NCBI RefSeq assembly: GCF_003858635.1
Contig: NZ_RQJO01000009.1
Span: 930,001 to 994,000 of the forward strand
Direction of reading: 5' to 3'
DNA: 64,000 bases
DNA from: Larkinella rosea
GTDB lineage: Bacteria > Bacteroidota > Bacteroidia > Cytophagales > Spirosomataceae
Under the pieces are notes generated by a model. It was not told where the DNA came from. It did no database searches and was given only the letters and a program-made list of their open reading frames with translations. Of this stretch, positions 1-64,000 are shown one piece after another. The first letter of the stretch is position 1; each line of letters begins with the position of its first letter. The translations under genes and the position numbers were made by a program.

Positions 1-605
1 AGCGTATCCAGCGTACCGTCTTCTTCCGCGCTGCGTTCAAAAAAAGAATACTCCGTTTGCACGGCGGTCAGCGGATGGATGGCGTGTGCTTTTTGAATGG
101 TGGCCGCCGACACTTCCGATAACCCAATATACCCCACTTTTCCTTCCTGCACCAATTCGGCCATCGCCCCGACGGTTTCTTCGATCGGCGTGTTAGGATC
201 CAGGCGGTGGAGGTAATACAGGTCGATGTAATCCGTGCCGAGGTTTTTCAGGGACCGTTCGACCGCTTTTCTGACGTAGTTCGGCTGGCCGTTGATGCGC
301 CAGGTCAGTTGCTCGTTGTCGTCGATTTCGTACCCAAACTTGGTGGCAATGACGTACTGATCGCGGTTTCCGCGGATGGCTTTGGCCACGAGTCGTTCGT
401 TGGCGAGGGGGCCGTATAAATCGGCCGTGTCCAGAAAATTACCGCCCAGTTCCAGCGAACGGTGAATGGTGGCAATCGACTCGGCTTCGTCGGATTTTCC
501 GTAAATATCCATCCCCGCAATCTGGGTCATGCCCATACATCCCAATCCAATCAGCGGAACCACCAGCCCCTGGCTGCCTAACTTTGTTTTTTGAATACTG
601 CTCAT
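1..605 (-). CDS. aldo/keto reductase (3' part cut by window edge)
   Basis: NAD(P)H-dependent oxidoreductase of the aldo/keto reductase (TIM-barrel) superfamily, probably cytoplasmic, reducing an aldehyde or ketone. Start is the ATG at 605; 201 residues are visible before the edge. The N-terminus has the strand LGSQGLVVPLIGLGCMGM. The catalytic tetrad is recognisable: Asp59 and Tyr64 in DTADLYG, Lys89 in ATKFG and His133 in YLHRLD. A GLSEVS strand near residue 161 is typical of the AKR11/AKR13-type bacterial subgroup with general stress or aldehyde-detoxification roles. It lies downstream of the AraC-type regulator at 839-1729 on the same strand, which may control it; the 230-base gap suggests its own promoter. 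The true substrate cannot be read from sequence. Confidence 0.93.
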   Translation of the reverse strand, partial: MSSIQKTKLGSQGLVVPLIGLGCMGMTQIAGMDIYGKSDEAESIATIHRSLELGGNFLDTADLYGPLANERLVAKAIRGNRDQYVIATKFGYEIDDNEQLTWRINGQPNYVRKAVERSLKNLGTDYIDLYYLHRLDPNTPIEETVGAMAELVQEGKVGYIGLSEVSAATIQKAHAIHPLTAVQTEYSFFERSAEEDGTLDT

Positions 606-838
606 GATTTGTCTGTGTTCGTCAAAAATAACAGCACAAAGGTCCGCAGGCAGGATGGCAAAAAAGGATGCAAATCTCTTGAAGTTGTATCCGAAACGGG
701 AAAAGAAATTATAAAAAAGGAATGAAAAATGTAAACGGGGCTGCCCTTTGGTGACGGATTTAGAATGTAAAATTCTAATAATCAGTTATTTTGATCACTT
801 TTTCAGGTATTGTTACTCATTTTTCATTTCTTCTTTTC

Positions 839-1729
839 TCAATTCAAGCTAACTTTTTTGTACTGGTTTGGACTGACGCCCACTTCTTTCTTGAACAACC
901 GGGAAAAATACGGTGGGTTTTCAAAACCGAGGGAGTAGGCAATTTCGGCCACGGTGGCGTCGGCGTTGTTCAGCAGGTGTTTGGCTTCCGAGATCAGAAA
1001 GAGATGGATATGTTCGATGGCGGTTTTACCGGTTTCCTGTTTCAGCAAATCGCTCGGGTAGCTGGTCGACAGATTCAGTTCGGCAGCCATAAACGTGACC
1101 GTAGGCAGCCCTTTTTTGGTCACCTGACCGCTTTCAAAATACTTCCTCAGGGTTTCCGAAAACCGGGAGATAATCCGGCCCGACAACTCCGTCCGATTCA
1201 TGAACTGGCGTTTGTAAAACCGCTGTGCATACCGAAGAATGGCTTCAATATGCCCCAGAATGATGTCTTTGCTGTATTCGTCCGGATTGTTGTTGTATTC
1301 CGTTTCAATATCCCGGTAAAGATCCCAGATAATCTGCTCCTCTTTCGGCGACAAATGCAGGGCTTCGTTGGCTTCGTATTCGAAATACTGATACTTTTTG
1401 ATTTCGGCATGAAGCGGATGGCCGTTCAGGTAATCCTCGTGGATGTAAATCGCAAAACCGTCCTCTTCCAGCTCCAGGTTCCGCATTTCAGCAATCTGGC
1501 GGGGCTTGATAAAATACATGGAACCGCTGTCGCTGTCGTAGTTCGTCCGGCCATACCGGATCATTCCGGATTTCATTTTTTTCAGGCCAATCATGTAGAA
1601 ATCCCCCGTGTATTCCCGGCTGTCGGTCGGGCAGGTCTGGTGGCACCGCAACAGGCTCAGCAACGGATGTTCCGGGGGCGGATAGCCGTTAAACTGGTGG
1701 AGTTCGCTCAACGTTTTAAAATGTGTCAT
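839..1729 (-). CDS. AraC-family transcriptional regulator
   Basis: 296-residue one-component regulator. The N-terminal ~180 residues are the ligand-sensing part, a cupin-like region with no close match I can name. The C-terminal ~100 residues hold two helix-turn-helix motifs. The first is around residues 213-233 and the second around 258-290, ending in the family signature ending FSRLFKKEVGVSPNQYK. Many Bacteroidota AraC regulators of this size control the adjacent oxidoreductase gene, so the aldo/keto reductase downstream and the SDR upstream, both on the same strand, are the natural candidate targets. This is inference; no operator was identified. Start ATG at 1729. Confidence 0.92.
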   Translation of the reverse strand: MTHFKTLSELHQFNGYPPPEHPLLSLLRCHQTCPTDSREYTGDFYMIGLKKMKSGMIRYGRTNYDSDSGSMYFIKPRQIAEMRNLELEEDGFAIYIHEDYLNGHPLHAEIKKYQYFEYEANEALHLSPKEEQIIWDLYRDIETEYNNNPDEYSKDIILGHIEAILRYAQRFYKRQFMNRTELSGRIISRFSETLRKYFESGQVTKKGLPTVTFMAAELNLSTSYPSDLLKQETGKTAIEHIHLFLISEAKHLLNNADATVAEIAYSLGFENPPYFSRLFKKEVGVSPNQYKKVSLN

Positions 1730-1747
1730 GTCTGGTTGGGATAAATA

Positions 1748-1782
1748 CCCAAACCGTCAGGCTCAGAGCATGACGGTTTGGG
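1748..1782 (-). terminator. hairpin terminator after SDR gene
   Basis: Perfect 12-bp stem (CCCAAACCGTCA at 1748-1759 with its complement at 1771-1782) and an 11-base loop, lying between the SDR stop and the AraC start. On the minus strand it is followed by a weak U-tract (TATTTAT). Probably ends the SDR transcript. Confidence 0.55.
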
Positions 1783-1800
1783 GAAATACGGTTTTCAAAC

Positions 1801-2619
1801 TTATTTGCCGTGCGCCAGTTCGGCCACTTCGCTCCATTCTTCCCAGGTTGCCAGTCGTTCGGCGTATACCTGACGGGTGAAGGGCAGCGTCACCTTGCCA
1901 AGGAACAAACGAAGGGGCGGATTTGTCGCATCGACCAGTTTTAAAATGGCGTCGACGGTAGCTTCCGGTTTTCCGATAGTGTCTTCTGTGAAACCGGCCC
2001 GAAAAGCAGCTTTCACATCATCATAGGCCGGTATCGGTTTTGAATGCGCAGCCGACGCCCCTCCCCAGTCGGTGGAAAAACCGTTCGGTTCGACCAGCGT
2101 TACGTGGATGCCAAAACCCTTCACTTCGGACGCCAGGGTTTCGCTCAAGCCTTCCACTGCAAATTTCGTTGCATTGTAAAGACCCAAAGTTGGCAGCGTA
2201 ACGACACCTAACAGACTGGATAACTGGATGATGTGACCGTAGCCCTGTTCGCGCTTGACCGGTAAGGCGGCCTGGGTTACCCACAACAGACCAAACACAT
2301 TGGCTTCGAACTGGTCGCGGGCTTCCTGTTCGGTGGCTTCTTCAATGGCTCCAAACAAACCGTAGCCCGCGTTATTGATCACGGTATCGATCTGTCCGAA
2401 ATAGGCTTTCGCTTGTTGAATGGCGTCGAAACTGGCCGCCCGGTCGGTTACATCCAACTGGATGGGCAGCAGGGCATCGCCGTATGTGGCTTTTAATTCA
2501 TCGAGTGAATGGATGTTTCGCGCGGTAGCCGCCACGTTGTCACCCCGTTGCAGAAACGCTTCCGCCCATAATTTCCCGAAACCGCGGGAGGCACCGGTAA
2601 TAAAAATTGTCTTTCCCAT
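1801..2619 (-). CDS. short-chain dehydrogenase/reductase (SDR)
   Basis: 272-residue classical SDR, cytoplasmic NAD(P)-dependent oxidoreductase. Cofactor motif TGASRGFG at residues 8-15, the structural NNAGYG at 82-87, catalytic Ser134/135, and YNATK giving Tyr148 and Lys152. Arg11 and Arg34 near the first strand favour NADP(H). Length is normal for the family. The overall pattern resembles the SDR5-like group often annotated as ketoreductase or oxidoreductase in Bacteroidota. It is followed by a hairpin terminator and then the AraC regulator on the same strand. The substrate is unknown. Confidence 0.94.
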   Translation of the reverse strand: MGKTIFITGASRGFGKLWAEAFLQRGDNVAATARNIHSLDELKATYGDALLPIQLDVTDRAASFDAIQQAKAYFGQIDTVINNAGYGLFGAIEEATEQEARDQFEANVFGLLWVTQAALPVKREQGYGHIIQLSSLLGVVTLPTLGLYNATKFAVEGLSETLASEVKGFGIHVTLVEPNGFSTDWGGASAAHSKPIPAYDDVKAAFRAGFTEDTIGKPEATVDAILKLVDATNPPLRLFLGKVTLPFTRQVYAERLATWEEWSEVAELAHGK

Positions 2620-2744
2620 TGTCGTATTTGTTAATTTGAATACGATGCAAAACTAGGCGGGCGGTTTTTGAATCATTTATACAAAAGCCGGGAAAGCTGA
2701 TACATTTCGCGGATCAGGGCAGGCGGTTTTTCGGAGAAAATGAA

Positions 2745-2779
2745 AACACCCCGGATCTGTTGGTCAGATCCGGGGTGTT
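2745..2779 (-). terminator. strong hairpin terminator
   Basis: Perfect 15-bp stem (AACACCCCGGATCTG at 2745-2759, complement at 2765-2779) with a 5-base loop. On the minus strand it is followed by TTTTCATTTTC. It lies downstream of the small secreted protein gene at 2866-3162 and fits a rho-independent terminator for it. Confidence 0.85.
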
Positions 2780-2865
2780 CGGGCGTCAATGGTGTGGATG
2801 TCGGCGGTTCAATCGGCGACTGAATGGGCTTCAACTACTTCATTTTTAACAGTGTGCGGATAAAT

Positions 2866-3162
2866 CTATGGGTTTTGCTGCTTGTAATTCCGATTCGCCG
2901 GCGAGGGAGTCGATGGAATGGTGATGGCGGGATCGCCCAAACCGCCCAGGCGCTGTAGTTCGCGGTAAGCGGCAATGTTCATCGGCTGCCGAACGCGCTT
3001 CCGGAATTCGATGGCCGATTCCGGTTCCCACTGGCGGGCCGCAATGGCTTTGTTGACGTGCTTGTAATTAGCCACCGAATAGGTCGACTCACTCAACAAT
3101 TTATTTTCTGCTTGTACGGCAAAAGCAAAAACAACGGCGATCAGACTCAAAAGCGTTTTCAT
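2866..3162 (-). CDS. small secreted protein of unknown function
   Basis: 98 residues from the ATG at 3162; an upstream in-frame ATG at 3174 would add MNHA. The N-terminus MKTLLSLIAVVFAFAVQA is a clear signal peptide with AQA-type cleavage, so the protein is exported. The mature part is basic and polar, contains RQPMNIAAYRELQRLGG, and ends in a Pro/Ser-rich tail, with no domain I recognise. It is not homologous to the two small proteins at 4121 and 4785, yet all three share almost the same ~80-bp upstream element (here at 3206-3282 on the minus strand). This suggests co-regulation, perhaps as part of an envelope response. A strong terminator follows at 2745-2779, so it is a monocistronic unit. 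Confidence 0.75.
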   Translation of the reverse strand: MKTLLSLIAVVFAFAVQAENKLLSESTYSVANYKHVNKAIAARQWEPESAIEFRKRVRQPMNIAAYRELQRLGGLGDPAITIPSTPSPANRNYKQQNP

Positions 3163-3205
3163 GGCGTGATTCATTTAGAGCGTTTGGATGGAGATTTGGT
3201 ATCCT

Positions 3206-3282
3206 GTTTGGATGAATCAAAGGTCGGCGGCCGCCCGGGGAAACGCTGTCTCAAATGAGTCGATCACTATCACTTTTGGGAA
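3206..3282 (-). promoter_or_regulatory. conserved upstream element, copy A
   Basis: Read on the minus strand it contains AAAAGTGATAGTGATCGACT, then CATTTGAGACAGCGTTT, then CCGACCTTTGATTCATC, ending about 44 bases before the ATG at 3162. Two further copies lie at 4019-4099 and 4684-4763. The middle stretch differs but the outer blocks are near-identical. The GACCTTTG block resembles the Bacteroidota -7 box (TAnnTTTG), and GTGATAGTGATC is a short direct repeat that could be an operator. Confidence 0.7.
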
Positions 3283-3437
3283 AACCGGGCAATTGTGCTC
3301 AGTGTCAGTAATCTACCGATAGTGGAGTGGTGATTGCGCGGTGAATTTTCGGGCAAAAATCGGTGAAGGTAGAAACCGGATGCAGCTGGCAACAAAAACC
3401 GCTGGAATTGATTTATCTCTGTAAACAAACCGAAATC

Positions 3438-3827
3438 ATGAACAGCAAAACCATCAACACCGTCGCGCGCATTGCACTGGGCGCCAATTTGATCGTTGCC
3501 GGAATCAGCCATTTGACGTTTGCCCGAAAAGCGTTTCAGGCCCAGGTTCCGGATTGGGTGCCCTTACAGAAGGATGATACAGTCGTGTATTCCGGCCTTG
3601 CCGAAATCGCACTCGGTAGCACGCTGGTCCTGACCGATCAGGAGCACCAGCAGGCCGTAGGGAAAGTGGCGGCTTCCTTTTTTACGGCGGTTTTTCCGGG
3701 AAACATTTCGCAATACGTCAATCAGCGGAGCGCCTTTGGGTTGGATACAAACCGGAAACGCTTCCTCCGTTTGTTTTTCCAGCCGGTGCTGGTCTACTGG
3801 GCCCTGAAGAGTACGGACAATTTGTAA
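3438..3827 (+). CDS. DoxX-like small integral membrane protein
   Basis: 129 residues from the ATG at 3438 (the open frame extends upstream, but MNSKTINTVAR begins the recognisable protein). About four hydrophobic helices: ARIALGANLIVAGISHL near 9-25, a stretch around residues 52-68 (GLAEIALGSTLVL), AASFFTAVFPGNISQYV near 80-96, and RLFFQPVLVYWAL near the C-terminus. This organisation, with FARKAFQAQVPDWVP after helix one and a PGNISQYVNQR loop, fits the DoxX/COG4270 family of small inner-membrane proteins. In some bacteria members act with oxidoreductases in redox or sulphur stress; function here is unproven. It stands alone between divergent elements. Confidence 0.8.
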   Translation: MNSKTINTVARIALGANLIVAGISHLTFARKAFQAQVPDWVPLQKDDTVVYSGLAEIALGSTLVLTDQEHQQAVGKVAASFFTAVFPGNISQYVNQRSAFGLDTNRKRFLRLFFQPVLVYWALKSTDNL

Positions 3828-3947
3828 TTCGACCATCGCTAAAACCGCCCGAATAGGGCACGCGGGAAGCATTGAATGGTTGCCTCCGCCAATCTTACCG
3901 GCCCCAGTTCTTCCGCATTGACCTTTCCGGTCTGTAAAAGCTGATTC

Positions 3948-3976
3948 GCGGGAAAGCTCGTCAAAAGCTTTCCCGC
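3948..3976. other. inverted repeat downstream of DoxX-like gene
   Basis: 11-bp perfect stem (GCGGGAAAGCT at 3948-3958, complement at 3966-3976) with a 7-base loop, 120 bases after the DoxX-like stop. Neither side has a good U-tract, so it may be an attenuated terminator, an mRNA-stabilising hairpin or an operator for the nearby gene. Confidence 0.4.
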
Positions 3977-4018
3977 CGGGACCCTCCCAAACCGGATGGG
4001 TTCTCCACCTGCCGCTTT

Positions 4019-4099
4019 CCCCAAAAGTGATAGTGATCGACTCATTTGTGACAGCGTTTTCCCGCTTTGAAGCCGACCTTTGATTCATTCAAACGGACC
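4019..4099 (+). promoter_or_regulatory. conserved upstream element, copy B
   Basis: Begins CCAAAAGTGATAGTGATCGA, passes through CTCATTTGTGACAGCGTTTT, and ends with CCGACCTTTGATTCATTCAA ahead of the ATG at 4121. Differs from copy C (4684-4763) at about five positions over ~80 bases. Likely the promoter and operator of the following gene. Confidence 0.75.
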
Positions 4100-4120
4100 A
4101 AAAACAAAACTTCAAATACC

Positions 4121-4522
4121 ATGAAAACGCTCATCAAATCACTGTTCGTCGCTTTTTCGCTGACACTGGTTAGCTTCTCGGTTTCCAATGCCGACATCAA
4201 CAAACCCATCGGGCGACCCAAAAATGCGGTTAGCTTTCAACGGGGAATCTATACAACGTCCGAAGGAAAACTTCAAATTGCGCTCAACAAACAAACCGGT
4301 GGCACCGTCGAGATTCGGTTGGTCGATCAGAAAGGCAATGAAGTTTTCTTCCAGAAAATTGGCAAACGCCAGCAGGCGGTTCGGCTGCGCCTGGACGTTA
4401 GCTCGCTGACCGATGGTGACTATCAGGTGGTGATTACCAACGGTTTCGACACCACCGTCAACGACCTGACCATCGCGACCAAGCCCGCCCATGTGGCAAA
4501 CCGGATGATTGCGGTGAACTAA
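4121..4522 (+). CDS. small secreted beta-sandwich protein, paralogue 1
   Basis: 133 residues from the ATG at 4121. The signal peptide is MKTLIKSLFVAFSLTL through SNA. The mature ~108 residues alternate short beta strands: LQIALNKQTGGTVEIRLVDQ, then EVFFQKIGK, then LRLDVSSLTDGDYQVVITNG, then VNDLTI. This order (VxxRLVDxxG, a middle strand, LDxxxLxDGxYxVxITNG, a final strand) is the same as in type IX secretion C-terminal sorting domains and DUF3244-like Ig folds, but here it is the whole protein with no cargo. Close paralogues follow at 4785 and 40274. The function is unknown; an envelope structural or binding role is possible. All three end in a small tail such as NRMIAVN. Confidence 0.82.
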   Translation: MKTLIKSLFVAFSLTLVSFSVSNADINKPIGRPKNAVSFQRGIYTTSEGKLQIALNKQTGGTVEIRLVDQKGNEVFFQKIGKRQQAVRLRLDVSSLTDGDYQVVITNGFDTTVNDLTIATKPAHVANRMIAVN

Positions 4523-4577
4523 AAGTCGACCGGTTTTCTAAAAAATAATACCAGGGTTAAGTTGTACGAAGAAAACG

Positions 4578-4604
4578 CCGGCCCAGATTTGGGCCGGTTT
4601 TTTT
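4578..4604 (+). terminator. rho-independent terminator
   Basis: 7-bp GC stem CCGGCCC / GGGCCGG with a 6-base loop, followed by seven T. It lies 55 bases after the stop of the secreted protein and is matched by an equivalent terminator after the second copy of the unit. Confidence 0.9.
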
Positions 4605-4683
4605 GTGTGAAAAGCCGCCGGTTTTGAAAAGCTTTTGATCACATAAAGCAACTGGGTGAAGAAAACCGCCAGATTGCCCAATT

Positions 4684-4763
4684 CCCAAAAGTGCTAGTGA
4701 TCGACTCATTTGTGACAGTGTTTTCCTGCTTCGGAGCCGACCTTTGATTCATTCAAACGGACC
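4684..4763 (+). promoter_or_regulatory. conserved upstream element, copy C
   Basis: Near-identical to copy B: CCAAAAGTGCTAGTGATCGA, CTCATTTGTGACAGTGTTTT and CCGACCTTTGATTCATTCAA, ending about 20 bases before the ATG at 4785. Conservation outside coding sequence argues that the element itself is functional or very recently duplicated. Confidence 0.75.
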
Positions 4764-4784
4764 AAAAAACAAACTCCTTATACC

Positions 4785-5180
4785 ATGAAAACGCTCGCAA
4801 AATTCCTGTTCGTCGCCTTTGCGCTGACCTTTGTTACGGTCTCTGTGTCCTTCGCCAATAACCGGCCCATCAAGGCGCTGAAAGCCGTTGGGTACGAAAC
4901 CAGCTTATACACCGATACCAAAGGAAATCTTCGGATTGCGGTCGATAAACAAACCGGTGGAGCCGTTGAGGTTAAGCTGGTTAACAGTGCCGGGAAAGAA
5001 TTTTTCGTTCAGCGGATTGGTAAGAACCAACGGAAAGCCCGGCTGCGGCTGGATGTGAGTGAACTACCCGACGGAGCGTATCAGGTAGCTTTCACGAACG
5101 GCGCTACTGACTTCGTTAATAATTTGACAATCAATACAAAACAGCCCGAATTCAAGAGCCGGATGATTGCTTTGAACTGA
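4785..5180 (+). CDS. small secreted beta-sandwich protein, paralogue 2
   Basis: 131 residues, tandem paralogue of the gene at 4121. Signal peptide MKTLAKFLFVAFALTFVTVS with cleavage near SFA-NN. The mature part has LRIAVDKQTGGAVEVKLVNS, EFFVQRIGK, LRLDVSELPDGAYQVAFTNG and VNNLTINTK, aligning strand by strand with paralogue 1, and ends KSRMIALN. The same promoter-like element and the same kind of terminator flank it, so the full transcription unit was duplicated. Divergence is strong in the protein yet weak in the upstream element, which suggests selection on the regulatory sequence. The function is unknown. Confidence 0.82.
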   Translation: MKTLAKFLFVAFALTFVTVSVSFANNRPIKALKAVGYETSLYTDTKGNLRIAVDKQTGGAVEVKLVNSAGKEFFVQRIGKNQRKARLRLDVSELPDGAYQVAFTNGATDFVNNLTINTKQPEFKSRMIALN

Positions 5181-5218
5181 AGTAAAAAAAGACTTTTAGG
5201 TTAGGTTAAGTTGTACGT

Positions 5219-5251
5219 TAAAGACCGGTCCAGTTTTGGGCTGGTCTTTTT
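5219..5251 (+). terminator. rho-independent terminator
   Basis: AAAGACCGGTC pairs with GGCTGGTCTTT (two G-T wobbles), followed by a T-run, 38 bases after the stop of paralogue 2. It could also act on the convergent M28 peptidase transcript, since the A-run on the other arm makes it partly bidirectional. Confidence 0.85.
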
Positions 5252-5282
5252 GCGTAAAAGCGGGGCAATCGGTGATTTGCGG

Positions 5283-6215
5283 CTACTTCACCGGCGTAAA
5301 CGTCATTTTGGGCAGTTTCATCGCGTTGTCGATCAGCTTGATTTCCAGTCGCAAAATCTCTTCTTCCGCTTTGGCGTCGATTTTTTCCGGATCGTCCGTC
5401 GGCTTGTGGTAATCGGGGTGGCCGCCGGTGTGGAAGAACAGTACCGGAATCTGTTTGGCGTAAAAAGCCGCATTGTCGGAACCGCCGTTGCCCGCCCGGT
5501 CGGTAAAGAATTTAACTTTGGCGGTGACGTCCTTGAAAACCGCCGGCCAGGCGTCGGCGGTTCCGTAGCCCCCGATGCCGATGCCGCGTTCGGGATTGTA
5601 GCGACCAATCATGTCCATGCAAATCATGAAATTCAGCCGGTCGAGCGGCAGGGTGGGGTGGTTCAGAAAATGACGGGAGCCCTGCAACCCGAGTTCTTCC
5701 GCGCCGAACGCCATAAATAGCAAATTGTAGGGTTCTTTCGTGCCATTTTTGGCGTAATACTGCGCCAGTTCGAGCAAACCGGCGACGCCCGAGGCATTGT
5801 CGTCGGCACCGTTGTGAATCTGTCCCTGCGGGTTGGAAGCCAGCGAACTGCCCTGATTGCCCATGCCCAGGTGGTCATAATGCGCCCCGACCACAATGGT
5901 TTGTTCGGCACCGTTGTCCAGAAAACCGATCACGTTGGCGGCTTTCCGCAGGCTATCGGGCACCACCACGCGCCGGACTTTGGCCGTGAAGGGTTGGTAA
6001 AAACCGTCTTCGCCCAGCGGTTTCAAGCCGTATTTCCGGAAATGTCGGGCGATGTAGGCTGCGGCTTTGGCATTTTCGCGACTGCCGGTTCCCCGGCCTT
6101 TCATTTTGTCGGAAGCCAGTTTAGCGACGTGGTTCTGAATGCGGTCGGCAGATGGTTCCTGGGCAAAAACCGGAAACGATACTACTAATAGAAAGGTAAA
6201 AATTCGATGGTTCAT
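5283..6215 (-). CDS. secreted M28-family metallopeptidase
   Basis: 310 residues from the ATG at 6215. The open frame continues upstream, but MNHRIFTFLLVVSFPVFAQ is a signal peptide with cleavage after FAQ. It is a di-zinc aminopeptidase of family M28: His112 in GAHYDH, the bridging Asp138 in NGADDNASG, the catalytic/ligand Glu173-174 in AFGAEE, Asp201 in ICMDMIGR and His270 in DYHKPTDDPEK. All five ligand positions are present, so it should be active. It likely trims peptides in the periplasm or outside the cell. It is divergent from the metallo-beta-lactamase gene, with a 28-bp perfect palindrome between them. Confidence 0.93.
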   Translation of the reverse strand: MNHRIFTFLLVVSFPVFAQEPSADRIQNHVAKLASDKMKGRGTGSRENAKAAAYIARHFRKYGLKPLGEDGFYQPFTAKVRRVVVPDSLRKAANVIGFLDNGAEQTIVVGAHYDHLGMGNQGSSLASNPQGQIHNGADDNASGVAGLLELAQYYAKNGTKEPYNLLFMAFGAEELGLQGSRHFLNHPTLPLDRLNFMICMDMIGRYNPERGIGIGGYGTADAWPAVFKDVTAKVKFFTDRAGNGGSDNAAFYAKQIPVLFFHTGGHPDYHKPTDDPEKIDAKAEEEILRLEIKLIDNAMKLPKMTFTPVK

Positions 6216-6249
6216 GCTCGCAAAATTATATAATTTTGGCGTTTCTGAT

Positions 6250-6277
6250 GTAGAGACGCGATTAATCGCGTCTCTAC
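6250..6277. repeat. 28-bp perfect palindrome between divergent genes
   Basis: GTAGAGACGCGATT at 6250-6263 is followed immediately by its exact reverse complement. It sits between the M28 start and the beta-lactamase start. It may be a dispersed palindromic repeat of the type found in Bacteroidota and cyanobacterial genomes, or a dyad operator serving both genes. Confidence 0.75.
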
Positions 6278-6303
6278 TGGTTTCATCAACAATCCTTATA
6301 ACC

Positions 6304-7053
6304 ATGCGCCTTCTGACGGTATTCTTTCTGCTGATTGTACACCCCGGTTTTGCCCCGGCTCAACCAAAAACCAAGCCCAAACTACAAGTAACGCCCCTCA
6401 ACGACCGCGTTTTGGTCCACACCACGTACGGGATGTACCAAAACGAAAGCGTTCCGTCCAATGGTCTGATTATCAAAACCGACGACGGTGTTGTGCTGGT
6501 GGATACGGGATGGGATACCGACGGCAATACTGACAACAGCCGGCAATTGCTCCAGTGGGTCGCCGACAATCTGCGCCAGCCCGTCCGCCTTTGCATTGTC
6601 ACGCACGCCCACGGCGACCGGGTAGGAGGTATCCGGGAAATGCGAAAAGCCGGTATCCGCGTGGTCAGTACTCCGCTGACGGCCCAAAACTCCGTTAAAC
6701 AGGGGTACGATGCGCCCGACGCCATCCTCCCGAATGATACCACGTTCACAATCGGGAAAGAACCGATTCGGTGTTATTTTCCGGGCGAAGGGCACACGAG
6801 CGACAACATCGTGGTCTGGCTGCCCAACCAGCGGATTCTGCACGGTGGCTGCTTCGTCAAAAGTGTGGCGGCTTTCGGTATGGGTTTCCTCGGCGACGCC
6901 AATCTGAAGGAATGGGGAAACTCCATTCGGCGGGTGAAAAAGCAGTTCGGCACGGCGAAAACCGTGGTGCCGGGCCATGAAGAATGGAGCGATACCCGGT
7001 CGCTGGACCACACGTTGCGGTTGCTGGAAAAACACGCGGCTGCCCAGAAATAA
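6304..7053 (+). CDS. subclass B1 metallo-beta-lactamase
   Basis: 249 residues from the ATG at 6304, with signal peptide MRLLTVFFLLIVHPGFAPAQ, so it is periplasmic. The full B1 di-zinc site is present: His101, His103 and Asp105 in THAHGDRVGG, His164 in GEGHTSDNIVVWLP, Cys183 in GGCFVKS and His225 in VPGHEEW. Cys at the second-site position separates B1 from B3 enzymes and from glyoxalase-like members of the fold. The length (~230 mature residues) and spacing of motifs match known B1 enzymes such as those of Bacillus, Bacteroides and Flavobacteria. It should hydrolyse the beta-lactam ring, including carbapenems, although activity and range are not proven by sequence. No mobile element is near, so it looks like a resident chromosomal gene. 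Confidence 0.94.
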   Translation: MRLLTVFFLLIVHPGFAPAQPKTKPKLQVTPLNDRVLVHTTYGMYQNESVPSNGLIIKTDDGVVLVDTGWDTDGNTDNSRQLLQWVADNLRQPVRLCIVTHAHGDRVGGIREMRKAGIRVVSTPLTAQNSVKQGYDAPDAILPNDTTFTIGKEPIRCYFPGEGHTSDNIVVWLPNQRILHGGCFVKSVAAFGMGFLGDANLKEWGNSIRRVKKQFGTAKTVVPGHEEWSDTRSLDHTLRLLEKHAAAQK

Positions 7054-7076
7054 GCACCGGTTTTTGAACGACCCGG

Positions 7077-7496
7077 CTATTGGGCCGCCAATTCCGCCAG
7101 CACGGCGGGCAAATTACTCAGGCCCCAGTGTTCCGCGTATTTTCCGTCTTTCAACCGCACGATTTCAATCACCTGAAGGGTCATTTTTTTGTGCGTCGGC
7201 GGAATGCCCAGAAATTCGCCGGTGTGCGTGCCGTAAAAGGCTTTGCGGGTGGTCACTTTGTCGGCTTCGCCAATCTGGTCGAAAATCTCCACCGTCAGAT
7301 CGGGAAAGCCGCCTTTTAAAACGGTTTGCAGAAAATGAAACATGCCGTCGGCGCCCGTTGAAGCGCCCGGAGCCGCGGAATGGTTGAAGACATCGTCGGC
7401 CACTAGTTCGTTGAAGGTTTCGATCTTGCCCTGTTCAATAAATTCCCTGTTAAAGCGGACAATGGTTTTCTTGTTTTGTTCCGGGGTGGTTTCCAT
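7077..7496 (-). CDS. SnoaL-like / ester cyclase family protein
   Basis: 139 residues, no signal peptide. The pattern NKKTIVRFNREFIEQGKIET, then ELVADDVFNHSA, GADGMFHFLQTVLKGGFPDL, ...KAFYGTHTGEFLGIPPTHKK and a closing YAEHWGLSNL is the NTF2-fold SnoaL-like (predicted ester cyclase, COG5485) family. Family members range from polyketide cyclases to proteins of unknown function; the His/Asp cluster at VFNHSA and GTHTGEF lines the pocket. The AraC regulator at 7572 lies immediately upstream on the same strand, 75 bases away, and probably controls it. Confidence 0.88.
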   Translation of the reverse strand: METTPEQNKKTIVRFNREFIEQGKIETFNELVADDVFNHSAAPGASTGADGMFHFLQTVLKGGFPDLTVEIFDQIGEADKVTTRKAFYGTHTGEFLGIPPTHKKMTLQVIEIVRLKDGKYAEHWGLSNLPAVLAELAAQ

Positions 7497-7571
7497 CGTG
7501 TTGTGGTTTATGCGGCAAAACTACCACCACACTCCGGTTGCGTACTAGGGCTTTTCGTTCAAAAACTATCG

Positions 7572-8489
7572 CTAAACGGTCAGGCTGTTGACCGGGCGGT
7601 TTTGTCGTTGCTGGAATTCTTTGGGTGTGATGCCGAACGTCTGTTTGAAGGCCTGCGTAAAGCTGGAATGGTTTTCGTAACCGACTTTGTAGAAGACATC
7701 GCTCGGTTTTTCGGATGGCTGGTGCAACAGGTCGCGGGCCATGTTCATGCGTTGCTGCACCAGCCAGCGAGAGGGCGTCGATCCGTAAATCCGGGAAAAC
7801 CGCCTTTTGAAAGTCGATGCGCTCACGTTGCACAAAAACGCCAGTTCGTCGACACTGATCGGGTTGCCCACATTGGTTTCGACGACTTTTTTGAGCTGAA
7901 AATCGTCAAATTCGTTCGTTTTGGTCGACTGAAACGCCAGAATCTGATCCGGGTATGTCTCCAGCAGATACAGCATCAACTCCTCAAACTTGAGCCATTT
8001 CATTTCCATGGAAGGTGGTCGGTTCGATTGGAACATCAGCTGGAGTGACGCAATATAATTTACAATAAAAGCATCCTTTTTAAACGCCAGATACGGTTCA
8101 TTCGGGGTGACCGGACCGGTTTTTAAGGCTTCAATTGTTCGGTGATACTTGAGGTAAAAGTTCGTTAAAACCGCATTGTCGAAGAACAACAGGATGCTTT
8201 TAAAAGCAACGGTATTGTTCAATTTCATGGACACCAGGCAATTGCCGGAGGAAAGAAAATGGAATTTATCGGCCTTGATGTCGACTCTTTTTTCCGCAAA
8301 GTGCATCGTTTTCTCCCCGCTCAACACCAGACTAATGGCGTTCATGCTCAGGACGCAGTTGGCGTTTACCGAAAGAACCGGAGCCGAATAGTCGTAGAAA
8401 ATAACCGCCCCGGCCTGCTTTTCGTCGTCCATCGGAATGTCTTCCGGCAGTTTAAAAATGGTCATGGCGGTTTTTAAGGATGATTCCAT
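7572..8489 (-). CDS. AraC-family transcriptional regulator
   Basis: 305 residues. The N-terminal ~190 residues contain a cupin-like strand pattern (AGAVIFYDYSAPVLSVNANC and following) typical of AraC sensors. The C-terminal DNA-binding domain has helix-turn-helix one around VDELAFLCNVSASTFKRRFS and helix-turn-helix two around residues 258-300, ending in the family signature FKQTFGITPKEFQQ. The SnoaL-like gene lies 75 bases downstream on the same strand. No operator is recognised. An internal ATG (MTIFKLP) 24 bases in could be an alternative start. Confidence 0.93.
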   Translation of the reverse strand: MESSLKTAMTIFKLPEDIPMDDEKQAGAVIFYDYSAPVLSVNANCVLSMNAISLVLSGEKTMHFAEKRVDIKADKFHFLSSGNCLVSMKLNNTVAFKSILLFFDNAVLTNFYLKYHRTIEALKTGPVTPNEPYLAFKKDAFIVNYIASLQLMFQSNRPPSMEMKWLKFEELMLYLLETYPDQILAFQSTKTNEFDDFQLKKVVETNVGNPISVDELAFLCNVSASTFKRRFSRIYGSTPSRWLVQQRMNMARDLLHQPSEKPSDVFYKVGYENHSSFTQAFKQTFGITPKEFQQRQNRPVNSLTV

Positions 8490-8645
8490 TTCGGAAGTTT
8501 TCGTACCCGGTTTCCAGTTTTTCCCGCTTTGGCGTGCCCCGTTTACCGTAATGCTAATTCTTAAATTGTTTCAGGGTGGTGAGGTGGCTTTTTTTCGGTT
8601 TCATAGTCGTTCTCGAGATAGGATGTAAGTTTAGCCGAGAGGTTT

Positions 8646-9023
8646 CTATGCGCTGGCGATTTTGCTCTCAACCCACTTTATGAGTGTCTCCGCATTATCT
8701 AGGCCCTCTTTCGCTACATTGACGTTTGGGTTTCCGTCGTAGGCCATCGACAGATGTAAAATATCATAAGCCGATACAAAGGTGTTGAGGACTTTTTTAT
8801 CCAGTTTTGCCAGTTGAGATTTGTACCAATCGACGTCTATTCGTCCTTTGGTTTTCTTACCCAAAAACCCGTCCAGAGCAACGAGAATGCCCGTATAAGC
8901 CGCGTGACCAGCGAGTTTCACGTATTTGGTATCTTGATAAAAACGGTCTTCTTTTCGGGCCTTCTCCCGTAAAATTTCCCTGGCGTTGTCGATGTAACGC
9001 TTTGCATCTAGTATGGTACTCAT
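8646..9023 (-). CDS. DUF5618-like small helical protein
   Basis: 125 residues from the ATG at 9023; the open frame continues upstream with residues that look non-native. Strongly helical: MSTILDAKRYIDNAREILRE, KYVKLAGHAAYTGILVALDG, VDWYKSQLAKLDKKVLNTFV and DNAETLIKWVESKIA. I recall this Bacteroidota family as DUF5618, with an HEPN-like all-helical look; no catalytic R-x4-6-H HEPN motif is clear. No function is known. It stands alone between an AraC gene and a large lipoprotein gene. Confidence 0.7.
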   Translation of the reverse strand: MSTILDAKRYIDNAREILREKARKEDRFYQDTKYVKLAGHAAYTGILVALDGFLGKKTKGRIDVDWYKSQLAKLDKKVLNTFVSAYDILHLSMAYDGNPNVNVAKEGLDNAETLIKWVESKIASA

Positions 9024-9210
9024 GCTTTGAGAACAATCAATTTTAATTCCGGATTCCAAAGCCGCTCAAAAGCGGTTTCACTTGTTTCGTGAACGCTCCA
9101 ATACTATCAATCTTGCTCAAAAAAAACGAAAAATTTTGTACAACCAAGCCGACTTTTTTTAATAATTCCTCCGCGCAACAGAAATAAGGTAAATCTATTC
9201 AGTTAATAGC

Positions 9211-9247
9211 AAAAAGCCACCGCAGTCCCGAAACCGCGGTGGCTCTT
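9211..9247 (-). terminator. rho-independent terminator
   Basis: 9-bp GC-rich stem AGCCACCGC (9215-9223) / GCGGTGGCT (9236-9244). On the minus strand it is followed by TTTTTGC. It ends the long ThuA-dehydrogenase transcript. Confidence 0.85.
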
Positions 9248-9272
9248 TCACTAAAAACCGTATCCAAAAATT

Positions 9273-12200
9273 TTACTTCCCAAACTCAACCCAACTCACC
9301 CCGCCGATATTCTCGGCTTTCGGATCGCTGTTGACGAAGACGAAGTACAAATCCTGCTTGCTGCCGGGGTCCTGAATCGGGGCGCTTAGCTCGGCGGTTT
9401 TGTTCCAGGCACCCGTGGCCGTGTAGTTCAGCGTGCTGATCACCGGGCCTTTCGCCGAGCCGGTATGGACTTCAATCGTGCCGTCGTGGTCCTTCGAGGC
9501 CACCTGGTACGTCAGCTTCTGAATGCCTTTCAGGTCTACGCCTTTCAGCACAAAATACGCCTTGGAACGGGTCGCGCCCAGCCGCCCGCGCTGGCGGTTC
9601 ATGTTGTAGACGTCGTCGGCTTCCCCGGCGATTACTTTCGAGGGGCGCAGCACCAGGCTTTCGCTGGTGGTCAGGGGCGTGATGGCCCCGCCTTTGTCGG
9701 TATACGACGCCGACAGAATGTAGCGTCCCGTCTGTTCCCTGCCAACGTGTTCTTTCAAAACCGTCGCGCCCTGCTGCGGCAGCGTCACATCCGGCTGTTC
9801 GTTGGCCAGCGCCAGCACGTATTTCACGATTTCGGTGGCGTCTTCCTTCGACAATTGCGGGTGGGCGTTCATCGCGTGGTCGCCCCAGACCCCGCCACCG
9901 CCGGTGATCACCTTGTTGGCCAGCCGGGTAGCTGCGCCCTTGTCGCCCCGGTATTTTTTCGACACCTCGATGAACGCCGGACCGACCGACTTGCCGTTGA
10001 TCTGGTGACAAGCCTTGCAATCACTGGCTTGCATCAGGTTTTTGCCCAGGTTGAACGTGCTCGTAATCTGCTGGTGACCCACCAGCGGCTCGTTGCCCGA
10101 TACTTTCGGAATGTAGTTCAGCGCTACTTTCACCTTCTTCTTATCGATCACTTTGTCCTCGTTGTCCTTCACGTCCACGGCGTATTTGAACGGCGTCTGA
10201 TCGGCAAAAAAGAACGTGCTGTTGTCGGTCGTGGCAATGGCAACCTGCGGCAGTGTGTTTCCTACCTTGATTTCCAGCGTATCCACCGAACTCTGACCCG
10301 CCGGATCGGTCACTTTCAGGATGGCGTTGTAAATCCCGTTTTTCTGGAACGTGTAGGTCGGATTGGCTTCGGTCGATGCCACCTGATTTCCTTCAAACTT
10401 CCATTCGTACGACAGCTTGTCGTCTTCGTCGAAATCGTAGCTCTGGCGGCTGCTGAAGGCCACTTTGAACGGTGCCAGCCCGATCGTATCCCGCGCCGTC
10501 ACTTTGGCAACGGGCGCCCGGTTTCCGGGGTTGAATTCGATTTTGACCAGACGCGCGTCGTCGTTGTCAATGCCGTAAACGGAACCGTATTCCAGCATGT
10601 AGATCTCGCCTTTCGGCCCAATTTCCATATCGACCGGCCGGCGGAAATCGCCCCGAACCGGCATGAAGGCTTCCATCCGTTTGTAGTTCTGCTGGTTGTC
10701 CATCCGGACGGCATACACCCAGTTCCGCATCCAGTCGTACATAAACAGGGCTTTGTCGTAGTATTCCGGCAGTTTAACGTCCGATTTCAGGTTCGCATCG
10801 AAGTGATACACCGGTCCGCCCATCGCACAACGACCGCCCGTTCCCAGTTCCGGAAATTCGGTCGATTTGTTGTAGGGATACCAGACCATCGCTTTGGTGG
10901 TCGGCGGCAGGTTTTTCAAACCGGTGTTGTTCGGCGAGTTGTTGACCGGAGCCGCCGGATCGAACGCAGCACCTACGGCTTTGGTCGCGAAGTCGTAGGC
11001 ATTGTACGCTTTGCTGTCGCCGACAAAAAACGGCCAGCCGTAATTTCCGGCTTTTTTCGCCTGGTTGAACTCGTCGTAACCGCGCGGTCCCTGTGGTCCA
11101 TCGACGCCCGAATCCGGGCCGATTTCACCCCAGTACACAATCGACGTTTCGGGATCAACCGAAATCCGGTACGGGTTCCGGCAGCCCATGACGTAGATTT
11201 CGGGCCGGGTTTGGGCCATGCCTTTCGGGAACAAATTGCCTTCGGGAATGGTGTACGAACCGTCGGGTTCGACGTGAATCCGCAGAATCTTGCCGCGCAG
11301 ATCATTCGTATTTCCCGCCGAACGGGCCGCATCAAACGTCAGCCGACCAGCCTGCCAGTCGGTCGGTGAAAAACCGCTCGACTCGAACGGCACCGTGTTG
11401 TCGCCCGTCGAAATGAACAGGTTGCCGTGTTTGTCCCAGGCCATCGAGCCGCCGGTGTGCGCGCTCACTTCCAGATCGATCGGAAATTCGATGATGGATT
11501 TCTCCGATTTGAGGTCCAGCGTACCGTCGTCGTTCATCACAAACCGCCCGATCCGCTGCTTGGTCTGCCCGCCATCTTCAATCGTATAGAAGAAATACAG
11601 ATAATGATTTTTCGTAAAATTCGGGTCGATCGTCATTCCCAAAAGGCCATTCAGATACTTCTCAACGGCTTTTACCGGAAAATCATAAACCAGTTTCGTG
11701 CTCTTGGTTTTCGGGTCATACATATAAAACTTGCCCTTCCGCTCGGCCATGAACACCCGGCCATCCGGCGCTACCGCCAGTTCCATCGGTTCATTTAAGT
11801 CGTTGGACAATACGGTTTTCACAAACCGGGTTTCGTCCGGCGTTTTCACCGCGTAGGCTTTCGAATAGTCGAGATCTTTGTTGTCGCCGATCACGTATTT
11901 CAACCCGCCGAGCAAATGTTGCTGGAACAACGGCTCGCTGTAACTTTCGTTCGTGTGACCACCGCCGGTATAAAACGCGCGCCCGCCATCGAACTCGTGG
12001 TACCAGACAAACGGGTGATTGTCGCCGTTGCGGCCTCCTTCGTAGGTGCTTTCATCCAGTTTCGCCAGCACTTTGATGTCGGGATTGATGTTCCGGTAGC
12101 TGTACAATTCGTCGAAGCGCTCCCAGCGGTCGGGCAGAAAGCTGGTCGAGGGGTGGTTTTTGTCGATCACGTCGATGGCGACTTTCTGCTGCTTCGGATG

Positions 12201-12701
12201 GTGCAGGAAATAAGCTCCGGCGAGTTTATTGTACCACGGCCAGTTGTACTCGGTATCGGCCGATGCGTGAATGCCCATGAAATTGCCCCCGGCCTGAATG
12301 TAGCGCTCAAACGCGACCTGCTGATCGGGATTCAGGACGTTGCCGGTGGTGCTCAGAAACACGACGGCGGTGTAGTGTTTCAGGCTGTCTTCCACGAAAT
12401 AAGCGGCATTTTTCGTCGTATCGACCCGAAAACCGTTCTCCTTTCCCAACTTCTGAATGGCGGCAATCCCGGTCGGGATCGATTCGTGGTAATAGCCTTT
12501 GGTGCGCGAAAAGACCAGAATGCGCGGCACTTTTGGCGGAGGTGTTGGCGCGGCCGCAACGGGTGCGGCTGCGGATTGCGATTGCGTTGATGACTGATTG
12601 GTGGCCGCTTTGGGCGATTTACAGCCGTAAAAACTCCCGGCTACGGAAGCCATGAGCAATAAAGCCGTTCCAATCGTACCGGTTTTTGTAGAGATTAGCA
12701 T
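9273..12701 (-). CDS. ThuA / PQQ-type sugar dehydrogenase / PKD / cytochrome c lipoprotein
   Basis: 1142-residue multidomain lipoprotein (lipobox AGSFYGC, Cys27), in the periplasm or on the outer membrane. Domain order: ThuA-like domain about 55-280 (RILVFSRTKGYYHESI, HASADTEYNWPWY); a glucose/sorbosone-dehydrogenase beta-propeller about 290-730 (MELAVAPDGRVFMAERKGKF, SIVYWGEIGPDSGVDGPQG); a PKD domain about 735-820 (YDFDEDDKLSYEWKFEGNQV); a cytochrome c with CKACHQ about residue 895; and a C-terminal CBM6-like jelly roll. The propeller probably oxidises a sugar or sugar alcohol and passes electrons to its own heme. It is followed upstream on the strand by a Tat-exported Gfo/Idh enzyme; ThuA with a Gfo/Idh partner (ThuB) is known from rhizobial 3-keto-trehalose metabolism. 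Activity here is inferred. Confidence 0.88.
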   Translation of the reverse strand: MLISTKTGTIGTALLLMASVAGSFYGCKSPKAATNQSSTQSQSAAAPVAAAPTPPPKVPRILVFSRTKGYYHESIPTGIAAIQKLGKENGFRVDTTKNAAYFVEDSLKHYTAVVFLSTTGNVLNPDQQVAFERYIQAGGNFMGIHASADTEYNWPWYNKLAGAYFLHHPKQQKVAIDVIDKNHPSTSFLPDRWERFDELYSYRNINPDIKVLAKLDESTYEGGRNGDNHPFVWYHEFDGGRAFYTGGGHTNESYSEPLFQQHLLGGLKYVIGDNKDLDYSKAYAVKTPDETRFVKTVLSNDLNEPMELAVAPDGRVFMAERKGKFYMYDPKTKSTKLVYDFPVKAVEKYLNGLLGMTIDPNFTKNHYLYFFYTIEDGGQTKQRIGRFVMNDDGTLDLKSEKSIIEFPIDLEVSAHTGGSMAWDKHGNLFISTGDNTVPFESSGFSPTDWQAGRLTFDAARSAGNTNDLRGKILRIHVEPDGSYTIPEGNLFPKGMAQTRPEIYVMGCRNPYRISVDPETSIVYWGEIGPDSGVDGPQGPRGYDEFNQAKKAGNYGWPFFVGDSKAYNAYDFATKAVGAAFDPAAPVNNSPNNTGLKNLPPTTKAMVWYPYNKSTEFPELGTGGRCAMGGPVYHFDANLKSDVKLPEYYDKALFMYDWMRNWVYAVRMDNQQNYKRMEAFMPVRGDFRRPVDMEIGPKGEIYMLEYGSVYGIDNDDARLVKIEFNPGNRAPVAKVTARDTIGLAPFKVAFSSRQSYDFDEDDKLSYEWKFEGNQVASTEANPTYTFQKNGIYNAILKVTDPAGQSSVDTLEIKVGNTLPQVAIATTDNSTFFFADQTPFKYAVDVKDNEDKVIDKKKVKVALNYIPKVSGNEPLVGHQQITSTFNLGKNLMQASDCKACHQINGKSVGPAFIEVSKKYRGDKGAATRLANKVITGGGGVWGDHAMNAHPQLSKEDATEIVKYVLALANEQPDVTLPQQGATVLKEHVGREQTGRYILSASYTDKGGAITPLTTSESLVLRPSKVIAGEADDVYNMNRQRGRLGATRSKAYFVLKGVDLKGIQKLTYQVASKDHDGTIEVHTGSAKGPVISTLNYTATGAWNKTAELSAPIQDPGSKQDLYFVFVNSDPKAENIGGVSWVEFGK

Positions 12702-12742
12702 CGTGTTATGGGAAAATTGTCAATTCATTTGATGGAAAACAA

Positions 12743-12850
12743 AACGGTTAAAACCGTTGAAAATTGACGGATAAATTACTTAATAGCCCACGGTTTAAAC
12801 CGTGGGCTGAAAAACGTGGTCGCGTTCTTTGGAAACCGTTTTAACGGTTT
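12743..12850. repeat. palindrome-rich intergenic element (REPIN-like)
   Basis: Holds three palindromes: AACGGTTAAAACCGTT near 12743, a perfect 24-bp one at 12785-12808 (AGCCCACGGTTT plus its complement) and AAACCGTTTTAACGGTTT at 12833-12850. The flanks TAGCCCA and TGGGCTA are inverted. It resembles the paired palindromes at 23797 and 46653. Confidence 0.6.
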
Positions 12851-12861
12851 TATACCTTGGG

Positions 12862-14181
12862 CTATAATTTTATGGCCCACTCACTCTTCAACGGGCGTTC
12901 CAGCAGCGCGTTGGCTTCTTTGTCTTTTTTGAACGATTCCTTTTTGGGGTCCCAGCTCAGCGGGCGTTTCAGGGCGTAGGCGATGTTGCCGATGTTGCAA
13001 ACCGTAGCCGTCCGGTGGCCGATTTCCACGTCGCAGATCGGTTTGCTGCGTTTCCGCATCGCATCCAGAAAATCTTTGTAGTGGTTTTCGCTGTGGTAAA
13101 CGTGTTTCTCATCCGCACCAATCACTTTGGTGGCAAGCGCAACCGGATTGGTTTCCAGCTTTTTCCGCTGAATGTTCAACGTGCCTTCCGAGCCGACAAA
13201 CTGAATCGCGTTGTTCCATTCCCAGGGCTCGTGCGTCATCGTAATGCCGTTTTCGTAGCGATAGGTCAGGAATTTGTGGTCTTTGCCGTCCGGCGGAATC
13301 ACCTCAACGGGGCCGCTGCCGTCCATGTCGAGCGACCATTGGACAATGTCGAACATGTGCGCACCCCAGTCGGTCACCATGCCCCCGCCAAACTCCTTGT
13401 AATTCCGCCAGTTCGGAAACACGTCTTTGGAAAGGGGAGGAGCCAGTTCCGAATTAAAGGCCACGGGTTGGTTGGGGCCCAGCCATAAATTCCAATCCAG
13501 GCCTTCCGGGATGGGTTCGGCGGGTAAATCGTACGGTTTCGGTGGCGGACCCACGTTTACCTTAATGCCCTTGATTTCACCAATATACCCATTCCGGATC
13601 AGTTCGGCGGTTTGCCGGAATTCGGGCCACGAACGCTGCATGCTGCCCGTCTGAAAAACCCGGTTGTGTTTGCGGATCGCGTTCACCATCGCCCGCCCTT
13701 CCTTCACGGTTAGCGACAGCGGTTTTTCGCCGTACACATCCTTGCCTGCTTCGGCGGCTTTCACGGCCATAACCGCGTGCCAGTGGTCGGGCGAGGCAAT
13801 CACCACGGCGTCAATTTCTTTGCGGTCGAGCATTTGCCGAAAATCCGGATATGCCTGAATGTCCGTGATCGTGCCTTTGGCTTTTTTGCCTTCTTCGCTG
13901 GCGTAAAATGTTTTGGCGCTATCGATGAACAGGTCCCGCTTGGCTTTGTACACTTCGCTGGCCCCCAGAATCCGGGTTTCGCCCGTAGCTAAAAAATTCC
14001 GGGCCAGCCCACGGCTTTGCTTTCCGGTTCCAATAAAGCCGAGGTTGATGGTGTCGCTCGGGGCCAGGTATCCATTGCCGCCCAGGACAAACCGGGGAAC
14101 GATCATAAAAGCCGACACGGCTGCCGAGGCTTGTCCGATGAATTTCCGACGGGACAAGGCGGTAAACGATTCTTTTTCCAT
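12862..14181 (-). CDS. Tat-exported Gfo/Idh/MocA-family oxidoreductase
   Basis: 439 residues. The N-terminus SRRKFIGQASAAVSAFM is a twin-arginine signal, so it is exported folded with bound cofactor. Rossmann motif GFIGTGKQSRG at residues 48-58, and the family Lys153 in YGEKPLSLT, then the C-terminal substrate half with FGGGMVTDWGAHMFDIVQW giving the conserved Asp/His pair. Family members oxidise sugar hydroxyls, often at C3, using tightly bound NAD(P). It sits directly upstream of the ThuA-dehydrogenase lipoprotein (gap 160 bases, palindromes). A ThuA/ThuB-type 3-keto-sugar partnership is a reasonable inference. The substrate is unknown. Confidence 0.93.
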   Translation of the reverse strand: MEKESFTALSRRKFIGQASAAVSAFMIVPRFVLGGNGYLAPSDTINLGFIGTGKQSRGLARNFLATGETRILGASEVYKAKRDLFIDSAKTFYASEEGKKAKGTITDIQAYPDFRQMLDRKEIDAVVIASPDHWHAVMAVKAAEAGKDVYGEKPLSLTVKEGRAMVNAIRKHNRVFQTGSMQRSWPEFRQTAELIRNGYIGEIKGIKVNVGPPPKPYDLPAEPIPEGLDWNLWLGPNQPVAFNSELAPPLSKDVFPNWRNYKEFGGGMVTDWGAHMFDIVQWSLDMDGSGPVEVIPPDGKDHKFLTYRYENGITMTHEPWEWNNAIQFVGSEGTLNIQRKKLETNPVALATKVIGADEKHVYHSENHYKDFLDAMRKRSKPICDVEIGHRTATVCNIGNIAYALKRPLSWDPKKESFKKDKEANALLERPLKSEWAIKL

Positions 14182-14379
14182 AAGGGTGAAGGAACTGAGC
14201 TTGATTTCTGACTAAAAAGCGAAAACCGCCCCGGATTTACTATCCGACAATTGACCAGCGTGGAACCCGGAGCGGTTTCAAAGGCGACTTTTTCCGTTTC
14301 AACGAACCTGCTACTGGACAACGGGCGGACCTGCGCCAATTTTGATCCCGAAACAGTAAACACAACTTTTTAAGAATCA

Positions 14380-14913
14380 ATGAAAACAAGCGTAATCCTG
14401 CTGCTGGCGCTGGTGTTGCTGGGCAGTTGCAAGAAAGAAACCGATGGGGTTATTCCGGGAGGAAATGTGCCCGCCAAAGCCGCCGGAAAATGGATGTATG
14501 GCTCGTTTGCCATGAGCGAATTCTGGGCCTACGACGGCTCGTACCAGGGCAACCCGTTTGAACTGGCCGTCATCTTCGACTTTAAAACCGCCGGAACCTA
14601 CGAGAAATACTTCGTCGCCACCACCCGCGATTATTCGGGCTGCAAAACCGAAACCTTCAGCTACGAGAAAGGCAGCGTCGACTTCAACGAAACCGACGGA
14701 TCGTTCACGACGACGCCCGCAGAAGGCAGCTACCGGGGCTTTTATTCCTGTTTTCCGAAGCAGAACATCAACCGGAAAATGGAGCGCTCCGAACTGAAAA
14801 AGCAGACGTATTATTACGAACTAAAAACCGGCAGCAACGGCAAACCCAATCTCGTGGTGCGGTTTCAAAAGTCAGACAGCAATGTGAGTACATTCCTCCC
14901 AACTTCCTGGTAG
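14380..14913 (+). CDS. putative lipoprotein of unknown function
   Basis: 177 residues with a type II signal: MKTSVILLLALVLLGSC, lipidated Cys17. The mature domain begins AAGKWMYGSFAMSEFWAYD and contains EKYFVATTRDYSGCKTETFS, a pattern seen in Bacteroidota lipocalin-like lipoproteins (GxW near the start, repeated beta strands, a Cys pair). I cannot assign it to a named family. It is transcribed divergently from the Gfo/Idh gene and convergently with the esterase at 14927. Confidence 0.75.
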   Translation: MKTSVILLLALVLLGSCKKETDGVIPGGNVPAKAAGKWMYGSFAMSEFWAYDGSYQGNPFELAVIFDFKTAGTYEKYFVATTRDYSGCKTETFSYEKGSVDFNETDGSFTTTPAEGSYRGFYSCFPKQNINRKMERSELKKQTYYYELKTGSNGKPNLVVRFQKSDSNVSTFLPTSW

Positions 14914-14926
14914 TCAAAAAATAATG

Positions 14927-15745
14927 TCAAAACTGCTGATCGAAAAACCGCAGGGCGTCGGCGATGTGTTTTTCCCAATACGGCCATTCGTGGCCACCCG
15001 GATTTTCCTGATACTGGTGCGGAATTTGCCATTCCAGCAAGGTTTTGTGCAGGGTTCGGTTGGCTTCGATCAACTGATCTTCCGTGCCGCAGTCGAACCG
15101 GATGGCGGGCAGTCGGTCGCGGTTTTGCCGCATGAGTTGGGCCACGGATTCCGTTACCGGATCGATTTGGACGTACTGGTGGAGCGGTTCTTCCACGAAC
15201 TGGCTCAGCTGATCCGATTCCGTAATGGACGACAGGCCGCAAACCGCCCGAAACCGCTCCGGGTAGCTGGCCGCCAGCCGCAGTGCACCGTAGCCGCCCA
15301 TCGACAAACCGGCGATGCAGGTCGTGTTTTTGAAATTTTCGGCCATCTCCGGCGAAACAAGCGCAGCTACGGCATTGGGCACGTCGTCCAGAATCCAGCG
15401 TTCGAAGTCAAGCCCGTTGTGGGGTAAATAACCGCTGCCGTCGCCCCACAACCCGTCGGACGGCATGGCGAGAATCATCGGGCGAATGCGGTTTTCGCGA
15501 ATCAGCCGGTCCGCCGTGCGGTGGGCTCCACCTTTCAGCGACCAGGCCCAGTGGCTGCCATACACCCCGTGCAGCAGGATCACGAGCGGCACCGGTTTTT
15601 TTAGCAATAGTTCAGGGTCTGGTAACCAGACGGTTAAGTCACCACGGCCTTTTAAGTTGGGTGTTTTAACCGTGACGTAACGAAGACCTTCGTGTTCAAA
15701 CCGGGGGTCGGAAATTTCGATGGTGCGGAACGGGATATCGGGCAT
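14927..15745 (-). CDS. alpha/beta hydrolase, esterase D-like
   Basis: 272 residues, no signal peptide, so probably cytoplasmic. Nucleophile elbow GLSMGGYGALR (Ser near residue 169), Asp in RFDCGTEDQL and His in NPGGHEWPYW complete the catalytic triad; PLVILLHGVYGSHWAW carries the oxyanion-hole HG. The family includes esterase D-like S-formylglutathione hydrolases and feruloyl/acetyl esterases of polysaccharide loci. Upstream on the strand, 20 bases away, is a zinc alcohol dehydrogenase. The alcohol dehydrogenase/S-formylglutathione hydrolase pairing suggests a formaldehyde or aldehyde detoxification module, but the esterase could equally belong to carbohydrate de-esterification. Confidence 0.9.
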   Translation of the reverse strand: MPDIPFRTIEISDPRFEHEGLRYVTVKTPNLKGRGDLTVWLPDPELLLKKPVPLVILLHGVYGSHWAWSLKGGAHRTADRLIRENRIRPMILAMPSDGLWGDGSGYLPHNGLDFERWILDDVPNAVAALVSPEMAENFKNTTCIAGLSMGGYGALRLAASYPERFRAVCGLSSITESDQLSQFVEEPLHQYVQIDPVTESVAQLMRQNRDRLPAIRFDCGTEDQLIEANRTLHKTLLEWQIPHQYQENPGGHEWPYWEKHIADALRFFDQQF

Positions 15746-15765
15746 GGATGGGGAAGAAAACTGGG

Positions 15766-16869
15766 TTAAAAAACAACGACACCTTTCGCATTCCGACCAT
15801 TTCGCATGTCATCGAACGCTTGTTGCAGGTCATCGAGCGCGTAAGTCCGCGTTATCATTTGGTCCAGCATCAGGTCGCCTTTCTGGTATAATTTCAGCAA
15901 AATGGGAATGTCGATTTCCGGGCGGCATTTGCCGTAAAGCGGATTGATGTAAATTTTGTCCCACTCGAACAGGTTCATGTCGATGGTGATTTTCTGCTCG
16001 ATGCCGCTGACCTGACAGGCCACCCCGGCGTTCCGAACCATCGCCAGCGGAGCCGCGCCCAGTTCGGGAATGGCCGTACATTCAAAGGCATAATCCGCCC
16101 CACGGCCACCGGTCAGTTCTTTCACCTGTTGGGCCACCTGCAACAGTTCCACATCGTCGCGGTTGGGTTGAATGGTGTGCGTGGCACCGTATTGTTTCGC
16201 CATTTCCAGCCGATTGGCGTTGATATCCACGGCAATGATCATCGCAGCTCCGGCAATCCGCGCGCCCTGAATGACGTTCAGGCCGACGCCACCGGTTCCC
16301 AATACCACCACCGAACGACCCGGTTTGACCTGCGCGGCATTGACCACCGAGCCAAAACCGGTCATCACCCCACAGCCGACAATGGCGGCCGACGCGAACG
16401 GAATCTCGATGCCGGTTTTAACGACGGCGGCTTCCCGCACCACCGTATATTCCGATAAGGTACCCAAACTGAACGCCCGCTCGATCGGCTGGTTCTGGTA
16501 AGTCGTGCGTTCCAGCGCGGCATGACCTCCGCTGGCGCGGTTGCCCGAGGTTACCGGCGAATTGATCTCGCAAATGTGTTGATTACCTTCCGCGCATTGA
16601 AAACACTGGCCGCACGGAATGGCCCAGTTCAGGATGACCGCGTCGCCGGGCTGGACTTTGCGCACGTCGGGGCCAACGCTGCGGACAACGCCCGCGCCTT
16701 CGTGGCCCATCACGAGCGGTTTGTTCCACGACATGGAGTCGAAATCGGTGTGGCAAATTCCGGCGGCTTTTAGCTCGACCAGAATCTCATCGCCCTGCGG
16801 TTCGGCGACTTCGATAAAATCAATTTGAAAATTTCCGGTGCCCGTGGCAAGGGCGGCTTTGGCGCGCAT
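15766..16869 (-). CDS. zinc-dependent alcohol dehydrogenase (MDR, class III-like)
   Basis: 367-residue medium-chain dehydrogenase. Catalytic zinc ligands: Cys in AAGICHTDFDS and His-Glu in MGHEGAGVV. Structural zinc cysteines in ILNWAIPCGQCFQCAEGNQH, then C. NAD-binding motif VLGTGGVGLNV and an acidic AVDINANRLEMAKQYGATHT indicating NAD preference. The organisation resembles class III or benzyl-alcohol-type alcohol dehydrogenases. It is 20 bases from the esterase start, so the two are probably co-transcribed. It is separated from the upstream two-domain esterase gene by a large inverted repeat. Confidence 0.92.
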   Translation of the reverse strand: MRAKAALATGTGNFQIDFIEVAEPQGDEILVELKAAGICHTDFDSMSWNKPLVMGHEGAGVVRSVGPDVRKVQPGDAVILNWAIPCGQCFQCAEGNQHICEINSPVTSGNRASGGHAALERTTYQNQPIERAFSLGTLSEYTVVREAAVVKTGIEIPFASAAIVGCGVMTGFGSVVNAAQVKPGRSVVVLGTGGVGLNVIQGARIAGAAMIIAVDINANRLEMAKQYGATHTIQPNRDDVELLQVAQQVKELTGGRGADYAFECTAIPELGAAPLAMVRNAGVACQVSGIEQKITIDMNLFEWDKIYINPLYGKCRPEIDIPILLKLYQKGDLMLDQMITRTYALDDLQQAFDDMRNGRNAKGVVVF

Positions 16870-16885
16870 AAATAAGTGATTAGTT

Positions 16886-16940
16886 AACCCTGTCAGCGCC
16901 GGGCCGTCGTCACAGTCGACGGCCCGGCGCTGACAGGGTT
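16886..16940. repeat. 24-bp GC-rich inverted repeat at stop codon
   Basis: Arms 16886-16909 (starts AACCCTGTCAGCGCCGGGCC) and 16917-16940 are perfectly complementary, with a 7-base loop. The arm reaches into the stop codon of the two-domain esterase. There is no U-tract, so it may work as a terminator without one, an mRNA-stabilising hairpin, or a dispersed repeat unit. Confidence 0.6.
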
Positions 16941-18892
16941 CAGTTCGCTAAAAAATAAACAATCCGGCAGGCGGTCCCTTTACTTTTGGGATTTTTGGTG
17001 GCCGCAATCCTGAGTTGCAAAACGTGTTTTTTGTCCGGCAAATTACCGGTAAAGAGCTTATACCAGGGCAAATGCAGCGAATGGCTCCACTGGGTATGCA
17101 AGTCTACTTTCTGATACGGGCCCTTGTCGATGCGGTATTCCACCACGCCCGCGTCCGGCCCCGAGATGATTGCCAGACCGACAGCCGTTCCCGTAAAATC
17201 CAGTGAAAATGCAGCGCCCGGCGTGGTGGCTTCGAGCATCGGCCGATCGACAAAACCGGGTCGGGTCGAAACGCCGTCGGCCGGTTTCCAGTTTTCGACC
17301 AGTTTCCAGCCGTCGCCCAGTTTGGCTTCCTGAATCGGCACGTAACGGCCTTTTTCAAAACTGCTGCGTACCAGCGGAGCCATCACCGCCGACGTTTTTA
17401 CCGGTTTTTGGGTTGATAGGGAAGCGGTTTGAAAACTGGCGTTGAGCAGGTATTTCATCGTTTGGAAATAGAGTTCCTGACCGAAGGGCGAGGGGTGCAA
17501 ATCCTTGAAATCATATTCCCACGAAAACTCCCCCGCTTCGATCCGGTCGTAGACTTCGCGCGCTAAATTGATGGAAGGTAGTCCGTAATGAGCCGCCACC
17601 CGCTCGTGGTTGAGCAGTTCGACCGGTTTTTTGCCCTGCCGGAAATCGCCGAATTTGTCGGGATCGGCGAATTCCATCAAAACCACATCGACGGCCGGAT
17701 TGGTCTTCCGGGCGTGTCGAACGATGCCTTCGAGCGCCCGGATCTGCGTCAGGCTGTCGGTGGCATTCGTACGGTCGTTGACGGCGGCTTCCAGAAACAA
17801 TAGATCCACTTTGCCCTTGCTCAGCACGTCCTGCTCGACCCGAAACGAATGCGGCAAACTCCCGAGCGACGGAATCCCGGCTTTGATGAACGTAAACTCG
17901 GTCTGTGGAAACTTCTCCCGCAAATACTGACTTACCTTGTCGCGCCAGCCGGGATTGAACGTAATGGAACCGCCCAGAAACGCCACCGTCGCCTTTTTCT
18001 GCTCCGTGATGGTCCGGTAAAAATTGGGCAAACCGCCCCGGACTTGCACGTACGATTTTGACTCAAGCGGTTTTTGAACCGGAACGGAATGCTGCTGAAT
18101 GAAGTCGGCCCACCAGTCCGCGTGCTCGATTGGGAAGTGATGGCCTTCCAGCGTTTGCGGCCCCCGCGACATGGCATAAACCGTGGCCGGTCCGCCCAGT
18201 TTCTGGTATTTTTCGATCAGAGGAAAGGTGTTTTCGTCGGGCGGAACAATCTTGTCTTTCAGGCTGATGACGTGCAAAACCGGAATTTTGTAAGCTGCCA
18301 GTCCCTCCAGGTGGTCGATCGGGTTGTCGTCGAAGGCCAGCGCCTGCTGTTCCGAAAAACCGTAGACGTCCAGCAATTGCTGCCACGATTTAGGGTCGCC
18401 TTTGCTCTCTCCTTTGCCGCCCGGCCAGCTTTTGAAGTCGCAGACGGGCGCTTCGGCGTAAATACAACTGACCCTGGCCGGATTGCGTTTGGCCCAGCCG
18501 TACACATACAAACCGCCCCGGCTGACGCCTTCCAGCGCGACTTTGGGCGCAAAGCCCTTTTGCGTAACGAGGTGCTGGTAAAAATCATCCCAGATCATCA
18601 TCGCTTTCGGATGACCGTAGAGATCGTTCGTATTGATGTAGGCAATGTGAAAACCGCGTTCGAGCAGGATGCTGTCCATTTCCACGTGCCAGTCGGGGAA
18701 ATGCGCCCGCCAGACCCACGGATTGCCCGGCAACGGTTTTCGGGGTTTAATGTAGCGCGCCGGTACGTCGTTCAGCCTGAAATCGATCCGTTCAAAACCG
18801 TGCCATGCGGACGTTTTTTCGTTCGACTGCGCCAGCAGACCACCAGATTCGGATATAAAAAAGAGACAACAGATGAGGGACCAAAAGCGCAT
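16940..18892 (-). CDS. two-domain esterase: alpha/beta hydrolase + SGNH hydrolase
   Basis: 650 residues from the ATG at 18892 (an upstream in-frame ATG at 18928 adds 12). Signal peptide MRFWSLICCLFFISESGGLL-AQ, so it is secreted. The first ~290 residues are an alpha/beta hydrolase with nucleophile Ser124 in EGVSRGGLYVYGWAKR and His in EGHHFPIEHADWW. The second ~300 residues are an SGNH hydrolase: block I GGSITFN near 330, block III region AAVND, and the Asp-His pair in KDLHPSPFGQE. The C-terminus is a jelly-roll-like piece. Two esterase modules on one chain suggest deacylation of substituted polysaccharides. It lies in the minus-strand series below the SusCD pair, next to an aldose epimerase. 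The start of the alpha/beta domain lacks obvious ferulic-esterase features. Confidence 0.85.
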   Translation of the reverse strand: MRFWSLICCLFFISESGGLLAQSNEKTSAWHGFERIDFRLNDVPARYIKPRKPLPGNPWVWRAHFPDWHVEMDSILLERGFHIAYINTNDLYGHPKAMMIWDDFYQHLVTQKGFAPKVALEGVSRGGLYVYGWAKRNPARVSCIYAEAPVCDFKSWPGGKGESKGDPKSWQQLLDVYGFSEQQALAFDDNPIDHLEGLAAYKIPVLHVISLKDKIVPPDENTFPLIEKYQKLGGPATVYAMSRGPQTLEGHHFPIEHADWWADFIQQHSVPVQKPLESKSYVQVRGGLPNFYRTITEQKKATVAFLGGSITFNPGWRDKVSQYLREKFPQTEFTFIKAGIPSLGSLPHSFRVEQDVLSKGKVDLLFLEAAVNDRTNATDSLTQIRALEGIVRHARKTNPAVDVVLMEFADPDKFGDFRQGKKPVELLNHERVAAHYGLPSINLAREVYDRIEAGEFSWEYDFKDLHPSPFGQELYFQTMKYLLNASFQTASLSTQKPVKTSAVMAPLVRSSFEKGRYVPIQEAKLGDGWKLVENWKPADGVSTRPGFVDRPMLEATTPGAAFSLDFTGTAVGLAIISGPDAGVVEYRIDKGPYQKVDLHTQWSHSLHLPWYKLFTGNLPDKKHVLQLRIAATKNPKSKGTACRIVYFLAN

Positions 18893-18960
18893 AAAAGTGG
18901 AGAATTGACTCAAAACCGGAAGGGACAAACCGGTCCAATCTACTCTCTTTTCAACGCCGT

Positions 18961-20109
18961 TCAGCGGGCGGTTTTTACCGAAAATTGATAAACAGTCGTT
19001 TGCCGGTACACCTCGCCGGGTTTCAGGAGCGTGCCGGGGAAAGCCGACTGATTGGGCGAATCGGGCAGATGCTGGGGATACAAAAGGAAACCCGACTGTT
19101 TGGCGTAAACCCGATTGCCTTTTCCCTTCAGTTTTCCGTTCAGCCAGTTGGCCGTGGCCAGTTCAAGGCCGGGTTCGGTCGTAAAAACCGACAGGTATCG
19201 ACCGCTGCCCGGTTCAAAAACCGTAGCCGCCAGTTGCAGGGCGTTGTTTCCCGATCGGTTCAGCAGGAAATTGTGGTCGTATGCCCCGGGCAACTGTTCC
19301 ATTCGTGAACCCAACGCAGCGGGTTTTGTAAAATCCAGAGCCGAATTTTTTACTTCCCGCAGTTCGCCGGTCGGCACCATTTTGGGGTCCATCACCACGT
19401 AGCGGTCGGCATTGATCTGAACTTCGTGCGACAGAATCGTCGGGTTTTTCCCCGCCGAAAGGTCGAAATAAGTATGGTGGGTGAGGTTGACGTGCGTTTT
19501 CTGATCCGTGCGGGCTTCATAGTCGATCCGGAGTTCATTTTGGTCGGTGAGCGTATACGTCACCCGACAATCCAGATTGCCCGGAAACCCTTCTTCGCCA
19601 TTCGCGCTCATATACGCGAGCCGTAACGCAGCCTCCTTTTTCCCGGAACGGATTTCCTCTGCCTGCCAGAGCTTTTTGTCAAAACCGCTCTTGCCGCCGT
19701 GCAGGTGATTGGTTCCGGCGTTGGTCGCCAATTGATAGTCTTTGTTGTCAATCGAAAACCGGCCGTTGCCAATAAAGCTGCCGTAACGACCCAGGAGCGC
19801 ACCCAGATACGGCTGACCAGACAGGTAGCTACTCAGACTATCGAATCCCAACACCACGTCGCCGGGTTGATTGTTCTTATCAGGAACTTGAATGGACGTA
19901 ATGATTCCGCCGAAGTTGGTCACTTTGACGACCATGCCGTGCGCGTTGGTAAGCGTGAAAAGGTGAGCGGTTTTTCCATCAGCGGTTTGACCGAAAGCCA
20001 CTTTCTGGAAACGGCGAAGCGTTGGTTTTTCTGTGAAAGCTGTCAGAAACAGCACTGAAATGCCAATAAAAACCGAACGTCGTACAAGTTGGCCGACTGA
20101 GTTATTCAC
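18961..20109 (-). CDS. secreted aldose 1-epimerase
   Basis: 382 residues with a GTG start at 20109; no early in-frame ATG exists. The hydrophobic stretch RRSVFIGISVLFLTAFT is a signal peptide. Mutarotase motifs: FGGIITSIQVPD, GRYGSFIGNG (usual GRYGNRI), His in TNHLHGG, THHTYFDLS, GAYDHNFLL, TTEPGLELATANW, and FPGTLLKPGEVYRQ, whose Glu is the catalytic base. It interconverts alpha and beta anomers of sugars such as galactose or glucose before uptake. Secreted epimerases of this type are common in Bacteroidota polysaccharide loci. Spacing to the next gene is 68 bases. Confidence 0.92.
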   Translation of the reverse strand: MNNSVGQLVRRSVFIGISVLFLTAFTEKPTLRRFQKVAFGQTADGKTAHLFTLTNAHGMVVKVTNFGGIITSIQVPDKNNQPGDVVLGFDSLSSYLSGQPYLGALLGRYGSFIGNGRFSIDNKDYQLATNAGTNHLHGGKSGFDKKLWQAEEIRSGKKEAALRLAYMSANGEEGFPGNLDCRVTYTLTDQNELRIDYEARTDQKTHVNLTHHTYFDLSAGKNPTILSHEVQINADRYVVMDPKMVPTGELREVKNSALDFTKPAALGSRMEQLPGAYDHNFLLNRSGNNALQLAATVFEPGSGRYLSVFTTEPGLELATANWLNGKLKGKGNRVYAKQSGFLLYPQHLPDSPNQSAFPGTLLKPGEVYRQTTVYQFSVKTAR

Positions 20110-20159
20110 ACGAAGAGGGGAGAGGATGTGAAACCGGAAACGAATCAGGTAAAGTCAAA

Positions 20160-20203
20160 AACGGTTGAAAATCAGAACCTCCGGCCAGAAACCGGAGGCT
20201 GAT
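20160..20203 (-). terminator. hairpin after polysaccharide deacetylase
   Basis: CCTCCGG / CCGGAGG stem extended by ATCAG / CTGAT with a small bulge. On the minus strand it is followed by TTTTCAACCGTTTTTG. It could reduce transcription from the upstream deacetylase into the epimerase gene. Confidence 0.6.
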
Positions 20204-20217
20204 TCCATTTACCATCT

Positions 20218-21039
20218 CTATTTTCGTTGTTTCAGCACGTACTTGGAAACCGTTCCGATGGGCGCAATCCAGACGCCGTTGGCGGGGTCTTTGGCGTATT
20301 CGCAGAGTTGTTTCAGCATCGCCAGCCGCGTGGTTTGTCCGCCGGATTCGTTCGTTTCGTGCCCCGCCAGCACCAGCCACTGGCCGGATTTTCGGGCGGT
20401 TTCGATCAGTTCCTTGATCTCGCCAAAATCCTTGCCGTCCATTTCCATCCCGTAAATCTGCGCCATGTCGCAGTACGCCGGATCGTTGGGCGCTTCATTC
20501 CGCCAGCCCCGACCACTGATGAACAGCTCGTCGACCACGGGTACGTAGCTCTTCGTGTTGCGTCCGCGCCCCATAAACATCTGACCGCAGGGATACGCAA
20601 ACACCTCCGGTGTGACGCCCAGCAATTCCTTCACCTGCTTGTTGGCTTCGATCAGCTCCGCCCGCATTTTTTCGGCTGTGTAATCTTCCAATGCTTTTTC
20701 CCGTGACCAGGTAAAGTTGCCGCTGCACGGGTGATTGACCGAGTGGTTGCCCATTTCATGACCGCTGGCGACGGCTTTTTTCCAGCCTTCCAGCCGTTTT
20801 TTCACGGCGGAGGGTACGACGAAAAACGTGGCTTTGACCCCGTATTGATCAAGCAAAACCGTGCCTTTATCGACGTTGGTCAACCGGGCATCGTCGAAGC
20901 TCAGGCTGAGGGCCACTTTCTTGCCGTCGGGCCATTTGATGGGTTCGGGCGCCGGTTTTGATGATTGCTCGCCCGAAAACGACAGACTCAGCATGGCTGA
21001 GAACAGGAGTGAAGCGCGGAGAATGGGGTTCAATTTCAT
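20218..21039 (-). CDS. secreted polysaccharide deacetylase (NodB/CE4-type)
   Basis: 273 residues with signal peptide MKLNPILRASLLFSAMLSLS. The NodB homology domain is present: SLSFDDARLTN with metal-binding Asp50, GHEMGNHSVNHP with His99 and His103, FAYPCGQMF, and LVLAGHETN late in the chain with the catalytic His. It removes acetyl groups from N- or O-acetylated polysaccharides or peptidoglycan-like glycans, outside the cytoplasm. It is 17 bases from the ceramidase-family gene upstream, which suggests co-transcription. The usual SFDDG has Ala for Gly here. Its presence in the SusCD series fits degradation of an acylated glycan. Confidence 0.93.
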   Translation of the reverse strand: MKLNPILRASLLFSAMLSLSFSGEQSSKPAPEPIKWPDGKKVALSLSFDDARLTNVDKGTVLLDQYGVKATFFVVPSAVKKRLEGWKKAVASGHEMGNHSVNHPCSGNFTWSREKALEDYTAEKMRAELIEANKQVKELLGVTPEVFAYPCGQMFMGRGRNTKSYVPVVDELFISGRGWRNEAPNDPAYCDMAQIYGMEMDGKDFGEIKELIETARKSGQWLVLAGHETNESGGQTTRLAMLKQLCEYAKDPANGVWIAPIGTVSKYVLKQRK

Positions 21040-21056
21040 AAGATTTAGGGGCAGAT

Positions 21057-22445
21057 TTACTTTTTACCTTGTAATTTATTCACAACAGCGTCCGTCAGAT
21101 CCTTGGCGGCCTGGGGCGTGTAGGGCGAAACCGTTACCTCGTAGCCTTCGTGTTTGATCTCTTCCTCCGTCAATAAATAACCCAGCCAGCCGTTGCCGTA
21201 CCCGAAATAGAAGGTGTACGGATAGGGCGATTTGTCGCGGATTTCGTTTGAAATCTCGCAGAACAGTTCGAGCGGGGCACTCCAGATCGCAATGTCGTCA
21301 TTGATTTGCAAAAACCGCACGGGTAGCTTCACCATGTTGACCCCGGCTTTGGTCGTGCGGGTATAATTGCTCAGGTAATCGACCCAGCCCAGTCCTGCTT
21401 TTCTCGGCGTTTCAACGGTCATTCCGCTGGCTTTCAGCGTTACATCGGCCGTTGTGGCCAGAATCGACTTGTTAGCGTCGATGATTTTGTCGCCCAATAA
21501 CACTTTAAACTGGTGCAAACGGCCCCGTTTGTGGTCGGCATACTGGCTGTAAATGGGGGCAATGTTGCCGGCCGCGCCGTTGATGAACAGCATCGGAACG
21601 CCCAGTTTCTCCTCGACGTATTCGGCCACGACGCCTGGCGCATCGCCACTGATGAGGGTGTATTCACCCCCCATCACTGTACCGTGAATGGCGTAATTGG
21701 CGATCAGAGCGAGTGGCGTGCCGTCGGCTTTGTCGATCCGAATCAACCCGATCCGGCGATCGACCGGCCCGTCGGGGTCCATTCCCAGAAATGCCTTGCC
21801 ATCGACGCCCTTTGCCCGGCGGTTGATGTTGGCCTGTGAGCGTCCCCAGCCGACACCCAGTCGGGCGGGAGCGAGTTTTTTGCGGGCTTCAGCCACGCCA
21901 TCGATGAGCTTTTTTTCCACCATATCCGTGTATTCCGTATCGAACTGGTGTTTATACCGGTCGCCCAAAAAGATAACGGGCAGGCCGGGAGGGCCCACTT
22001 CAGGCGCCGAATGGGTGTGGGTCAGGTTCCACCAGAAATTCACCGGATTGATACCCAGCTGGCTTTTTAGTTTGGCCGCCACTTTGTCGTATTCGGAAGG
22101 CGAAACGACAGCGAAGTCGGACGACACCAGGACGAACTGCGTGGTTCCATCGTCCAAAACCGTAATCCGGTGGTAAATCCGGTCGTTGATGGCCGTTGAC
22201 AGGCGGGGGCCGTAGCCGAGCAACATCTGATGCCGTTCGGGCGTCACGTCCACTTTCACGACAGCCGCCCGAAAACCAGTCGCTTTCGGATGAAGTGCCG
22301 GAAAATCGCCCGCCCGGCTGGTTATTGCCAGTGTGACAAGCGTCAATAGGACCGGAAAGAATACTCGTCTATGGAAAAAACCGGTTTTTATTTTATTGGT
22401 AAGAACGCGCATAGCAACAAATTTAGAAAGTTGGGTTCGTTTCAT
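21057..22445 (-). CDS. neutral/alkaline ceramidase-family protein, paralogue 1
   Basis: 462 residues; ATG at 22445 overlaps the stop of its paralogue by 4 bases (ATGA), a translational-coupling arrangement. A signal-like hydrophobic stretch (FFPVLLTLVTLAITSRAG) follows a basic segment. It matches the N-terminal catalytic domain of neutral/alkaline ceramidases: KATGFRAAVVKVDVTPE, NLTHTHSAPEVGPPG with zinc-binding histidines, NYAIHGTVM and SGDAPGVVAEYVEE. True ceramidases are ~650-700 residues with a C-terminal Ig-like domain, which is missing, and the nucleophile region GDVSPN is here GNIAPI. So amidohydrolase activity on ceramide is doubtful; a related metallo-amidase role is possible. Confidence 0.85.
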   Translation of the reverse strand: MKRTQLSKFVAMRVLTNKIKTGFFHRRVFFPVLLTLVTLAITSRAGDFPALHPKATGFRAAVVKVDVTPERHQMLLGYGPRLSTAINDRIYHRITVLDDGTTQFVLVSSDFAVVSPSEYDKVAAKLKSQLGINPVNFWWNLTHTHSAPEVGPPGLPVIFLGDRYKHQFDTEYTDMVEKKLIDGVAEARKKLAPARLGVGWGRSQANINRRAKGVDGKAFLGMDPDGPVDRRIGLIRIDKADGTPLALIANYAIHGTVMGGEYTLISGDAPGVVAEYVEEKLGVPMLFINGAAGNIAPIYSQYADHKRGRLHQFKVLLGDKIIDANKSILATTADVTLKASGMTVETPRKAGLGWVDYLSNYTRTTKAGVNMVKLPVRFLQINDDIAIWSAPLELFCEISNEIRDKSPYPYTFYFGYGNGWLGYLLTEEEIKHEGYEVTVSPYTPQAAKDLTDAVVNKLQGKK

Positions 22446-23743
22446 TTTTTACCCTGCAAATGATTCACAACTGAATCGGTTAAATGTTGGGCAGCCACGG
22501 GAGTAAAAGGTGAAACTGTGACTTCATAACCGCCGTGTTTGATTTCTTCTTCGGTCAGCAGGTAGCCCAGCCAGCCATTTCCGTAGCCAAAATAAAAGGT
22601 GTACGGAAAGGGCGACCGGTCGCGGATTTCGTTCGAAATCTCGCAGAACAGTTCGAGTGGGGCGCTCCAGATGGCGATGTCGTCGTTGATTTGCAAAAAC
22701 CGCACGGGCAGTTTCACCATGTTTACACCGGCTTTGGTCGTGCGGGTATAGTCCTTTAATTCGTCGATCCAGCCCAACTCCGGTTTTCTCGGCGTTTCAA
22801 CGATCAGGCTGGCGGTTTTCAGGCTGATGTCGTTCGTCGTCGCACTAATGGATTTATTGGCGGCCAGAATTTTTTCCCCCAGCAAAACCCGAAACTGGTT
22901 CATTCTTCCGGCTTTTGGGTTCGGATAACCGCTGTAAATGGGAGCAATATTTCCCGCTGCGCCGTTGATAAACAGCATCGGAACGCCCAGTTTCTGCTCG
23001 ACGTATTCGGCCACGACGCCTGGCGCATCGCCACTAATGAGCAGGTTTTCGCCACTCAAAACCGTTCCGTGAATGGCGTAGTTGGCCAGCAAAGCAAGCG
23101 GGCTGCCGTCTTCTTTGTCGAGTCGCAGCACGCCAATTCGCCGGTCGACCGCGCCATCGGGGTCCATGCCGAGATACGCTTTGCCGTCAATATCCTTCGC
23201 CCGGCGGTTGATGTTGGCCTGCGACAATCCCCAGCCCACGCCCAGCCGCGCCAGAACGAGTTTCTGACGGGCTTCGGCAATGCCATCGATGAGCTTCTTT
23301 TCGGTCACTTCCGCGTAGTCCGAGTCAAAATGGTGTTCGTAGCGGTTGGCCATAAACAAAGCCGGTAAACCGGGCGGACCCAGTTCGGGGGCCGAATGGG
23401 TGTGGGTCAGGTTCCACCAGAAATTCACCGGATCGATTCCCAGCTGCTTTTTCAATCGGGCCGCCACTCGGTCGTATTCAGCGGGCGACATCACGCAGAT
23501 GTCCGATGAAACCAGTACGAACTGCGTTTTGCCGTCGTCCATCACCACAATCCGGTGGTAAATCCGGTCGTTCACGCCGGTCGACTTCCGGGCACCATAG
23601 CCCAGCAACATCTGGTGGCCTTCCGGGGTAATATCCACCTTCACGACAGCCGCCCGAAAACCGGTGGCTTTTGAGTCAAAAGCCTGACTGTAGATCGGCA
23701 GAAGTACAGAAACGACAAGTACGACTAAGCGTTTCCGAGCCAT
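22442..23743 (-). CDS. neutral/alkaline ceramidase-family protein, paralogue 2
   Basis: 433 residues from the ATG at 23743 (the open frame continues to 23776). Signal peptide MARKRLVVLVVSVLLPIYSQ-AF. Close paralogue of the downstream gene: KATGFRAAVVKVDITPEGHQ, MLLGYGARKSTGVNDRIYHR, NLTHTHSAPELGPPG, NYAIHGTVLSGENLLISGDA, and FINGAAGNIAPIYSGYP near the C-terminal half. It retains the zinc-ligand histidines but has Ala in the position of the reported catalytic Ser of Pseudomonas ceramidase. It ends in HLQGKK, as the other ends in KLQGKK. Tandem duplication with 4-base overlap suggests a shared substrate or a heteromer. Confidence 0.85.
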   Translation of the reverse strand: MARKRLVVLVVSVLLPIYSQAFDSKATGFRAAVVKVDITPEGHQMLLGYGARKSTGVNDRIYHRIVVMDDGKTQFVLVSSDICVMSPAEYDRVAARLKKQLGIDPVNFWWNLTHTHSAPELGPPGLPALFMANRYEHHFDSDYAEVTEKKLIDGIAEARQKLVLARLGVGWGLSQANINRRAKDIDGKAYLGMDPDGAVDRRIGVLRLDKEDGSPLALLANYAIHGTVLSGENLLISGDAPGVVAEYVEQKLGVPMLFINGAAGNIAPIYSGYPNPKAGRMNQFRVLLGEKILAANKSISATTNDISLKTASLIVETPRKPELGWIDELKDYTRTTKAGVNMVKLPVRFLQINDDIAIWSAPLELFCEISNEIRDRSPFPYTFYFGYGNGWLGYLLTEEEIKHGGYEVTVSPFTPVAAQHLTDSVVNHLQGKK

Positions 23744-23796
23744 GACCTTAGTAATTTGAAATTGAAAATAGGCCATCAGTTAAGGGTTGTCATACA

Positions 23797-23876
23797 TACC
23801 CACGGACTTTAGTCCGTGTTTTTTCAGAATCTCATAAATCAAAGCCACAAAAAACACGGACTAAAGTCCGTGGGTA
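23797..23876. repeat. REPIN-like paired palindrome
   Basis: Left unit TACCCACGGACTTTAGTCCG (23797 onward) and right unit CACGGACTAAAGTCCGTGGG (23855 onward) form an 80-bp inverted pair; each unit is itself palindromic. It fills the gap between two minus-strand genes. Compare with 46653-46741 and 12785. Confidence 0.75.
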
Positions 23877-23881
23877 CGATT

Positions 23882-26800
23882 TTATTTCGTCTGTTTGATA
23901 TACGCCAGTAAATCAGCCATTTGCTGCGGATTGATCTGCTTTTCAAGACCGGCCGTCATGGCCGACATGTTCATGGCTTTCAGCGACTCGATATCCTGAC
24001 GGGAAATGGTCGTTTCCTGTCCGCCCTGGTTGAGCAATGTCAGCGCCGTCGGGGTTTCGGTCGAGATCAGACCTTGGAGCGTTTCGCCGTTTTTCAACGT
24101 GATTGTCCAGAGGTCGTAGCCGTCGGCAATGGACAGGTTCGGGTTCAGAATGTCGCCCATGATGGACGCCGGACGCCGGTTTCGAATGGTCGCCAGATCG
24201 GGTCCGAAAGCGAGACCGCCCGTGCTACCAATCTGGTGACAAAGCGCGCAGTTTTGCTGGAAAACCAGGGCACCTTTTTCGGCGGTTGCAGCTAATTCCA
24301 GCGCGGGCTGATATTGCTTGATCACTTCATCGCGCTGTTTGTCGCGTTTCGTAAGCAACACACGGGCGCGGTTTCGCAGGTCCACGTCTGAATTGGCCAT
24401 CAGCCCGACGGTTCGCGGCCAGCCGATGCTGTTCTGGTCGATGATTCCTTTTTCGACGGCATCCAGCAACAGCTTGATGCGCAGCGGTCGGGCTTTTTCC
24501 GAAGAAGTAAAAAACGTGGCGATGGCGGGTTGCCGGATGTCGGGCGTCATCACCGGCCATTTTTGCAGGACGTATTCGCTCACCGTTTCGTCGGGAATCG
24601 AACCAAGGGCCTGCAAGGCCGCCACCTGGACGGAAAGTGGTTCGGTGGGCGCAATCAGCTTTTTCAGCAGATCCGTCTGGGGTTTTGCGTCGCGCATGGC
24701 CAGAAAACCGATGGCTTCCGCCCGTTTCTCCGGCGACTGTTTTGCGTCGCCCGCGGTTTGCACCGCCCGTTGCAAAGCCGCCGTTGGCTGAGCGGTTTCC
24801 GGAAGACCGGTTACCTGCAAAACCTGGAGACTGGCTGAGCGAACCGAAGCCGCCGGATGATCGAAAAAAGTCCGAATGAGCAATTCCTGTTCCGCCTGAA
24901 AATTCGAATCCAGCGTGTTATTCCGGCGTTTCAATCCCTGCGCAACGCCTTTGATCAGCGAAGCCTGCCAGGTGCTTTTTTCTTCCGAAACCGGTGCCGT
25001 GGCTTTTTGCAGCAACTGATTGATGATTTTCGCGGGTTGACTTGCCCCGGCCATCGCGCTGAGTCGCTCGACCAGCGAACCATAGGCCGGATCATCGGAT
25101 TTATACCGCGCCAAAACCGCATTCAGCAACTCGCCGTTTTGCGACGAAGGTGCAGATAAGGCCGCAATTTGTACCCATTGGTCGTCGACATCGGCAAACA
25201 ATAGCTTTTGCCGGACAGCGGATGCTTCAGTCGTGTTGACAAAACCGAGTGTGCAAAGCAGTTGGAAACGTACTTTGGGATCACTATCGGACTGCAACGC
25301 GAGCAGGGCCGGAACCAGCGCCGGGGCGGTTTTCAGGTGCAGTTCCGCCAGTTTGATCGCGTTGGTTCGTACGCCCGCAATGGGATCTTTCAGGGCCGCC
25401 GTGATCAGTTCGGGGCGGAGTTTGCCGAGTCCTTCGAGGGTCCAAAGCGCGTGGAGCCGACCGAGCGGTTTTGATGGATTTCGGGTCATGGCTTCCAGCG
25501 TGGTAACATCTTGAGCAGTCGCCCGGTCGAGCAATAGCCGCTGAGCGTTGCGACGCCACCAACTATTCTTGTCAGCCAGTTTTTCGATCAATTCCTGCGT
25601 CGTTGCTTTACCCAGTAAGTCCTTGCCAAAGGTGGCGGGTTTGGTGCCTTTGGAGGTGATGCGGTAAATCCGGCCCTGTTCCGTCCCGTTGTACAATGCC
25701 CCGGATTTGGTCACTTCTTCGGACATCCATTCCGGGTGTTCCACAATCTGACGGTAATAATCAACGACATAGAGCGCGCCATCCGGCCCGATGTACATAT
25801 TCACCGGCCGGAACCAGGCATCCGTCGACGCCAGAAACTCTTTGCCCGGATGCACCCGGCTGGCTGTGAATGTTGCCCCTTTATCCGTGATTTTATCGAA
25901 GTGAACCAGGTTGCTGACGGGTTCGGCCACGAACGTAATGCTGTCGTATTTGGCCGGAAACGCCCCACCCAGGTAATGCGTAATGCCGCAGGCCGACGTG
26001 ATCACGCCCACATCGGTGAGAAGTTGAAGTTGCGGATTTTTGGTAATCGGGAACACTTCGGCGGCATTTCCGTGGTCCGAAATCGACTGTGAGACATTGG
26101 AAACCAGCAGGTCCGGATTGCGCTTCAGATACGGTGTCGTGATGACCTCGTGGAAGGCGTGGTTGGCGTTGCTGACCAGCAGGCGGTTTCCCCAGACATC
26201 GAACGAATGACCAAACTGCGTGTTACCGGCCACCGGTTCCAGTTCGTAGCGATCAGGCCGAAACCGAACGCTGCGGCCACTGGCATTATCAGGCAAACGA
26301 ACGCCGTCGGGCCGTTTGGGATACAGGATGTCGCTGCCCCGGTCGCCAAATTCTTCCTTGAAAACCTGCGCCGTCACCGCCGATTCGTGCGCCAGGTAAA
26401 TCCAGTTGTCGATTCCCAGCAGCGGACTGTTGACGTTATGCTGCGGATTCGAGAGGGCAAAACCGGTCAGAACCGTCTCGCGTACATCGGATTTCCCGTC
26501 GCCGTCGGTATCTTCCAGGTAATACACATTGGGGGCATCGGTCACCAGAACGCCTTTTTTCCAGCGCATGATGCCGGTGGGCAAGACCAGATCTTCGGCA
26601 AAAACCGTACTCTTGTCCATTCGCCCGTCGCCGTCCGAATCCGTCAGGAGTTTCACCTTTCCGGTACCGGTTTTGTCGAGCGGATAACCGTGCATTTCAA
26701 CGACATAAAACCGCCCGTCTTCGTCAATCTCCATTGCGACCGGATCGGCCACCAGCGGTTCGCTGGCGACCAATTCGATCTGAAAACCGGGTTCAAGCTC

Positions 26801-26935
26801 AAACGTCTTCAACGCTTCCTCGGGCGAAATAGCCGAGTTCGTTGTTGACTTCCGGCAACCCGGCTCTGCAACCAGAATGGCTGCAAATAAACTGTAAATA
26901 AGCCACTTACGCGTATTTTTCAACTGGATTCCCAT
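23882..26935 (-). CDS. PVC-type heme-binding dehydrogenase lipoprotein
   Basis: 1017 residues with an apparent lipidated Cys27. The first ~450 residues form a beta-propeller (FELEPGFQIELVASEPLVAD, GRFYVVEMHGYP, ITFVAEPVSNLVHFDKI, MYIGPDGALYVVDYYRQIVE), as in the membrane-bound PVC-type dehydrogenases of Planctomycetes and Bacteroidota. The middle ~400 residues are HEAT-like repeats rich in Leu and Ala. The C-terminal cytochrome c carries CALCHQIGSTGG near residue 895. Likely a sugar or alcohol oxidase or dehydrogenase feeding electrons to the respiratory chain. It lies four bases downstream of the SusD stop, so it is in the same operon; its substrate is probably what SusCD imports or binds. 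Confidence 0.9.
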   Translation of the reverse strand: MGIQLKNTRKWLIYSLFAAILVAEPGCRKSTTNSAISPEEALKTFELEPGFQIELVASEPLVADPVAMEIDEDGRFYVVEMHGYPLDKTGTGKVKLLTDSDGDGRMDKSTVFAEDLVLPTGIMRWKKGVLVTDAPNVYYLEDTDGDGKSDVRETVLTGFALSNPQHNVNSPLLGIDNWIYLAHESAVTAQVFKEEFGDRGSDILYPKRPDGVRLPDNASGRSVRFRPDRYELEPVAGNTQFGHSFDVWGNRLLVSNANHAFHEVITTPYLKRNPDLLVSNVSQSISDHGNAAEVFPITKNPQLQLLTDVGVITSACGITHYLGGAFPAKYDSITFVAEPVSNLVHFDKITDKGATFTASRVHPGKEFLASTDAWFRPVNMYIGPDGALYVVDYYRQIVEHPEWMSEEVTKSGALYNGTEQGRIYRITSKGTKPATFGKDLLGKATTQELIEKLADKNSWWRRNAQRLLLDRATAQDVTTLEAMTRNPSKPLGRLHALWTLEGLGKLRPELITAALKDPIAGVRTNAIKLAELHLKTAPALVPALLALQSDSDPKVRFQLLCTLGFVNTTEASAVRQKLLFADVDDQWVQIAALSAPSSQNGELLNAVLARYKSDDPAYGSLVERLSAMAGASQPAKIINQLLQKATAPVSEEKSTWQASLIKGVAQGLKRRNNTLDSNFQAEQELLIRTFFDHPAASVRSASLQVLQVTGLPETAQPTAALQRAVQTAGDAKQSPEKRAEAIGFLAMRDAKPQTDLLKKLIAPTEPLSVQVAALQALGSIPDETVSEYVLQKWPVMTPDIRQPAIATFFTSSEKARPLRIKLLLDAVEKGIIDQNSIGWPRTVGLMANSDVDLRNRARVLLTKRDKQRDEVIKQYQPALELAATAEKGALVFQQNCALCHQIGSTGGLAFGPDLATIRNRRPASIMGDILNPNLSIADGYDLWTITLKNGETLQGLISTETPTALTLLNQGGQETTISRQDIESLKAMNMSAMTAGLEKQINPQQMADLLAYIKQTK

Positions 26936-26939
26936 CGGG

Positions 26940-28586
26940 TCAGTAATTCGGGTTTTGGGTAAGCTTCGTATTCTGGTTCATCGCCGATTGCGGGATGGGC
27001 AACAGGTAATTTTTGTTAGCAAAAAACGTTTTACCTCCTTCCGGGGCCGGGATAACGGTGTAAACCGGTTTTCCGCCCACCAGCTCGATTTTCATGGCGT
27101 GCAGGGTTCCGTTCAGGTTCTTCTCCGCCAGTTTCAGGCGCATCAGGTCAAACCAGCGCCGTTCTTCAAACGCCAGTTCCACCCGACGTTCCCGTTGAAT
27201 AATCACCTTCATTTCCGCCTGTGTCAACCCGGTTTTGAGTGCGGGCAATTCCGATCTTGCCCGCACCTGGTTGACCGCCGTATACACCGACGCATCGGGT
27301 CCAACGGCTTCGTTTTGCGCTTCGGCATAACTCAGTAACACCTCAGCATAGCGATAGATAATAAAACTTCCACTGTTTAACAGGTTGTTGCCATTTACTG
27401 TGTATTTCGGATTCAGTGTTTTCCGCAAATAATAACCGGTATTGGTGGCTTCGTTGGTATTACTCAAATCCGTCGCATTCCGACTACCGACGCCCTGTTT
27501 CATCACCATTTCGGCACCCACCCAGGTTGACCCGTCGTACACGATAGACTGATAAAACCGCTTTTCCCGGTTGACGTACGGGTTTTGCGGATCGTAGCCC
27601 GAAGCCGGGTCCGTAATCGGTAAGCCGTTGGCCATCGAATATTCGTCCACCAGTTCCTGCGTCGGGTCGACGCCCCCGTAGGCTTTTTGCACCCCGCCGA
27701 CCATCCACGGTCCCCACAAACCTTCTTTTCCGCTGCCCAGTGCGGTGCCGCCGAGGTATTGTTTGGCAAAAATTACTTCCACATTGTTGTTGTTGTCCTC
27801 GTAAAACTGGGTTTCGTAATTGGCAAACAGGCTATGGGAGCCCAGATCGATTACTTTCTTATTGGTGGCAGCCGCCAGCGCCCAGCGGGCTTTGTCGTTG
27901 GTGGTATTTTTCAACGGGCTGGCCCAGAATAGTTCACAGAAGCCTTTGAGTGTCAACGCCGAGGCTTTGGAAACCCGGCCTGCTTCGGCTTTCAGCGGCA
28001 GGTCATCGACAATGGCGGCACACTCGTCGACGATGAATTTGTAGGTTTCTTCGTCGGTATTTCGTGCCCGGAAAATGGCGTCGCCCTGTGCGTTCTGATT
28101 CAGCGTATTGGTGATGATGGGAACCCCGCCGTGGGCCGTCCACAACAACTGGTAAAAGTAGGCGCGTAAAAACCGGGCTTCCGCAATTTTTGGCTTTTTC
28201 CAGGTATCCGGAAACGTTGATGCGGTTACTTTTTCGATGAATAAATTAGCCCGGCGGATGTTGGCGTACTGACCCCACCAGTTGGGCGCGTTGCTGGCCG
28301 TGTAGACCGATGGCGAGTATAAAACCCGGCTGGGCAGTCCGTTGACGCCGTTCATGGCGTTGTCCGTGAAATTCTCCCAGGGGTCGAAGCCATTGAAGGG
28401 ACCGGCAATGCCTGAATAGACGTTGTTCAGAAAGAGATCTGCCGTGCCGGTGTCGGTCCAGACAGCCGTGTCAGCAATCTGGTCTTTGGGGTCTACTTGC
28501 AGGAAATCTTTACAGGAAAAGATTCCCAATGCCAGAATCAGCAAAACGATCCGGGTGTTTACTTTATTTAGCCTGAGCAGGTTCAT
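26940..28586 (-). CDS. SusD/RagB family outer-membrane lipoprotein
   Basis: 548 residues, lipobox LGIFSC with Cys25. The N-terminal SusD signature CKDFLQVDPKDQIADTAVW is followed by the tetratricopeptide-like region WQYANIRRANLFIEKV-type helices and a C-terminal PF07980 part (RARSELPALKTGLTQAEMKV, IIQRERRVELAFEERRWFDL, and NYLLPIPQSAMNQNTKLTQN). It is the surface glycan-binding partner of the SusC transporter 21 bases upstream. Together they form the lid-barrel import complex. Its substrate cannot be read from sequence. Confidence 0.96.
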   Translation of the reverse strand: MNLLRLNKVNTRIVLLILALGIFSCKDFLQVDPKDQIADTAVWTDTGTADLFLNNVYSGIAGPFNGFDPWENFTDNAMNGVNGLPSRVLYSPSVYTASNAPNWWGQYANIRRANLFIEKVTASTFPDTWKKPKIAEARFLRAYFYQLLWTAHGGVPIITNTLNQNAQGDAIFRARNTDEETYKFIVDECAAIVDDLPLKAEAGRVSKASALTLKGFCELFWASPLKNTTNDKARWALAAATNKKVIDLGSHSLFANYETQFYEDNNNNVEVIFAKQYLGGTALGSGKEGLWGPWMVGGVQKAYGGVDPTQELVDEYSMANGLPITDPASGYDPQNPYVNREKRFYQSIVYDGSTWVGAEMVMKQGVGSRNATDLSNTNEATNTGYYLRKTLNPKYTVNGNNLLNSGSFIIYRYAEVLLSYAEAQNEAVGPDASVYTAVNQVRARSELPALKTGLTQAEMKVIIQRERRVELAFEERRWFDLMRLKLAEKNLNGTLHAMKIELVGGKPVYTVIPAPEGGKTFFANKNYLLPIPQSAMNQNTKLTQNPNY

Positions 28587-28607
28587 GTGGGTATCGTTTT
28601 TCGAGGA

Positions 28608-31600
28608 TTAGAACGTAACATTTAAGCCGACTGACATCACTTTTTGCTGCGGATAACTCCAGGCATTGGTCTGGGTAATTTCCGGGTCAAAATTCCGCAA
28701 CTTGGTCCAGGTCAGGATGTTCTGCCCGGAAACGTAAATCCGTGCATTCTGGATTTTAGCCTTTTGCGTGAGCACCGACGGCAGTGAATACGACAGGGTT
28801 GCGCTCTTCAGCCGCAGGTAGCTGGCGTCGCCGATCCAAAATGACGACACCTGCGTGTTGTTGGTTGTCGGGGCGTTGGTGATGCGCGGATAGGTCGCGT
28901 TCGGATTTTCCGGTGTCCAGTAATCCAGCGTTTCCCGAACCGCACCCATGCCGTTGCTGAATGCCCAGGCCGCGCTTCCCGTGTAATAGAAGTTGGTTTT
29001 GGCCGCGCCCTGGAACAGAATGTCCAGTGTAAAACCCTTGTACTGGATATTCGGCGCAATACCGTAAATAATGCGCGGAGTGGCCACGGCATCACCGATG
29101 CGGGTCAGGTCGTCGTCGTTGATTTTGCCATCGTTGTTCATGTCCTGATACCGGATGTCGCCCGGTTGAACCGCCCCCCAGGGCTGAACGGCAATCCCCG
29201 ATTTCAGTTTACCGGTTTCGTCGAAATCCGTTGTCTGGAATAGACCCAGTGCCTGGTAACCGAACTGCGTGCCGAGCGGTTTTCCGGTCAGACGGCGATT
29301 GAGGTTGTTGTACGTTGCCCCGGCTTCAAATACCTGAAGCAATTTGTTTTTGGCAAAAGTGAAATTACCGTTGAGCGAGACCCGCAGGTCCTGCGAAAAC
29401 CGGTGGGAAGATCCGATCGACAGGTCGATGCCCTGATTCTGCATGACCCCGGCGTTCACCTGACTCAGCCCAATGCCGTATTCGGCGGGAACGATCACGT
29501 CCGGATTGACCAGCATGTTGGAGCGTTTTTCGTAGAAATAATCCGCTTCAATGTTTAACAAACCTTTCCAGAATGTGCCCTCAATCCCGATGTCGGTCTT
29601 TTTGGCGCGTTCCCAGGTAATGTTCGGGTTCGGCTCGTTGCGTTCCCGAATGGCCTGAACCGCGTTGCCGCCGATGACGTAAGCCGGACCCGCCACGCTA
29701 TACGTACTCATGAACTGGAAGGCACTCCCCGCCAGCGCACCCACTTCACCGTACGATCCGCGGAGTTTCAGGTTGTCGATCCAGCGCACATTCTGCTTGA
29801 TGAAATTCTCTTCCGACAGCCGCCAGCCGAGCGAAAAAGCGGGGAAGAAACCGAAGCGGTTTTCCGGCGCGAAGTAGTAACTGCCGTCGTAGCGACCGCT
29901 GGCTTCCAGCAGGTATTTATCGGCATAATCGTACGTAACCCGATACACCAGACCCATTTGCCGACCGTAGCTCGACGTTCCGGTGGTGGTCATGTCGGCA
30001 TTGCTCGAGCTACCCATGTCCAGTTCATCGATGCCCAGGTTGTAGTTTCGGCGGGATGCGCCCAGCACCATCGCATCATTGGCCTTGGCTTCAAAAACCG
30101 CCAGCGCGCCCACTGTACTTTTGCCGAACGACCGCATGTAATTCAGGCTGGCCTGATAGGTCAGTTGCTGGGTCTGGTTGTAATTCTGATTCAGGGATGA
30201 TTTGGCCTGACCGAAAATACCGTCGGTAATCACTTTCGTCGTCGTATTGATGGTGGCCAAATGAACGGGCGCCGTCCAGATTTTATCCATCACCATCGTC
30301 GGATCATAGGCAATGGTTCCTTTGGCGACCAGCCCCGGAATGAACGGAATCTCCTGTTCGACCGACAATTGCGAATACAAAGCCGTGGTGTTGGTTTTCT
30401 GATAACCACTGTTGTAGATGCTGCCGGTAACGTAGGTGCCGTTTAAGCCGTTGCTGAAAAAGAGCGGGCCGTTTTGCAGGTGTGAATAGGCAATCAATTC
30501 GAACAGCCGTGGGGTTCCGATGGACGGATATTGCGATTTTTGAACCCGACCGTTCAGATTAAACGAAATCTTGGTGGTTTTGGTCGCCTGGGCATCCAGA
30601 TTCATCGTCAGATTGTAGCGCTTGTTATTGGTCGAAGGCCACATCCCGGCCTGGTACTGGTAGCCCAGACTGGCGTAGTATTTGATCCGCTCGGCCCCGC
30701 CCGACAGCTCGATGTTGTGCGTCGTGATGACGGCGTTGCGGTTGACGATTTCCTTGACGTAATTGTTGGCCGGGTACGAATCATTGTCGGAACCGTCCTT
30801 GAATTTCTGCAACGCGTCGGCGGAATACGGTTCGGGCAAACCGGCGTATTTGGCAGCCGCATTTTTCAGCATGGCAAAATCGTAACCGTACAGATAATCA
30901 GGCATGACGGTTGGATTCTGAAAGCCAACGTAAGCGTTGTACGACAGGGAAGGCGTACCGGTTTTTCCACGCTTGGTGGTCACCAGAACCACCCCGTTGG
31001 CTCCCGCTACCCCGTAGGGTGCCACCGCTGCGGCATCTTTCAGAACCGTAAACGTTTCAATCGTGTTGGGGTCGAGTTGCTGAAAATTTCTGGGAATGCC
31101 GTCCACGATCAGCAGCGGCTGGTTGTTGCCCGTCGAGGAAATACCCCGGACAAAAATGTTGGAACCATCGCGACCGGGTTCGCCGGAAGCCTGTTTGACG
31201 ATCACACCCGGCAACCGGCCGCCGAGGCCGTTGCTCAGGTTCGTAACCGGAACGGACGCAATTTCGGTGCCTTTTAGGGTCGAAACTGCCGCCGTCACCG
31301 AGGTTTTCTTCTGCACACCGTATCCCACGACAACTACTTCACTCAACGCTTTGATGTCCGGTTTCAGGCTGACATTGATTTCGGAGCGACCGCCCACCAG
31401 CACTTCCTGCGGTTCGTACCCCACAAAACTGAACACCAGAACCGCATCCGGGCCGGGGATGGCCAGTTTGTAATTACCGGTTCCATCGGATGTTGTACCC
31501 CGCGTCGATCCTTTCAGAACGATACTCACACCGGGCAGTTCGTCACCTTTGGCACCATCGGTTACTTTTCCCTGAATCGTGATATCCGCAACGACCGGTT

Positions 31601-32057
31601 TTTCGGGAATGCCGACGTTCGGCGCAGTGGTTAGCGCTCCTTCGGCGGTTGTTCGGTTTTCGGTTTGGTGGCTGGAACCGGCTTCGGGAAATCGATTCTG
31701 AATCGTTTCCGACCTCCGCTGCGGTTCTTTGGCGGTGATCACGTACCCTCCGTTTTTCGCTTTTTTATACCCCAGGCCAAACGGTTTCAATACCGTTTCG
31801 AGATTGGTTTCCAGCCGGTCGTCATACCGAACCGCATCCGCCGAAACCACGTAGCCGTCCACAATCCGGTCGAAAAACAGGAGGTCGACTTTGTAATAAT
31901 TTTTCAGTTCCCGCAGGGTTTCTTTCAACTGGCGGTTTTCCGCCCGGGTCGAAACCGGCTGGCGGTTGGAGGTCTGCGCCTTGGCCAGCATCTGGGCAAA
32001 ACCGGGCCTGCTCATGCCCAGCAGTAGGATAAACAGGATAGGTATTTCTTTTCTCAT
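28608..32057 (-). CDS. SusC/RagA TonB-dependent receptor with STN domain
   Basis: 1149 residues with a signal peptide ending GMSRPGFAQM. Domain order: STN (secretin/TonB N-terminal) about 50-110, containing YYKVDLLFFDRIVDGYVVSA; a carboxypeptidase-regulatory-like sandwich about 155-240 (IQGKVTDGAKGDELPGVSIV, FVGYEPQEVLVGG); a plug with VVVGYGVQKKTSVTAAVSTL and NIFVRGISSTG; then the beta-barrel, ending QQKVMSVGLNVTF. It imports large oligosaccharides or related ligands with SusD. The STN domain ties it to the FecR/sigma pair upstream, a transenvelope signalling arrangement as in siderophore and mucin-glycan systems. It is the largest gene of the locus. Confidence 0.97.
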   Translation of the reverse strand: MRKEIPILFILLLGMSRPGFAQMLAKAQTSNRQPVSTRAENRQLKETLRELKNYYKVDLLFFDRIVDGYVVSADAVRYDDRLETNLETVLKPFGLGYKKAKNGGYVITAKEPQRRSETIQNRFPEAGSSHQTENRTTAEGALTTAPNVGIPEKPVVADITIQGKVTDGAKGDELPGVSIVLKGSTRGTTSDGTGNYKLAIPGPDAVLVFSFVGYEPQEVLVGGRSEINVSLKPDIKALSEVVVVGYGVQKKTSVTAAVSTLKGTEIASVPVTNLSNGLGGRLPGVIVKQASGEPGRDGSNIFVRGISSTGNNQPLLIVDGIPRNFQQLDPNTIETFTVLKDAAAVAPYGVAGANGVVLVTTKRGKTGTPSLSYNAYVGFQNPTVMPDYLYGYDFAMLKNAAAKYAGLPEPYSADALQKFKDGSDNDSYPANNYVKEIVNRNAVITTHNIELSGGAERIKYYASLGYQYQAGMWPSTNNKRYNLTMNLDAQATKTTKISFNLNGRVQKSQYPSIGTPRLFELIAYSHLQNGPLFFSNGLNGTYVTGSIYNSGYQKTNTTALYSQLSVEQEIPFIPGLVAKGTIAYDPTMVMDKIWTAPVHLATINTTTKVITDGIFGQAKSSLNQNYNQTQQLTYQASLNYMRSFGKSTVGALAVFEAKANDAMVLGASRRNYNLGIDELDMGSSSNADMTTTGTSSYGRQMGLVYRVTYDYADKYLLEASGRYDGSYYFAPENRFGFFPAFSLGWRLSEENFIKQNVRWIDNLKLRGSYGEVGALAGSAFQFMSTYSVAGPAYVIGGNAVQAIRERNEPNPNITWERAKKTDIGIEGTFWKGLLNIEADYFYEKRSNMLVNPDVIVPAEYGIGLSQVNAGVMQNQGIDLSIGSSHRFSQDLRVSLNGNFTFAKNKLLQVFEAGATYNNLNRRLTGKPLGTQFGYQALGLFQTTDFDETGKLKSGIAVQPWGAVQPGDIRYQDMNNDGKINDDDLTRIGDAVATPRIIYGIAPNIQYKGFTLDILFQGAAKTNFYYTGSAAWAFSNGMGAVRETLDYWTPENPNATYPRITNAPTTNNTQVSSFWIGDASYLRLKSATLSYSLPSVLTQKAKIQNARIYVSGQNILTWTKLRNFDPEITQTNAWSYPQQKVMSVGLNVTF

Positions 32058-32093
32058 GTTGTTAAGCGGTTAGTAAGCAGAAGGTGGAATGGG

Positions 32094-33104
32094 TTAGTTG
32101 GCAGGGTTGGTAATGACAATGTGTTTGCCGGTGCGCTTGTAGGTGAGGGAAGCACCCTCCATCAGCGATTCCAGGAGCTCTTCGGCGTTGCGGGCAGTAA
32201 ACGAGCCCGACACCGTCCACTTGGCTAGTTTCGGATCAGCGATTTCCAGAATCAGGCCGTAGTTTTCCTTGAATAACTGGGCAATTTCTTCGAGCGTGGT
32301 TTCTTCAAACACAAAGCGGTTTTCGCGCCAGGCTGATGCGTTTTCGGGCTGACTGACCTGCCGGAGCTGGGCGTGGCCGCTTCGCCGGTTGAGGGTTACC
32401 AGATCTCCCGGTTTCATCATCAGCTCGCGGGGGGCTTTGCCTTCCTGATACCGGAGCTGAACTTTTCCTTTGTTCAGCACGACTTTGCCGCCCCGTTCCC
32501 GGTTATACACTGTAAACTCGGTACCGAGAACGACCACTTCAAAGTTGCGGCCGGTTTTTACCACAAACCGCTGGTCGTCAGTGGTGTGTGTTATCGAAAA
32601 GGTAGCCTCCCCCGTCAGTTCGACATCACGCGTCTGGTAGCCAAATCCAAACCGGGGTACTTTCAGCATGGAGTTAGCGTTCAACGTAACCTCACTGCCG
32701 TCGGCCAGCGTCAGCCGCCGGGTTTCGCCGTAGGCCGTGGCGTATTTTTCGTTCAGCAGCTCGTCCCGATTGATCCAGCCCGCAGCCATCAAAAGCAGAA
32801 CTGAAGCAGCCGCAACCCACTTGAACCAGTTCTGGCGACCCCAAAACCGCTCAACGGGCAACTCGGTATCCACTGACGAATCTTCGTCCGGTTTCTGAGC
32901 CATCCGGTTCTGGTGCCGGCTGAGCGCCTTCTGAACATCCGCTACGTACTGCGGATTCTGGCTTTCCCAGATTTCCAGCCAACTAAAAAACTGTTCCCGG
33001 TTGTCTGTATCTTTGGCCCATTCGTCAATCAACTGCTTCTGAAAAGCCGTTGTCCGGCCAGCGAAGTAGTTGAATAGTAATTCTTTCGTTACTTGTGTTT
33101 TCAT
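32094..33104 (-). CDS. FecR-family anti-sigma factor
   Basis: 336 residues. The cytoplasmic N-terminus (~85 residues: KELLFNYFAGRTTAFQKQLI, then DEWAKDTDNREQFFSWLEIW) is the sigma-binding part. A single transmembrane helix (WFKWVAAASVLLLMAAGW) follows near residue 92. The FecR core YGETRRLTLADGSEVTLNAN, GFGYQTRDVELTGEATF and FEVVVLGTEFTVYN lies in the periplasm. The C-terminal DUF4974 part ending FVFEETTLEEIAQLFKENYG and VSGSFTARNAEELLESLMEG can contact the STN domain of SusC. It controls the sigma factor 69 bases upstream. Ligand-bound SusC probably triggers its inactivation. Confidence 0.96.
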   Translation of the reverse strand: MKTQVTKELLFNYFAGRTTAFQKQLIDEWAKDTDNREQFFSWLEIWESQNPQYVADVQKALSRHQNRMAQKPDEDSSVDTELPVERFWGRQNWFKWVAAASVLLLMAAGWINRDELLNEKYATAYGETRRLTLADGSEVTLNANSMLKVPRFGFGYQTRDVELTGEATFSITHTTDDQRFVVKTGRNFEVVVLGTEFTVYNRERGGKVVLNKGKVQLRYQEGKAPRELMMKPGDLVTLNRRSGHAQLRQVSQPENASAWRENRFVFEETTLEEIAQLFKENYGLILEIADPKLAKWTVSGSFTARNAEELLESLMEGASLTYKRTGKHIVITNPAN

Positions 33105-33172
33105 AATTCAGCCTGTTCCGATAGGGCAAAACCGCCCTATCAAAAGCACATTTCAGGAAGTTGATTGTGGTT

Positions 33173-33853
33173 TTATTGCGAGTACTGGCAGAAGCTGATC
33201 AGCAAAATCAGCCATTTGTCTTTCAGAAAAGCCCGAACGTGGTGAATGGCCCGGTACATGTGTACCTCGACGGTTCGCAGGGAGAGATTGAGCTCCGTCG
33301 CAATTTCGCCGTATTTCCGGCCTTCAAACCGGTGCATCACGTAGACCTGCCGTTGCTTCATCGGCATGGCGTCGATGGCTTTTTCGACGTCGTGATACAA
33401 TTCCTCAAACTGGGTGACGGAATCGGGTTGCTGTTCGGTGGGAAACGAAAGCCGCTCGGCCTGGTCGAGCGAGGTGCTGCGCTTCATTTCGGCCCGCACG
33501 TAATCGAAGGCCCGGTTCCGGACGGCGGTAAACAGATAGGCGCGGTAGGAGGTCGTGATGGTGCGGTAAATCCGACCGGCGTGAAATTCGTAGAAAATGT
33601 CCGAAACAATGTCTTCGGCAATTTCCTTGGACGACACAAACCGGACCACGTGGCTGCAAAGCGACTGGTAATAATGCTGAAACAGCAACGCAATTCCGGA
33701 ATCGGGATTTTGCTCGAACGCTTTATGAATCAGCAATTCTGCATCCAGGGCCACCGAATTCCGCTGAAAATGGGCGGGGGGGTGATCGCCGAACGAAAAA
33801 AGATTTCCTTCGCTGCCATTCGGATCCGGTAACAAACGTCTAACTTCTCCCAT
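33173..33853 (-). CDS. ECF sigma-70 factor (Bacteroidetes expansion type)
   Basis: 226 residues from the ATG at 33853; the open frame extends further upstream. Sigma region 2: LLFQHYYQSLCSHVVRFV, AEDIVSDIFYEFHAGRI and YRAYLFTAVRNRAFDYVRAE. Region 4: EKAIDAMPMKQRQVYVMHRF, EGRKYGEIATELNLSLRTVE with the helix-turn-helix, followed by VHMYRAIHHVRAFLKDKW. A single-component ECF of the FecI-like Bacteroidota group, held inactive by the FecR partner directly downstream, and expected to drive the SusCD locus. It is longer than usual at the N-terminus by ~40 residues, which may reflect an unresolved start. Confidence 0.95.
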   Translation of the reverse strand: MGEVRRLLPDPNGSEGNLFSFGDHPPAHFQRNSVALDAELLIHKAFEQNPDSGIALLFQHYYQSLCSHVVRFVSSKEIAEDIVSDIFYEFHAGRIYRTITTSYRAYLFTAVRNRAFDYVRAEMKRSTSLDQAERLSFPTEQQPDSVTQFEELYHDVEKAIDAMPMKQRQVYVMHRFEGRKYGEIATELNLSLRTVEVHMYRAIHHVRAFLKDKWLILLISFCQYSQ

Positions 33854-33938
33854 TTTGATTGATGTAATTAACGCGTCAAACAGGCAAATCACTGATTCGA
33901 TACAGGGAGACGTTTCAGCGCCGAAAAAACACTTACTG

Positions 33939-33946
33939 TAATTTTG
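33939..33946 (+). promoter_or_regulatory. TAATTTTG -7 box
   Basis: Exact match to the Bacteroidota -7 consensus TAnnTTTG, about 108 bases upstream of the isomerase-like gene at 34054. The -33 element is weak (TTTC 22 bases upstream). Confidence 0.4.
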
Positions 33947-34053
33947 TATTTATTTGGCAGATTTGAAAAATACGTTGAAGATTTTACAAATTGCTGAATG
34001 TCGCGCCAATATTATTTCAGGAAATAATCATTTAAGTACTTTTCCAATTGACT

Positions 34054-35541
34054 ATGAAAAACCGCAATGAGGCTATTCCGCAACCTGAATTAGGCTTGAA
34101 ATCTTACTCTACGCAGCCATTTCCATTCAAAGTGGGCTTGTTTGGCATTGGGCTGGACACGTACTGGGCGCAGTTCGACGGACTGGAAAACCGCCTGAAA
34201 GGGTATCTGGATCGGGTCGAAGGCCGGTTTGTTCGTCCGGGTGTGGAAGTTGTAAACCTGGGGTTGGTCGATTCACCGGAAAAAGCGCTGGTCGCCGGTC
34301 ACCGGTTTCGTCAGGCCGACATTGATTTGCTGTTCATTTACGTGACGACTTACGCGCTGTCGGCGACGGTTTTACCGGTTGTGCAGCGCGCGAAAGTGCC
34401 GGTTATCGTGCTGAACCTCGCGCCCGAACCAGCCATTAATTACGAATGGTTCAATCGGTTGAACGATCGCACCAAAATGACCGGCGAGTGGCTGGCCTAC
34501 TGTTCGGCCTGTCCCGTTCCCGAAATTGCGAACGTTTTTAAACGCGCAAATATTCCGTTTCATCAGGTGACCGGCATGCTCGAAAACGACCCCGAAGGCT
34601 GGCAGGAAATCGACGACTGGATCGAAGCCGGGCGGGTGGCCCACGTGATGGCGCACAACTGCCTGGGTTTGATGGGCAATTATTACAGCGGGATGCTCGA
34701 TATTTATTCCGATCTGACGCTGCAAAATGCCACGTTTGGCGGTCACATGAAAATCGTGGAAGTCGATGAACTGTCGGCCCTGCGCGAAACCGTATCGGAA
34801 GCACAGATTCAGGAGCGAATTGCGCTTTTTGCCGAAACCTTTGACGTTCAGGACGATTGCCTGCCTGCCGAACTGGAGCGGGCCGCCCGAACCTCCGTGG
34901 CACTGGATCAACTGGTTGAGTTACACGGGTTGGGCTCGCTGGCGTATTATCACAAAGGCTCCGGAAATCCGGCCAACGAAGACACGATGAGTTCGGTGAT
35001 TCTGGGCAACTCCCTGCTGACGGCGCGTGGGGTTCCGGTGGCTGGCGAATACGAAGTCAAGAATGCCCAGGCCATGAAAATCATGGACAGCTTTGGCGTC
35101 GGCGGTTCATTTACCGAGTATTACGCGATGGATTTTGCCGATGATGTGGTGTTGATGGGCCACGATGGTCCCGGCCACATCCGCATTGCGGAAGGAAAAA
35201 CGAAGGTTCGTCCGTTGTATGTGTATCACGGCAAAGTCGGAAAAGGGCTTTCGGTGGAAATGTCGGTAAAAAACGGGCCGGTCACGCTGTTGTCGGTGGT
35301 GGAAACCGGAAATGGCAAAATCAGTCTGCTCGTGGCCGAAGGCGAATCCGTACCGGGGCCCATCCTGCAAATCGGGAACACCAACAGCCGCTACCGGTTT
35401 TCGCTGGGTGCCCGCCACTTTGTTCAGACCTGGAACAGCCACGGTCCGGCGCACCACTGCGCGGTGGGCGTCGGCCACATTGCATCAAAGCTGGCGAAGT
35501 TGGGTGCTTTGCTGAATGTGGAGGTAATCCGGGTTTGCTAG
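34054..35541 (+). CDS. L-arabinose/L-fucose isomerase-like sugar isomerase
   Basis: 495 residues from the ATG at 34054; an in-frame TTG lies two codons upstream. No signal peptide; cytoplasmic. The fold signature follows arabinose-isomerase-type enzymes: PFKVGLFGIGLDTYWAQFDG, LVDSPEKALVAGHRFRQADI, DLLFIYVTTYALSATVLPVV, AHNCLGLMGNYYSGMLDIYS and MGHDGPGHIRI (metal-binding His region), ending TWNSHGPAHHCAVGVGH. The metal site appears present (E and H residues in the central and C-terminal thirds). It probably isomerises an aldose to a ketose, perhaps a product of the neighbouring SusCD locus, since it lies divergently from the sigma factor. The exact sugar is not determined. AraA proper differs enough that I do not give a symbol. 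Confidence 0.75.
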   Translation: MKNRNEAIPQPELGLKSYSTQPFPFKVGLFGIGLDTYWAQFDGLENRLKGYLDRVEGRFVRPGVEVVNLGLVDSPEKALVAGHRFRQADIDLLFIYVTTYALSATVLPVVQRAKVPVIVLNLAPEPAINYEWFNRLNDRTKMTGEWLAYCSACPVPEIANVFKRANIPFHQVTGMLENDPEGWQEIDDWIEAGRVAHVMAHNCLGLMGNYYSGMLDIYSDLTLQNATFGGHMKIVEVDELSALRETVSEAQIQERIALFAETFDVQDDCLPAELERAARTSVALDQLVELHGLGSLAYYHKGSGNPANEDTMSSVILGNSLLTARGVPVAGEYEVKNAQAMKIMDSFGVGGSFTEYYAMDFADDVVLMGHDGPGHIRIAEGKTKVRPLYVYHGKVGKGLSVEMSVKNGPVTLLSVVETGNGKISLLVAEGESVPGPILQIGNTNSRYRFSLGARHFVQTWNSHGPAHHCAVGVGHIASKLAKLGALLNVEVIRVC

Positions 35542-35559
35542 TTTTATCATTTTACTGAT

Positions 35560-35938
35560 TTCGCTAGGATTCAAAGGGAGTTTGAGATTTTACCCACATC
35601 ACTGTTAGACGAATACAAAACCGTATTTCGGATACAGACCTAAAAAATTATGAACGCTTGAGAGAGCGTAAATAATCAATTTGAAAATTCATCCGTTCGA
35701 CGACGGCAAAGGTCGAACATCCCGGCTGATTGAGAAGCGGTTTCTGGCCGAAAAGTTGGGCGAAAAAGCCGGGCTGATCCAATCAGAAAAATGGTATTAT
35801 CAATTGCATCAGACCTACTACAACATACGGCTTTTAGGGCTGGAATATCAAATGCTCGATTATTCAAAAACACAGCCTTTTTTGATCATGCTGCCGCAGG
35901 CATTAGTTCTAAATAATCGCTGGTCGGAAAAGCCTTAA
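35560..35938 (+). pseudogene. remnant of a Fic-domain protein
   Basis: The clear part is 35681-35938: LKIHPFDDGKGRTSRLIEKR, then FLAEKLGEKAGLIQSEKWYY and LLGLEYQMLDYSKTQPFLIM. This is the Fic core HPFxDGNGR followed by the C-terminal region of a Cytophagales Fic protein. The stretch has no start codon and no upstream N-terminal half; the frames just before it contain stops (for example after RIQT, then after RERK in another frame), so the gene is broken. In the core, Asn of GNGR is Lys (GKGR), a position that normally contacts nucleotide in AMP-transferases. Fic proteins attach AMP or other groups to target side chains. Likely non-functional; it could still be a decayed toxin-antitoxin gene. 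Confidence 0.75.
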
Positions 35939-36014
35939 TTCATTCCGCCAATTCGGATTCGAGCTATTTATAACATTCCGTTACGGGTTGCAGTTATAAT
36001 TGAAAGAATGCCTT

Positions 36015-36455
36015 ATGCCATCCCGTCTACCGTTCCTGAAAGGGCCCATTGTTTCCATTGAAGATGATGAAGATGACCAGTTCTTACTGGCTCAGGTCGT
36101 TAAAAAACTAGGAATTGCGAATGAAGTCCGGTTTTTTACCAACGGTCTGGTGGCTTTGCAGTATTTTGAAACTACCTCTGAGCAACCTTTTCTGATCTTG
36201 TGCGACATTAATTTGCCGATCATGAATGGGCTGGAACTCCGTAAGCGAATCAATCAGAGCGATTACCTGCGCCAGAAATCGATTCCGTTTGTATTTTTGA
36301 CCACGGCTGCCAGCCCCGACATCATCCGGGAAGCGTACAGGGAATCCGTGCAGGGTTTTTTTCAGAAAGCTTCGGATTATGTCAGTTATCAGAATCAGAT
36401 TAAACTCATCTTTGATTACTGGCAAACGAGTCTGCACCCCAACCGATTCGTTTGA
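36015..36455 (+). CDS. single-domain response regulator (CheY-like)
   Basis: 146 residues from the ATG at 36015; a TTG lies five codons earlier. Only a receiver domain: acidic pair in SIEDDEDDQFLL (Asp17/18), phospho-acceptor Asp64 in LILCDINLPIMNGLELRKRI, Thr96/97 in FVFLTTAAS and Lys118 in GFFQKASDYVSY. No output domain and no kinase gene nearby, so it probably takes part in a phosphorelay or acts by protein binding. Bacteroidota genomes contain many such orphan regulators. Stands alone between the Fic remnant and an SGNH hydrolase gene. Confidence 0.9.
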   Translation: MPSRLPFLKGPIVSIEDDEDDQFLLAQVVKKLGIANEVRFFTNGLVALQYFETTSEQPFLILCDINLPIMNGLELRKRINQSDYLRQKSIPFVFLTTAASPDIIREAYRESVQGFFQKASDYVSYQNQIKLIFDYWQTSLHPNRFV

Positions 36456-36685
36456 CCACCGGTTTCAGGAATGGGTTTACTGAAAGTTTCGAAAAAATTA
36501 GTCTGTATTTTTGATTTGATTGCCGTCTAAAGCAATTTACGCACCACACAATTTCCCGTTTAAGTCAACCGTTTATTAAGCGTCAGAAAACCGCAGACCG
36601 GATCCGATTCGTCCAGGCGGTATGTGCTTCATTCAATTTCTCTAGGATTGGGAATGCGGTTTTGAACCAGATCATAACACATAAA

Positions 36686-37363
36686 ATGACCTTTATTTAT
36701 CGTTTCACCGCCCGGTTTAGTCTTATTTTTATCTTAAGTACGGTTTCGGGTTGTAAACTCATCGATAGTGTTTTTCCCAAAGATTCCCATTCGGACGTTA
36801 TTGCGGGCTGGGGCGACAGCCTGACGGAAGGTAGCAACGGCAGCTCCTATTTGCTCGAACTTCAGAAATTAACAAATTACCAGATTTACAACGGCGGAAA
36901 ATCGGGCAACACCAGCTATCAGGTGGCCGAGCGGATGTTGGCCGATAAAGAAAAACATTCCTACAACACCATCATCTGGGTGGGGCGTAACAATTACCTG
37001 GAACCCGACAAAGTGAAGTCGGATATTGCCGCGATGGTCAAAGCACTGGGTCACAAGCGGTATCTGGTTCTGGGGCTTCTCAACGGCAGTTTCGGACCCA
37101 ATGAGGACGTTTTTGGGGCCGGACACGATGCCATTATGAAACTAAACGGCGAATTGTATTCGATTTATGGCGACCATTACGTCAATATTCACGCGTATTT
37201 GTTGTCGCAATATGACCCTACGGATTACCGCGATATTACCGACCACACCGACGACGTCGTGCCCCGGTCGTTGCGGATCGATGCTTTGCACCTCAATGCC
37301 AAAGGCAACCAGAAAGTTGCCGAACGGATCAATCAAAGTCTGAAGGTTTTGACCAATAAATAA
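36686..37363 (+). CDS. SGNH/GDSL hydrolase, lipoprotein
   Basis: 225 residues from the ATG at 36686; an in-frame TTG at 36662 lies eight codons earlier. Type II signal ILSTVSGC (Cys23). SGNH blocks: GWGDSLTEGSNGSS with nucleophile Ser45, the Gly in NGGKSGNTSYQ, Asn in VGRNNY, and the Asp/His pair near 199-202 in RIDALHLNAKGNQKVAERIN. It cleaves ester bonds, perhaps acetyl or acyl groups on glycans or lipids, at the cell envelope. Its neighbour genes give no operon context. Confidence 0.87.
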   Translation: MTFIYRFTARFSLIFILSTVSGCKLIDSVFPKDSHSDVIAGWGDSLTEGSNGSSYLLELQKLTNYQIYNGGKSGNTSYQVAERMLADKEKHSYNTIIWVGRNNYLEPDKVKSDIAAMVKALGHKRYLVLGLLNGSFGPNEDVFGAGHDAIMKLNGELYSIYGDHYVNIHAYLLSQYDPTDYRDITDHTDDVVPRSLRIDALHLNAKGNQKVAERINQSLKVLTNK

Positions 37364-37494
37364 TTCCCTGTTGCACGGCGACTTTCCTCCGAAAATCAGG
37401 TACGGAAAAACACCAAACGGCGCAGGGTAAGCGGGAGTCGCGGGGGCAAGTGACGAGCCGTCTAAAGACCGATCTTAGCTTTTTTACCGATAGC

Positions 37495-37555
37495 CATCCA
37501 AAAACCGCATCAAAACCGCTCGCCGGTAAGATGCGATTTTTGGATGACTTTTTGC
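37495..37555 (+). terminator. hairpin terminator downstream of SGNH gene
   Basis: 16-bp stem CATCCAAAAACCGCAT (37495-37510) with ATGCGATTTTTGGATG (37531-37546), one G-T pair, and a 20-base loop, followed by ACTTTTTG. It lies 130 bases after the SGNH stop and before the MFS gene. The remaining ~300 bases between the two genes hold nothing else I recognise. Confidence 0.6.
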
Positions 37556-37681
37556 TTTGGTAAATCACCGGTTTGTGTTCAAAAAGAAATGTCCCTCAAT
37601 TATCGTGGTTTATCACAATTCGCGAAGGCTTATTTGTCGATTATCTAAAAAAAATACAAATTTGGGAACAATCATAACCGG

Positions 37682-38953
37682 ATGAGCGTCTTTAAGACAG
37701 AACTTCCACCGCAATTTATGACGCGCCGACAGCCTGTTGTCGTCATCCTGATTTTAGGGATATTGACGACGATCAGTCCATTTTCCATCGACATGTATTT
37801 GCCGGGTTTTCCGGCCATTGCCAAAAGTCTGAACACGACCATCGATCAGGTTCAGCTTTCCTTGACGGCTTACCTGATCGGTATTTCATTTGGACAGCTC
37901 CTGTATGGCCCGTTGCTGGATCGCTATGGGCGGAAAATGCCGCTTTACGCGGGTTTGGTGTTGTACCTGACGGCATCGCTGGGTTGCGCACTCACCACGT
38001 CGATTGAAACATTGATTATGATGCGGCTTTTGCAGGCACTCGGCGGATGCGTCGGTTTGGTGGCGGCTCAGGCGCTGGTTCGCGACCTGTTTCCGGTTAC
38101 CCAGACGGCCCAGGTGCTGTCGTTGCTGGTGCTGGTGATGGCGGTTTCTCCCATGATTGCCCCAACCGTGGGCGGGTATACCACCGTTGCGCTCGGCTGG
38201 CATTCGATCTTCCTGATTCTGGCGGCCATCACGGCGCTGATTCTGGTCGCTATCTATTTTGTGTTACCAGACGGAAAAAAAGCCGATCCATCGCTGTCAC
38301 TTCGTCCTAAAGCCGTATTGAGTAGTTTCCTGACGGTTTTAAAACAACCCCAGTTCCTGACCTACACCCTGGTGGCCGGCATCGCAACCTCCGCCCCATT
38401 TGCATATATTGCGGGCTCGCCCGATGTGTTTATGAACCTTTACCACGTGAGCGAGCAGGAGTACGGCTGGATTTTTGCCTTTTTAGCCATTTCCATCATT
38501 GCACCCACGCAATTGAATCACATCCTGCTGAAGCACTTTCGGAACGAACAAATCATTTTCGTTACGCTGAGTTATCAGTCGATTGTCGGACTGCTGATGG
38601 TGTGGGGAACCTGGGCAGGCTGGTTCGGTCCGTATGGTTTGATTGCGGTTTTATTCCTGTTTTTGACCGGACAGGGGTTGACCGGGCCGAATGCATCGGC
38701 GCTTTCGCTGGCCCCCTTTTCGCGCCATGCGGGCAGTGCCGCAGCCTTGATGGGGAGTTTTCGCATGGGCATTGGCGCGCTGGTTTCGGCTGCAGTGAGT
38801 GTATTCCACAATAATACCGCCATTCCGATGGTGGGGACGATGACGGTTTGTGTGGTGAGTGGCCTGGCGATTTACCTGACTGGAAATCGCGTTATTCAAT
38901 ACCGCAACCGGAAATTTGGTCTGGAAGAATCGCTTTCCGAAGTGACGTTATAA
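37682..38953 (+). CDS. Bcr/CflA-type MFS drug-efflux transporter
   Basis: 423 residues with about 12 transmembrane helices. The first one starts PVVVILILGILTTISPFSID and carries the DMYLPGFPAIAKSL signature of the Bcr/CflA subgroup. Between helices two and three is GPLLDRYGRKMPLYAGLVLY, the MFS motif A; RDLFPVTQTAQVLSLLVLVM and AVSPMIAPTVGG follow. It should export drugs such as bicyclomycin-like or chloramphenicol-like compounds, or other small molecules, using the proton gradient. It stands alone, and a strong hairpin terminator follows at 38967. Confidence 0.92.
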   Translation: MSVFKTELPPQFMTRRQPVVVILILGILTTISPFSIDMYLPGFPAIAKSLNTTIDQVQLSLTAYLIGISFGQLLYGPLLDRYGRKMPLYAGLVLYLTASLGCALTTSIETLIMMRLLQALGGCVGLVAAQALVRDLFPVTQTAQVLSLLVLVMAVSPMIAPTVGGYTTVALGWHSIFLILAAITALILVAIYFVLPDGKKADPSLSLRPKAVLSSFLTVLKQPQFLTYTLVAGIATSAPFAYIAGSPDVFMNLYHVSEQEYGWIFAFLAISIIAPTQLNHILLKHFRNEQIIFVTLSYQSIVGLLMVWGTWAGWFGPYGLIAVLFLFLTGQGLTGPNASALSLAPFSRHAGSAAALMGSFRMGIGALVSAAVSVFHNNTAIPMVGTMTVCVVSGLAIYLTGNRVIQYRNRKFGLEESLSEVTL

Positions 38954-38966
38954 ACTCTTTTCCGTG

Positions 38967-39003
38967 AAAAAGCCGTAGAGGATAAACCACTACGGCTTTT
39001 TTA
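38967..39003. terminator. bidirectional terminator
   Basis: 11-bp stem AAAAGCCGTAG / CTACGGCTTTT between the convergent MFS (+) and VOC (-) genes, with A- and T-runs on both sides. Confidence 0.88.
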
Positions 39004-39025
39004 TTTCTGGAATAAATTTGAATGC

Positions 39026-39457
39026 TTAGTTACTGACTGCTGCCGTCGGTTGCTCCTGATTAAGGGCTGCGGGGTCCATCCACATGACTTCCCACAAATG
39101 CCCGTCGAGGTCCTCAAAGCCGTGTCCGTACATGAAGCCCTGATCCTGTTTTTCGTTGGGCGTTTTTCCACCGGCGGCCAGGGCTTTGCTAACCAGATCA
39201 TCGACGGCTTCGCGGCTGTCGGCCGAAAGGCAAATGATCGATTCGGTGGTTTTAGTCGCGTCGGCAAGTTCCTTTTTGGTAAACGACTTGAAGAAGGGCT
39301 CCACCAGCAGCATGACAAAGATGTCTTCGCTAATGATCATGCAGGTGGCTTTTTCGTCCGTAAACTGCGGATTGAACGTGTAGCCGAGGCTGGTGAAAAA
39401 CGCGACAGATTGGTTCAGGTCTTTAACGGGCAGGTTTACAAAAATTTTAGTTGCCAT
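39026..39457 (-). CDS. VOC-family (glyoxalase/bleomycin-resistance fold) protein
   Basis: 143 residues. The vicinal-oxygen-chelate fold: MATKIFVNLPVKDLNQSVAF, then SLGYTFNPQFTDEKATCMII, and DLDGHLWEVMWMDP with the metal-binding Glu at the C-terminal strand. The N-terminal Asn (IFVNLPVKDL) replaces the usual first His ligand, as in many Bacteroidota members that are not true glyoxalases. Function unknown; often near ring-cleaving or detoxification genes. It is a monocistronic gene convergent with the MFS exporter. Confidence 0.88.
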   Translation of the reverse strand: MATKIFVNLPVKDLNQSVAFFTSLGYTFNPQFTDEKATCMIISEDIFVMLLVEPFFKSFTKKELADATKTTESIICLSADSREAVDDLVSKALAAGGKTPNEKQDQGFMYGHGFEDLDGHLWEVMWMDPAALNQEQPTAAVSN

Positions 39458-39640
39458 CGTATTTGAGGTTTAAAGTTTACCTGACAAAAGTACGCGCCTG
39501 CCCTGAAAACCGGGGAGTGCGAATGCGACAAGAAGCGGGTTAAATGCGACTTTTTGCAAGGATTAATTTTTTGAAATTTAACTAACTTTAAAAAGCGCGT
39601 AACTGAAATCCGAACCAATCTGGAAAAGCTCATTTATGCC

Positions 39641-39967
39641 ATGAAAACCGTTCACAAAGTCACGGAAACCACCCAATAGGCACTTTTTTGGGACGAAGAA
39701 TGGTGACGTAAAGCCATTGAAGAATTGGATACCCGAAACATGACACCCGGAGAACGGTTTCAGTTCGCCCGAATCACCGCGATCAATGCAGAAGTGGTTT
39801 ATCCCGAGAAACGGAAAATTGGGAAAGCAACTTTACTCGTAAAAACCGATGCGATTTAGAAAGCACTCAAACGCGGAAAACGTTCGATTGAAGAAATGGC
39901 AGAAGATCACGTAGTTTCACAGGAGTTTGTCATTGACATCCAAAACCGAATTAGTCAAGGTAAATAG
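39641..39967 (+). pseudogene. decayed ORF with three in-frame stop codons
   Basis: One continuous frame of 109 codons from the ATG at 39641 to TAG at 39965 is interrupted by TAG at 39677, TGA at 39704 and TAG at 39857. Between stops the frame reads like protein: RKAIEELDTRNMTPGERFQF, ARITAINAEVVYPEKRKIGK, and KALKRGKRSIEEMAEDHVVS followed by QEFVIDIQNRISQGK. The end resembles the C-terminal tail of Rpn/PD-(D/E)XK-type nuclease-transposase proteins common in Cytophagales, but the evidence is weak. The frame also continues upstream to about 39584. Three stops with otherwise preserved codons imply a recently inactivated gene. Confidence 0.55.
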
Positions 39968-40162
39968 AAGGTAAAATCGCTGAAATGGGGCCTTCTGACA
40001 CTGTCAAACCAGATTGATTTTGTCCGATTAGGCAACTTTTCTCCACCTTTCCTGTAGGCTCTCCCATAAATCGAATCCTCTTCCTGCTCTAATCCAGCCG
40101 TTTTTATTTTATCCGATTATTTAACCACTCATCCCGGTATTTTTGCCAACAAAGTACTATGT

Positions 40163-40194
40163 ATTGCAAGGTACCTTATATTATCCTTACCTTT
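40163..40194 (+). promoter_or_regulatory. Bacteroidota-type promoter (TTG-N21-TACCTTTG)
   Basis: TTG at 40163-40165, 21-base spacer, then TACCTTTG at 40187-40194, an exact TAnnTTTG -7 box. It lies about 80 bases upstream of the ATG at 40274. The rest of the 300-base gap before it has no gene. Confidence 0.6.
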
Positions 40195-40273
40195 GAATCA
40201 TCAAAATAGCCCAATAGATACCGGTTACAACAGCAAACAACAAAGAACAGAATACACACTAACAACAGATACC

Positions 40274-40669
40274 ATGAAAACAGTACTTGCCTCCGCTCTG
40301 ATTGCACTGACTTTTGCCACTTCTTCGATCGCCTTTGCCGACGATAACAGGGAAAACGCCGAGCTGAAATCTTCCTTTCAATCGGCGGTTTATCCCATTG
40401 TCAACACGATGAAGTTGAACATCAATATCAACAAGGCGAAAGAGAGCAAGGTTGCCATTCGATTGATCGACGAAGCGGGGCAGACGCTGACGGTTTTGAA
40501 ATTAGGCCAGGACAACGAGTCGTCGAACATCCGGTTTGATCTGAATAATCTGGAAGACGGCATCTACAAAGTGGAGATTTCCGACGGCATCCGAACAGAA
40601 GTCAAAACCGTTAAAGTGCAAACCGCCACTCCTGTGGCTGAGCCGGTACGTGAAGTGAGTTTGAATTGA
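40274..40669 (+). CDS. small secreted beta-sandwich protein, paralogue 3
   Basis: 131 residues. Signal peptide MKTVLASALIALTFATSSIA with cleavage near FA-DD. The mature part repeats the pattern of the genes at 4121 and 4785: KESKVAIRLIDEAGQTLTVL, IRFDLNNLEDGIYKVEISDG, then TEVKTVKVQ, ending REVSLN. It is a single-domain protein with the architecture of a type IX sorting or DUF3244-like domain and no cargo. It lacks the shared ~80-bp upstream element of the other two, having a plain TAnnTTTG promoter at 40163, so this copy is regulated differently. It is 35 kb away, thus an older duplication. Confidence 0.8.
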   Translation: MKTVLASALIALTFATSSIAFADDNRENAELKSSFQSAVYPIVNTMKLNININKAKESKVAIRLIDEAGQTLTVLKLGQDNESSNIRFDLNNLEDGIYKVEISDGIRTEVKTVKVQTATPVAEPVREVSLN

Positions 40670-40816
40670 TCGGCCGCGAACCTTCACGATTTGATAACCC
40701 GCCGACAGCCGGATACGTGGTACATTTGTATCCTTTCGTATCTCATGTTCATTGGGTATTCTAGACAGTCTGATGGCTTCCGGCAGGTCTGTTTCAATGA
40801 TTTAGATTAGAATCGA

Positions 40817-40850
40817 CAAATCCCGACAGCTTGCCGGGATTTGTTTTTTT
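40817..40850 (+). terminator. rho-independent terminator
   Basis: 9-bp stem CAAATCCCG / CGGGATTTG with a 9-base loop and a following T-run (TTTTTTT). It lies ~150 bases after the small secreted protein, before the convergent gene at 40868. Confidence 0.75.
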
Positions 40851-40867
40851 ACGGTTTTGGAAGGGAG

Positions 40868-41356
40868 TTAGTTTCCGGCGACCCGGTATTGCAGATGCCG
40901 GACCTGGGACTGAAATTCGGCGATGTGTTGGGAAAGCGCGCGAACCGACGCTTTCCGGAGCAGCATTTTCCGGAACACCAGACAATGATTTAACAAAACC
41001 GGTTGATTCACCGTCTGTTTGGCTGAACGAATCCCCGGGCCGGAGGACGATAGCAGCGTCACTTCCTGCGTCTGTTGCCGGATTTGCTCGTTCAGGTCCA
41101 GCAATACGGTTTCGGCTTCTCCGGTCATGACGGCCAGCCGCAGAACACTCACGGACGAATCGAGGGAAGAAAGGGAACGGAGATGGAGTTGTTGAATTCG
41201 GGGGGCGATGGTACGGGATGGCGTGAGTACGGAGGAAACGGGTGCCGCCAGTCCGGAAAATCGCCAGGCGCCCCAGCCGGCCAGAATCATGAGTAAGCCC
41301 AACCAGAATACCTGATTGAGTCGTCGGAGGAGAAGTTCACGCAGAGATTGAGTCAC
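40868..41356 (-). CDS. uncharacterised single-pass membrane protein
   Basis: 162 residues with a GTG start at 41356; the first in-frame ATG is at residue 23. The N-terminus has one transmembrane helix (VFWLGLLMILAGWGAWRFSG), followed by a mostly polar Ser/Gln-rich part that looks coiled (QLHLRSLSSLDSSVSVLRLA, VRALSQHIAEFQSQVRHLQY). Basic residues before the helix suggest the long part is periplasmic. No family recognised. It is a lone gene between a terminator and the histone-like gene. Confidence 0.55.
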   Translation of the reverse strand: MTQSLRELLLRRLNQVFWLGLLMILAGWGAWRFSGLAAPVSSVLTPSRTIAPRIQQLHLRSLSSLDSSVSVLRLAVMTGEAETVLLDLNEQIRQQTQEVTLLSSSGPGIRSAKQTVNQPVLLNHCLVFRKMLLRKASVRALSQHIAEFQSQVRHLQYRVAGN

Positions 41357-41460
41357 GCACGGGGTCAGGATGTTTGCGTAAAGTTCCGAGTTGGAAATGA
41401 CCTCAGCGTGAAGGCAATGTGAACGCTTTGCGAAATTTTTAGAGTGGCGCGTTCAAAGCA

Positions 41461-41490
41461 ATGGCCCGGAAGGAGATTCTCCCGGGCCCT
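41461..41490 (-). terminator. hairpin after histone-like gene
   Basis: GGCCCGG / CCGGGCC stem with a 12-base loop (41463-41488), directly after the stop at 41499 on the minus strand. The U-tract is weak. Confidence 0.5.
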
Positions 41491-41498
41491 TGTTGGCA

Positions 41499-41741
41499 TT
41501 AAGCGAGTGCGATTTCAGGTTTCTTTTTAGCGCCTTTTTTGGCTTTCGCCGGCTTTTCTTTTCCTTGTTTCACTTTCTCCTTTGCTTCTTTTTTGGAAGC
41601 CTTGATTAACTTGGCCGCGAGTTTCTTTGCGGATTGTTCGATCACTTTCTTGATCTTCTTGGTCTGTTCACCCATTCCAGCCAATGCTGATTCAACAGAA
41701 TTGGAAATATCGGTAGCCAGAGCCTTTTTTTTGGCCTTCAT
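41499..41741 (-). CDS. histone H1-like basic protein
   Basis: 80 residues from the ATG at 41741; the open frame starts earlier with residues that look non-native. Very rich in Lys and Ala: MKAKKKALATDISNSVESAL, EQTKKIKKVIEQSAKKLAAK, then a C-terminal AKEKVKQGKEKPAKAKKGAK and a short tail. This is the composition of Bacteroidota histone H1-like or other DNA-binding basic proteins, presumably compacting the nucleoid or binding RNA. Its stop codon is 10 bases from a hairpin. Basic low-complexity makes homology weak, so identity is by composition only. Confidence 0.6.
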   Translation of the reverse strand: MKAKKKALATDISNSVESALAGMGEQTKKIKKVIEQSAKKLAAKLIKASKKEAKEKVKQGKEKPAKAKKGAKKKPEIALA

Positions 41742-41825
41742 ACTGTGTGTTGGTTTTGACGCTAAAACGAGTAGAAAAAATCTACAAACAAATACCAAAA
41801 AAAATGCACAAACAAAAGACTACTG

Positions 41826-42262
41826 TTAAGTTTTTGTTAAGTTTTTGGATAGAAAAAGCGGAAAATCGGGCGCATTGGAGCGACTATTTGCTGGAAACAG
41901 CTGCGGTTTCCACCCCCGGAAGGCGGTTTTTTCGGTAAACGTTCGGTCGTAGCAATCCCGGGCGCGGACCTCAATGGTATGCTCGCCAACCGGCAGATTG
42001 CCCCCGAGTCGGGCTTTCCCAGATGGGAGCGGAGGGTTTGGTACCCATCAGCGGTGGTACGGCAGAGTCGTACCGATACCGCACGCCGGGCAAACCGGGG
42101 TCGGCTTCGTCAACGCACGTCATGAGTTTCGAGTTCCCCTCGCCAATCCGGTATTCCAGCGCGTCGAGCTTACTACCCTGAAAGAAGTTGACATACAGTT
42201 CGTTACGGCCCACCTGACCTTTGGCAATTGCTTTGGGAGTATACAATCCGATCTGGTAGGTT
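41826..42262 (-). pseudogene. frameshifted remnant of metallophosphoesterase C-terminal domain
   Basis: On the minus strand, GLYTPKAIAKGQVGRNELYV, then FFQGSKLDALEYRIGEGNSK and DEADPGLPGVRYRYDSAVPP continue in one frame to about 41985. After a frame change, LGGNLPVGEHTIEVRARDCY and DRTFTEKTAFRGW continue. That order is the C-terminal beta-sandwich of Bacteroidota calcineurin-like phosphoesterases (RLDEL-like, xWxxAR, GxHTIEVRATDxFGRTF). The N-terminal catalytic metal-binding domain is absent and a stop ends the first frame. So it is a dead tail of a phosphoesterase gene. Annotated from pattern, not from a search. Confidence 0.6.
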
Positions 42263-42274
42263 TATCGATTTATT

Positions 42275-42315
42275 AACAAAAGAAACCGCCAAACAGCGCG
42301 CCGGTCGGCGGTTTT
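42275..42315 (-). terminator. hairpin after glycosyltransferase
   Basis: AAACCGCC (42283-42290) pairs with GGCGGTTT (42307-42314). On the minus strand it is followed by a T-rich stretch (TCTTTTGTTAATAA). It ends the glycosyltransferase transcript. Confidence 0.6.
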
Positions 42316-42337
42316 AGGATGATCGTAGATCTTCGAT

Positions 42338-43483
42338 TTAGGAGCCGCTTCCGGCTGCTGAGAGAACCTCGGGGTGTTGGCTGGAGTTGGTTGATTTGGA
42401 TTGAATGGCTCGGTTCATAGCCGCCAGAAACAAATAATACCCTTGCGCGTACCAGGCCCGGAACTGCTCGCTGGTTTCGGTCGAATAGCGGGGAATAAAA
42501 TCAAGTAAAGGGTTCAAGTCAAAGGTGTTCGCTCCAAGGCCAACACCCGCCCGCTCGCCATCCAGGGCGTTGCAGGCCTGTTCGAAATGGTTGGGCTGCG
42601 GAATCATCAGAACGGGTTTACCCATGTAAAAAGCTTCGCAAACCGACTCAAAACCGGCGGTCGTTACAACCGCCCGACAGCCCTGCATGGCGTCCAGAAA
42701 CCGCTGGCCGTTGATGGCGTGGTACGTCAGGGTTTCGTCGATGCGTTCTTCCGTTGCCTGAGTCCCCGAATGAAACACACGAAGCGGGATAGCCGGATGC
42801 TGCCGATGCGCCCGAACGAGCTCAGCAACCAGACCCGGCTGGGTGGTATAGGCCAGAAAAAAGTCGCCCGAGGCCGGTTTCCGATCAAGCACTTCCTGGC
42901 GCAGAAGGGGGGGCACTACCCGCAGACGACTGCCCGGAACGTCGGGTTGCTGGTCGAACGACAAGGCCAGCATTTCGCGGGCTCCCCAGGCCGTGAAACG
43001 GGAAGTCAGTTTGAATAGCAGCCGGTCCATGTACTGACCCGCCGGAAATTGAAACTGCGGGTGGAAAGCCAGATATTGATGTGCTACGCAAATCATGGGT
43101 ACCGATGGCCGGTAAAAACCGTACGTCAAACCGCCCAATAGCTCGTAAAAATTGACCACCAGATCCGGTTTTTGGGATTCGATTACATCCCGAATCTGGC
43201 GGATGCTACGCCGGTAGGTGCGCGCATTCAGGAGTGCTTTCCAGGTGGTTTTGGAGGGTTGGAGTGCGTTGGTCCGGGTGTGATAGACCAGACCGGGACT
43301 GGGTAAAGGCGTGATCGGAGCCGGAAACTGTTCGCTGAAAAAAGTAGGTGTCGGGCGGTTGTGGGTGACGCCAACCAGGGCGCCAATGACTTCATGTCCG
43401 GCGGTTTCGACCAGTTGCGCCAACGACAGTGCCTGCGTCAAATGACCGCGACCTTCGCCCTGTACCAAAAACAAAATGCGCAT
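42338..43483 (-). CDS. GT28/MurG-like glycosyltransferase
   Basis: 381 residues. The N-terminal Rossmann half starts MRILFLVQGEGRGHLTQALS with the GEGRGH motif of GT28/MGT-type enzymes; the middle has VVNFYELLGGLTYGFYRPSV; the C-terminal donor-binding half has AVVTTAGFESVCEAFYMGKP, VLMIPQPNHFEQACNALDGE and a GLGANTFDL tail. These are the conserved acidic and Pro motifs for UDP-sugar binding in GT28-like enzymes. Likely transfers a sugar to a lipid or small acceptor. No other cell-wall or exopolysaccharide genes sit beside it, apart from the divergent GH1 gene 190 bases away. Confidence 0.88.
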   Translation of the reverse strand: MRILFLVQGEGRGHLTQALSLAQLVETAGHEVIGALVGVTHNRPTPTFFSEQFPAPITPLPSPGLVYHTRTNALQPSKTTWKALLNARTYRRSIRQIRDVIESQKPDLVVNFYELLGGLTYGFYRPSVPMICVAHQYLAFHPQFQFPAGQYMDRLLFKLTSRFTAWGAREMLALSFDQQPDVPGSRLRVVPPLLRQEVLDRKPASGDFFLAYTTQPGLVAELVRAHRQHPAIPLRVFHSGTQATEERIDETLTYHAINGQRFLDAMQGCRAVVTTAGFESVCEAFYMGKPVLMIPQPNHFEQACNALDGERAGVGLGANTFDLNPLLDFIPRYSTETSEQFRAWYAQGYYLFLAAMNRAIQSKSTNSSQHPEVLSAAGSGS

Positions 43484-43677
43484 AAGCGAATGAGTGAGTG
43501 GTTTTTCGAAAGCGAAGCTACGTTTCAGGTATTACATGAATTTTACGGTCAGATTACCGATCGGCGGACTTTGGGCGGTTTTTAAGAATTTCCTTAACAC
43601 TTTCATAATAAACCTCTTTACGGGTTGCTGATGGAAACGCGCTAACTTTCCGCGTTCAATTTGTCCTTTGTACGCTG

Positions 43678-45036
43678 TTGCCGACTTCATCACTTCCTTT
43701 TTCCCGCCACGATTTCGGAGCCGATTTTGTCTGGGGCGCGGCCACCGCAGCCTACCAGATCGAAGGAGCTCACCAAACCGACGGACGCGGAGCTTCCATC
43801 TGGGACACCTTTACGCACGACAACCGCTGGAGACGCTTCCGGGATCACGGCGACGTAGCCTGCGAATTCTATCAGCGTTACGAATCGGATCTGATTCTGC
43901 TGAAAAGCATGGGTTTTCGGGCTTTTCGGTTTTCTCTGTCGTGGTCCAGAATCCTGCCCGATGGAACGGGGCGGGTCAACGAGCCGGGGCTGGCTTTTTA
44001 CGACCGGCTCATCGATACCTGTCTGGCAATGGGAATTGAACCCTGGGTCACGCTCTACCACTGGGATTTACCGCAGGCGTTCGAAGCCAAAGGTGGCTGG
44101 ACCAACCGGGCCGTAATCCGCTGGTTTTCCGAATTCGTGGAGTGCTGCACCAAAGCGTTCGGGCATAAAGTAAAAAACTGGATGGTGCTGAATGAACCGC
44201 TGGTTTTTACGGCGGGCGGTTATTTTGCCGGAATTCATGCCCCGGGCCGGAGGGGATTGTGGAATTTTCTGCCTGCGGTGCATCACGCCGTTATTTGCCA
44301 GGGCGAGGGGGGGCGGATTATTCGTCGGAATGTGCCCAATGCCCGGATTGGTACCACGCTTTTTTGCGCCCCCGTCGAGCCACACACCCAATCGATTCGG
44401 GATGTTCGGGCGGCTGCACGGATTGATGCACTGGGAAACCGGCTGTTCATCGAACCCAGTCTCGGTCTGGGCTATCCGGTTCAGGAAGCGCCTTTGTTGA
44501 AACAGATTCTGACGAAATACGCCAATCTGGGCGATTTACAGCGGGCGGTTTTTGATTTTGATTTTATTGGTCTGCAAAACTATTTCCGGCTGGTGGTGCG
44601 GCACGACTGGTTTACGCCGTACGTCTGGGCGCGGGAAGTAAAACCACGACAACGCGAAGTTTCCGAAATCACGGCGATGGATTGGGAAGTGTATCCGGAA
44701 GGCATCTATCAGGTCATTCGTCAGTTTTCGGCTTACGAAAACGTGAAAGAAATCATCATTACGGAAAACGGCTCGGCATTTCCGGATCACGTTCACAATG
44801 GCCGGGTCGATGATGCGCAACGGGTGGCATTTTACCAGAATTACCTCCGTCAGGTGCTCCGCGCCAAACAGGAAGGCTTCCGGGTCGGCGGGTATTTTGC
44901 GTGGTCGTTGATGGATAATTTCGAGTGGGCGGAAGGATACCGGCCCCGCTTCGGTCTGGTGTATGTCGATTACCCGACGCAGCGACGGATTGTGAAGCAG
45001 TCCGGGGAGTGGTTTCGGGAGTTACTGACAAGGTAA
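43678..45036 (+). CDS. GH1 beta-glucosidase
   Basis: 452 residues with a TTG start at 43678; the first in-frame Met is residue 78, inside the catalytic barrel, so a non-ATG start is needed. No signal peptide, hence cytoplasmic. GH1 motifs: GAATAAYQIEGA, FRFSLSWSRILPDG, acid/base Glu173 in LNEPLVF, YHWDLPQAFEAKGGWTNRA, nucleophile Glu363 in IITENGSAF, and SLMDNFEWAEGYRPRFGLVY. It hydrolyses beta-glucosides or beta-galactosides, such as cellobiose or small plant glycosides. A possible promoter is not obvious. Divergent from the glycosyltransferase at 42338; no cluster context. Confidence 0.94.
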   Translation: MPTSSLPFSRHDFGADFVWGAATAAYQIEGAHQTDGRGASIWDTFTHDNRWRRFRDHGDVACEFYQRYESDLILLKSMGFRAFRFSLSWSRILPDGTGRVNEPGLAFYDRLIDTCLAMGIEPWVTLYHWDLPQAFEAKGGWTNRAVIRWFSEFVECCTKAFGHKVKNWMVLNEPLVFTAGGYFAGIHAPGRRGLWNFLPAVHHAVICQGEGGRIIRRNVPNARIGTTLFCAPVEPHTQSIRDVRAAARIDALGNRLFIEPSLGLGYPVQEAPLLKQILTKYANLGDLQRAVFDFDFIGLQNYFRLVVRHDWFTPYVWAREVKPRQREVSEITAMDWEVYPEGIYQVIRQFSAYENVKEIIITENGSAFPDHVHNGRVDDAQRVAFYQNYLRQVLRAKQEGFRVGGYFAWSLMDNFEWAEGYRPRFGLVYVDYPTQRRIVKQSGEWFRELLTR

Positions 45037-45552
45037 AGTGGCAGGACGGTTTCCAGTCCGAATGGACGGAATATTGCAATTTTTTACCGGTTTATGAAAA
45101 ATAATTCTAAAAAAATGGTGATAACGGCCTTCTTTTCTACTCTATGTAACTGAAAGACACGTGTTTTTCATCATAGGTTGGTAGTGTACAGACTCCGGCA
45201 TTTTGTCGGAGTTTTGTATTTCTGTTTATAAGCCGCTGTTTCCCTGCTGATTAGCTAAATAATGCGTCGACCGTTTGTATAAATTAATCCATGCACTTAT
45301 TGAATATTTAAAATTGGGTGGTAAATTTCCACGTTGTAAACGTTCAAAAACAGTCTTGTTCGGCCTGACACACTTCATTGAAACCCCAACATTGATTCGA
45401 AAATATAGTTATTAATGATGTTCGCTGGTTTTTCAGATAAACCCCGCCTGAGTACTTTTATACCATTGGCATCATCTTTGGCCGAAGGGACTATCTGCCC
45501 AATCCGAAGAGAGTTTCAGGAAACCGGTCGGCTCGTCAACTGATTTTATTTG
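45037..45552 (+). other. 516-base intergenic region
   Basis: Holds a terminator after the GH1 gene (45192-45216) and AT-rich sequence. A loose TACCATTG box lies near 45464, upstream of the desaturase gene. No coding sequence or RNA seen. Confidence 0.5.
45192..45216 (+). terminator. rho-independent terminator
   Basis: Short stem ACTCCG / CGGAGT with loop GCATTTTGT, followed by TTTTGTATTT. It lies 155 bases after the GH1 stop. Confidence 0.6.
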
Positions 45553-46650
45553 ATGCAAACACCCGTAAAATTTAACAATGCTGGTCGGTCGCAATTTTTT
45601 GCCACCGCTCGTCGCCGAGTTGATGCCTATTTCAAGGAAAACAATATTTCGCCCAATGCCAACTTCGCGATGTGGTTCAAAACCATCTTCTTTTTGGGCG
45701 GCTATGCACTCCTGTTTGGCCTGATCATTTCCAACCTGTTCAACGCCTGGACCATGTTGGGCTTAGCGGTTTTGCTGGGCATTTTCGCGGCTTTTATTGG
45801 CTTCAATGTATCGCACGACGCCATGCACGGGGCGTTTTCGTCCCGAAACTGGCTCAACAAAATACTGAGCGGTAGTTTTTACTTTATTGGAGCCAATCCG
45901 TACGTCTGGAAGATTTCGCACAATATTGTTCATCATACCTATACGAATATTTTTGGCCACGACGAAGACATTGATGTGGCCCCGGGTCTGATTCGGCTGG
46001 AAGATGGGGAGGAATACCGGCCGTGGCAACGCTACCAGCATCTGTACGCTTTGCCCCTGTATTCCCTGACGTCGCTCTCGTGGGTATTTCGGAAAGATTT
46101 TGTGAAGTTTTTTCAGAAAAAAATTGGACAGCACGCCAACCCCCGCCATCCCCGACACGAATACATCACCTTGTTTGCCACCAAAGCCGCTTATTATTTC
46201 TGCTTTTTGGTGCTGCCCTATCTGGTGCTGGACCTGGCCTGGTGGCAGGTTGCACTGGGTTTTGTCGTGATGCACCTCGTAGAAGGCGCGCTCATCGCCA
46301 TCGTTTTCCAGATGGCCCATTTGGTGGAGGGCACGTCATTCCCGGTTCCGGTCAATGGCCTGAGCATTCAGGAGGCTTGGGCGGTGCATCAGTTGCGCAC
46401 GACCGCTAATTTTGCCCCCCGGAGCAAAACCGCTGCCTTTTTCTGCGGTGGTTTAAATCGCCAGATTGAACACCATTTGTTTCCGAAAGTTTGCCATATT
46501 CATTATCCGGCCATCACGGACATTGTTCGGCAAACTGCCAAAGAATTTGAATTGCCTTACCTGGAAAACCGCACGTTCCTTTCCGCGTTGCACTCGCATT
46601 ACCGGATTCTGAAACGGCAGGGCCGGGCAGAACTCGCTGAAGCCGCGTAG
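45553..46650 (+). CDS. membrane-bound fatty acid desaturase
   Basis: 365 residues from the ATG at 45553 (a TTG lies one codon before). Four or more membrane helices, with the three histidine boxes of a di-iron desaturase: HDAMHG (residues 88-92), ISHNIVHHTYTN (123-131), and QIEHHLFPKVCHIHYPAI in the C-terminal third. The final box with a Gln-x-x-His-His start points to the front-end (delta-5/delta-6, linoleoyl-CoA-type) subgroup, with no N-terminal cytochrome b5 domain. It introduces double bonds into acyl chains of membrane lipids, perhaps in cold adaptation. It stands alone; a paired palindrome follows right after its stop. Confidence 0.94.
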   Translation: MQTPVKFNNAGRSQFFATARRRVDAYFKENNISPNANFAMWFKTIFFLGGYALLFGLIISNLFNAWTMLGLAVLLGIFAAFIGFNVSHDAMHGAFSSRNWLNKILSGSFYFIGANPYVWKISHNIVHHTYTNIFGHDEDIDVAPGLIRLEDGEEYRPWQRYQHLYALPLYSLTSLSWVFRKDFVKFFQKKIGQHANPRHPRHEYITLFATKAAYYFCFLVLPYLVLDLAWWQVALGFVVMHLVEGALIAIVFQMAHLVEGTSFPVPVNGLSIQEAWAVHQLRTTANFAPRSKTAAFFCGGLNRQIEHHLFPKVCHIHYPAITDIVRQTAKEFELPYLENRTFLSALHSHYRILKRQGRAELAEAA

Positions 46651-46652
46651 AA

Positions 46653-46741
46653 GTACCCACGGACTGGTAGTCCGTGCGATCTTAAGCATAATTAACGTTC
46701 TGGAATAATAAGGATTCCACGGACTACCAGTCCGTGGGTAC
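46653..46741. repeat. REPIN-like paired palindrome
   Basis: Arms GTACCCACGGACTGGTAGTC (46653 onward) and the matching GGACTACCAGTCCGTGGGTA (to 46741) are 24-bp perfect complements; each arm is itself a partial palindrome. It follows the desaturase stop by only two bases. Confidence 0.8.
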
Positions 46742-46798
46742 GTGTAATAAAAACCGCTTTTATTCGTCTTTGCAGGTAGAGACCTTAATCTTCTGCTC

Positions 46799-47512
46799 AT
46801 GAAATCCTGCCTGTTAGTCTTTGTCCCGCTTCTTCAGTTTATTTCAGGGATCTGTTTCGCGCAGCAAAACGGCTACCGCGTCAACGGCCATATTCTGGGA
46901 CTGCCCGACCAGACAAAACTGTATCTGATCGACGGCGGTAAACGCAAAATCATCGATTCTGCGGTGGTTCAGCAGGAACGGTTTGTGTTGAACGGCTACA
47001 TGCCCGAAACAGCGCATACTTATCTGTACGCTGGAAAAGGCAGCGTAAGTATGAAACTGGCGGATATCCTTTTAGATAACCGGACAGTGGAGGTCGAAGG
47101 AACAAAACCGGTCTATGACAGTGTGGTTGTCCGTGGATCGGACATCGACCGGCTTTGGAAAGAGTGGTGGAAAGAAGACCAGCAAATTGGATATCAGCGG
47201 TTTCGAATCAAACAGGTGTATGAATCCCTGGTGGCCAAAAAGGACACGGCCAACGCCGGTCAACTGAAGAAACTAATCGACGAAATGACCGTCAACCGCA
47301 TCGATTTACTAAAGTCTTACGTCAGGCGGCACCGAACCACAGCGGTTGGTGCGGCTTTGCCAACTCTCTGCACCTTAGGAGATTACCTCAGCAAAGCGGA
47401 TTATTTGGAGTTGTACCAAACGCTGTCGCCAACCTGGCAAAATTCCGGTTTCGGGCGGGAAATCCTGCAACAGGCTGGCCGGAAATCGAACCAAAAACAA
47501 TTAGCTAAATAG
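46799..47512 (+). CDS. secreted DUF4369-domain protein
   Basis: 237 residues with a signal peptide ending GICFAQ. The mature N-terminus (YRVNGHILGLPDQTKLYLID, then FVLNGYMPETAHTYLYAG) matches the DUF4369 domain that normally precedes a thioredoxin-like AhpC/TSA domain in Bacteroidota thiol-disulphide proteins. Here the thioredoxin part and its CxxC motif are missing; the rest is helical (WWKEDQQIGYQRFRIKQVYE). So it may act as a stand-alone envelope protein or a truncated derivative. Its 3' end overlaps by 12 bases the small gene on the opposite strand at 47501. Confidence 0.8.
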   Translation: MKSCLLVFVPLLQFISGICFAQQNGYRVNGHILGLPDQTKLYLIDGGKRKIIDSAVVQQERFVLNGYMPETAHTYLYAGKGSVSMKLADILLDNRTVEVEGTKPVYDSVVVRGSDIDRLWKEWWKEDQQIGYQRFRIKQVYESLVAKKDTANAGQLKKLIDEMTVNRIDLLKSYVRRHRTTAVGAALPTLCTLGDYLSKADYLELYQTLSPTWQNSGFGREILQQAGRKSNQKQLAK

Positions 47513-47665
47513 AATCGTCAGGGCAATCATTACAAAGGTGAGGACCACCAGCCAGTCGGGGCGGTTGGGTTGCGGTTTCTTTTGCGATGGTTTTCCGTAT
47601 TGATTGTAATAGCTGGCAAACCGGGCTGGCCGGGTCTGAAGCGAGTGTTGAAATGGCAGTGTCAT
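47501..47665 (-). CDS. 54-residue single-pass membrane protein
   Basis: Too short for usual ORF lists. ATG at 47665, stop at 47501. The sequence begins MTLPFQHSLQTRPARFASYY, continues with a basic Pro-rich stretch NQYGKPSQKKPQPNRPDW and ends in a helix LVVLTFVMIALTILFS. It is a candidate tail-anchored small protein, with its own start codon and clear transmembrane tail. It overlaps the 3' end of the DUF4369 gene tail-to-tail. Expression is not proven. Confidence 0.5.
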   Translation of the reverse strand: MTLPFQHSLQTRPARFASYYNQYGKPSQKKPQPNRPDWLVVLTFVMIALTILFS

Positions 47666-47751
47666 GGTTATTTCAGGTTGTTTTACGACCCAAAATTGCC
47701 CTTCACTTCTTAAATCAACCTGAATATCAACTTAGAATTTACTTAGAGCCG

Positions 47752-48198
47752 TTACTTTTCGTACGTTACCGTTTGTTGAAGTACAGTACCACCTTCCGGT
47801 TTGAAGGAAACCAGCATAAGCCCCTTTTGGCTGGTTTTCCGGTAGTCCTTCATTTGATCCGAGGTTTTGTAAGGAATGCGGGCGGTTTCGAAACCGAGCA
47901 TCTTTTTCTTCAAAGAGCCCTGCCCAAATGTAAGCTGGCGAAAACTGGCTTCGGTTAAAGCAGTATCCATTTCTGATACCGTGAAAACCGTATCCTGGCT
48001 GGAAATGCCCTGAATCTCAATCAGTAGCAACCCAGTGGCGCTAGTCGGGTTACCTTCTCCATCTACCAGCGCAACCGAAACAACCAACGCATCCGGGCCG
48101 TCTTTTCGTACTTCGACTTCTTTCAGTAATTTGGGCGATTGGTCGTTTTTGCAAGCTGCCAGAAGCAGAAGAGCCAGTAAATAGCCAGCGGTTTTCAT
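47752..48198 (-). CDS. putative lipoprotein of unknown function
   Basis: 148 residues, lipobox LLLAAC with Cys16 after MKTAGYLLALLLLAA. The mature part (KLLKEVEVRKDGPDALVVSV, VFTVSEMDTALTEASFRQLT) has beta-rich character with no family I recognise. It lies just upstream on the minus strand of the 54-residue protein gene, so both could be one unit. Divergent from the OmpR-like regulator, with a 290-base gap between. Confidence 0.7.
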   Translation of the reverse strand: MKTAGYLLALLLLAACKNDQSPKLLKEVEVRKDGPDALVVSVALVDGEGNPTSATGLLLIEIQGISSQDTVFTVSEMDTALTEASFRQLTFGQGSLKKKMLGFETARIPYKTSDQMKDYRKTSQKGLMLVSFKPEGGTVLQQTVTYEK

Positions 48199-48307
48199 CG
48201 ATCGGTCGGGGATAGTCCAGTCTATTAACCTGCCAACCCGAAAATAGTTAAAAAGAGTCCGGGTTTCTCCTGACTAAACTATTCGCGTGCGGTGTCGGCA
48301 CAATGCG

Positions 48308-48315
48308 TATCTTTG
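48308..48315 (+). promoter_or_regulatory. TATCTTTG -7 box
   Basis: TATCTTTG matches TAnnTTTG and continues CAGCG, a common start-site context in Bacteroidota. It lies about 175 bases upstream of the response regulator, which could have a long leader. The -33 element is poor. Confidence 0.5.
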
Positions 48316-48491
48316 CAGCGTCTTCGTTGGTGAAATCGATATGGTTTAGAACCAAAGCGAAAAAGACGAGTCTCTAGCCCATCTCTTCATCTATTTTGTT
48401 TTGGCTCTCCGTTACATCCCGGCAAACGCGGACGGATAAGCGGTGGAATTCTAACAAAAGTTTGGTAAAAGCGTCTCACGTAATTCTTTTC

Positions 48492-49163
48492 ATGAAAATC
48501 CTTTTGGTTGAAGACGAAGAGCGGTTGTCCTCCTTTATCCGCAAGGGCATGCTGGCCGAGGGCTACGAAGTCGAAGTTGCCTACGACGGACAGATTGGGC
48601 TGATGCTGTTTCAGAAGGATGTTTATGATATGATCATTCTGGATGTCAACATGCCGCACATCAACGGCATCGAGTTGTGCCGGCTGATCCGGTCGGAAAA
48701 TGAAACCGTGCCGGTTCTGATGCTGACCGCGCTGGATAGTCTGGCCGACAAGTCGGATGGTTTCAACGCCGGGGCCGACGATTACCTGGCTAAACCGTTT
48801 GAATTTCAGGAGTTATTACTGCGCGTTCGGGCATTGACCCGTCGAAATAGCTCAAAATCCAAGCAGATTTTACGGTTGGCCGATCTAGAGCTGAACCTCG
48901 ACACCCAAACCGTGACGCGGGCGGGCAAACGCATTGAACTGACCACGCGCGAATACGCCCTCATGGAATACCTCATGCTCAATAAAGGCAAAACCATTTC
49001 GCGGGTGGACATCAGCGAACGGGTCTGGAACCTGAACTTCGATAGCAATACAAACGTTATCGACGTGTATATCAGTTATTTGCGTAAGAAAATTGACAAG
49101 GGGTTTACGCCCAGGTTATTGCATACCATTGTCGGCATGGGCTATGTGCTCCGCGAGGGGTAG
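48492..49163 (+). CDS. OmpR-family response regulator
   Basis: 223 residues from the ATG at 48492. Receiver domain: MKILLVEDEERLSSFIRKGM with acidic pocket, Asp51 in MIILDVNMPHINGIELC, Thr79 in LMLTALDS and Lys101 in LAKPFEFQE. The C-terminal winged helix carries LTTREYALMEYLMLNKGKTI, VWNLNFDSNTNVIDVYISYL and a final IDKGFTPRLLHTIVGMGYVL. Pairs with the kinase gene starting 70 bases downstream. Likely controls the RND efflux operon further down, which begins 2.2 kb after it. This resembles CusR/CzcR-type regulators of metal or drug efflux. Confidence 0.95.
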   Translation: MKILLVEDEERLSSFIRKGMLAEGYEVEVAYDGQIGLMLFQKDVYDMIILDVNMPHINGIELCRLIRSENETVPVLMLTALDSLADKSDGFNAGADDYLAKPFEFQELLLRVRALTRRNSSKSKQILRLADLELNLDTQTVTRAGKRIELTTREYALMEYLMLNKGKTISRVDISERVWNLNFDSNTNVIDVYISYLRKKIDKGFTPRLLHTIVGMGYVLREG

Positions 49164-49232
49164 TGTTCTTTTTTGTTCGGAAAACCGGATACGGACCGGA
49201 GCCGAAAACCGGCTTTTTTTTGACCCAAGTTC

Positions 49233-50588
49233 ATGCTCATTCGAAACCGCCTGACGATCATTTTCACCGTGCTGGCGACGGCCATTCAGGTTACGCTGTC
49301 GCTGCTGGTCTGGTATTTCTATTCATTATACCGTCAGGAGGAGTTTTATAGCCGATTGGAGAGTAAAGCCCGGGTCACTGGCCGCGTCCTGATTTCCCGA
49401 CGTCACCTGCACGATGACTTTTTTAAGAACATGGTCCGCACCGACCTGTTGTCCATTGTCGATGAGCAAATTAGCATCTACGACAGTCGCCATCATCTGG
49501 TCTTTACGAACCGCCCGCTGAAGGAATCGAAATTTTACCGGGAAAAGATACCGCAACTCGCCACGAATTCGCTGCTCGAATTCCAGAACGGTCACCTCGA
49601 GTCCATCGTGATTCCGTACGAAAACCGGGGGCAGCGGTTTTATATTTTTGCGTCTGGTTACGACCGGATCGGTTTTGCTAAACTGGCGACCCTGCAACAA
49701 ATCCTGATTCTGGCCAATTTGCTGGGTTTTACGCTGATCGTGCTGGCAGGCTGGTATTTTTCCGGTCGCGTATTAAAGCCCATTTCCCAGATTGTCGATG
49801 AAGTGGAGCAAATTACCGCCGTTGATCTGCACAAACGCGTTCACGAAGGAAACCGGCGGGATGAAATCGCCCAACTGGCCATGACGTTCAACCAGATGTT
49901 GTTCCGACTGGAGGATGCCTTTGTCTCTCAACGCAGCTTTGTTTCCCACGCTTCCCACGAACTGCGTACTCCGCTCACCAATACGCTGGGAACACTCGAA
50001 ACGTCCCTGCGGTACGACCAGAATCCGGCCGACTGGCGGGATAGTATGGAGGTGGCCATTGAAGAGCTGAAAAAAGTGATTGCCCTGACCAACAGCCTGT
50101 TGGGTTTAGCTAAAGTAACTGACGGAACTGTTTCGCTGACGGCTGTTCAGGTAGATGATTGTTTGCTGACCGCCATCGAGCAGGTTCAACACCGCTATCC
50201 GGGCCGGAGTCTGCCGCTTCAGTTTACGACGAGCGAGGAGGATTCGCTCACGGTGAGGGGGAACGCGGCTCTGCTGACAACGGCGTTTTTGAACGTACTC
50301 GACAACGCCTGCAAGTATTCAAGCGAAGCGGTTTCGGTGGAATTGCAGGCCAGGGAAGAACAAATAACGGTAACCGTTACCGACCAGGGACGCGGCATTG
50401 CCGAAGCCGATACCGCCCATATTCTTGATCCACTGTACCGGGGAAAAAACGTGGTAGGGGTACCCGGTTACGGCATTGGTCTGGCGATTACCCAGAAAAT
50501 CATTGACTTGCATCAGGGCACAATCCAGATTGCGTCCAAAGTCGATCAGGGAACCTCCGTTACGGTTAATCTGCCCAGCTTTTCTTAA
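49233..50588 (+). CDS. HAMP-containing sensor histidine kinase
   Basis: 451 residues. Two transmembrane helices (ITIFTVLATAIQVTLSLLVW near 8-28 and ILILANLLGFTLIVLAGW near 157-174) enclose a ~130-residue periplasmic sensor. A HAMP linker (VLKPISQIVDEVEQITAVDL) is followed by the DHp helix with phosphorylated His242 in FVSHASHELRTPL, then the ATPase domain: N-box NVLDNACKYSSEAV, GRGIAEAD and a YGIGLAITQKI G2-type motif. The partner is the OmpR-like regulator just before it. The signal is unknown; the neighbours suggest drugs or metals. Confidence 0.95.
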   Translation: MLIRNRLTIIFTVLATAIQVTLSLLVWYFYSLYRQEEFYSRLESKARVTGRVLISRRHLHDDFFKNMVRTDLLSIVDEQISIYDSRHHLVFTNRPLKESKFYREKIPQLATNSLLEFQNGHLESIVIPYENRGQRFYIFASGYDRIGFAKLATLQQILILANLLGFTLIVLAGWYFSGRVLKPISQIVDEVEQITAVDLHKRVHEGNRRDEIAQLAMTFNQMLFRLEDAFVSQRSFVSHASHELRTPLTNTLGTLETSLRYDQNPADWRDSMEVAIEELKKVIALTNSLLGLAKVTDGTVSLTAVQVDDCLLTAIEQVQHRYPGRSLPLQFTTSEEDSLTVRGNAALLTTAFLNVLDNACKYSSEAVSVELQAREEQITVTVTDQGRGIAEADTAHILDPLYRGKNVVGVPGYGIGLAITQKIIDLHQGTIQIASKVDQGTSVTVNLPSFS

Positions 50589-50907
50589 TTTCTCTCATTT
50601 CCGGCATTCATGGGCCTACAAAAATCGGTGATTCAATCGCCATCTCGGAATAATTGAAACATGATGTTTTGTCTCATTAGTATAATAAATAGAATTTTTT
50701 TGTTGCTGCTTTTTTCTGCTTCCTGTTTTCTTTAGAAAGAAATCGCTGAATTCTGTAAAATTTACGACGTTTTGTCTGAAATCGCGGTTGCAATGCTCCG
50801 TAGATGAGAAAGCGGTTTTAAACTTTTCTAATATCTTCTAATTTCCTTTTCATTCGGTTTTAATACGCCGGCGCGTGCTTTGTGCCAAAGCAACACAGAC
50901 ACTAGCT
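50589..50907 (+). other. 319-base intergenic region before efflux genes
   Basis: AT-rich stretch with no gene seen; probably holds the promoter of the operon that starts at 50908, but no clean -33/-7 pair was found. Confidence 0.4.
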
Positions 50908-51186
50908 ATGCATCGCCGGAATTTCCCTTCGATTTTGCTTTACGGCTTTGGACTGGCACTGGCCCTTTCGCTGGTGTTCAATGGCTTTCTTTTGTACCAA
51001 CAAAACCACCGCAGAAGCCTGGATGATTACGAATTGGACAACTCGGCCAACCTCCTGGTTCAGCAGCAGCTTTCCGACTGTATGCGGGCTAATCTGCAGA
51101 AAGACAGCCTGATTCATCAATTGGAGCACCCCCCCAATTTGCCTCCGGGTACGGCGGTTTCGGGGCAGCATCCGCTTTCAAACTAG
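50908..51186 (+). CDS. small single-pass membrane protein upstream of RND genes
   Basis: 92 residues from the ATG at 50908 (the frame starts at 50875). The N-terminal helix FPSILLYGFGLALALSLVFN anchors it, followed by a polar, helical region (QQNHRRSLDDYELDNSANLL) and a Pro-rich end. No family recognised. It lies between the two-component pair and the efflux genes, 140 bases before the adaptor, so it could be an accessory of the efflux system or a regulator of the kinase. Short, so confidence is limited. Confidence 0.55.
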   Translation: MHRRNFPSILLYGFGLALALSLVFNGFLLYQQNHRRSLDDYELDNSANLLVQQQLSDCMRANLQKDSLIHQLEHPPNLPPGTAVSGQHPLSN

Positions 51187-51325
51187 TTGTCACCTAAACC
51201 GTAAACCACCGGCCGGAAACATTCCACTGTTGTGGCAGGCCAACCCAAACAAACCAAACCGAGTGGGCTTCCGCCCGAAACCTATTCACAATTGTCAGTT
51301 CAGTTTCGCTAAAAAATAAAATCCG

Positions 51326-52408
51326 ATGAAGAGAGTACTCACGTTCCTAAGTTTGTGTGGCTTGTTATACACGACGGGCTGTACACACCACGAGGAAGAA
51401 AAGGAGGAGGAAACCAAGTTTATGGTTACGAGCCCCCTAAAAAGTGACACCACCGTTACCAACCAGTACGTGTGTCAGGTTCGGTCGATTCAGCACATTG
51501 AATTAAGAGCCCTGGAAAAAGGCTATTTGCAGAAGATTTTTGTGGACGAAGGCCAGGTGGTGAAACAGGGGCAGATCATGTTCCAGATTCTGCCGATCCA
51601 GTACCAGGCCGAGTTGCAGAAAGCCCAGGCCGAAGCCAATTTTGCGGAAGTTGAATACAAGAATACCAAGTCGCTCGCGGATAGCAACATCGTCTCGAAA
51701 GCCGAGCTGGCGCTGGCAAAAGCCAAGCTGGACAAGGCGCAGGCCGAAGTAACCGTTGCGAAAGTTCACCTCGGGTTTACGGAAATCCGGGCGCCCTTTA
51801 CGGGCATCATGGATCACTTCTACGTCCGGGAAGGAAGTCTGCTGAACGAAGGGGACCTGCTGACCACAATCTCCGACAACAGCAAGATGTGGGTGTATTT
51901 CAACGTCCCGGAAGCGGAATACCTGAATTATAAAACCCACACGCAACAGGAAAATATGGATCATGTCAACCTGCTGATGGCTAACCAGCAGGTGTTTGAT
52001 TATCCGGGCGTGGTAAAGACCATCGAAGCCGACTTCAACAACGAAACCGGTAACATTGCTTTCCGGGCCACGTTCCCGAATCCGAAAGGGCTGCTCCGGC
52101 ACGGCGAAACCGGTAATATCCAGATGACTTTACCGCTCCGAAACGCCCTGATCATTCCGCAAAAAGCCACCTTCGAAGTGCTGGAGAAGAAATACGTGTA
52201 TGTGTTGGATAAAGACGATAAAATCCGGTCGCGGGAAGTCGTCGTTGCCGCCGAACTGCCGCACATTTTTGTCATAAAAAGTGGCCTGAAACCGGATGAC
52301 AAGATTCTGCTGGAAGGCTTGCGTCAGGTGAAGGAGAACGAAAAAATACACTACAAATTCGTGAAGCCTGATTCGGTCATCAACAATTTAAGTCTCTATG
52401 CGGAATAG
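51326..52408 (+). CDS. RND efflux periplasmic adaptor (membrane fusion protein)
   Basis: 360 residues, lipoprotein (LLYTTGC, Cys19). Adaptor domains in order: beta-barrel/lipoyl start (ELRALEKGYLQKIFVDEGQV), coiled hairpin (YQAELQKAQAEANFAEVEYK, LALAKAKLDKAQAEVTVAKV), lipoyl return (GFTEIRAPFTGIMDHFYVRE), then MP domain (GLRQVKENEKIHYKFV). It bridges the inner-membrane pump and outer-membrane channel of a tripartite efflux complex. First structural gene of the set; the RND pump follows at 52524 with a repeat-rich gap of 115 bases. Confidence 0.96.
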   Translation: MKRVLTFLSLCGLLYTTGCTHHEEEKEEETKFMVTSPLKSDTTVTNQYVCQVRSIQHIELRALEKGYLQKIFVDEGQVVKQGQIMFQILPIQYQAELQKAQAEANFAEVEYKNTKSLADSNIVSKAELALAKAKLDKAQAEVTVAKVHLGFTEIRAPFTGIMDHFYVREGSLLNEGDLLTTISDNSKMWVYFNVPEAEYLNYKTHTQQENMDHVNLLMANQQVFDYPGVVKTIEADFNNETGNIAFRATFPNPKGLLRHGETGNIQMTLPLRNALIIPQKATFEVLEKKYVYVLDKDDKIRSREVVVAAELPHIFVIKSGLKPDDKILLEGLRQVKENEKIHYKFVKPDSVINNLSLYAE

Positions 52409-52520
52409 GTTAATTAATAATTAACAATGAACAATGAATGGTGAACGGTGGAGTATGAGATGGGCTCCTTATCAGCCTGCTATTCATTTTTAATTATTCA
52501 TTATTCATTTTACAGAAAAA
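52409..52520. repeat. low-complexity inverted repeat between adaptor and pump genes
   Basis: Left part AATTAACAATGAACAATGAA and right part AATTATTCATTATTCATTTT are inverted relative to each other. The spacer holds no gene. Such elements are MITE-like intergenic repeats in Bacteroidota and may lie in a cotranscribed gap. Confidence 0.5.
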
Positions 52521-52523
52521 GAC

Positions 52524-55500
52524 ATGTTCAACAAATTCATACGCCGGCCCGTATTTGCCATCGTGATTTCAATCATGATTGTCTTTATCGGGATATTGGC
52601 GATCCGACAGTTACCCATTTCCCAATTCCCGGATATTGCGCCGACTACCGTCAATATCTTTATCGCGTATCCCGGCTCGAGTGCCGACGTTCTGGTGAAA
52701 TCCACGCTGATTACGCTGGAACAGGCCATCAACGGGGTGCAGGACATGCGGTATATCGCGACGGATGCCACCAGTGCGGGGGAAGCAACCCTCCGCATTA
52801 TTTTTGAACCCGGGACCGATCCGAACGATGCCGTTATCCGGGTGAAAACGCGGGTCGACCAGGTGATGCCGCTGCTGCCCGAACTGGTTCAGCGGGAGGG
52901 GGTTATCATTACGCCCATCCAGCCTTCGATGCTGATGTACGTCAATCTCTATTCCAAGGAAAAGAGCATGGACGAAAAATTCCTGTTCAACTACGCTACC
53001 GTAAAAATGATCCCCGAAATCCAGCGGACGAGGGGCGTAGCGCGGGCGCAAATCCTGGGTAGCCGCCGGTATGCGATGCGGATCTGGCTCAACCCTGACC
53101 GCATGCGGGCCTACAACATTTCGACCGAAGACGTGATGAAGGCCGTTGGCGAGCAAAGTATCATCGGTCGGCCGGGCCGGATCGGGCAAAGCTCCGGTAT
53201 TGCCGCCCAGTCGCTGGAATATGTACTGACGTACAAAGGCCGGTACAACAAACCGGAAGAGTACGAAGACATTATTATCCGGGCAAACTCGCAGGGGGAA
53301 AGCATTCACCTGAAAGACATCGCCACGGTTGAGTTAGGCAGTGAATTTTTCGATATTTATTCAAACCTCGACGGCCATCCATCGGCGGCTATCGTGTTGC
53401 GGCAAAACTACGGCAGTAACGCCAGTGAGGTCATCGAAGAAGTTAAAAAGAAGCTTGAGGTGATGCGGGAGTCCTTTCCTCCGGGTATGGATTACCAAAT
53501 CAGCTATGACGTTTCCAAGTTCCTGGATGCGTCGATCGAGCAGGTGATTGACACGTTGCGGGATGCGTTTATCCTGGTAGCGCTGGTGGTTTTCGTGTTC
53601 CTGGGCGATTGGCGGTCTACCCTGATCCCGATCCTGGCGGTGCCGGTTTCGTTGATTGGGGCGTTTTTCGTGATACAGGCCTTCGGGCTTTCCATCAACC
53701 TGATTACGCTTTTTGCCCTTGTGTTGGCCATCGGTATTGTGGTGGATGACGCCATTGTGGTGGTGGAAGCCGTGCACGCCAAAATGGAGGAAGAGCCGGA
53801 ACTAACGCCCTATGGCGCGGTTAAAAAAGTGTTGGGCGAAATTAGCGGGGCCATTATCGCCATTACGGCCGTCATGGTGTCGGTATTCCTGCCCATCTCG
53901 TTCATGTCGGGTCCGGTGGGCACATTTTACCGGCAGTTCTCGATTACGATGGCCAGTTCCATTGTCATCTCGGCCCTGATCGCCTTGACACTGACCCCGG
54001 TTTTGTGTGCCATGCTGTTGAAGAACCACCACGGACATGCGAAGAAGAAAAACCTGCTGGACCGCGCGATCGGCAGCTTCAACCGGGGCTTTGATAAAAT
54101 GACCGGCGGATACGTCAGTCTCCTGAAGCGGATTGTGAATCGGCGCGTCGTTACGTTCCTGGTCCTGGCCGCTTTTTGCGTCGGAATTGTCTACGAGAAC
54201 CAGATTTTGCCCGCCGGTTTTATTCCAAACGAAGACCAGAGTACGATTTACGCCATCATCCAGACTCCGCCCGGTTCGACGCTCGAAAAAACCAACGAGG
54301 TTTCGCGACGGCTTCAGAAAATTTGCGAAGAAGTACCGGGAATCGAGTCGGTATCGTCGCTGGCCGGTTACGAGATCATGACGGAAGGTCGGGGGTCCAA
54401 CGCCGGTACCTGTCTGATCAACCTGAAACCCTGGTCGCAGCGCGACCACAATGTGAAGGAGATCATGGAAGAACTGGAGGTGGCATCCAAGGGCCTTGGT
54501 GCGACGGTCGAATTCTTTGAACCACCTGCCATTCCGGGCTTCGGTACGTCCGGCGGTTTTTCCATGCGTTTGCTGGATAAAACCACCGATACCGACTACC
54601 GCGAATTTGATATAATCAACAAGGATTTTATGGAGGCTTTGGGCAAACGGAAAGAACTAACCGGTTTGTTTACCTTCTTTGCCGCAAACTACCCGCAGTA
54701 CGAACTGGAAATTGATAACAAGCTGGCCATGCAAAAAGGCGTGTCGATCGGAAAAGCGATGGATAACCTCAACATCATGATCGGTAGTACGTACGAACAG
54801 GGTTTCATCAAGTTCAACCAGTTCTTCAAAGTATACGTACAGTCCGATCCCGCGTTCCGGCGGTTGCCCACCGATCTTTTGAAGCTGTTTGTTAAAAACG
54901 ATGCGGGTGAAATGGTGCCTTACTCCTCGTTCATGCGGCTGCAAAAAGGGCAGGGGCCGAACGAAATTACCCGGTTTAACCTCTACAACTCGGCAGCTAT
55001 TCAGGGACTTCCGGCCAAAGGGTATACCACAGCTGATGCGATTCAGGCCATCCGGGAAGTAGCGGCCAAGACGCTGCCCAAAGGCTACGATATTGCGTTT
55101 GAAGGTCTTTCCTACGACGAATCGATCCGGGGCAATGAGTCGCTGTACGTGTTCCTGGTGGTGGTAGCCTTCGTTTACCTGGTGCTGGCGGCCCAGTACG
55201 AAAGTTTCATTATTCCGCTGGCGGTTCTTTTCTCGCTGCCGGTCGGGATCTTCGGATCGTTTCTGCTGCTGAAACTGATGGGCCTTGAGAACAACATCTA
55301 CGCCCAGATCGGGCTCATCATGCTGGTCGGTCTGTTGGGTAAAAACGCCGTATTGATCGTCGAGTTTGCGGTGCAGAAGCGCCAGCAGGGCGACACCATT
55401 CTGAACGCAGCCATTGAGGGAGCCAAGGTTCGTTTCCGCCCGATCCTGATGACGTCCTTCGCCTTTGTGGCCGGTCTAATTCCGTTGATCGTCGCCAAGG

Positions 55501-55730
55501 GCGCCGGAGCAATTGGTAACCGAACCATCGGTGCGTCGGCCATGGGCGGCATGCTTTTCGGAACCATTTTCGGGGTCATTATCATCCCGGGCCTGTACTA
55601 TATATTTGGCAAATTGGCCGATGGAAGGAAGCTGATCAAGGGTGAAGAAGATGATTCTTTAACCGACAATCTGGTCCATTCAGTAGACAGTTTTTCCCAA
55701 TTTGAAGAAAGTGAGATCAATGAGAAATAA
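52524..55730 (+). CDS. RND-type (HAE1) efflux pump inner-membrane subunit
   Basis: 1068 residues. N-terminus MFNKFIRRPVFAIVISIMIV as in AcrB/MexB-type pumps; transmembrane helices around 12-30, 340-560 and 885-1040. Motifs: GIVVDDAIVVVEAVHAKMEE (helix four with Asp407/408-type proton-relay acids), SVFLPISFMSGPVGTFYRQF and the C-terminal GLLGKNAVLIVEFAVQKRQQ with a conserved Lys. The two large periplasmic loops for drug binding are of full length. Exports drugs, detergents or bile-like compounds using the proton gradient. Overlaps the outer-membrane subunit start by 11 bases. Confidence 0.97.
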   Translation: MFNKFIRRPVFAIVISIMIVFIGILAIRQLPISQFPDIAPTTVNIFIAYPGSSADVLVKSTLITLEQAINGVQDMRYIATDATSAGEATLRIIFEPGTDPNDAVIRVKTRVDQVMPLLPELVQREGVIITPIQPSMLMYVNLYSKEKSMDEKFLFNYATVKMIPEIQRTRGVARAQILGSRRYAMRIWLNPDRMRAYNISTEDVMKAVGEQSIIGRPGRIGQSSGIAAQSLEYVLTYKGRYNKPEEYEDIIIRANSQGESIHLKDIATVELGSEFFDIYSNLDGHPSAAIVLRQNYGSNASEVIEEVKKKLEVMRESFPPGMDYQISYDVSKFLDASIEQVIDTLRDAFILVALVVFVFLGDWRSTLIPILAVPVSLIGAFFVIQAFGLSINLITLFALVLAIGIVVDDAIVVVEAVHAKMEEEPELTPYGAVKKVLGEISGAIIAITAVMVSVFLPISFMSGPVGTFYRQFSITMASSIVISALIALTLTPVLCAMLLKNHHGHAKKKNLLDRAIGSFNRGFDKMTGGYVSLLKRIVNRRVVTFLVLAAFCVGIVYENQILPAGFIPNEDQSTIYAIIQTPPGSTLEKTNEVSRRLQKICEEVPGIESVSSLAGYEIMTEGRGSNAGTCLINLKPWSQRDHNVKEIMEELEVASKGLGATVEFFEPPAIPGFGTSGGFSMRLLDKTTDTDYREFDIINKDFMEALGKRKELTGLFTFFAANYPQYELEIDNKLAMQKGVSIGKAMDNLNIMIGSTYEQGFIKFNQFFKVYVQSDPAFRRLPTDLLKLFVKNDAGEMVPYSSFMRLQKGQGPNEITRFNLYNSAAIQGLPAKGYTTADAIQAIREVAAKTLPKGYDIAFEGLSYDESIRGNESLYVFLVVVAFVYLVLAAQYESFIIPLAVLFSLPVGIFGSFLLLKLMGLENNIYAQIGLIMLVGLLGKNAVLIVEFAVQKRQQGDTILNAAIEGAKVRFRPILMTSFAFVAGLIPLIVAKGAGAIGNRTIGASAMGGMLFGTIFGVIIIPGLYYIFGKLADGRKLIKGEEDDSLTDNLVHSVDSFSQFEESEINEK

Positions 55731-57156
55731 TAGAATATGGAACGGGCTGGGCGTATTGGCGCTCATCACCGGACTCAATGCGGCTTGTACGGTTCCCCGC
55801 CTGGTTTCGAAAACGGAGAACAAAGCGGTGCCTGCAAGCTTTAACGGCTCGCAGGACACGACGAATTCGGCCCAAACCAAATGGCGGGATTACTTCACCG
55901 ACCCCAATCTGGCGGCCCTGATCGACAGCGCCTTGTACAACAACCAGGAACTGAACATCACGCTCCAGGAAATTCAGATCTCCAATAACGAAATCCTGGC
56001 CCGCAAAGGGGAATACCTGCCGTTTGTGACGGTGGGTGGTGGAAGTGGTGTTGAAAAGGTTTCCCGCTACACCAGTCAGGGAGCGGCCGATGCGGTGACC
56101 GACATCAAACCGGGAAAAGCCACGCCGGATGTGTTACCGAACACCTATGTTGGCGCCTTTGCGAGCTGGGAAGTCGATATCTGGCACAAGCTGCGCAATG
56201 CGAAGAAGTCCGCCGTGATGAACTACATGGCTTCCATTGAAGGCCGGAACTTTCAGGTGACGAACCTGGTCTCTGAAATCGCGAATTCGTATTACGAACT
56301 GATGGCGCTGGATAACCAGCTGGTAATCATCCGGCGGAACATCGATATCCTGACGAATGCGCTTTCGATTATCCGGCAGCAGAAAGAAGCGGCCAAGGTG
56401 ACGGAACTGGCCGTTCGCCGGTTTGAAGCCGAAGTTTACAAAACGCAGAGCCTTCAGTTCGAGATTCAGCAAAAGATTGTCGAAACCGAAAACCGGATTA
56501 ACTTTCTGGTCGGGCGTTTTCCGCAACGGGTTCAACGGGATTCCCAGAATTTCGGCACCCTGGTTCCGGCAAAAATTTACGCGGGGGTTCCGTCGCAATT
56601 GCTGGAAAACCGGCCGGATGTCCGGCAGGTCGAACGGCAACTGGCCGCCAGTAAAATCGACGTTACGGTGGCCCGGGCCAATTTTTATCCCTCCCTGCAC
56701 CTTTCCGCTTCGGTGGGGCTGATGGCATTCAACCCGATCTTCCTGTTCAATGCACCCGAATCATTGATCGCGTCGCTGATTGGCGACATGGTTGGTCCGG
56801 TTATCAACAAGAATGCCATTACGGCGATGTACAGAAGTGCGAATGCGAAGCAGATTCAGGCCGTTTACAATTACGAGCGCACGGTTTTAAATGCGTACAT
56901 CGAAGTGGTCAACCAGTTGTCTAACATGGACAATCTGGAAAAAAAGTACAACACGAAAAACAACCAGGTGGAAGCTCTGACCCAGTCCACCAACATTGCG
57001 CTCAAGTTGTTCACCTCCGCCCGGGCCGATTACATGGAAGTGCTGCTCACCCAGCGCGATGTGCTGGAATCCCGGATGGAGTTGATCGAAACCCGCATGC
57101 AGCAAATGAATGCCCAGGTCAATGCTTACCGGGCGCTGGGGGGCGGATGGCAGTAA
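55720..57156 (+). CDS. TolC/NodT-family outer-membrane efflux lipoprotein
   Basis: 478 residues from the ATG at 55720, overlapping the pump gene; lipobox LNAAC with Cys23. Two homologous outer-membrane-factor repeats: WRDYFTDPNLAALIDSALYN, then EWEVDIWHKLRNAKKSAVMN-like helical hairpins, ENRPDVRQVERQLAASKIDV and a second copy near residues 380-470 (NYERTVLNAYIEVVNQLSNM). It forms the trimeric outer-membrane channel for the adaptor and pump. A strong terminator follows at 57249, so the operon ends here. Confidence 0.96.
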   Translation: MRNNRIWNGLGVLALITGLNAACTVPRLVSKTENKAVPASFNGSQDTTNSAQTKWRDYFTDPNLAALIDSALYNNQELNITLQEIQISNNEILARKGEYLPFVTVGGGSGVEKVSRYTSQGAADAVTDIKPGKATPDVLPNTYVGAFASWEVDIWHKLRNAKKSAVMNYMASIEGRNFQVTNLVSEIANSYYELMALDNQLVIIRRNIDILTNALSIIRQQKEAAKVTELAVRRFEAEVYKTQSLQFEIQQKIVETENRINFLVGRFPQRVQRDSQNFGTLVPAKIYAGVPSQLLENRPDVRQVERQLAASKIDVTVARANFYPSLHLSASVGLMAFNPIFLFNAPESLIASLIGDMVGPVINKNAITAMYRSANAKQIQAVYNYERTVLNAYIEVVNQLSNMDNLEKKYNTKNNQVEALTQSTNIALKLFTSARADYMEVLLTQRDVLESRMELIETRMQQMNAQVNAYRALGGGWQ

Positions 57157-57248
57157 GAATGCTGGCCGTAAACCGCTCTCTTCGGAAATTCGTTGCTTTT
57201 TTTAATACTTAGAGTTGAAGTAACCCCTGGTCCAGTTTGCATAGGTAG

Positions 57249-57290
57249 CCGCCAATCCCACAGGTGTTTTTGGGGGATTGGCGGTTTTTT
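57249..57290 (+). terminator. rho-independent terminator of efflux operon
   Basis: 11-bp stem CCGCCAATCCC / GGGATTGGCGG with a 14-base loop and following T-run (TTTTTTA). It also lies at the 3' end of the convergent heparinase-like gene. Confidence 0.9.
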
Positions 57291-59166
57291 ATTTTACCCA
57301 CTTCTCCAGCGGCTGTACTTTCGGCCGGGCGGTTTTCTCCGCTTTTTCAGGAATCAGCAAAACCGTCAGGGCGGTTTTTGAATTGGCGGGAGCCTTTACT
57401 TCAAAACCCACCCGAATCGTGCCGGGATTGGCGGCATCGTAATCGTGGGGTGGTTCGGTCGACCAGGTTTGCAGCGTGACTTTGGCCGGTTCCTGCACTT
57501 CCAGAATCAGCTTTTTACCGTCTTTGGTGAGTTCTGCTTTGTTTTTTCCAAGCAGTTTGACGTCGGCAGGGGTTAGCATGGTCCAGCGGACCGTGGTTTC
57601 GGCGGGGGCGGTTTCCAACTCATCCCGAACCACCACGTACGCTTTGTTAACCAGCGCAACGCCCCGGACAGCTTTCAACACCGATTGGTTATAAATGGGC
57701 GTCAGATCCGCAATGGCGTTCATGAATACCGGCGTTTTCGAGGATGAGGTCATCCGGGCGTCTCCTTCAACTTGCTGCATTTTGTTGTTGATCGTCAGGG
57801 TATTATGAACAAAATTGTTGTACCGGAAAACCTGCCAGCGTTGCGAATCCTGTTTTTTGTTCCATAAATCGACGCCTTTTGATTCCAGCGACTCGTAGTC
57901 CTGCATCCCAAAATCCATCGCCCAGCGAACCCCATCTGCGTCCATCACAAACGAACCGGCGTCCATGTGGGCGTGATTCATCGACGGACTACCGCCCTTG
58001 AATCCCAGGAAAATAGCCGCCGGATCGGTCCAGGACGAGCGCATCAGCGCCACCGGCGTTTTACCGGCTCCGGTCCACATCAATTCTTTCGGTTCTTTCA
58101 CGGACGAAACGCCCACGCCGGCGCTCCAGAGCATTACCGACGGCAGCAGCCGGTCTTTCACAAACCGGTTGGCGCCGTCGTTCATCAAATGACTTCGCTC
58201 CACCCACAGCAACGACGGATCTTTCAGTTTGTTGGCAAACCAGAACATGGACGACTCCAGACCACCCGCCAGACCCGAATCCGAATAATTGAAGGCGTTG
58301 CCCGTAGGACCGGTCATGTTTTCCAGGTAAGCAGCGGTTTTCAGAAAACCGGGTTGGGCCGATAAGCCATAATCACTGCCGAAAGCTTTTTCCAGCGCAC
58401 TGATCAGCATAACGTTGAAGCTGGTGCCGTAGCCCCAGTAACTGTATCCTTCGGGATACGCGCCGTCGGGATTGTAATCGTTCATCGGCAAAGCCACCGA
58501 ACTGATGGAGCGGTTGATGATGCGTTTGGCCAGTTCCGGTTGATCTTCAAAAATGGCGAGCGCCCCGTAGGCCATTCCGGCATTGCAAACCTGATTCCAG
58601 TTGTTGGTCACTTTCAGCCAGCTGTTGTATTTTTCATTCAGGGAAGGTTCGATTCCTTTTTTCAGGATGGCGGTTTTGATCTGATTCCGGGCCGATTCGG
58701 ACAACCCGTGATACAGCCAGTCGTAGCCAATGGCCACCGCCATCGTCATTTCACCCACGTCCAGAAAATGCGACGGGTTCCAGTCACTGAACGCCGAAAT
58801 GGCCAGCAACTCTTTCTCGGCGCGCCGGAGGTAATTTTCCTGCTGGGTCATTCGCCAGGCATAGGCCAGAAAGAAAATCCGGCGCAAGCCCTCCCGCGAT
58901 TTTCCCAGCAACCGCCGTCCAATCTGAATCCGTTCGATGGGCGGGACGTCCATCAGCGCGTCGCACTCGGCCAGGATAATCCCGTGCATTTTCTCCCAGG
59001 TTTTGTCCAACCCAACCGTGCGCTTGATCGCATCCTCTTCTCCCTTCAGCAGCAGAATGCGCGGGTGGTTGGGCAGTGAGACCTGGGTGCCAATGTGGTC
59101 GGTCTGCGCCCGGGCCGAGGTGAACACCGGCAACAGAGCAACCAGGAACTTCAGGACGGTTTTCAT
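57289..59166 (-). CDS. secreted heparinase II/III-like polysaccharide lyase
   Basis: 625 residues from the ATG at 59166, signal peptide MKTVLKFLVALLPVFTSARA. N-terminal (alpha/alpha) toroid: LPNHPRILLLKGEEDAIKRT, AVAIGYDWLYHGLSESARNQ, NNWNQVCNAGMAYGALAIFE and AYPEGYSYWGYGTSFNVMLI, where Tyr residues form the lyase site. The C-terminal beta-sandwich has the heparinase II/III signature SPSMNHAHMDAGSFVMDADG with a metal/catalytic His and a final YNNFVHNTLTINNKMQQVEG. It probably cleaves uronate-containing polysaccharides by beta-elimination. Divergent from a Gfo/Idh-Tat pair 200 bases away. Confidence 0.88.
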   Translation of the reverse strand: MKTVLKFLVALLPVFTSARAQTDHIGTQVSLPNHPRILLLKGEEDAIKRTVGLDKTWEKMHGIILAECDALMDVPPIERIQIGRRLLGKSREGLRRIFFLAYAWRMTQQENYLRRAEKELLAISAFSDWNPSHFLDVGEMTMAVAIGYDWLYHGLSESARNQIKTAILKKGIEPSLNEKYNSWLKVTNNWNQVCNAGMAYGALAIFEDQPELAKRIINRSISSVALPMNDYNPDGAYPEGYSYWGYGTSFNVMLISALEKAFGSDYGLSAQPGFLKTAAYLENMTGPTGNAFNYSDSGLAGGLESSMFWFANKLKDPSLLWVERSHLMNDGANRFVKDRLLPSVMLWSAGVGVSSVKEPKELMWTGAGKTPVALMRSSWTDPAAIFLGFKGGSPSMNHAHMDAGSFVMDADGVRWAMDFGMQDYESLESKGVDLWNKKQDSQRWQVFRYNNFVHNTLTINNKMQQVEGDARMTSSSKTPVFMNAIADLTPIYNQSVLKAVRGVALVNKAYVVVRDELETAPAETTVRWTMLTPADVKLLGKNKAELTKDGKKLILEVQEPAKVTLQTWSTEPPHDYDAANPGTIRVGFEVKAPANSKTALTVLLIPEKAEKTARPKVQPLEKWVK

Positions 59167-59364
59167 AATAAGTAGAATTAGGAATAGGTTTGTTTTTAGT
59201 AGCATAAACCGGTTTTTAGGCGGAGTCTACCCGTTAAAATGGCCCGGTTTTCAAAAGATATTTTTACGAAGTTGGTAGTTTTTTAAAGTTTACTACCTTT
59301 ATGTAAATTGTACATAATAACAAATTTATAACCCCGGCGTCTACCGTCCGAAACCTTCAATTAA

Positions 59365-60735
59365 ATGGATCTTTTTAACATGAACCGCCGTCGTTTTCTG
59401 CAGGGCGCTACGGCATCACTCGCGCTTTCTACGCTGGGTGCCTACGGAATGGATGGTCTCCATCAGGGAAAAACCTGGCGCGTTGCCCTGATCGGAACCG
59501 GCTGGTATGGTAAAAGTGACTTGTTCCGACTGATTCAGGTAGCTCCCGTTGAAGTCATTGCCCTCTGCGATGTTGACAAAAATCAACTGGATGCAGCGGC
59601 CAAACTCGTCAGTCAGCGTCAGAAATCCGGCAAAACGCCCAAACTTTATGGTGATTACCGGAAACTGCTCGCCGAAAACCAACTGGATATTGTCCTGATC
59701 GGAACGCCGGACCACTGGCATGCCTTGCAGGCAATTGATGCCGTAAAAGCCGGTGCAAACGTATACGTACAAAAACCGATCAGCGTCGATGTTATGGAAG
59801 GGGAAGCGATGGTAGCGGCTGCCCGGAAATATAAAAAAGTAGTGCAGGTAGGCACCCAGCGCAAAAGCACCCCTCACCTGATAGAAGCCAAAAAGAACAT
59901 TGTTGATGCGGGATTATTAGGTAAAATATCGCACGTTGATATGTGCTGCCACATTCACATGCGGGCGAATGGCAATCCGCCAACGCAGGCTGTTCCGGAT
60001 TTTCTGGACTACGAAATGTGGACCGGCCCGGCTCCGCTGCGCCCTTACGACGGATTGCCCCACATTCGCTGGTGGCGGACTTTCAAAGAGTACGGCAACG
60101 GCATCATGGGCGACATGTGTATTCACATGTTCGACACGGTTCGCTGGATGCTGAAACTCGGCTGGCCAACCCGCATTAGCTCGGAAGGCGGTATTTACGT
60201 GCAGAAAGAAGGAAAATCCAATATTCCCGATACCCAGTCGGCGGTTTTTGAATATCCCGAACTGAACTGCGTCTGGTCGCAGCGGAGCTGGGGAACGCCG
60301 ACTAATCCGGATTATCCTTGGTCGTTTACATTGTACGGCGAAAAAGGCACCTTGTGGGCCAGCACCATGCAGTACGACTTTATTCCGCAGGATAAAAACG
60401 GAAAGAAAATTCACAAAGACGTCATCTACGAAAAAGAGAAATACCCCGAAGATCTGACCGAAGAGCGCATCGAGTTGAACGCAGCTCCGGCCACCCGTCT
60501 GCACATGCTTGACTTCCTGGCGGCCATTGAAAAAAACAGTCGTCCGGTAGCCGATATCGAAGAAGGGCACATTTCAACCGCAAGCTGTATTCTGGCCAAT
60601 ATTTCCATGCAAGTTGGGCGGCCGGTTGTGTATGACCCCGTGAAACGGGAAGTCGTCGGCGACCGCGAAGCCACCGGCCTGCTGATGCGCCCGTACCGCA
60701 AACCGTGGACACACCCTGATCCGAAGAAAGTATAG
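59365..60735 (+). CDS. Tat-exported Gfo/Idh/MocA-family oxidoreductase
   Basis: 456 residues; starts MDLFNMNRRRFLQGATASLA, a twin-arginine signal (a start at the internal ATG 59380 is equally possible). Rossmann motif VALIGTGWYGKSDL near 40-53; family Lys137 in VYVQKPISVDVMEGEAM; C-terminal half with GNGIMGDMCIHMFDTVRWML carrying the conserved Asp and His. It oxidises or isomerises a sugar-like hydroxyl with bound NAD(P). The next gene starts directly after its stop (60735/60736), so they are one operon. A DUF1080 gene (62524) sits at the end of this cluster; Gfo/Idh plus DUF1080 is the pairing proposed for glycoside 3-oxidation pathways. Confidence 0.93.
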   Translation: MDLFNMNRRRFLQGATASLALSTLGAYGMDGLHQGKTWRVALIGTGWYGKSDLFRLIQVAPVEVIALCDVDKNQLDAAAKLVSQRQKSGKTPKLYGDYRKLLAENQLDIVLIGTPDHWHALQAIDAVKAGANVYVQKPISVDVMEGEAMVAAARKYKKVVQVGTQRKSTPHLIEAKKNIVDAGLLGKISHVDMCCHIHMRANGNPPTQAVPDFLDYEMWTGPAPLRPYDGLPHIRWWRTFKEYGNGIMGDMCIHMFDTVRWMLKLGWPTRISSEGGIYVQKEGKSNIPDTQSAVFEYPELNCVWSQRSWGTPTNPDYPWSFTLYGEKGTLWASTMQYDFIPQDKNGKKIHKDVIYEKEKYPEDLTEERIELNAAPATRLHMLDFLAAIEKNSRPVADIEEGHISTASCILANISMQVGRPVVYDPVKREVVGDREATGLLMRPYRKPWTHPDPKKV

Positions 60736-62451
60736 ATGGATCGGAGAACATTTGTACGCATTGGAACGGCTTCGCTGTGCAGTCTGCCCGTTCTGACCAC
60801 TGCCAGTTGGGCCCGTTCTTTCGCCATTCCCGCCGAAACAAAACCCGGCTGGCTGCTCGAAGTAATTAAGGCGAATGATCAGCAGATCGATCAGATCCGG
60901 GCGCACCGGGTCAAAGAGTCCGGTAATCCGGCATTTGGGGGCTTCAAGGATGGCGAAGATATTCCAAATCCGCAATCCACCGCCGATTTTGTCCGGCGTT
61001 GCTGTTGCGCTATTTCCTGCCCGGAATCCACGTTTTACCGCTCGAAAGAACTCCTGACCGAAACCGGTCAGGCGGTTCAGTACCTGCTCAAAGTTCAGCA
61101 CGCCGACGGTACCATCGATTTGCCCGCTACGAATTTCCATTCAACGCCCGATACCGGTTTCATTGTCAAGCGCTTAACGACCGCTTATTCGTTGTTGAAC
61201 CGTTCCGGCGCACCGGGGATGGAAACGGTTTTGCTGCCGTTGAAAACGTTTTTGCAACGGGCAGGGGAGGCCCTGACCGTCGGTGGTATTCACACGCCCA
61301 ACCACCGCTGGGTGGTGTCGGCGGCTTTGACCAAACTGAATGCGCTCTGGCCCGACCCCCGTTACGTCAAACGCATCGAGCAATGGCTGGGCGAACACAT
61401 CGACCTGGACGAGGACGGGCAGTTTAACGAACGCAGCACGTTGATTTATTCGCCCCTGACCGACCGCCTGCTGATCACGATTGCGAAAGGAATGAACAAG
61501 CCGGAACTGTTCGACTATGTTCGGAAAAATCTGGCGATGACGCTCTATTACATTCACCCGAACGGGGAAGTGGTTTCGGATGCTTCAGGAAGGCAGGACA
61601 AAGCGCTGGTCGGGACACTGGAAGGCTATTATTATCCGGCGCGGTTTATGGCGTTGCGGGATAAAAACGGGGAACTGGCCGCGCTGGCCCGCCAAATCGA
61701 GAAAACCGTGCTGCTGAAAGGTGTCTATTTTCTCGACTATTTTCTGGATGACCCGGCTTTCTGGAACGAATTGCCGCCTGACAAACCGCTGCCCACGAAT
61801 TACGTGAAACCCTTCCCACATTCGGGACTGGTCCGGATTCGGCGGGGGAACTGGGATAGCACGATTTTAAAAACCAACCCGGTTTTTATGACGTTTTCGA
61901 AAGGCGAAGCGGTTTTGCAGGGCCTGCGGTTTTCGGCTTCCTTTTTCGGAAAAGGCCAGTTCCAAACCGAAAACATTGAGAAGCAGGGCGACAGCTGGGT
62001 ATTGACACAATCGTTAAAAGGCCCTTATTACCAGCCGGTTGCCAAAAATGAAATCGACCCGGACGGCAATTGGGAAAAAATGCCCCACGCCAAACGGAAG
62101 CAATCCGACATACAGGCATACGAAGCGAAAGTGACAGTTCGGGAAACCAGCAATGGGATGGAGGCTCAAATCCAGATTACCGGCACCGAGAATATCCCGG
62201 TTTCCGTCGAGCTGATCTTCCGGGCGGGCGGTACGCTGGCCGGCGTGACGAAGCATCCGACCCGCGCCAATGCCCATTTGTTGAGTGGCGAATCCGGTTC
62301 ATATACAGTTGGAAAGGACACGATTACGTTTGGTCCCGGAAAAGCCCTGCACAAAAATGTGGTGTTGCGGGGCGCTTTGCCACCGATGGATGCTCCGACG
62401 GTTTACCTGACCGGTTTTACACCCTTTCAGCATACCATCAAACTTTCGTAG
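60736..62451 (+). CDS. Tat-exported protein of unknown function
   Basis: 571 residues. MDRRTFVRIGTASLCSLPVL carries a twin-arginine signal, so the protein is folded before export and may hold a cofactor or metal. The N-terminal ~330 residues look mostly alpha-helical (AVQYLLKVQHADGTIDLPAT, AYSLLNRSGAPGMETVLLPL, KRIEQWLGEHIDLDEDGQFN), like an (alpha/alpha) toroid of lyases or glycosidases. The C-terminal ~240 residues are beta-rich (RIRRGNWDSTILKTNPVFMT, VTVRETSNGMEAQIQITGTE). That is the architecture of heparinase or alginate-lyase families, but no known family signature is visible. Co-transcribed with the Gfo/Idh gene, it is a good candidate for a new carbohydrate-active enzyme. Confidence 0.8.
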   Translation: MDRRTFVRIGTASLCSLPVLTTASWARSFAIPAETKPGWLLEVIKANDQQIDQIRAHRVKESGNPAFGGFKDGEDIPNPQSTADFVRRCCCAISCPESTFYRSKELLTETGQAVQYLLKVQHADGTIDLPATNFHSTPDTGFIVKRLTTAYSLLNRSGAPGMETVLLPLKTFLQRAGEALTVGGIHTPNHRWVVSAALTKLNALWPDPRYVKRIEQWLGEHIDLDEDGQFNERSTLIYSPLTDRLLITIAKGMNKPELFDYVRKNLAMTLYYIHPNGEVVSDASGRQDKALVGTLEGYYYPARFMALRDKNGELAALARQIEKTVLLKGVYFLDYFLDDPAFWNELPPDKPLPTNYVKPFPHSGLVRIRRGNWDSTILKTNPVFMTFSKGEAVLQGLRFSASFFGKGQFQTENIEKQGDSWVLTQSLKGPYYQPVAKNEIDPDGNWEKMPHAKRKQSDIQAYEAKVTVRETSNGMEAQIQITGTENIPVSVELIFRAGGTLAGVTKHPTRANAHLLSGESGSYTVGKDTITFGPGKALHKNVVLRGALPPMDAPTVYLTGFTPFQHTIKLS

Positions 62452-62459
62452 CTGACCCT

Positions 62460-62519
62460 ATTCCACAAAAAAGCCGGAAAACCATCACTTACTACGGTTT
62501 TCCGGCTTTTTTGTGGAAT
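62460..62519. terminator. bidirectional terminator, 24-bp stem
   Basis: Arms 62460-62483 (ATTCCACAAAAAAGCCGGAA onward) and 62496-62519 are perfect complements, with a 12-base loop, and A-/T-runs inside the stem. It lies between convergent genes and can end both transcripts. Confidence 0.93.
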
Positions 62520-62523
62520 CATT

Positions 62524-63162
62524 TTAGCGCAATTCTTCCAGCGTCAGGTCTTTGTAGTGAACCTCCGCCTTGCCCCCTCCGTGAATTTGCAGTCCAATGA
62601 GCCCCTCCTGCGGAATGGATTCGTCGGCTTCCGTGTAATCGACGGTTTGTTTTCCATTCAGATACAGCCGGATGCGCCGGTTTTCGGCCCGAATTTCGTA
62701 ATCGTTCCAGTCGTTCGGTTTCAGTATTTTTTTGATCAACGCTGAGTCCGGGGCAATCAGGGTTTTGTTCCGGCGCGACTCGTCGTAGAGACTCGCCCAG
62801 TAGCCCTTGCCCAGATCAGCCTGGTAGCCCGTCATTTCGTAAGCGGGTTTGGTCAGCCGTTTGCTCCGAAACTGTACACCGGTATTGATAAAACCTTCCG
62901 TGCCCAGCAGTTTGAATTTCACGCGCATGATGAAGTTGGCGTAAGGACGGGTCGTGCAGAGGAAGTCGTTGTGCGGCACTGTTTCGGTCAACGAACCACC
63001 CACCAGTGCGCCATCCTGAATTCGCCAGGTTTTGACCGTGTCGCCTTCCCAGCCCCGGAACGTTTTGCCATCAAACATCCGAACCGGTTTTTGGGGCGAA
63101 TGGGCTATAAAACCTGCGAGAAGGGATCCGCCAACAAATGTGCAGAAAAGTGAAAATTTCAT
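62524..63162 (-). CDS. DUF1080 / 3-keto-disaccharide hydrolase-family protein
   Basis: 212 residues from the ATG at 63162; the frame starts earlier. Signal peptide MKFSLFCTFVGGSLLAGFIA. The DUF1080 lectin-like fold: VRMFDGKTFRGWEGDTVKTW, RIQDGALVGGSLTETVPHND, FLCTTRPYANFIMRVKFKLL, GVQFRSKRLTKPAYEMTGYQ, then DWNDYEIRAENRRIRLYLNG and IGLQIHGGGKAEVHYKDLTL. The Pfam family is now named 3-keto-disaccharide hydrolase; characterised members cleave 3-keto-glycosides. Located at the end of the Gfo/Idh cluster, convergent with the unknown Tat gene, so the two may act in the same 3-oxidation pathway. Confidence 0.93.
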   Translation of the reverse strand: MKFSLFCTFVGGSLLAGFIAHSPQKPVRMFDGKTFRGWEGDTVKTWRIQDGALVGGSLTETVPHNDFLCTTRPYANFIMRVKFKLLGTEGFINTGVQFRSKRLTKPAYEMTGYQADLGKGYWASLYDESRRNKTLIAPDSALIKKILKPNDWNDYEIRAENRRIRLYLNGKQTVDYTEADESIPQEGLIGLQIHGGGKAEVHYKDLTLEELR

Positions 63163-63931
63163 GGAATCAGGAAATAAGAGGTTCAGGAAAATGCGACCAC
63201 GAGGTGTAAACAAAACCGGTCGCATTTCAAAGGTAAGTAAATCCTTGTTACCTGCGTTCCAGAAAAGATTTGAAAATGTCGATCCTCATTGCTATAAAAT
63301 CGACCTGTTGCTCTTCTGCTTCGTATTTGAAGGGACTAATTGACGTTTTCAGTCTATAATCAATGGGTGATTACCAGACATATTAAAAAATAAATTTTTT
63401 AATATTATATATACTTACTTTTAGAGAACTATCCGAAATTATTCATATGTTGGCATAGATATTGTGCGTATATAGGAATATGTTGTTCCCATGTATGCCA
63501 AATTGGTGACAACGTAAAATATATTCCTAAACTTTCTCTGCCTAATGAAAACGTTATCCTACCCGGATAATTATAGATATTTGCGCTTATTTCTGACCAG
63601 AATATCGCTTATTTATAGTTTTTCCTCTCTTCCTTTCTTGCCTGAGATTTTTTTTAACAACGCTTATTACACACTTTTCATGGCCGCCTTGCACGCTTAT
63701 GCCATCCCGATGCGGGTGTGATAAGTGGCTACTAATTCTTCCATATTTTTTTTAAGGCTTGTTAATTATCAGACAAAAAACAACCTCTTTGTGAGCCTAT
63801 TTCGGCTTGCCTGGAATTTCTTTGGGTTGGTTTTTTGGTTGGCTATCCGTTCAGTCTAACGAATAAAGCATGCGGTTTTAGGCAAACCGGTCAATTCGTG
63901 CTTTCTGGTTTATTCATTCAAACTCACACGT
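63163..63931. other. AT-rich 769-base gene-free region
   Basis: A small 10-bp inverted repeat (AAATGCGACC / GGTCGCATTT) lies at 63189-63227, just upstream of the DUF1080 gene. The rest, especially 63380-63560, is strongly AT-rich, with no ORF or RNA gene I can support. It may contain a long promoter region for the last gene, or decayed sequence. Confidence 0.5.
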
Positions 63932-64000
63932 ATGAATTCATATCGATACCTACTAATTTTCCTTTGCCTCCTGGTAACCGGAACGGTAATGGCCCAATTC
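63932..64000 (+). CDS. partial gene: start of a secreted protein
   Basis: ATG at 63932; 23 residues before the edge: MNSYRYLLIFLCLLVTGTVM then AQF. A signal peptide with VMA-QF cleavage, as in Bacteroidota secreted proteins, many of them SusC-like receptors. No more can be said. Confidence 0.65.
   Translation, partial: MNSYRYLLIFLCLLVTGTVMAQF

Follow-up and report, generated by a model that had tools for sequence, protein, structure and literature searches.

Why genomes fill with a single short word is an open question, of which HIP1 provides the classic case, and it is raised again by the heptamer AAAACCG (complement CGGTTTT) in a 64,000-nt stretch of Larkinella rosea DNA, referred to here as the window. 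A direct count gives 179 copies spread throughout the window, 89 as AAAACCG on the plus strand and 90 as CGGTTTT, that is AAAACCG on the minus strand. A sequence-only reading of this DNA had claimed that the heptamer is over-represented on both strands, with 19 copies in the first 5,000 positions, which our count reproduces exactly, and about 9 between 48000 and 51000, where the exact number is 8. The features are as follows.

1..64000, both strands: copies of AAAACCG / CGGTTTT (n = 179), direct count
1..5000, both strands: 19 copies (9 AAAACCG + 10 CGGTTTT) in the stretch counted by the sequence-only reading, direct count
48000..51000, both strands: 8 copies (3 + 5), direct count
842..63225: 43 called CDS (51,216 nt) containing 131 of the 179 sites, called with an ORF script of our own in place of a standard gene finder

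That reading had also proposed a whole-genome count, codon-shuffled or Markov null models and a comparison with relatives, and the excess persists through the first two of these. The whole genome holds 19,544 copies (2,390 per million nt, about 2.4 per kb) against 2,984 of the reversed control word GCCAAAA (1,501 + 1,483 by strand), and the strand counts of 9,738 and 9,806 agree with its view that the signal is not strongly polar. Two low-GC 20-kb samples are poor in the word (0.6–0.7 per kb), one of them with a phage tape measure gene. Within the window AAAACCG is the top z-score heptamer under Markov models of order 1, 2, 3 and 4, the 179 copies comparing with expectations of 7.5 (order 0), 27.8 (order 1), 51.4 (order 2), 58.1 (order 3) and 112.8 (order 4), and simple base composition is rejected as the cause since the excess survives orders 1 to 4. 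An order-5 model predicts 167 copies, close to the number observed because the core AAACCG is itself an enriched word. The enriched unit is this core, with A preferred directly before it, and the near-miss words GAAACCG, CAAACCG, TAAACCG and AAATCCG are partly raised.

Codon preference is rejected by synonymous-codon shuffles together with enrichment in all frames and in the gaps between genes, in keeping with the earlier suggestion that it would not suffice. In 603 kb of CDS from G000, which with G008 makes up the window's clade, 1,451 copies were observed against 380 (sd 11) expected after shuffling (×3.8), and all six phase/strand classes are enriched, from ×2.3 to ×7.9. The 131 sites in the window CDS compare with a mean of 34.9 and a maximum of 49 over 200 such shuffles. 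Outside the called CDS lie the other 48 of the 179 window sites, at 3.75 per kb as against 2.56 inside. Density in G000 also peaks in the gaps between genes, at 3.43 per kb (157 copies vs 19.9 expected under an order-1 model, ×7.9), these gaps being called by our own script with a coding fraction of 0.77 and possibly containing missed genes; their enrichment argues against codon-pair preference. Of two comparator genomes subjected to the synonymous shuffle, G157 has a mild excess (13 vs 7.5, sd 2.2) and G198 none (25 vs 31.5 expected). A small imprint of the word on protein sequences is suggested, although the evidence is mixed: dipeptides able to encode AAAACCG are raised relative to pooled outgroup proteins (NR 1.39 vs 1.05, KT 1.18 vs 1.01, GF 1.17 vs 0.97, RF 1.26 vs 1.07, KP 1.34 vs 1.26) while the reversed dipeptides used as control differ little from them, yet the tripeptide [SPTA]V[FL] stands at 1.37 in G000 and at 1.39 in G173, a genome that lacks the word.

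The copies show little further organization. Their spacing is near-Poisson (variance/mean 1.12) with no convincing helical periodicity, and information around AAACCG is slight beyond positions −1, +1 and +2. A dispersed repeat such as REP/REPIN elements or IS ends is not supported, there being no longer sequence common to the copies and only one of 2,179 distinct 27-mers around sites recurring; terminator hairpins as the source of the excess are not supported by the flank, spacing and 27-mer analyses. The word is asymmetric rather than palindromic and its dyad extension is weak. Pairs of the form AAAACCG...CGGTTTT are in clear excess only at distance 5 (10 pairs vs about 1.3 expected), where they overlap as AAAACCGGTTTT, found 10 times in 923 kb; neither further inverted pairs nor flanking A/T tracts were found.

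Within the set of genomes searched, comparison with related bacteria confines the excess to a single genus. AAAACCG density is 0.78–2.39 per kb in all nine genomes of the genus, at most 0.63 per kb in other genomes of the same family (n = 213) and at most 0.75 per kb in other families of the same order (n = 300 genomes). Variants of the word follow clades, and some sister genera iterate a different word, AGGTACC. In the PMC library AAAACCG as a whole word occurs only in papers unrelated by title, and within these searches no title or abstract start on motifs or k-mers of Larkinella, Spirosoma and Dyadobacter, or on uptake sequences, Chi or HIP1, bears on it.

This pattern resembles that of the cyanobacterial HIPs, which number around 500–2,500 per million nt and are likewise short genome-wide words, lineage-dependent and replaced by another word in some lineages (Elhai, 2015; PMC4390886). 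On the cyanobacterial model proposed there, an orphan DNA methyltransferase would mark AAAACCG and a repair process reading the mark would create and keep it. The frequency of the heptamer falls within the HIP range, and AGGTACC in relatives recalls the alternate HIPs. Unlike HIP1, however, AAAACCG is non-palindromic (the overlapping inverted pair being as rare as noted above) and occurs in another phylum, and none of the four methyltransferase families searched is over the cut-off in all nine genomes of the genus: PF00145 is found in four, PF02086 in four, PF01555 in six and PF07669 in eight, many of the PF07669 matches being weak or partial. The conserved methylation signal that had been entertained for the heptamer thus finds no support in these four families, and we regard a mechanism of the HIP type as improbable.

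Known uptake-sequence systems use type IV pilus-type machinery, the DUS being 10–12-mers read by the type IV pilus system. AAAACCG resembles the DUS dialects of the Neisseriaceae in its thousands of copies and in variants that track phylogeny (Frye, 2013; PMC3630211), but is a 7-mer. Competence machinery preferring DNA with AAAACCG could spread the word by recombination, and the clade-following variants, the absence of strand bias and the retention of sites described below all fit a drive through biased uptake. Against this, the pilus/T2S ATPase family PF00437 gives only partial matches in all nine genomes of the genus while full matches are present in two other genomes of the order, so that this search found no full type IV pilus ATPase in the genus; the scarcity of inverted pairs and the lack of flanking A/T tracts also speak against it. 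A DNA uptake signal, one of the roles put forward in the sequence-only reading, is not supported in its pilus type and is the least probable of the explanations considered, and very doubtful. In an account of molecular drive of over-represented oligonucleotides, a word likewise accumulates with its near-miss words partly raised; there the driver is DNA uptake, whereas none such is assigned to AAAACCG (Bakkali, 2007; PMC1939737).

Sites of AAAACCG survive better than background between most species pairs. In alignments of at least 300 bp and 70% identity, with overlapping alignments dropped, 127/167 sites are intact from G000 to G008 (48% for all heptamers), 27/37 from G003 to G000 (28%) and 10/17 from G006 to G000 (20%), with retention at background between G003 and G006 (2/8 and 2/11). 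When heptamers with 20 or more sites are ranked by retention, AAAACCG comes 3rd of 688 (G002 to G000), 2nd of 658 (G004 to G000), 4th of 536 (G002 to G008), 7th of 824 (G008 to G000) and 18th of 794 (G000 to G008). Polarised changes were counted in one region of about 65 kb around rpoB, with few events, leaving out columns that lacked G008 or covered three species or fewer, ambiguous parsimony states and root edges; of 160 kb of G000 in the rpoB region, the alignment to G008 covered 77,786 bases and that to G002 73,779. Loss of the word is reduced in the window's clade, with 32 losses against 84.3 expected (0.38), whereas 104 permuted words pooled gave 1.00 of expectation for loss and 1.01 for gain. 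That gain is also raised in this clade is suggested by 28 gains against 15.5 expected, the evidence being weaker and mixed: gain of the control GCCAAAA is raised as well (15 vs 8.4, ×1.79), a count of single changes finds 24 gains where 20.2 are expected, and strict polarisation on the G000 and G008 branches leaves 13 gains and 19 losses. Taken over all branches, AAAACCG comes 32nd of 105 words by gain (ratio 1.19) and 7th lowest of 98 by loss (ratio 0.57). In the G002/G004/G005/G007 clade gains are not above expectation (23 vs 27.2) and losses lie nearer the control (82 vs 115.3 expected, permuted words 0.87), but unpolarised pairs within that clade still keep sites above background.

The reading we favour, while holding it tentatively, is that AAAACCG is a highly iterated word peculiar to its lineage and upheld by a weak genome-wide bias, which would act on every copy whatever its strand, inside genes and between them, and so hold about 2.4 copies per kb. 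The bias would lie in fixation (about S = 2Ns = 1.5), through selection or biased conversion, rather than of mutation alone; ln(gain ratio/loss ratio) is 1.56, which predicts an enrichment of ×4.8 where ×3.8 to ×6 is seen. The alternative is a functionless, context-dependent bias of mutation or repair, in which a polymerase or repair enzyme makes AAAACCG from near-misses and seldom mutates it. This would fit the near-random spacing, the density peak in the gaps between genes and the low-GC samples poor in the word, and also the way in which gains of the core AAACCG arise: they are concentrated at A2 (16 vs 3.3, other positions ×0.7–1.8) and raised for transversions (32 vs 12.9) but not for transitions (28 vs 26.9), an outcome that counts against pure fixation bias, which should raise both. 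Conversely, single-change losses in the G000/G008 clade are low at all seven positions (0.08–0.49), whether the change is a transition (0.31) or a transversion (0.26), in a count made without permuted words beside it and showing low losses in the other clade too (0.46 overall); a single mutational route hardly fits this, and the dipeptide imprint, though mixed, tells in the same direction. We therefore consider mutation bias alone possible but rather unlikely.

Under the favoured fixation bias a sequence-reading factor would lie behind the bias. The most plausible kind would be machinery of recombination or repair, such as an AddAB-type nuclease-helicase or mismatch repair, favouring DNA with AAAACCG; its identity is a guess and probably not the right one. 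Chi sites of RecBCD/AddAB are short, asymmetric, lineage-specific and over-represented, and usually polar relative to replication. AAAACCG shares the first four properties, and a Chi-like signal read by an AddAB-type enzyme under direct selection would be a special case of the favoured explanation, with which its probability overlaps; taken by itself it appears unlikely. A PDDEXK_1 protein of AddB size (985–1000 aa), judged by one domain and size, is present in all nine genomes of the genus, and one of 957–1102 aa in all eight relatives searched; this candidate enzyme is no rarer among relatives that lack the word. Unlike Chi, AAAACCG lacks replication polarity, the strand counts being 211 vs 193 (52%/48%) in samples from G003, a relative with a closed genome, and 1,011 vs 1,172 (46%/54%) in those from G000, where strands were assigned by GC skew; for the segregation role considered earlier, a polar signal is not supported by the same counts.

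More speculatively, and with a probability well short of even, the family may carry a fast-changing sequence-reading DNA force based neither on methylation nor on the pilus, AAAACCG in one genus and AGGTACC in several others being dialects of some hitherto unrecognised system for recombination/repair or self-marking, with AAAACCG now best kept in the window's clade. If the reader is AddAB, these words would be Chi dialects in Bacteroidota, whereas a novel reader would amount to a new means of marking whole genomes. Nine species of varying density, together with genera that lack the word or have another, allow a search for a gene that changes with it, and the same comparison could separate mutation bias from fixation bias. 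Across the nine related species the spread in AAAACCG density is up to threefold.

The heptamer AAAACCG (CGGTTTT on the other strand) occurs 179 times in the window (89 + 90, exact count) against Markov expectations of 27.8 (order 1), 58.1 (order 3) and 112.8 (order 4), and its z-score ranks top among the window heptamers at orders 1 to 4. The sequence-only reading had counted 19 copies in positions 1-5000 (9 + 10), which an exact recount reproduces, and about 9 in 48000-51000, where the excess stands but the figure becomes 3 + 5. The whole genome (G000; 8,174,678 bases, with the window at C12:930001-994000) holds 19,544 copies (9,738 + 9,806) against 2,984 of the reversed control GCCAAAA, so that the local excess is real and genome-wide.

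That reading had considered codon preference alone an unlikely cause, and a codon-shuffled null bears this out. With synonymous codons shuffled within each gene (gene calls from our own script), 603 kb of G000 coding sequence gave 380 copies (sd 11) against 1,451 observed, the word being raised 2.3- to 7.9-fold in all six phase and strand combinations, and the control stood at 215 against 192; for the coding sequence of the window alone the values were 131 observed, a shuffle mean of 34.9 and a highest of 49 in 200 shuffles. The gaps between called genes (30-700 nt, 45.7 kb of G000) contain 157 copies against an order-1 expectation of 19.9 and are the densest compartment, at 3.43 per kb. The shuffles, the all-phase enrichment and the intergenic gaps thus rule out codon use, and the excess is not codon-driven. 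Two comparators from other genera gave 25 observed against 31.5 shuffled (G198) and a mild excess of 13 against 7.5 (sd 2.2; G157).

The flanks of 4,198 sites of the core AAACCG are informative mainly at -1 (A 52%, T 9%), +1 (G 39%, A 13%) and +2 (T 34%, G 16%), and the three-base periodicity present around the control word is absent around them. Over the outgroup, the first-position neighbours GAAACCG (x4.2), CAAACCG (x2.8) and TAAACCG (x2.05) are raised, as is AAATCCG (x2.7), and neighbours altered within CCG are not (x0.9-1.5). Sites lie along the genome in near-Poisson fashion (1-kb bins: variance 2.65, mean 2.37), with hardly any preferred pairing apart from 10 overlapping AAAACCGGTTTT. 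A dispersed repeat is ruled out because just one of 2,179 distinct 27-mers around the sites recurs. Replication strand matters little: samples of the closed relative G003 give 211 against 193, and G000 samples, with strands assigned via GC skew, 1,011 against 1,172.

Density tracks local GC (r = 0.70 across G000 samples). The two poorest 20-kb samples, L001 and L012, have 0.6-0.7 copies per kb and low GC (0.456 and 0.455). L012 carries a Schlafen/AlbA domain, Ig/PKD domains and a TonB plug; the other is as follows.

L001, G000:C10:1-20000: low GC, very AAAACCG-poor; phage tape measure protein, Pycsar effector domain, T6SS immunity domain, non-specific endonuclease

An absence of the word from newly acquired DNA is only a suggestion, because the poor samples are also low in GC and no phage gene was seen in L012.

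In the genomes searched, the excess is confined to a single genus. All nine genus genomes (G000 and relatives G001-G008) show it, at 0.78 to 2.39 copies per kb and motif/control ratios of 3.3 to 6.5: after G000, G008 has 18,454 copies, G005 13,987, G002 13,980, G007 13,365, G004 11,634, G001 7,692, G003 6,407 and G006 5,351. Among 213 other family genomes (35 genera), density peaks in G079 at 0.63 per kb (4,012 copies in 6.4 Mb; ratio 1.7) and the motif/control ratio in G175 at 3.1 (0.52 per kb). Of 391 genomes sampled across the order, two belonged to the genus, 89 were other family members counted above, and 300 came from other families; the densest of these 300, G487, carries 3,289 copies in 4.4 Mb, at 0.75 per kb and a ratio of 2.0. 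G006, where the genus reaches its lowest density (0.78 per kb, ratio 4.7), is near G487 in this respect, and G003 (3.3) near G175 in ratio; none of the 213 family and 300 order genomes matches the genus minimum in both.

Copy number goes with the rpoB branching order, in which G006 is basal, followed by (G001, G003) and then by (G004, (G002, G005, G007)) and (G000, G008). The excess over order 1 is not strictly stepwise: G000/G008 have 6.0/5.7, the G002 group 4.3-4.6, G001/G003 2.9-3.2 and basal G006 4.2. AATACCG stands at 3.2-3.8 in G000/G008 and 4.5-6.1 in the rest of the genus, whereas three of four outgroups have 2.25-2.5. It seems that the preferred word has shifted, and that it is broader or different in the branches that split off early. 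AAAGCCG, AATACCG and AAACCGT are also raised alongside AAAACCG in G001/G003 loci.

Retention between homologous stretches of sampled loci, with all heptamers as background, is strong: intact sites number 127/167 from G000 in G008 (background 48%), 27/37 from G003 in G000 (28%) and 10/17 from G006 in G000 (20%), with control values of 14/33 (G000 in G008) and 14/22 (G008 in G000). Of the heptamers that have 20 or more sites, the word ranks 3/688 (G002 to G000), 2/658 (G004 to G000) and 18/794 (G000 to G008). G000 sites are present in G003 at background level (27/110), which a later gain of most of them would predict, and G003-G006 retention is not above background (2/8 and 2/11; 20%).

When changes in the roughly 65 kb around rpoB were polarised by parsimony, the G000/G008 clade showed 32 losses against 84.3 expected and 28 gains against 15.5, with ratios of 1.00 (loss) and 1.01 (gain) for 104 pooled permuted words; GCCAAAA alone, however, gave 11 losses against 13.5 and 15 gains against 8.4. 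The G002/G004/G005/G007 clade differs (P = 0.002 for losses, 0.008 for gains), with 82 losses against 115.3 and 23 gains against 27.2 (permuted words 0.87 and 1.02). Relaxation there is partial at most, because unpolarised pairs retain the word above background (G002-G004: 149/236 against 39%; GCCAAAA 30/55). With all branches taken together, the word has a gain ratio of 1.19 (32/105 words) and a loss ratio of 0.57 (seventh lowest of 98); under strict polarisation the G000 and G008 branches keep 8 + 5 gains and 11 + 8 losses. Numbers are small, and the evidence for low loss is firmer than that for gain.

What drives the excess is a bias in favour of the word, for which a weak fixation bias is the best reading. 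With one fixation parameter, S = ln(1.81/0.38) = 1.56, the predicted values are gain 1.98, loss 0.42 and an equilibrium of x4.8, close to those observed. Other results speak against fixation bias alone: gains are uneven across positions and raised in transversions only, and single changes give 24 gains against 20.2 expected; a mutational component probably acts alongside. Proteins may carry a small imprint: the five dipeptides able to encode the word are higher in G000 than in pooled outgroup proteins (KP 1.34/1.26, KT 1.18/1.01, NR 1.39/1.05, GF 1.17/0.97, RF 1.26/1.07), and their reversals differ little (PK 0.87/0.82, TK 0.78/0.85, RN 1.06/1.01, FG 1.10/1.06, FR 1.00/0.98). For the word's sixth reading, [SPTA]V[FL], the values (1.37/1.15) do not discriminate, because the outgroup genome G173 reaches 1.39.

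As to agents, no methyltransferase family among PF00145 (4/9), PF02086 (4/9, not found in G000), PF01555 (6/9) and PF07669 (8/9, many matches weak or partial) is above cut-off in all nine genus genomes. All nine encode a PDDEXK_1 protein of 985-1000 aa that is AddB-like by domain and size only, and the eight relatives searched alongside have one of 957-1102 aa. The nearest phenomenon is HIP1 and its alternates (PMC4390886), which are palindromic and accompanied by methyltransferases. AAAACCG shares their frequency range and, like them, gives way to a different word in relatives, but it is not palindromic, and none of the four methyltransferase families above is common to the genus; it is therefore HIP-like in behaviour without being a HIP. 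As models of spread, DUS dialects (PMC3630211) and the molecular drive of short words (PMC1939737) come nearest, although the nine genus genomes gave only partial matches to the type IV pilus/T2S ATPase (PF00437), full in two other order genomes.

A second word came from the outgroup sampling, in which GGTACC is x8.4 over order 1 in G173. Counted in 59 genomes, AGGTACC/GGTACCT reaches (control in brackets) 10,566 (736) in G155, 8,622 (771) in G173, 3,815 (833) in G218 and 2,358 (715) in G058, all from other genera of the same family, with 796 (214) in G157 and 344-509 in genus members; in G173 it exceeds the synonymous shuffle (63 against 8.7). At least two different iterated words therefore exist in one family. 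Palindromic repeats of type GTAGAGACAGGGCATGCCCTGTCTCTAC, single and in a 33-bp tandem array, lie at about 9671-13859 of L202 (G131:C1:1-20000) and resemble REP/REPIN elements. In the window, positions 21057-23776 hold two adjacent neutral/alkaline ceramidase-like genes (PF04734), perhaps a tandem duplication.
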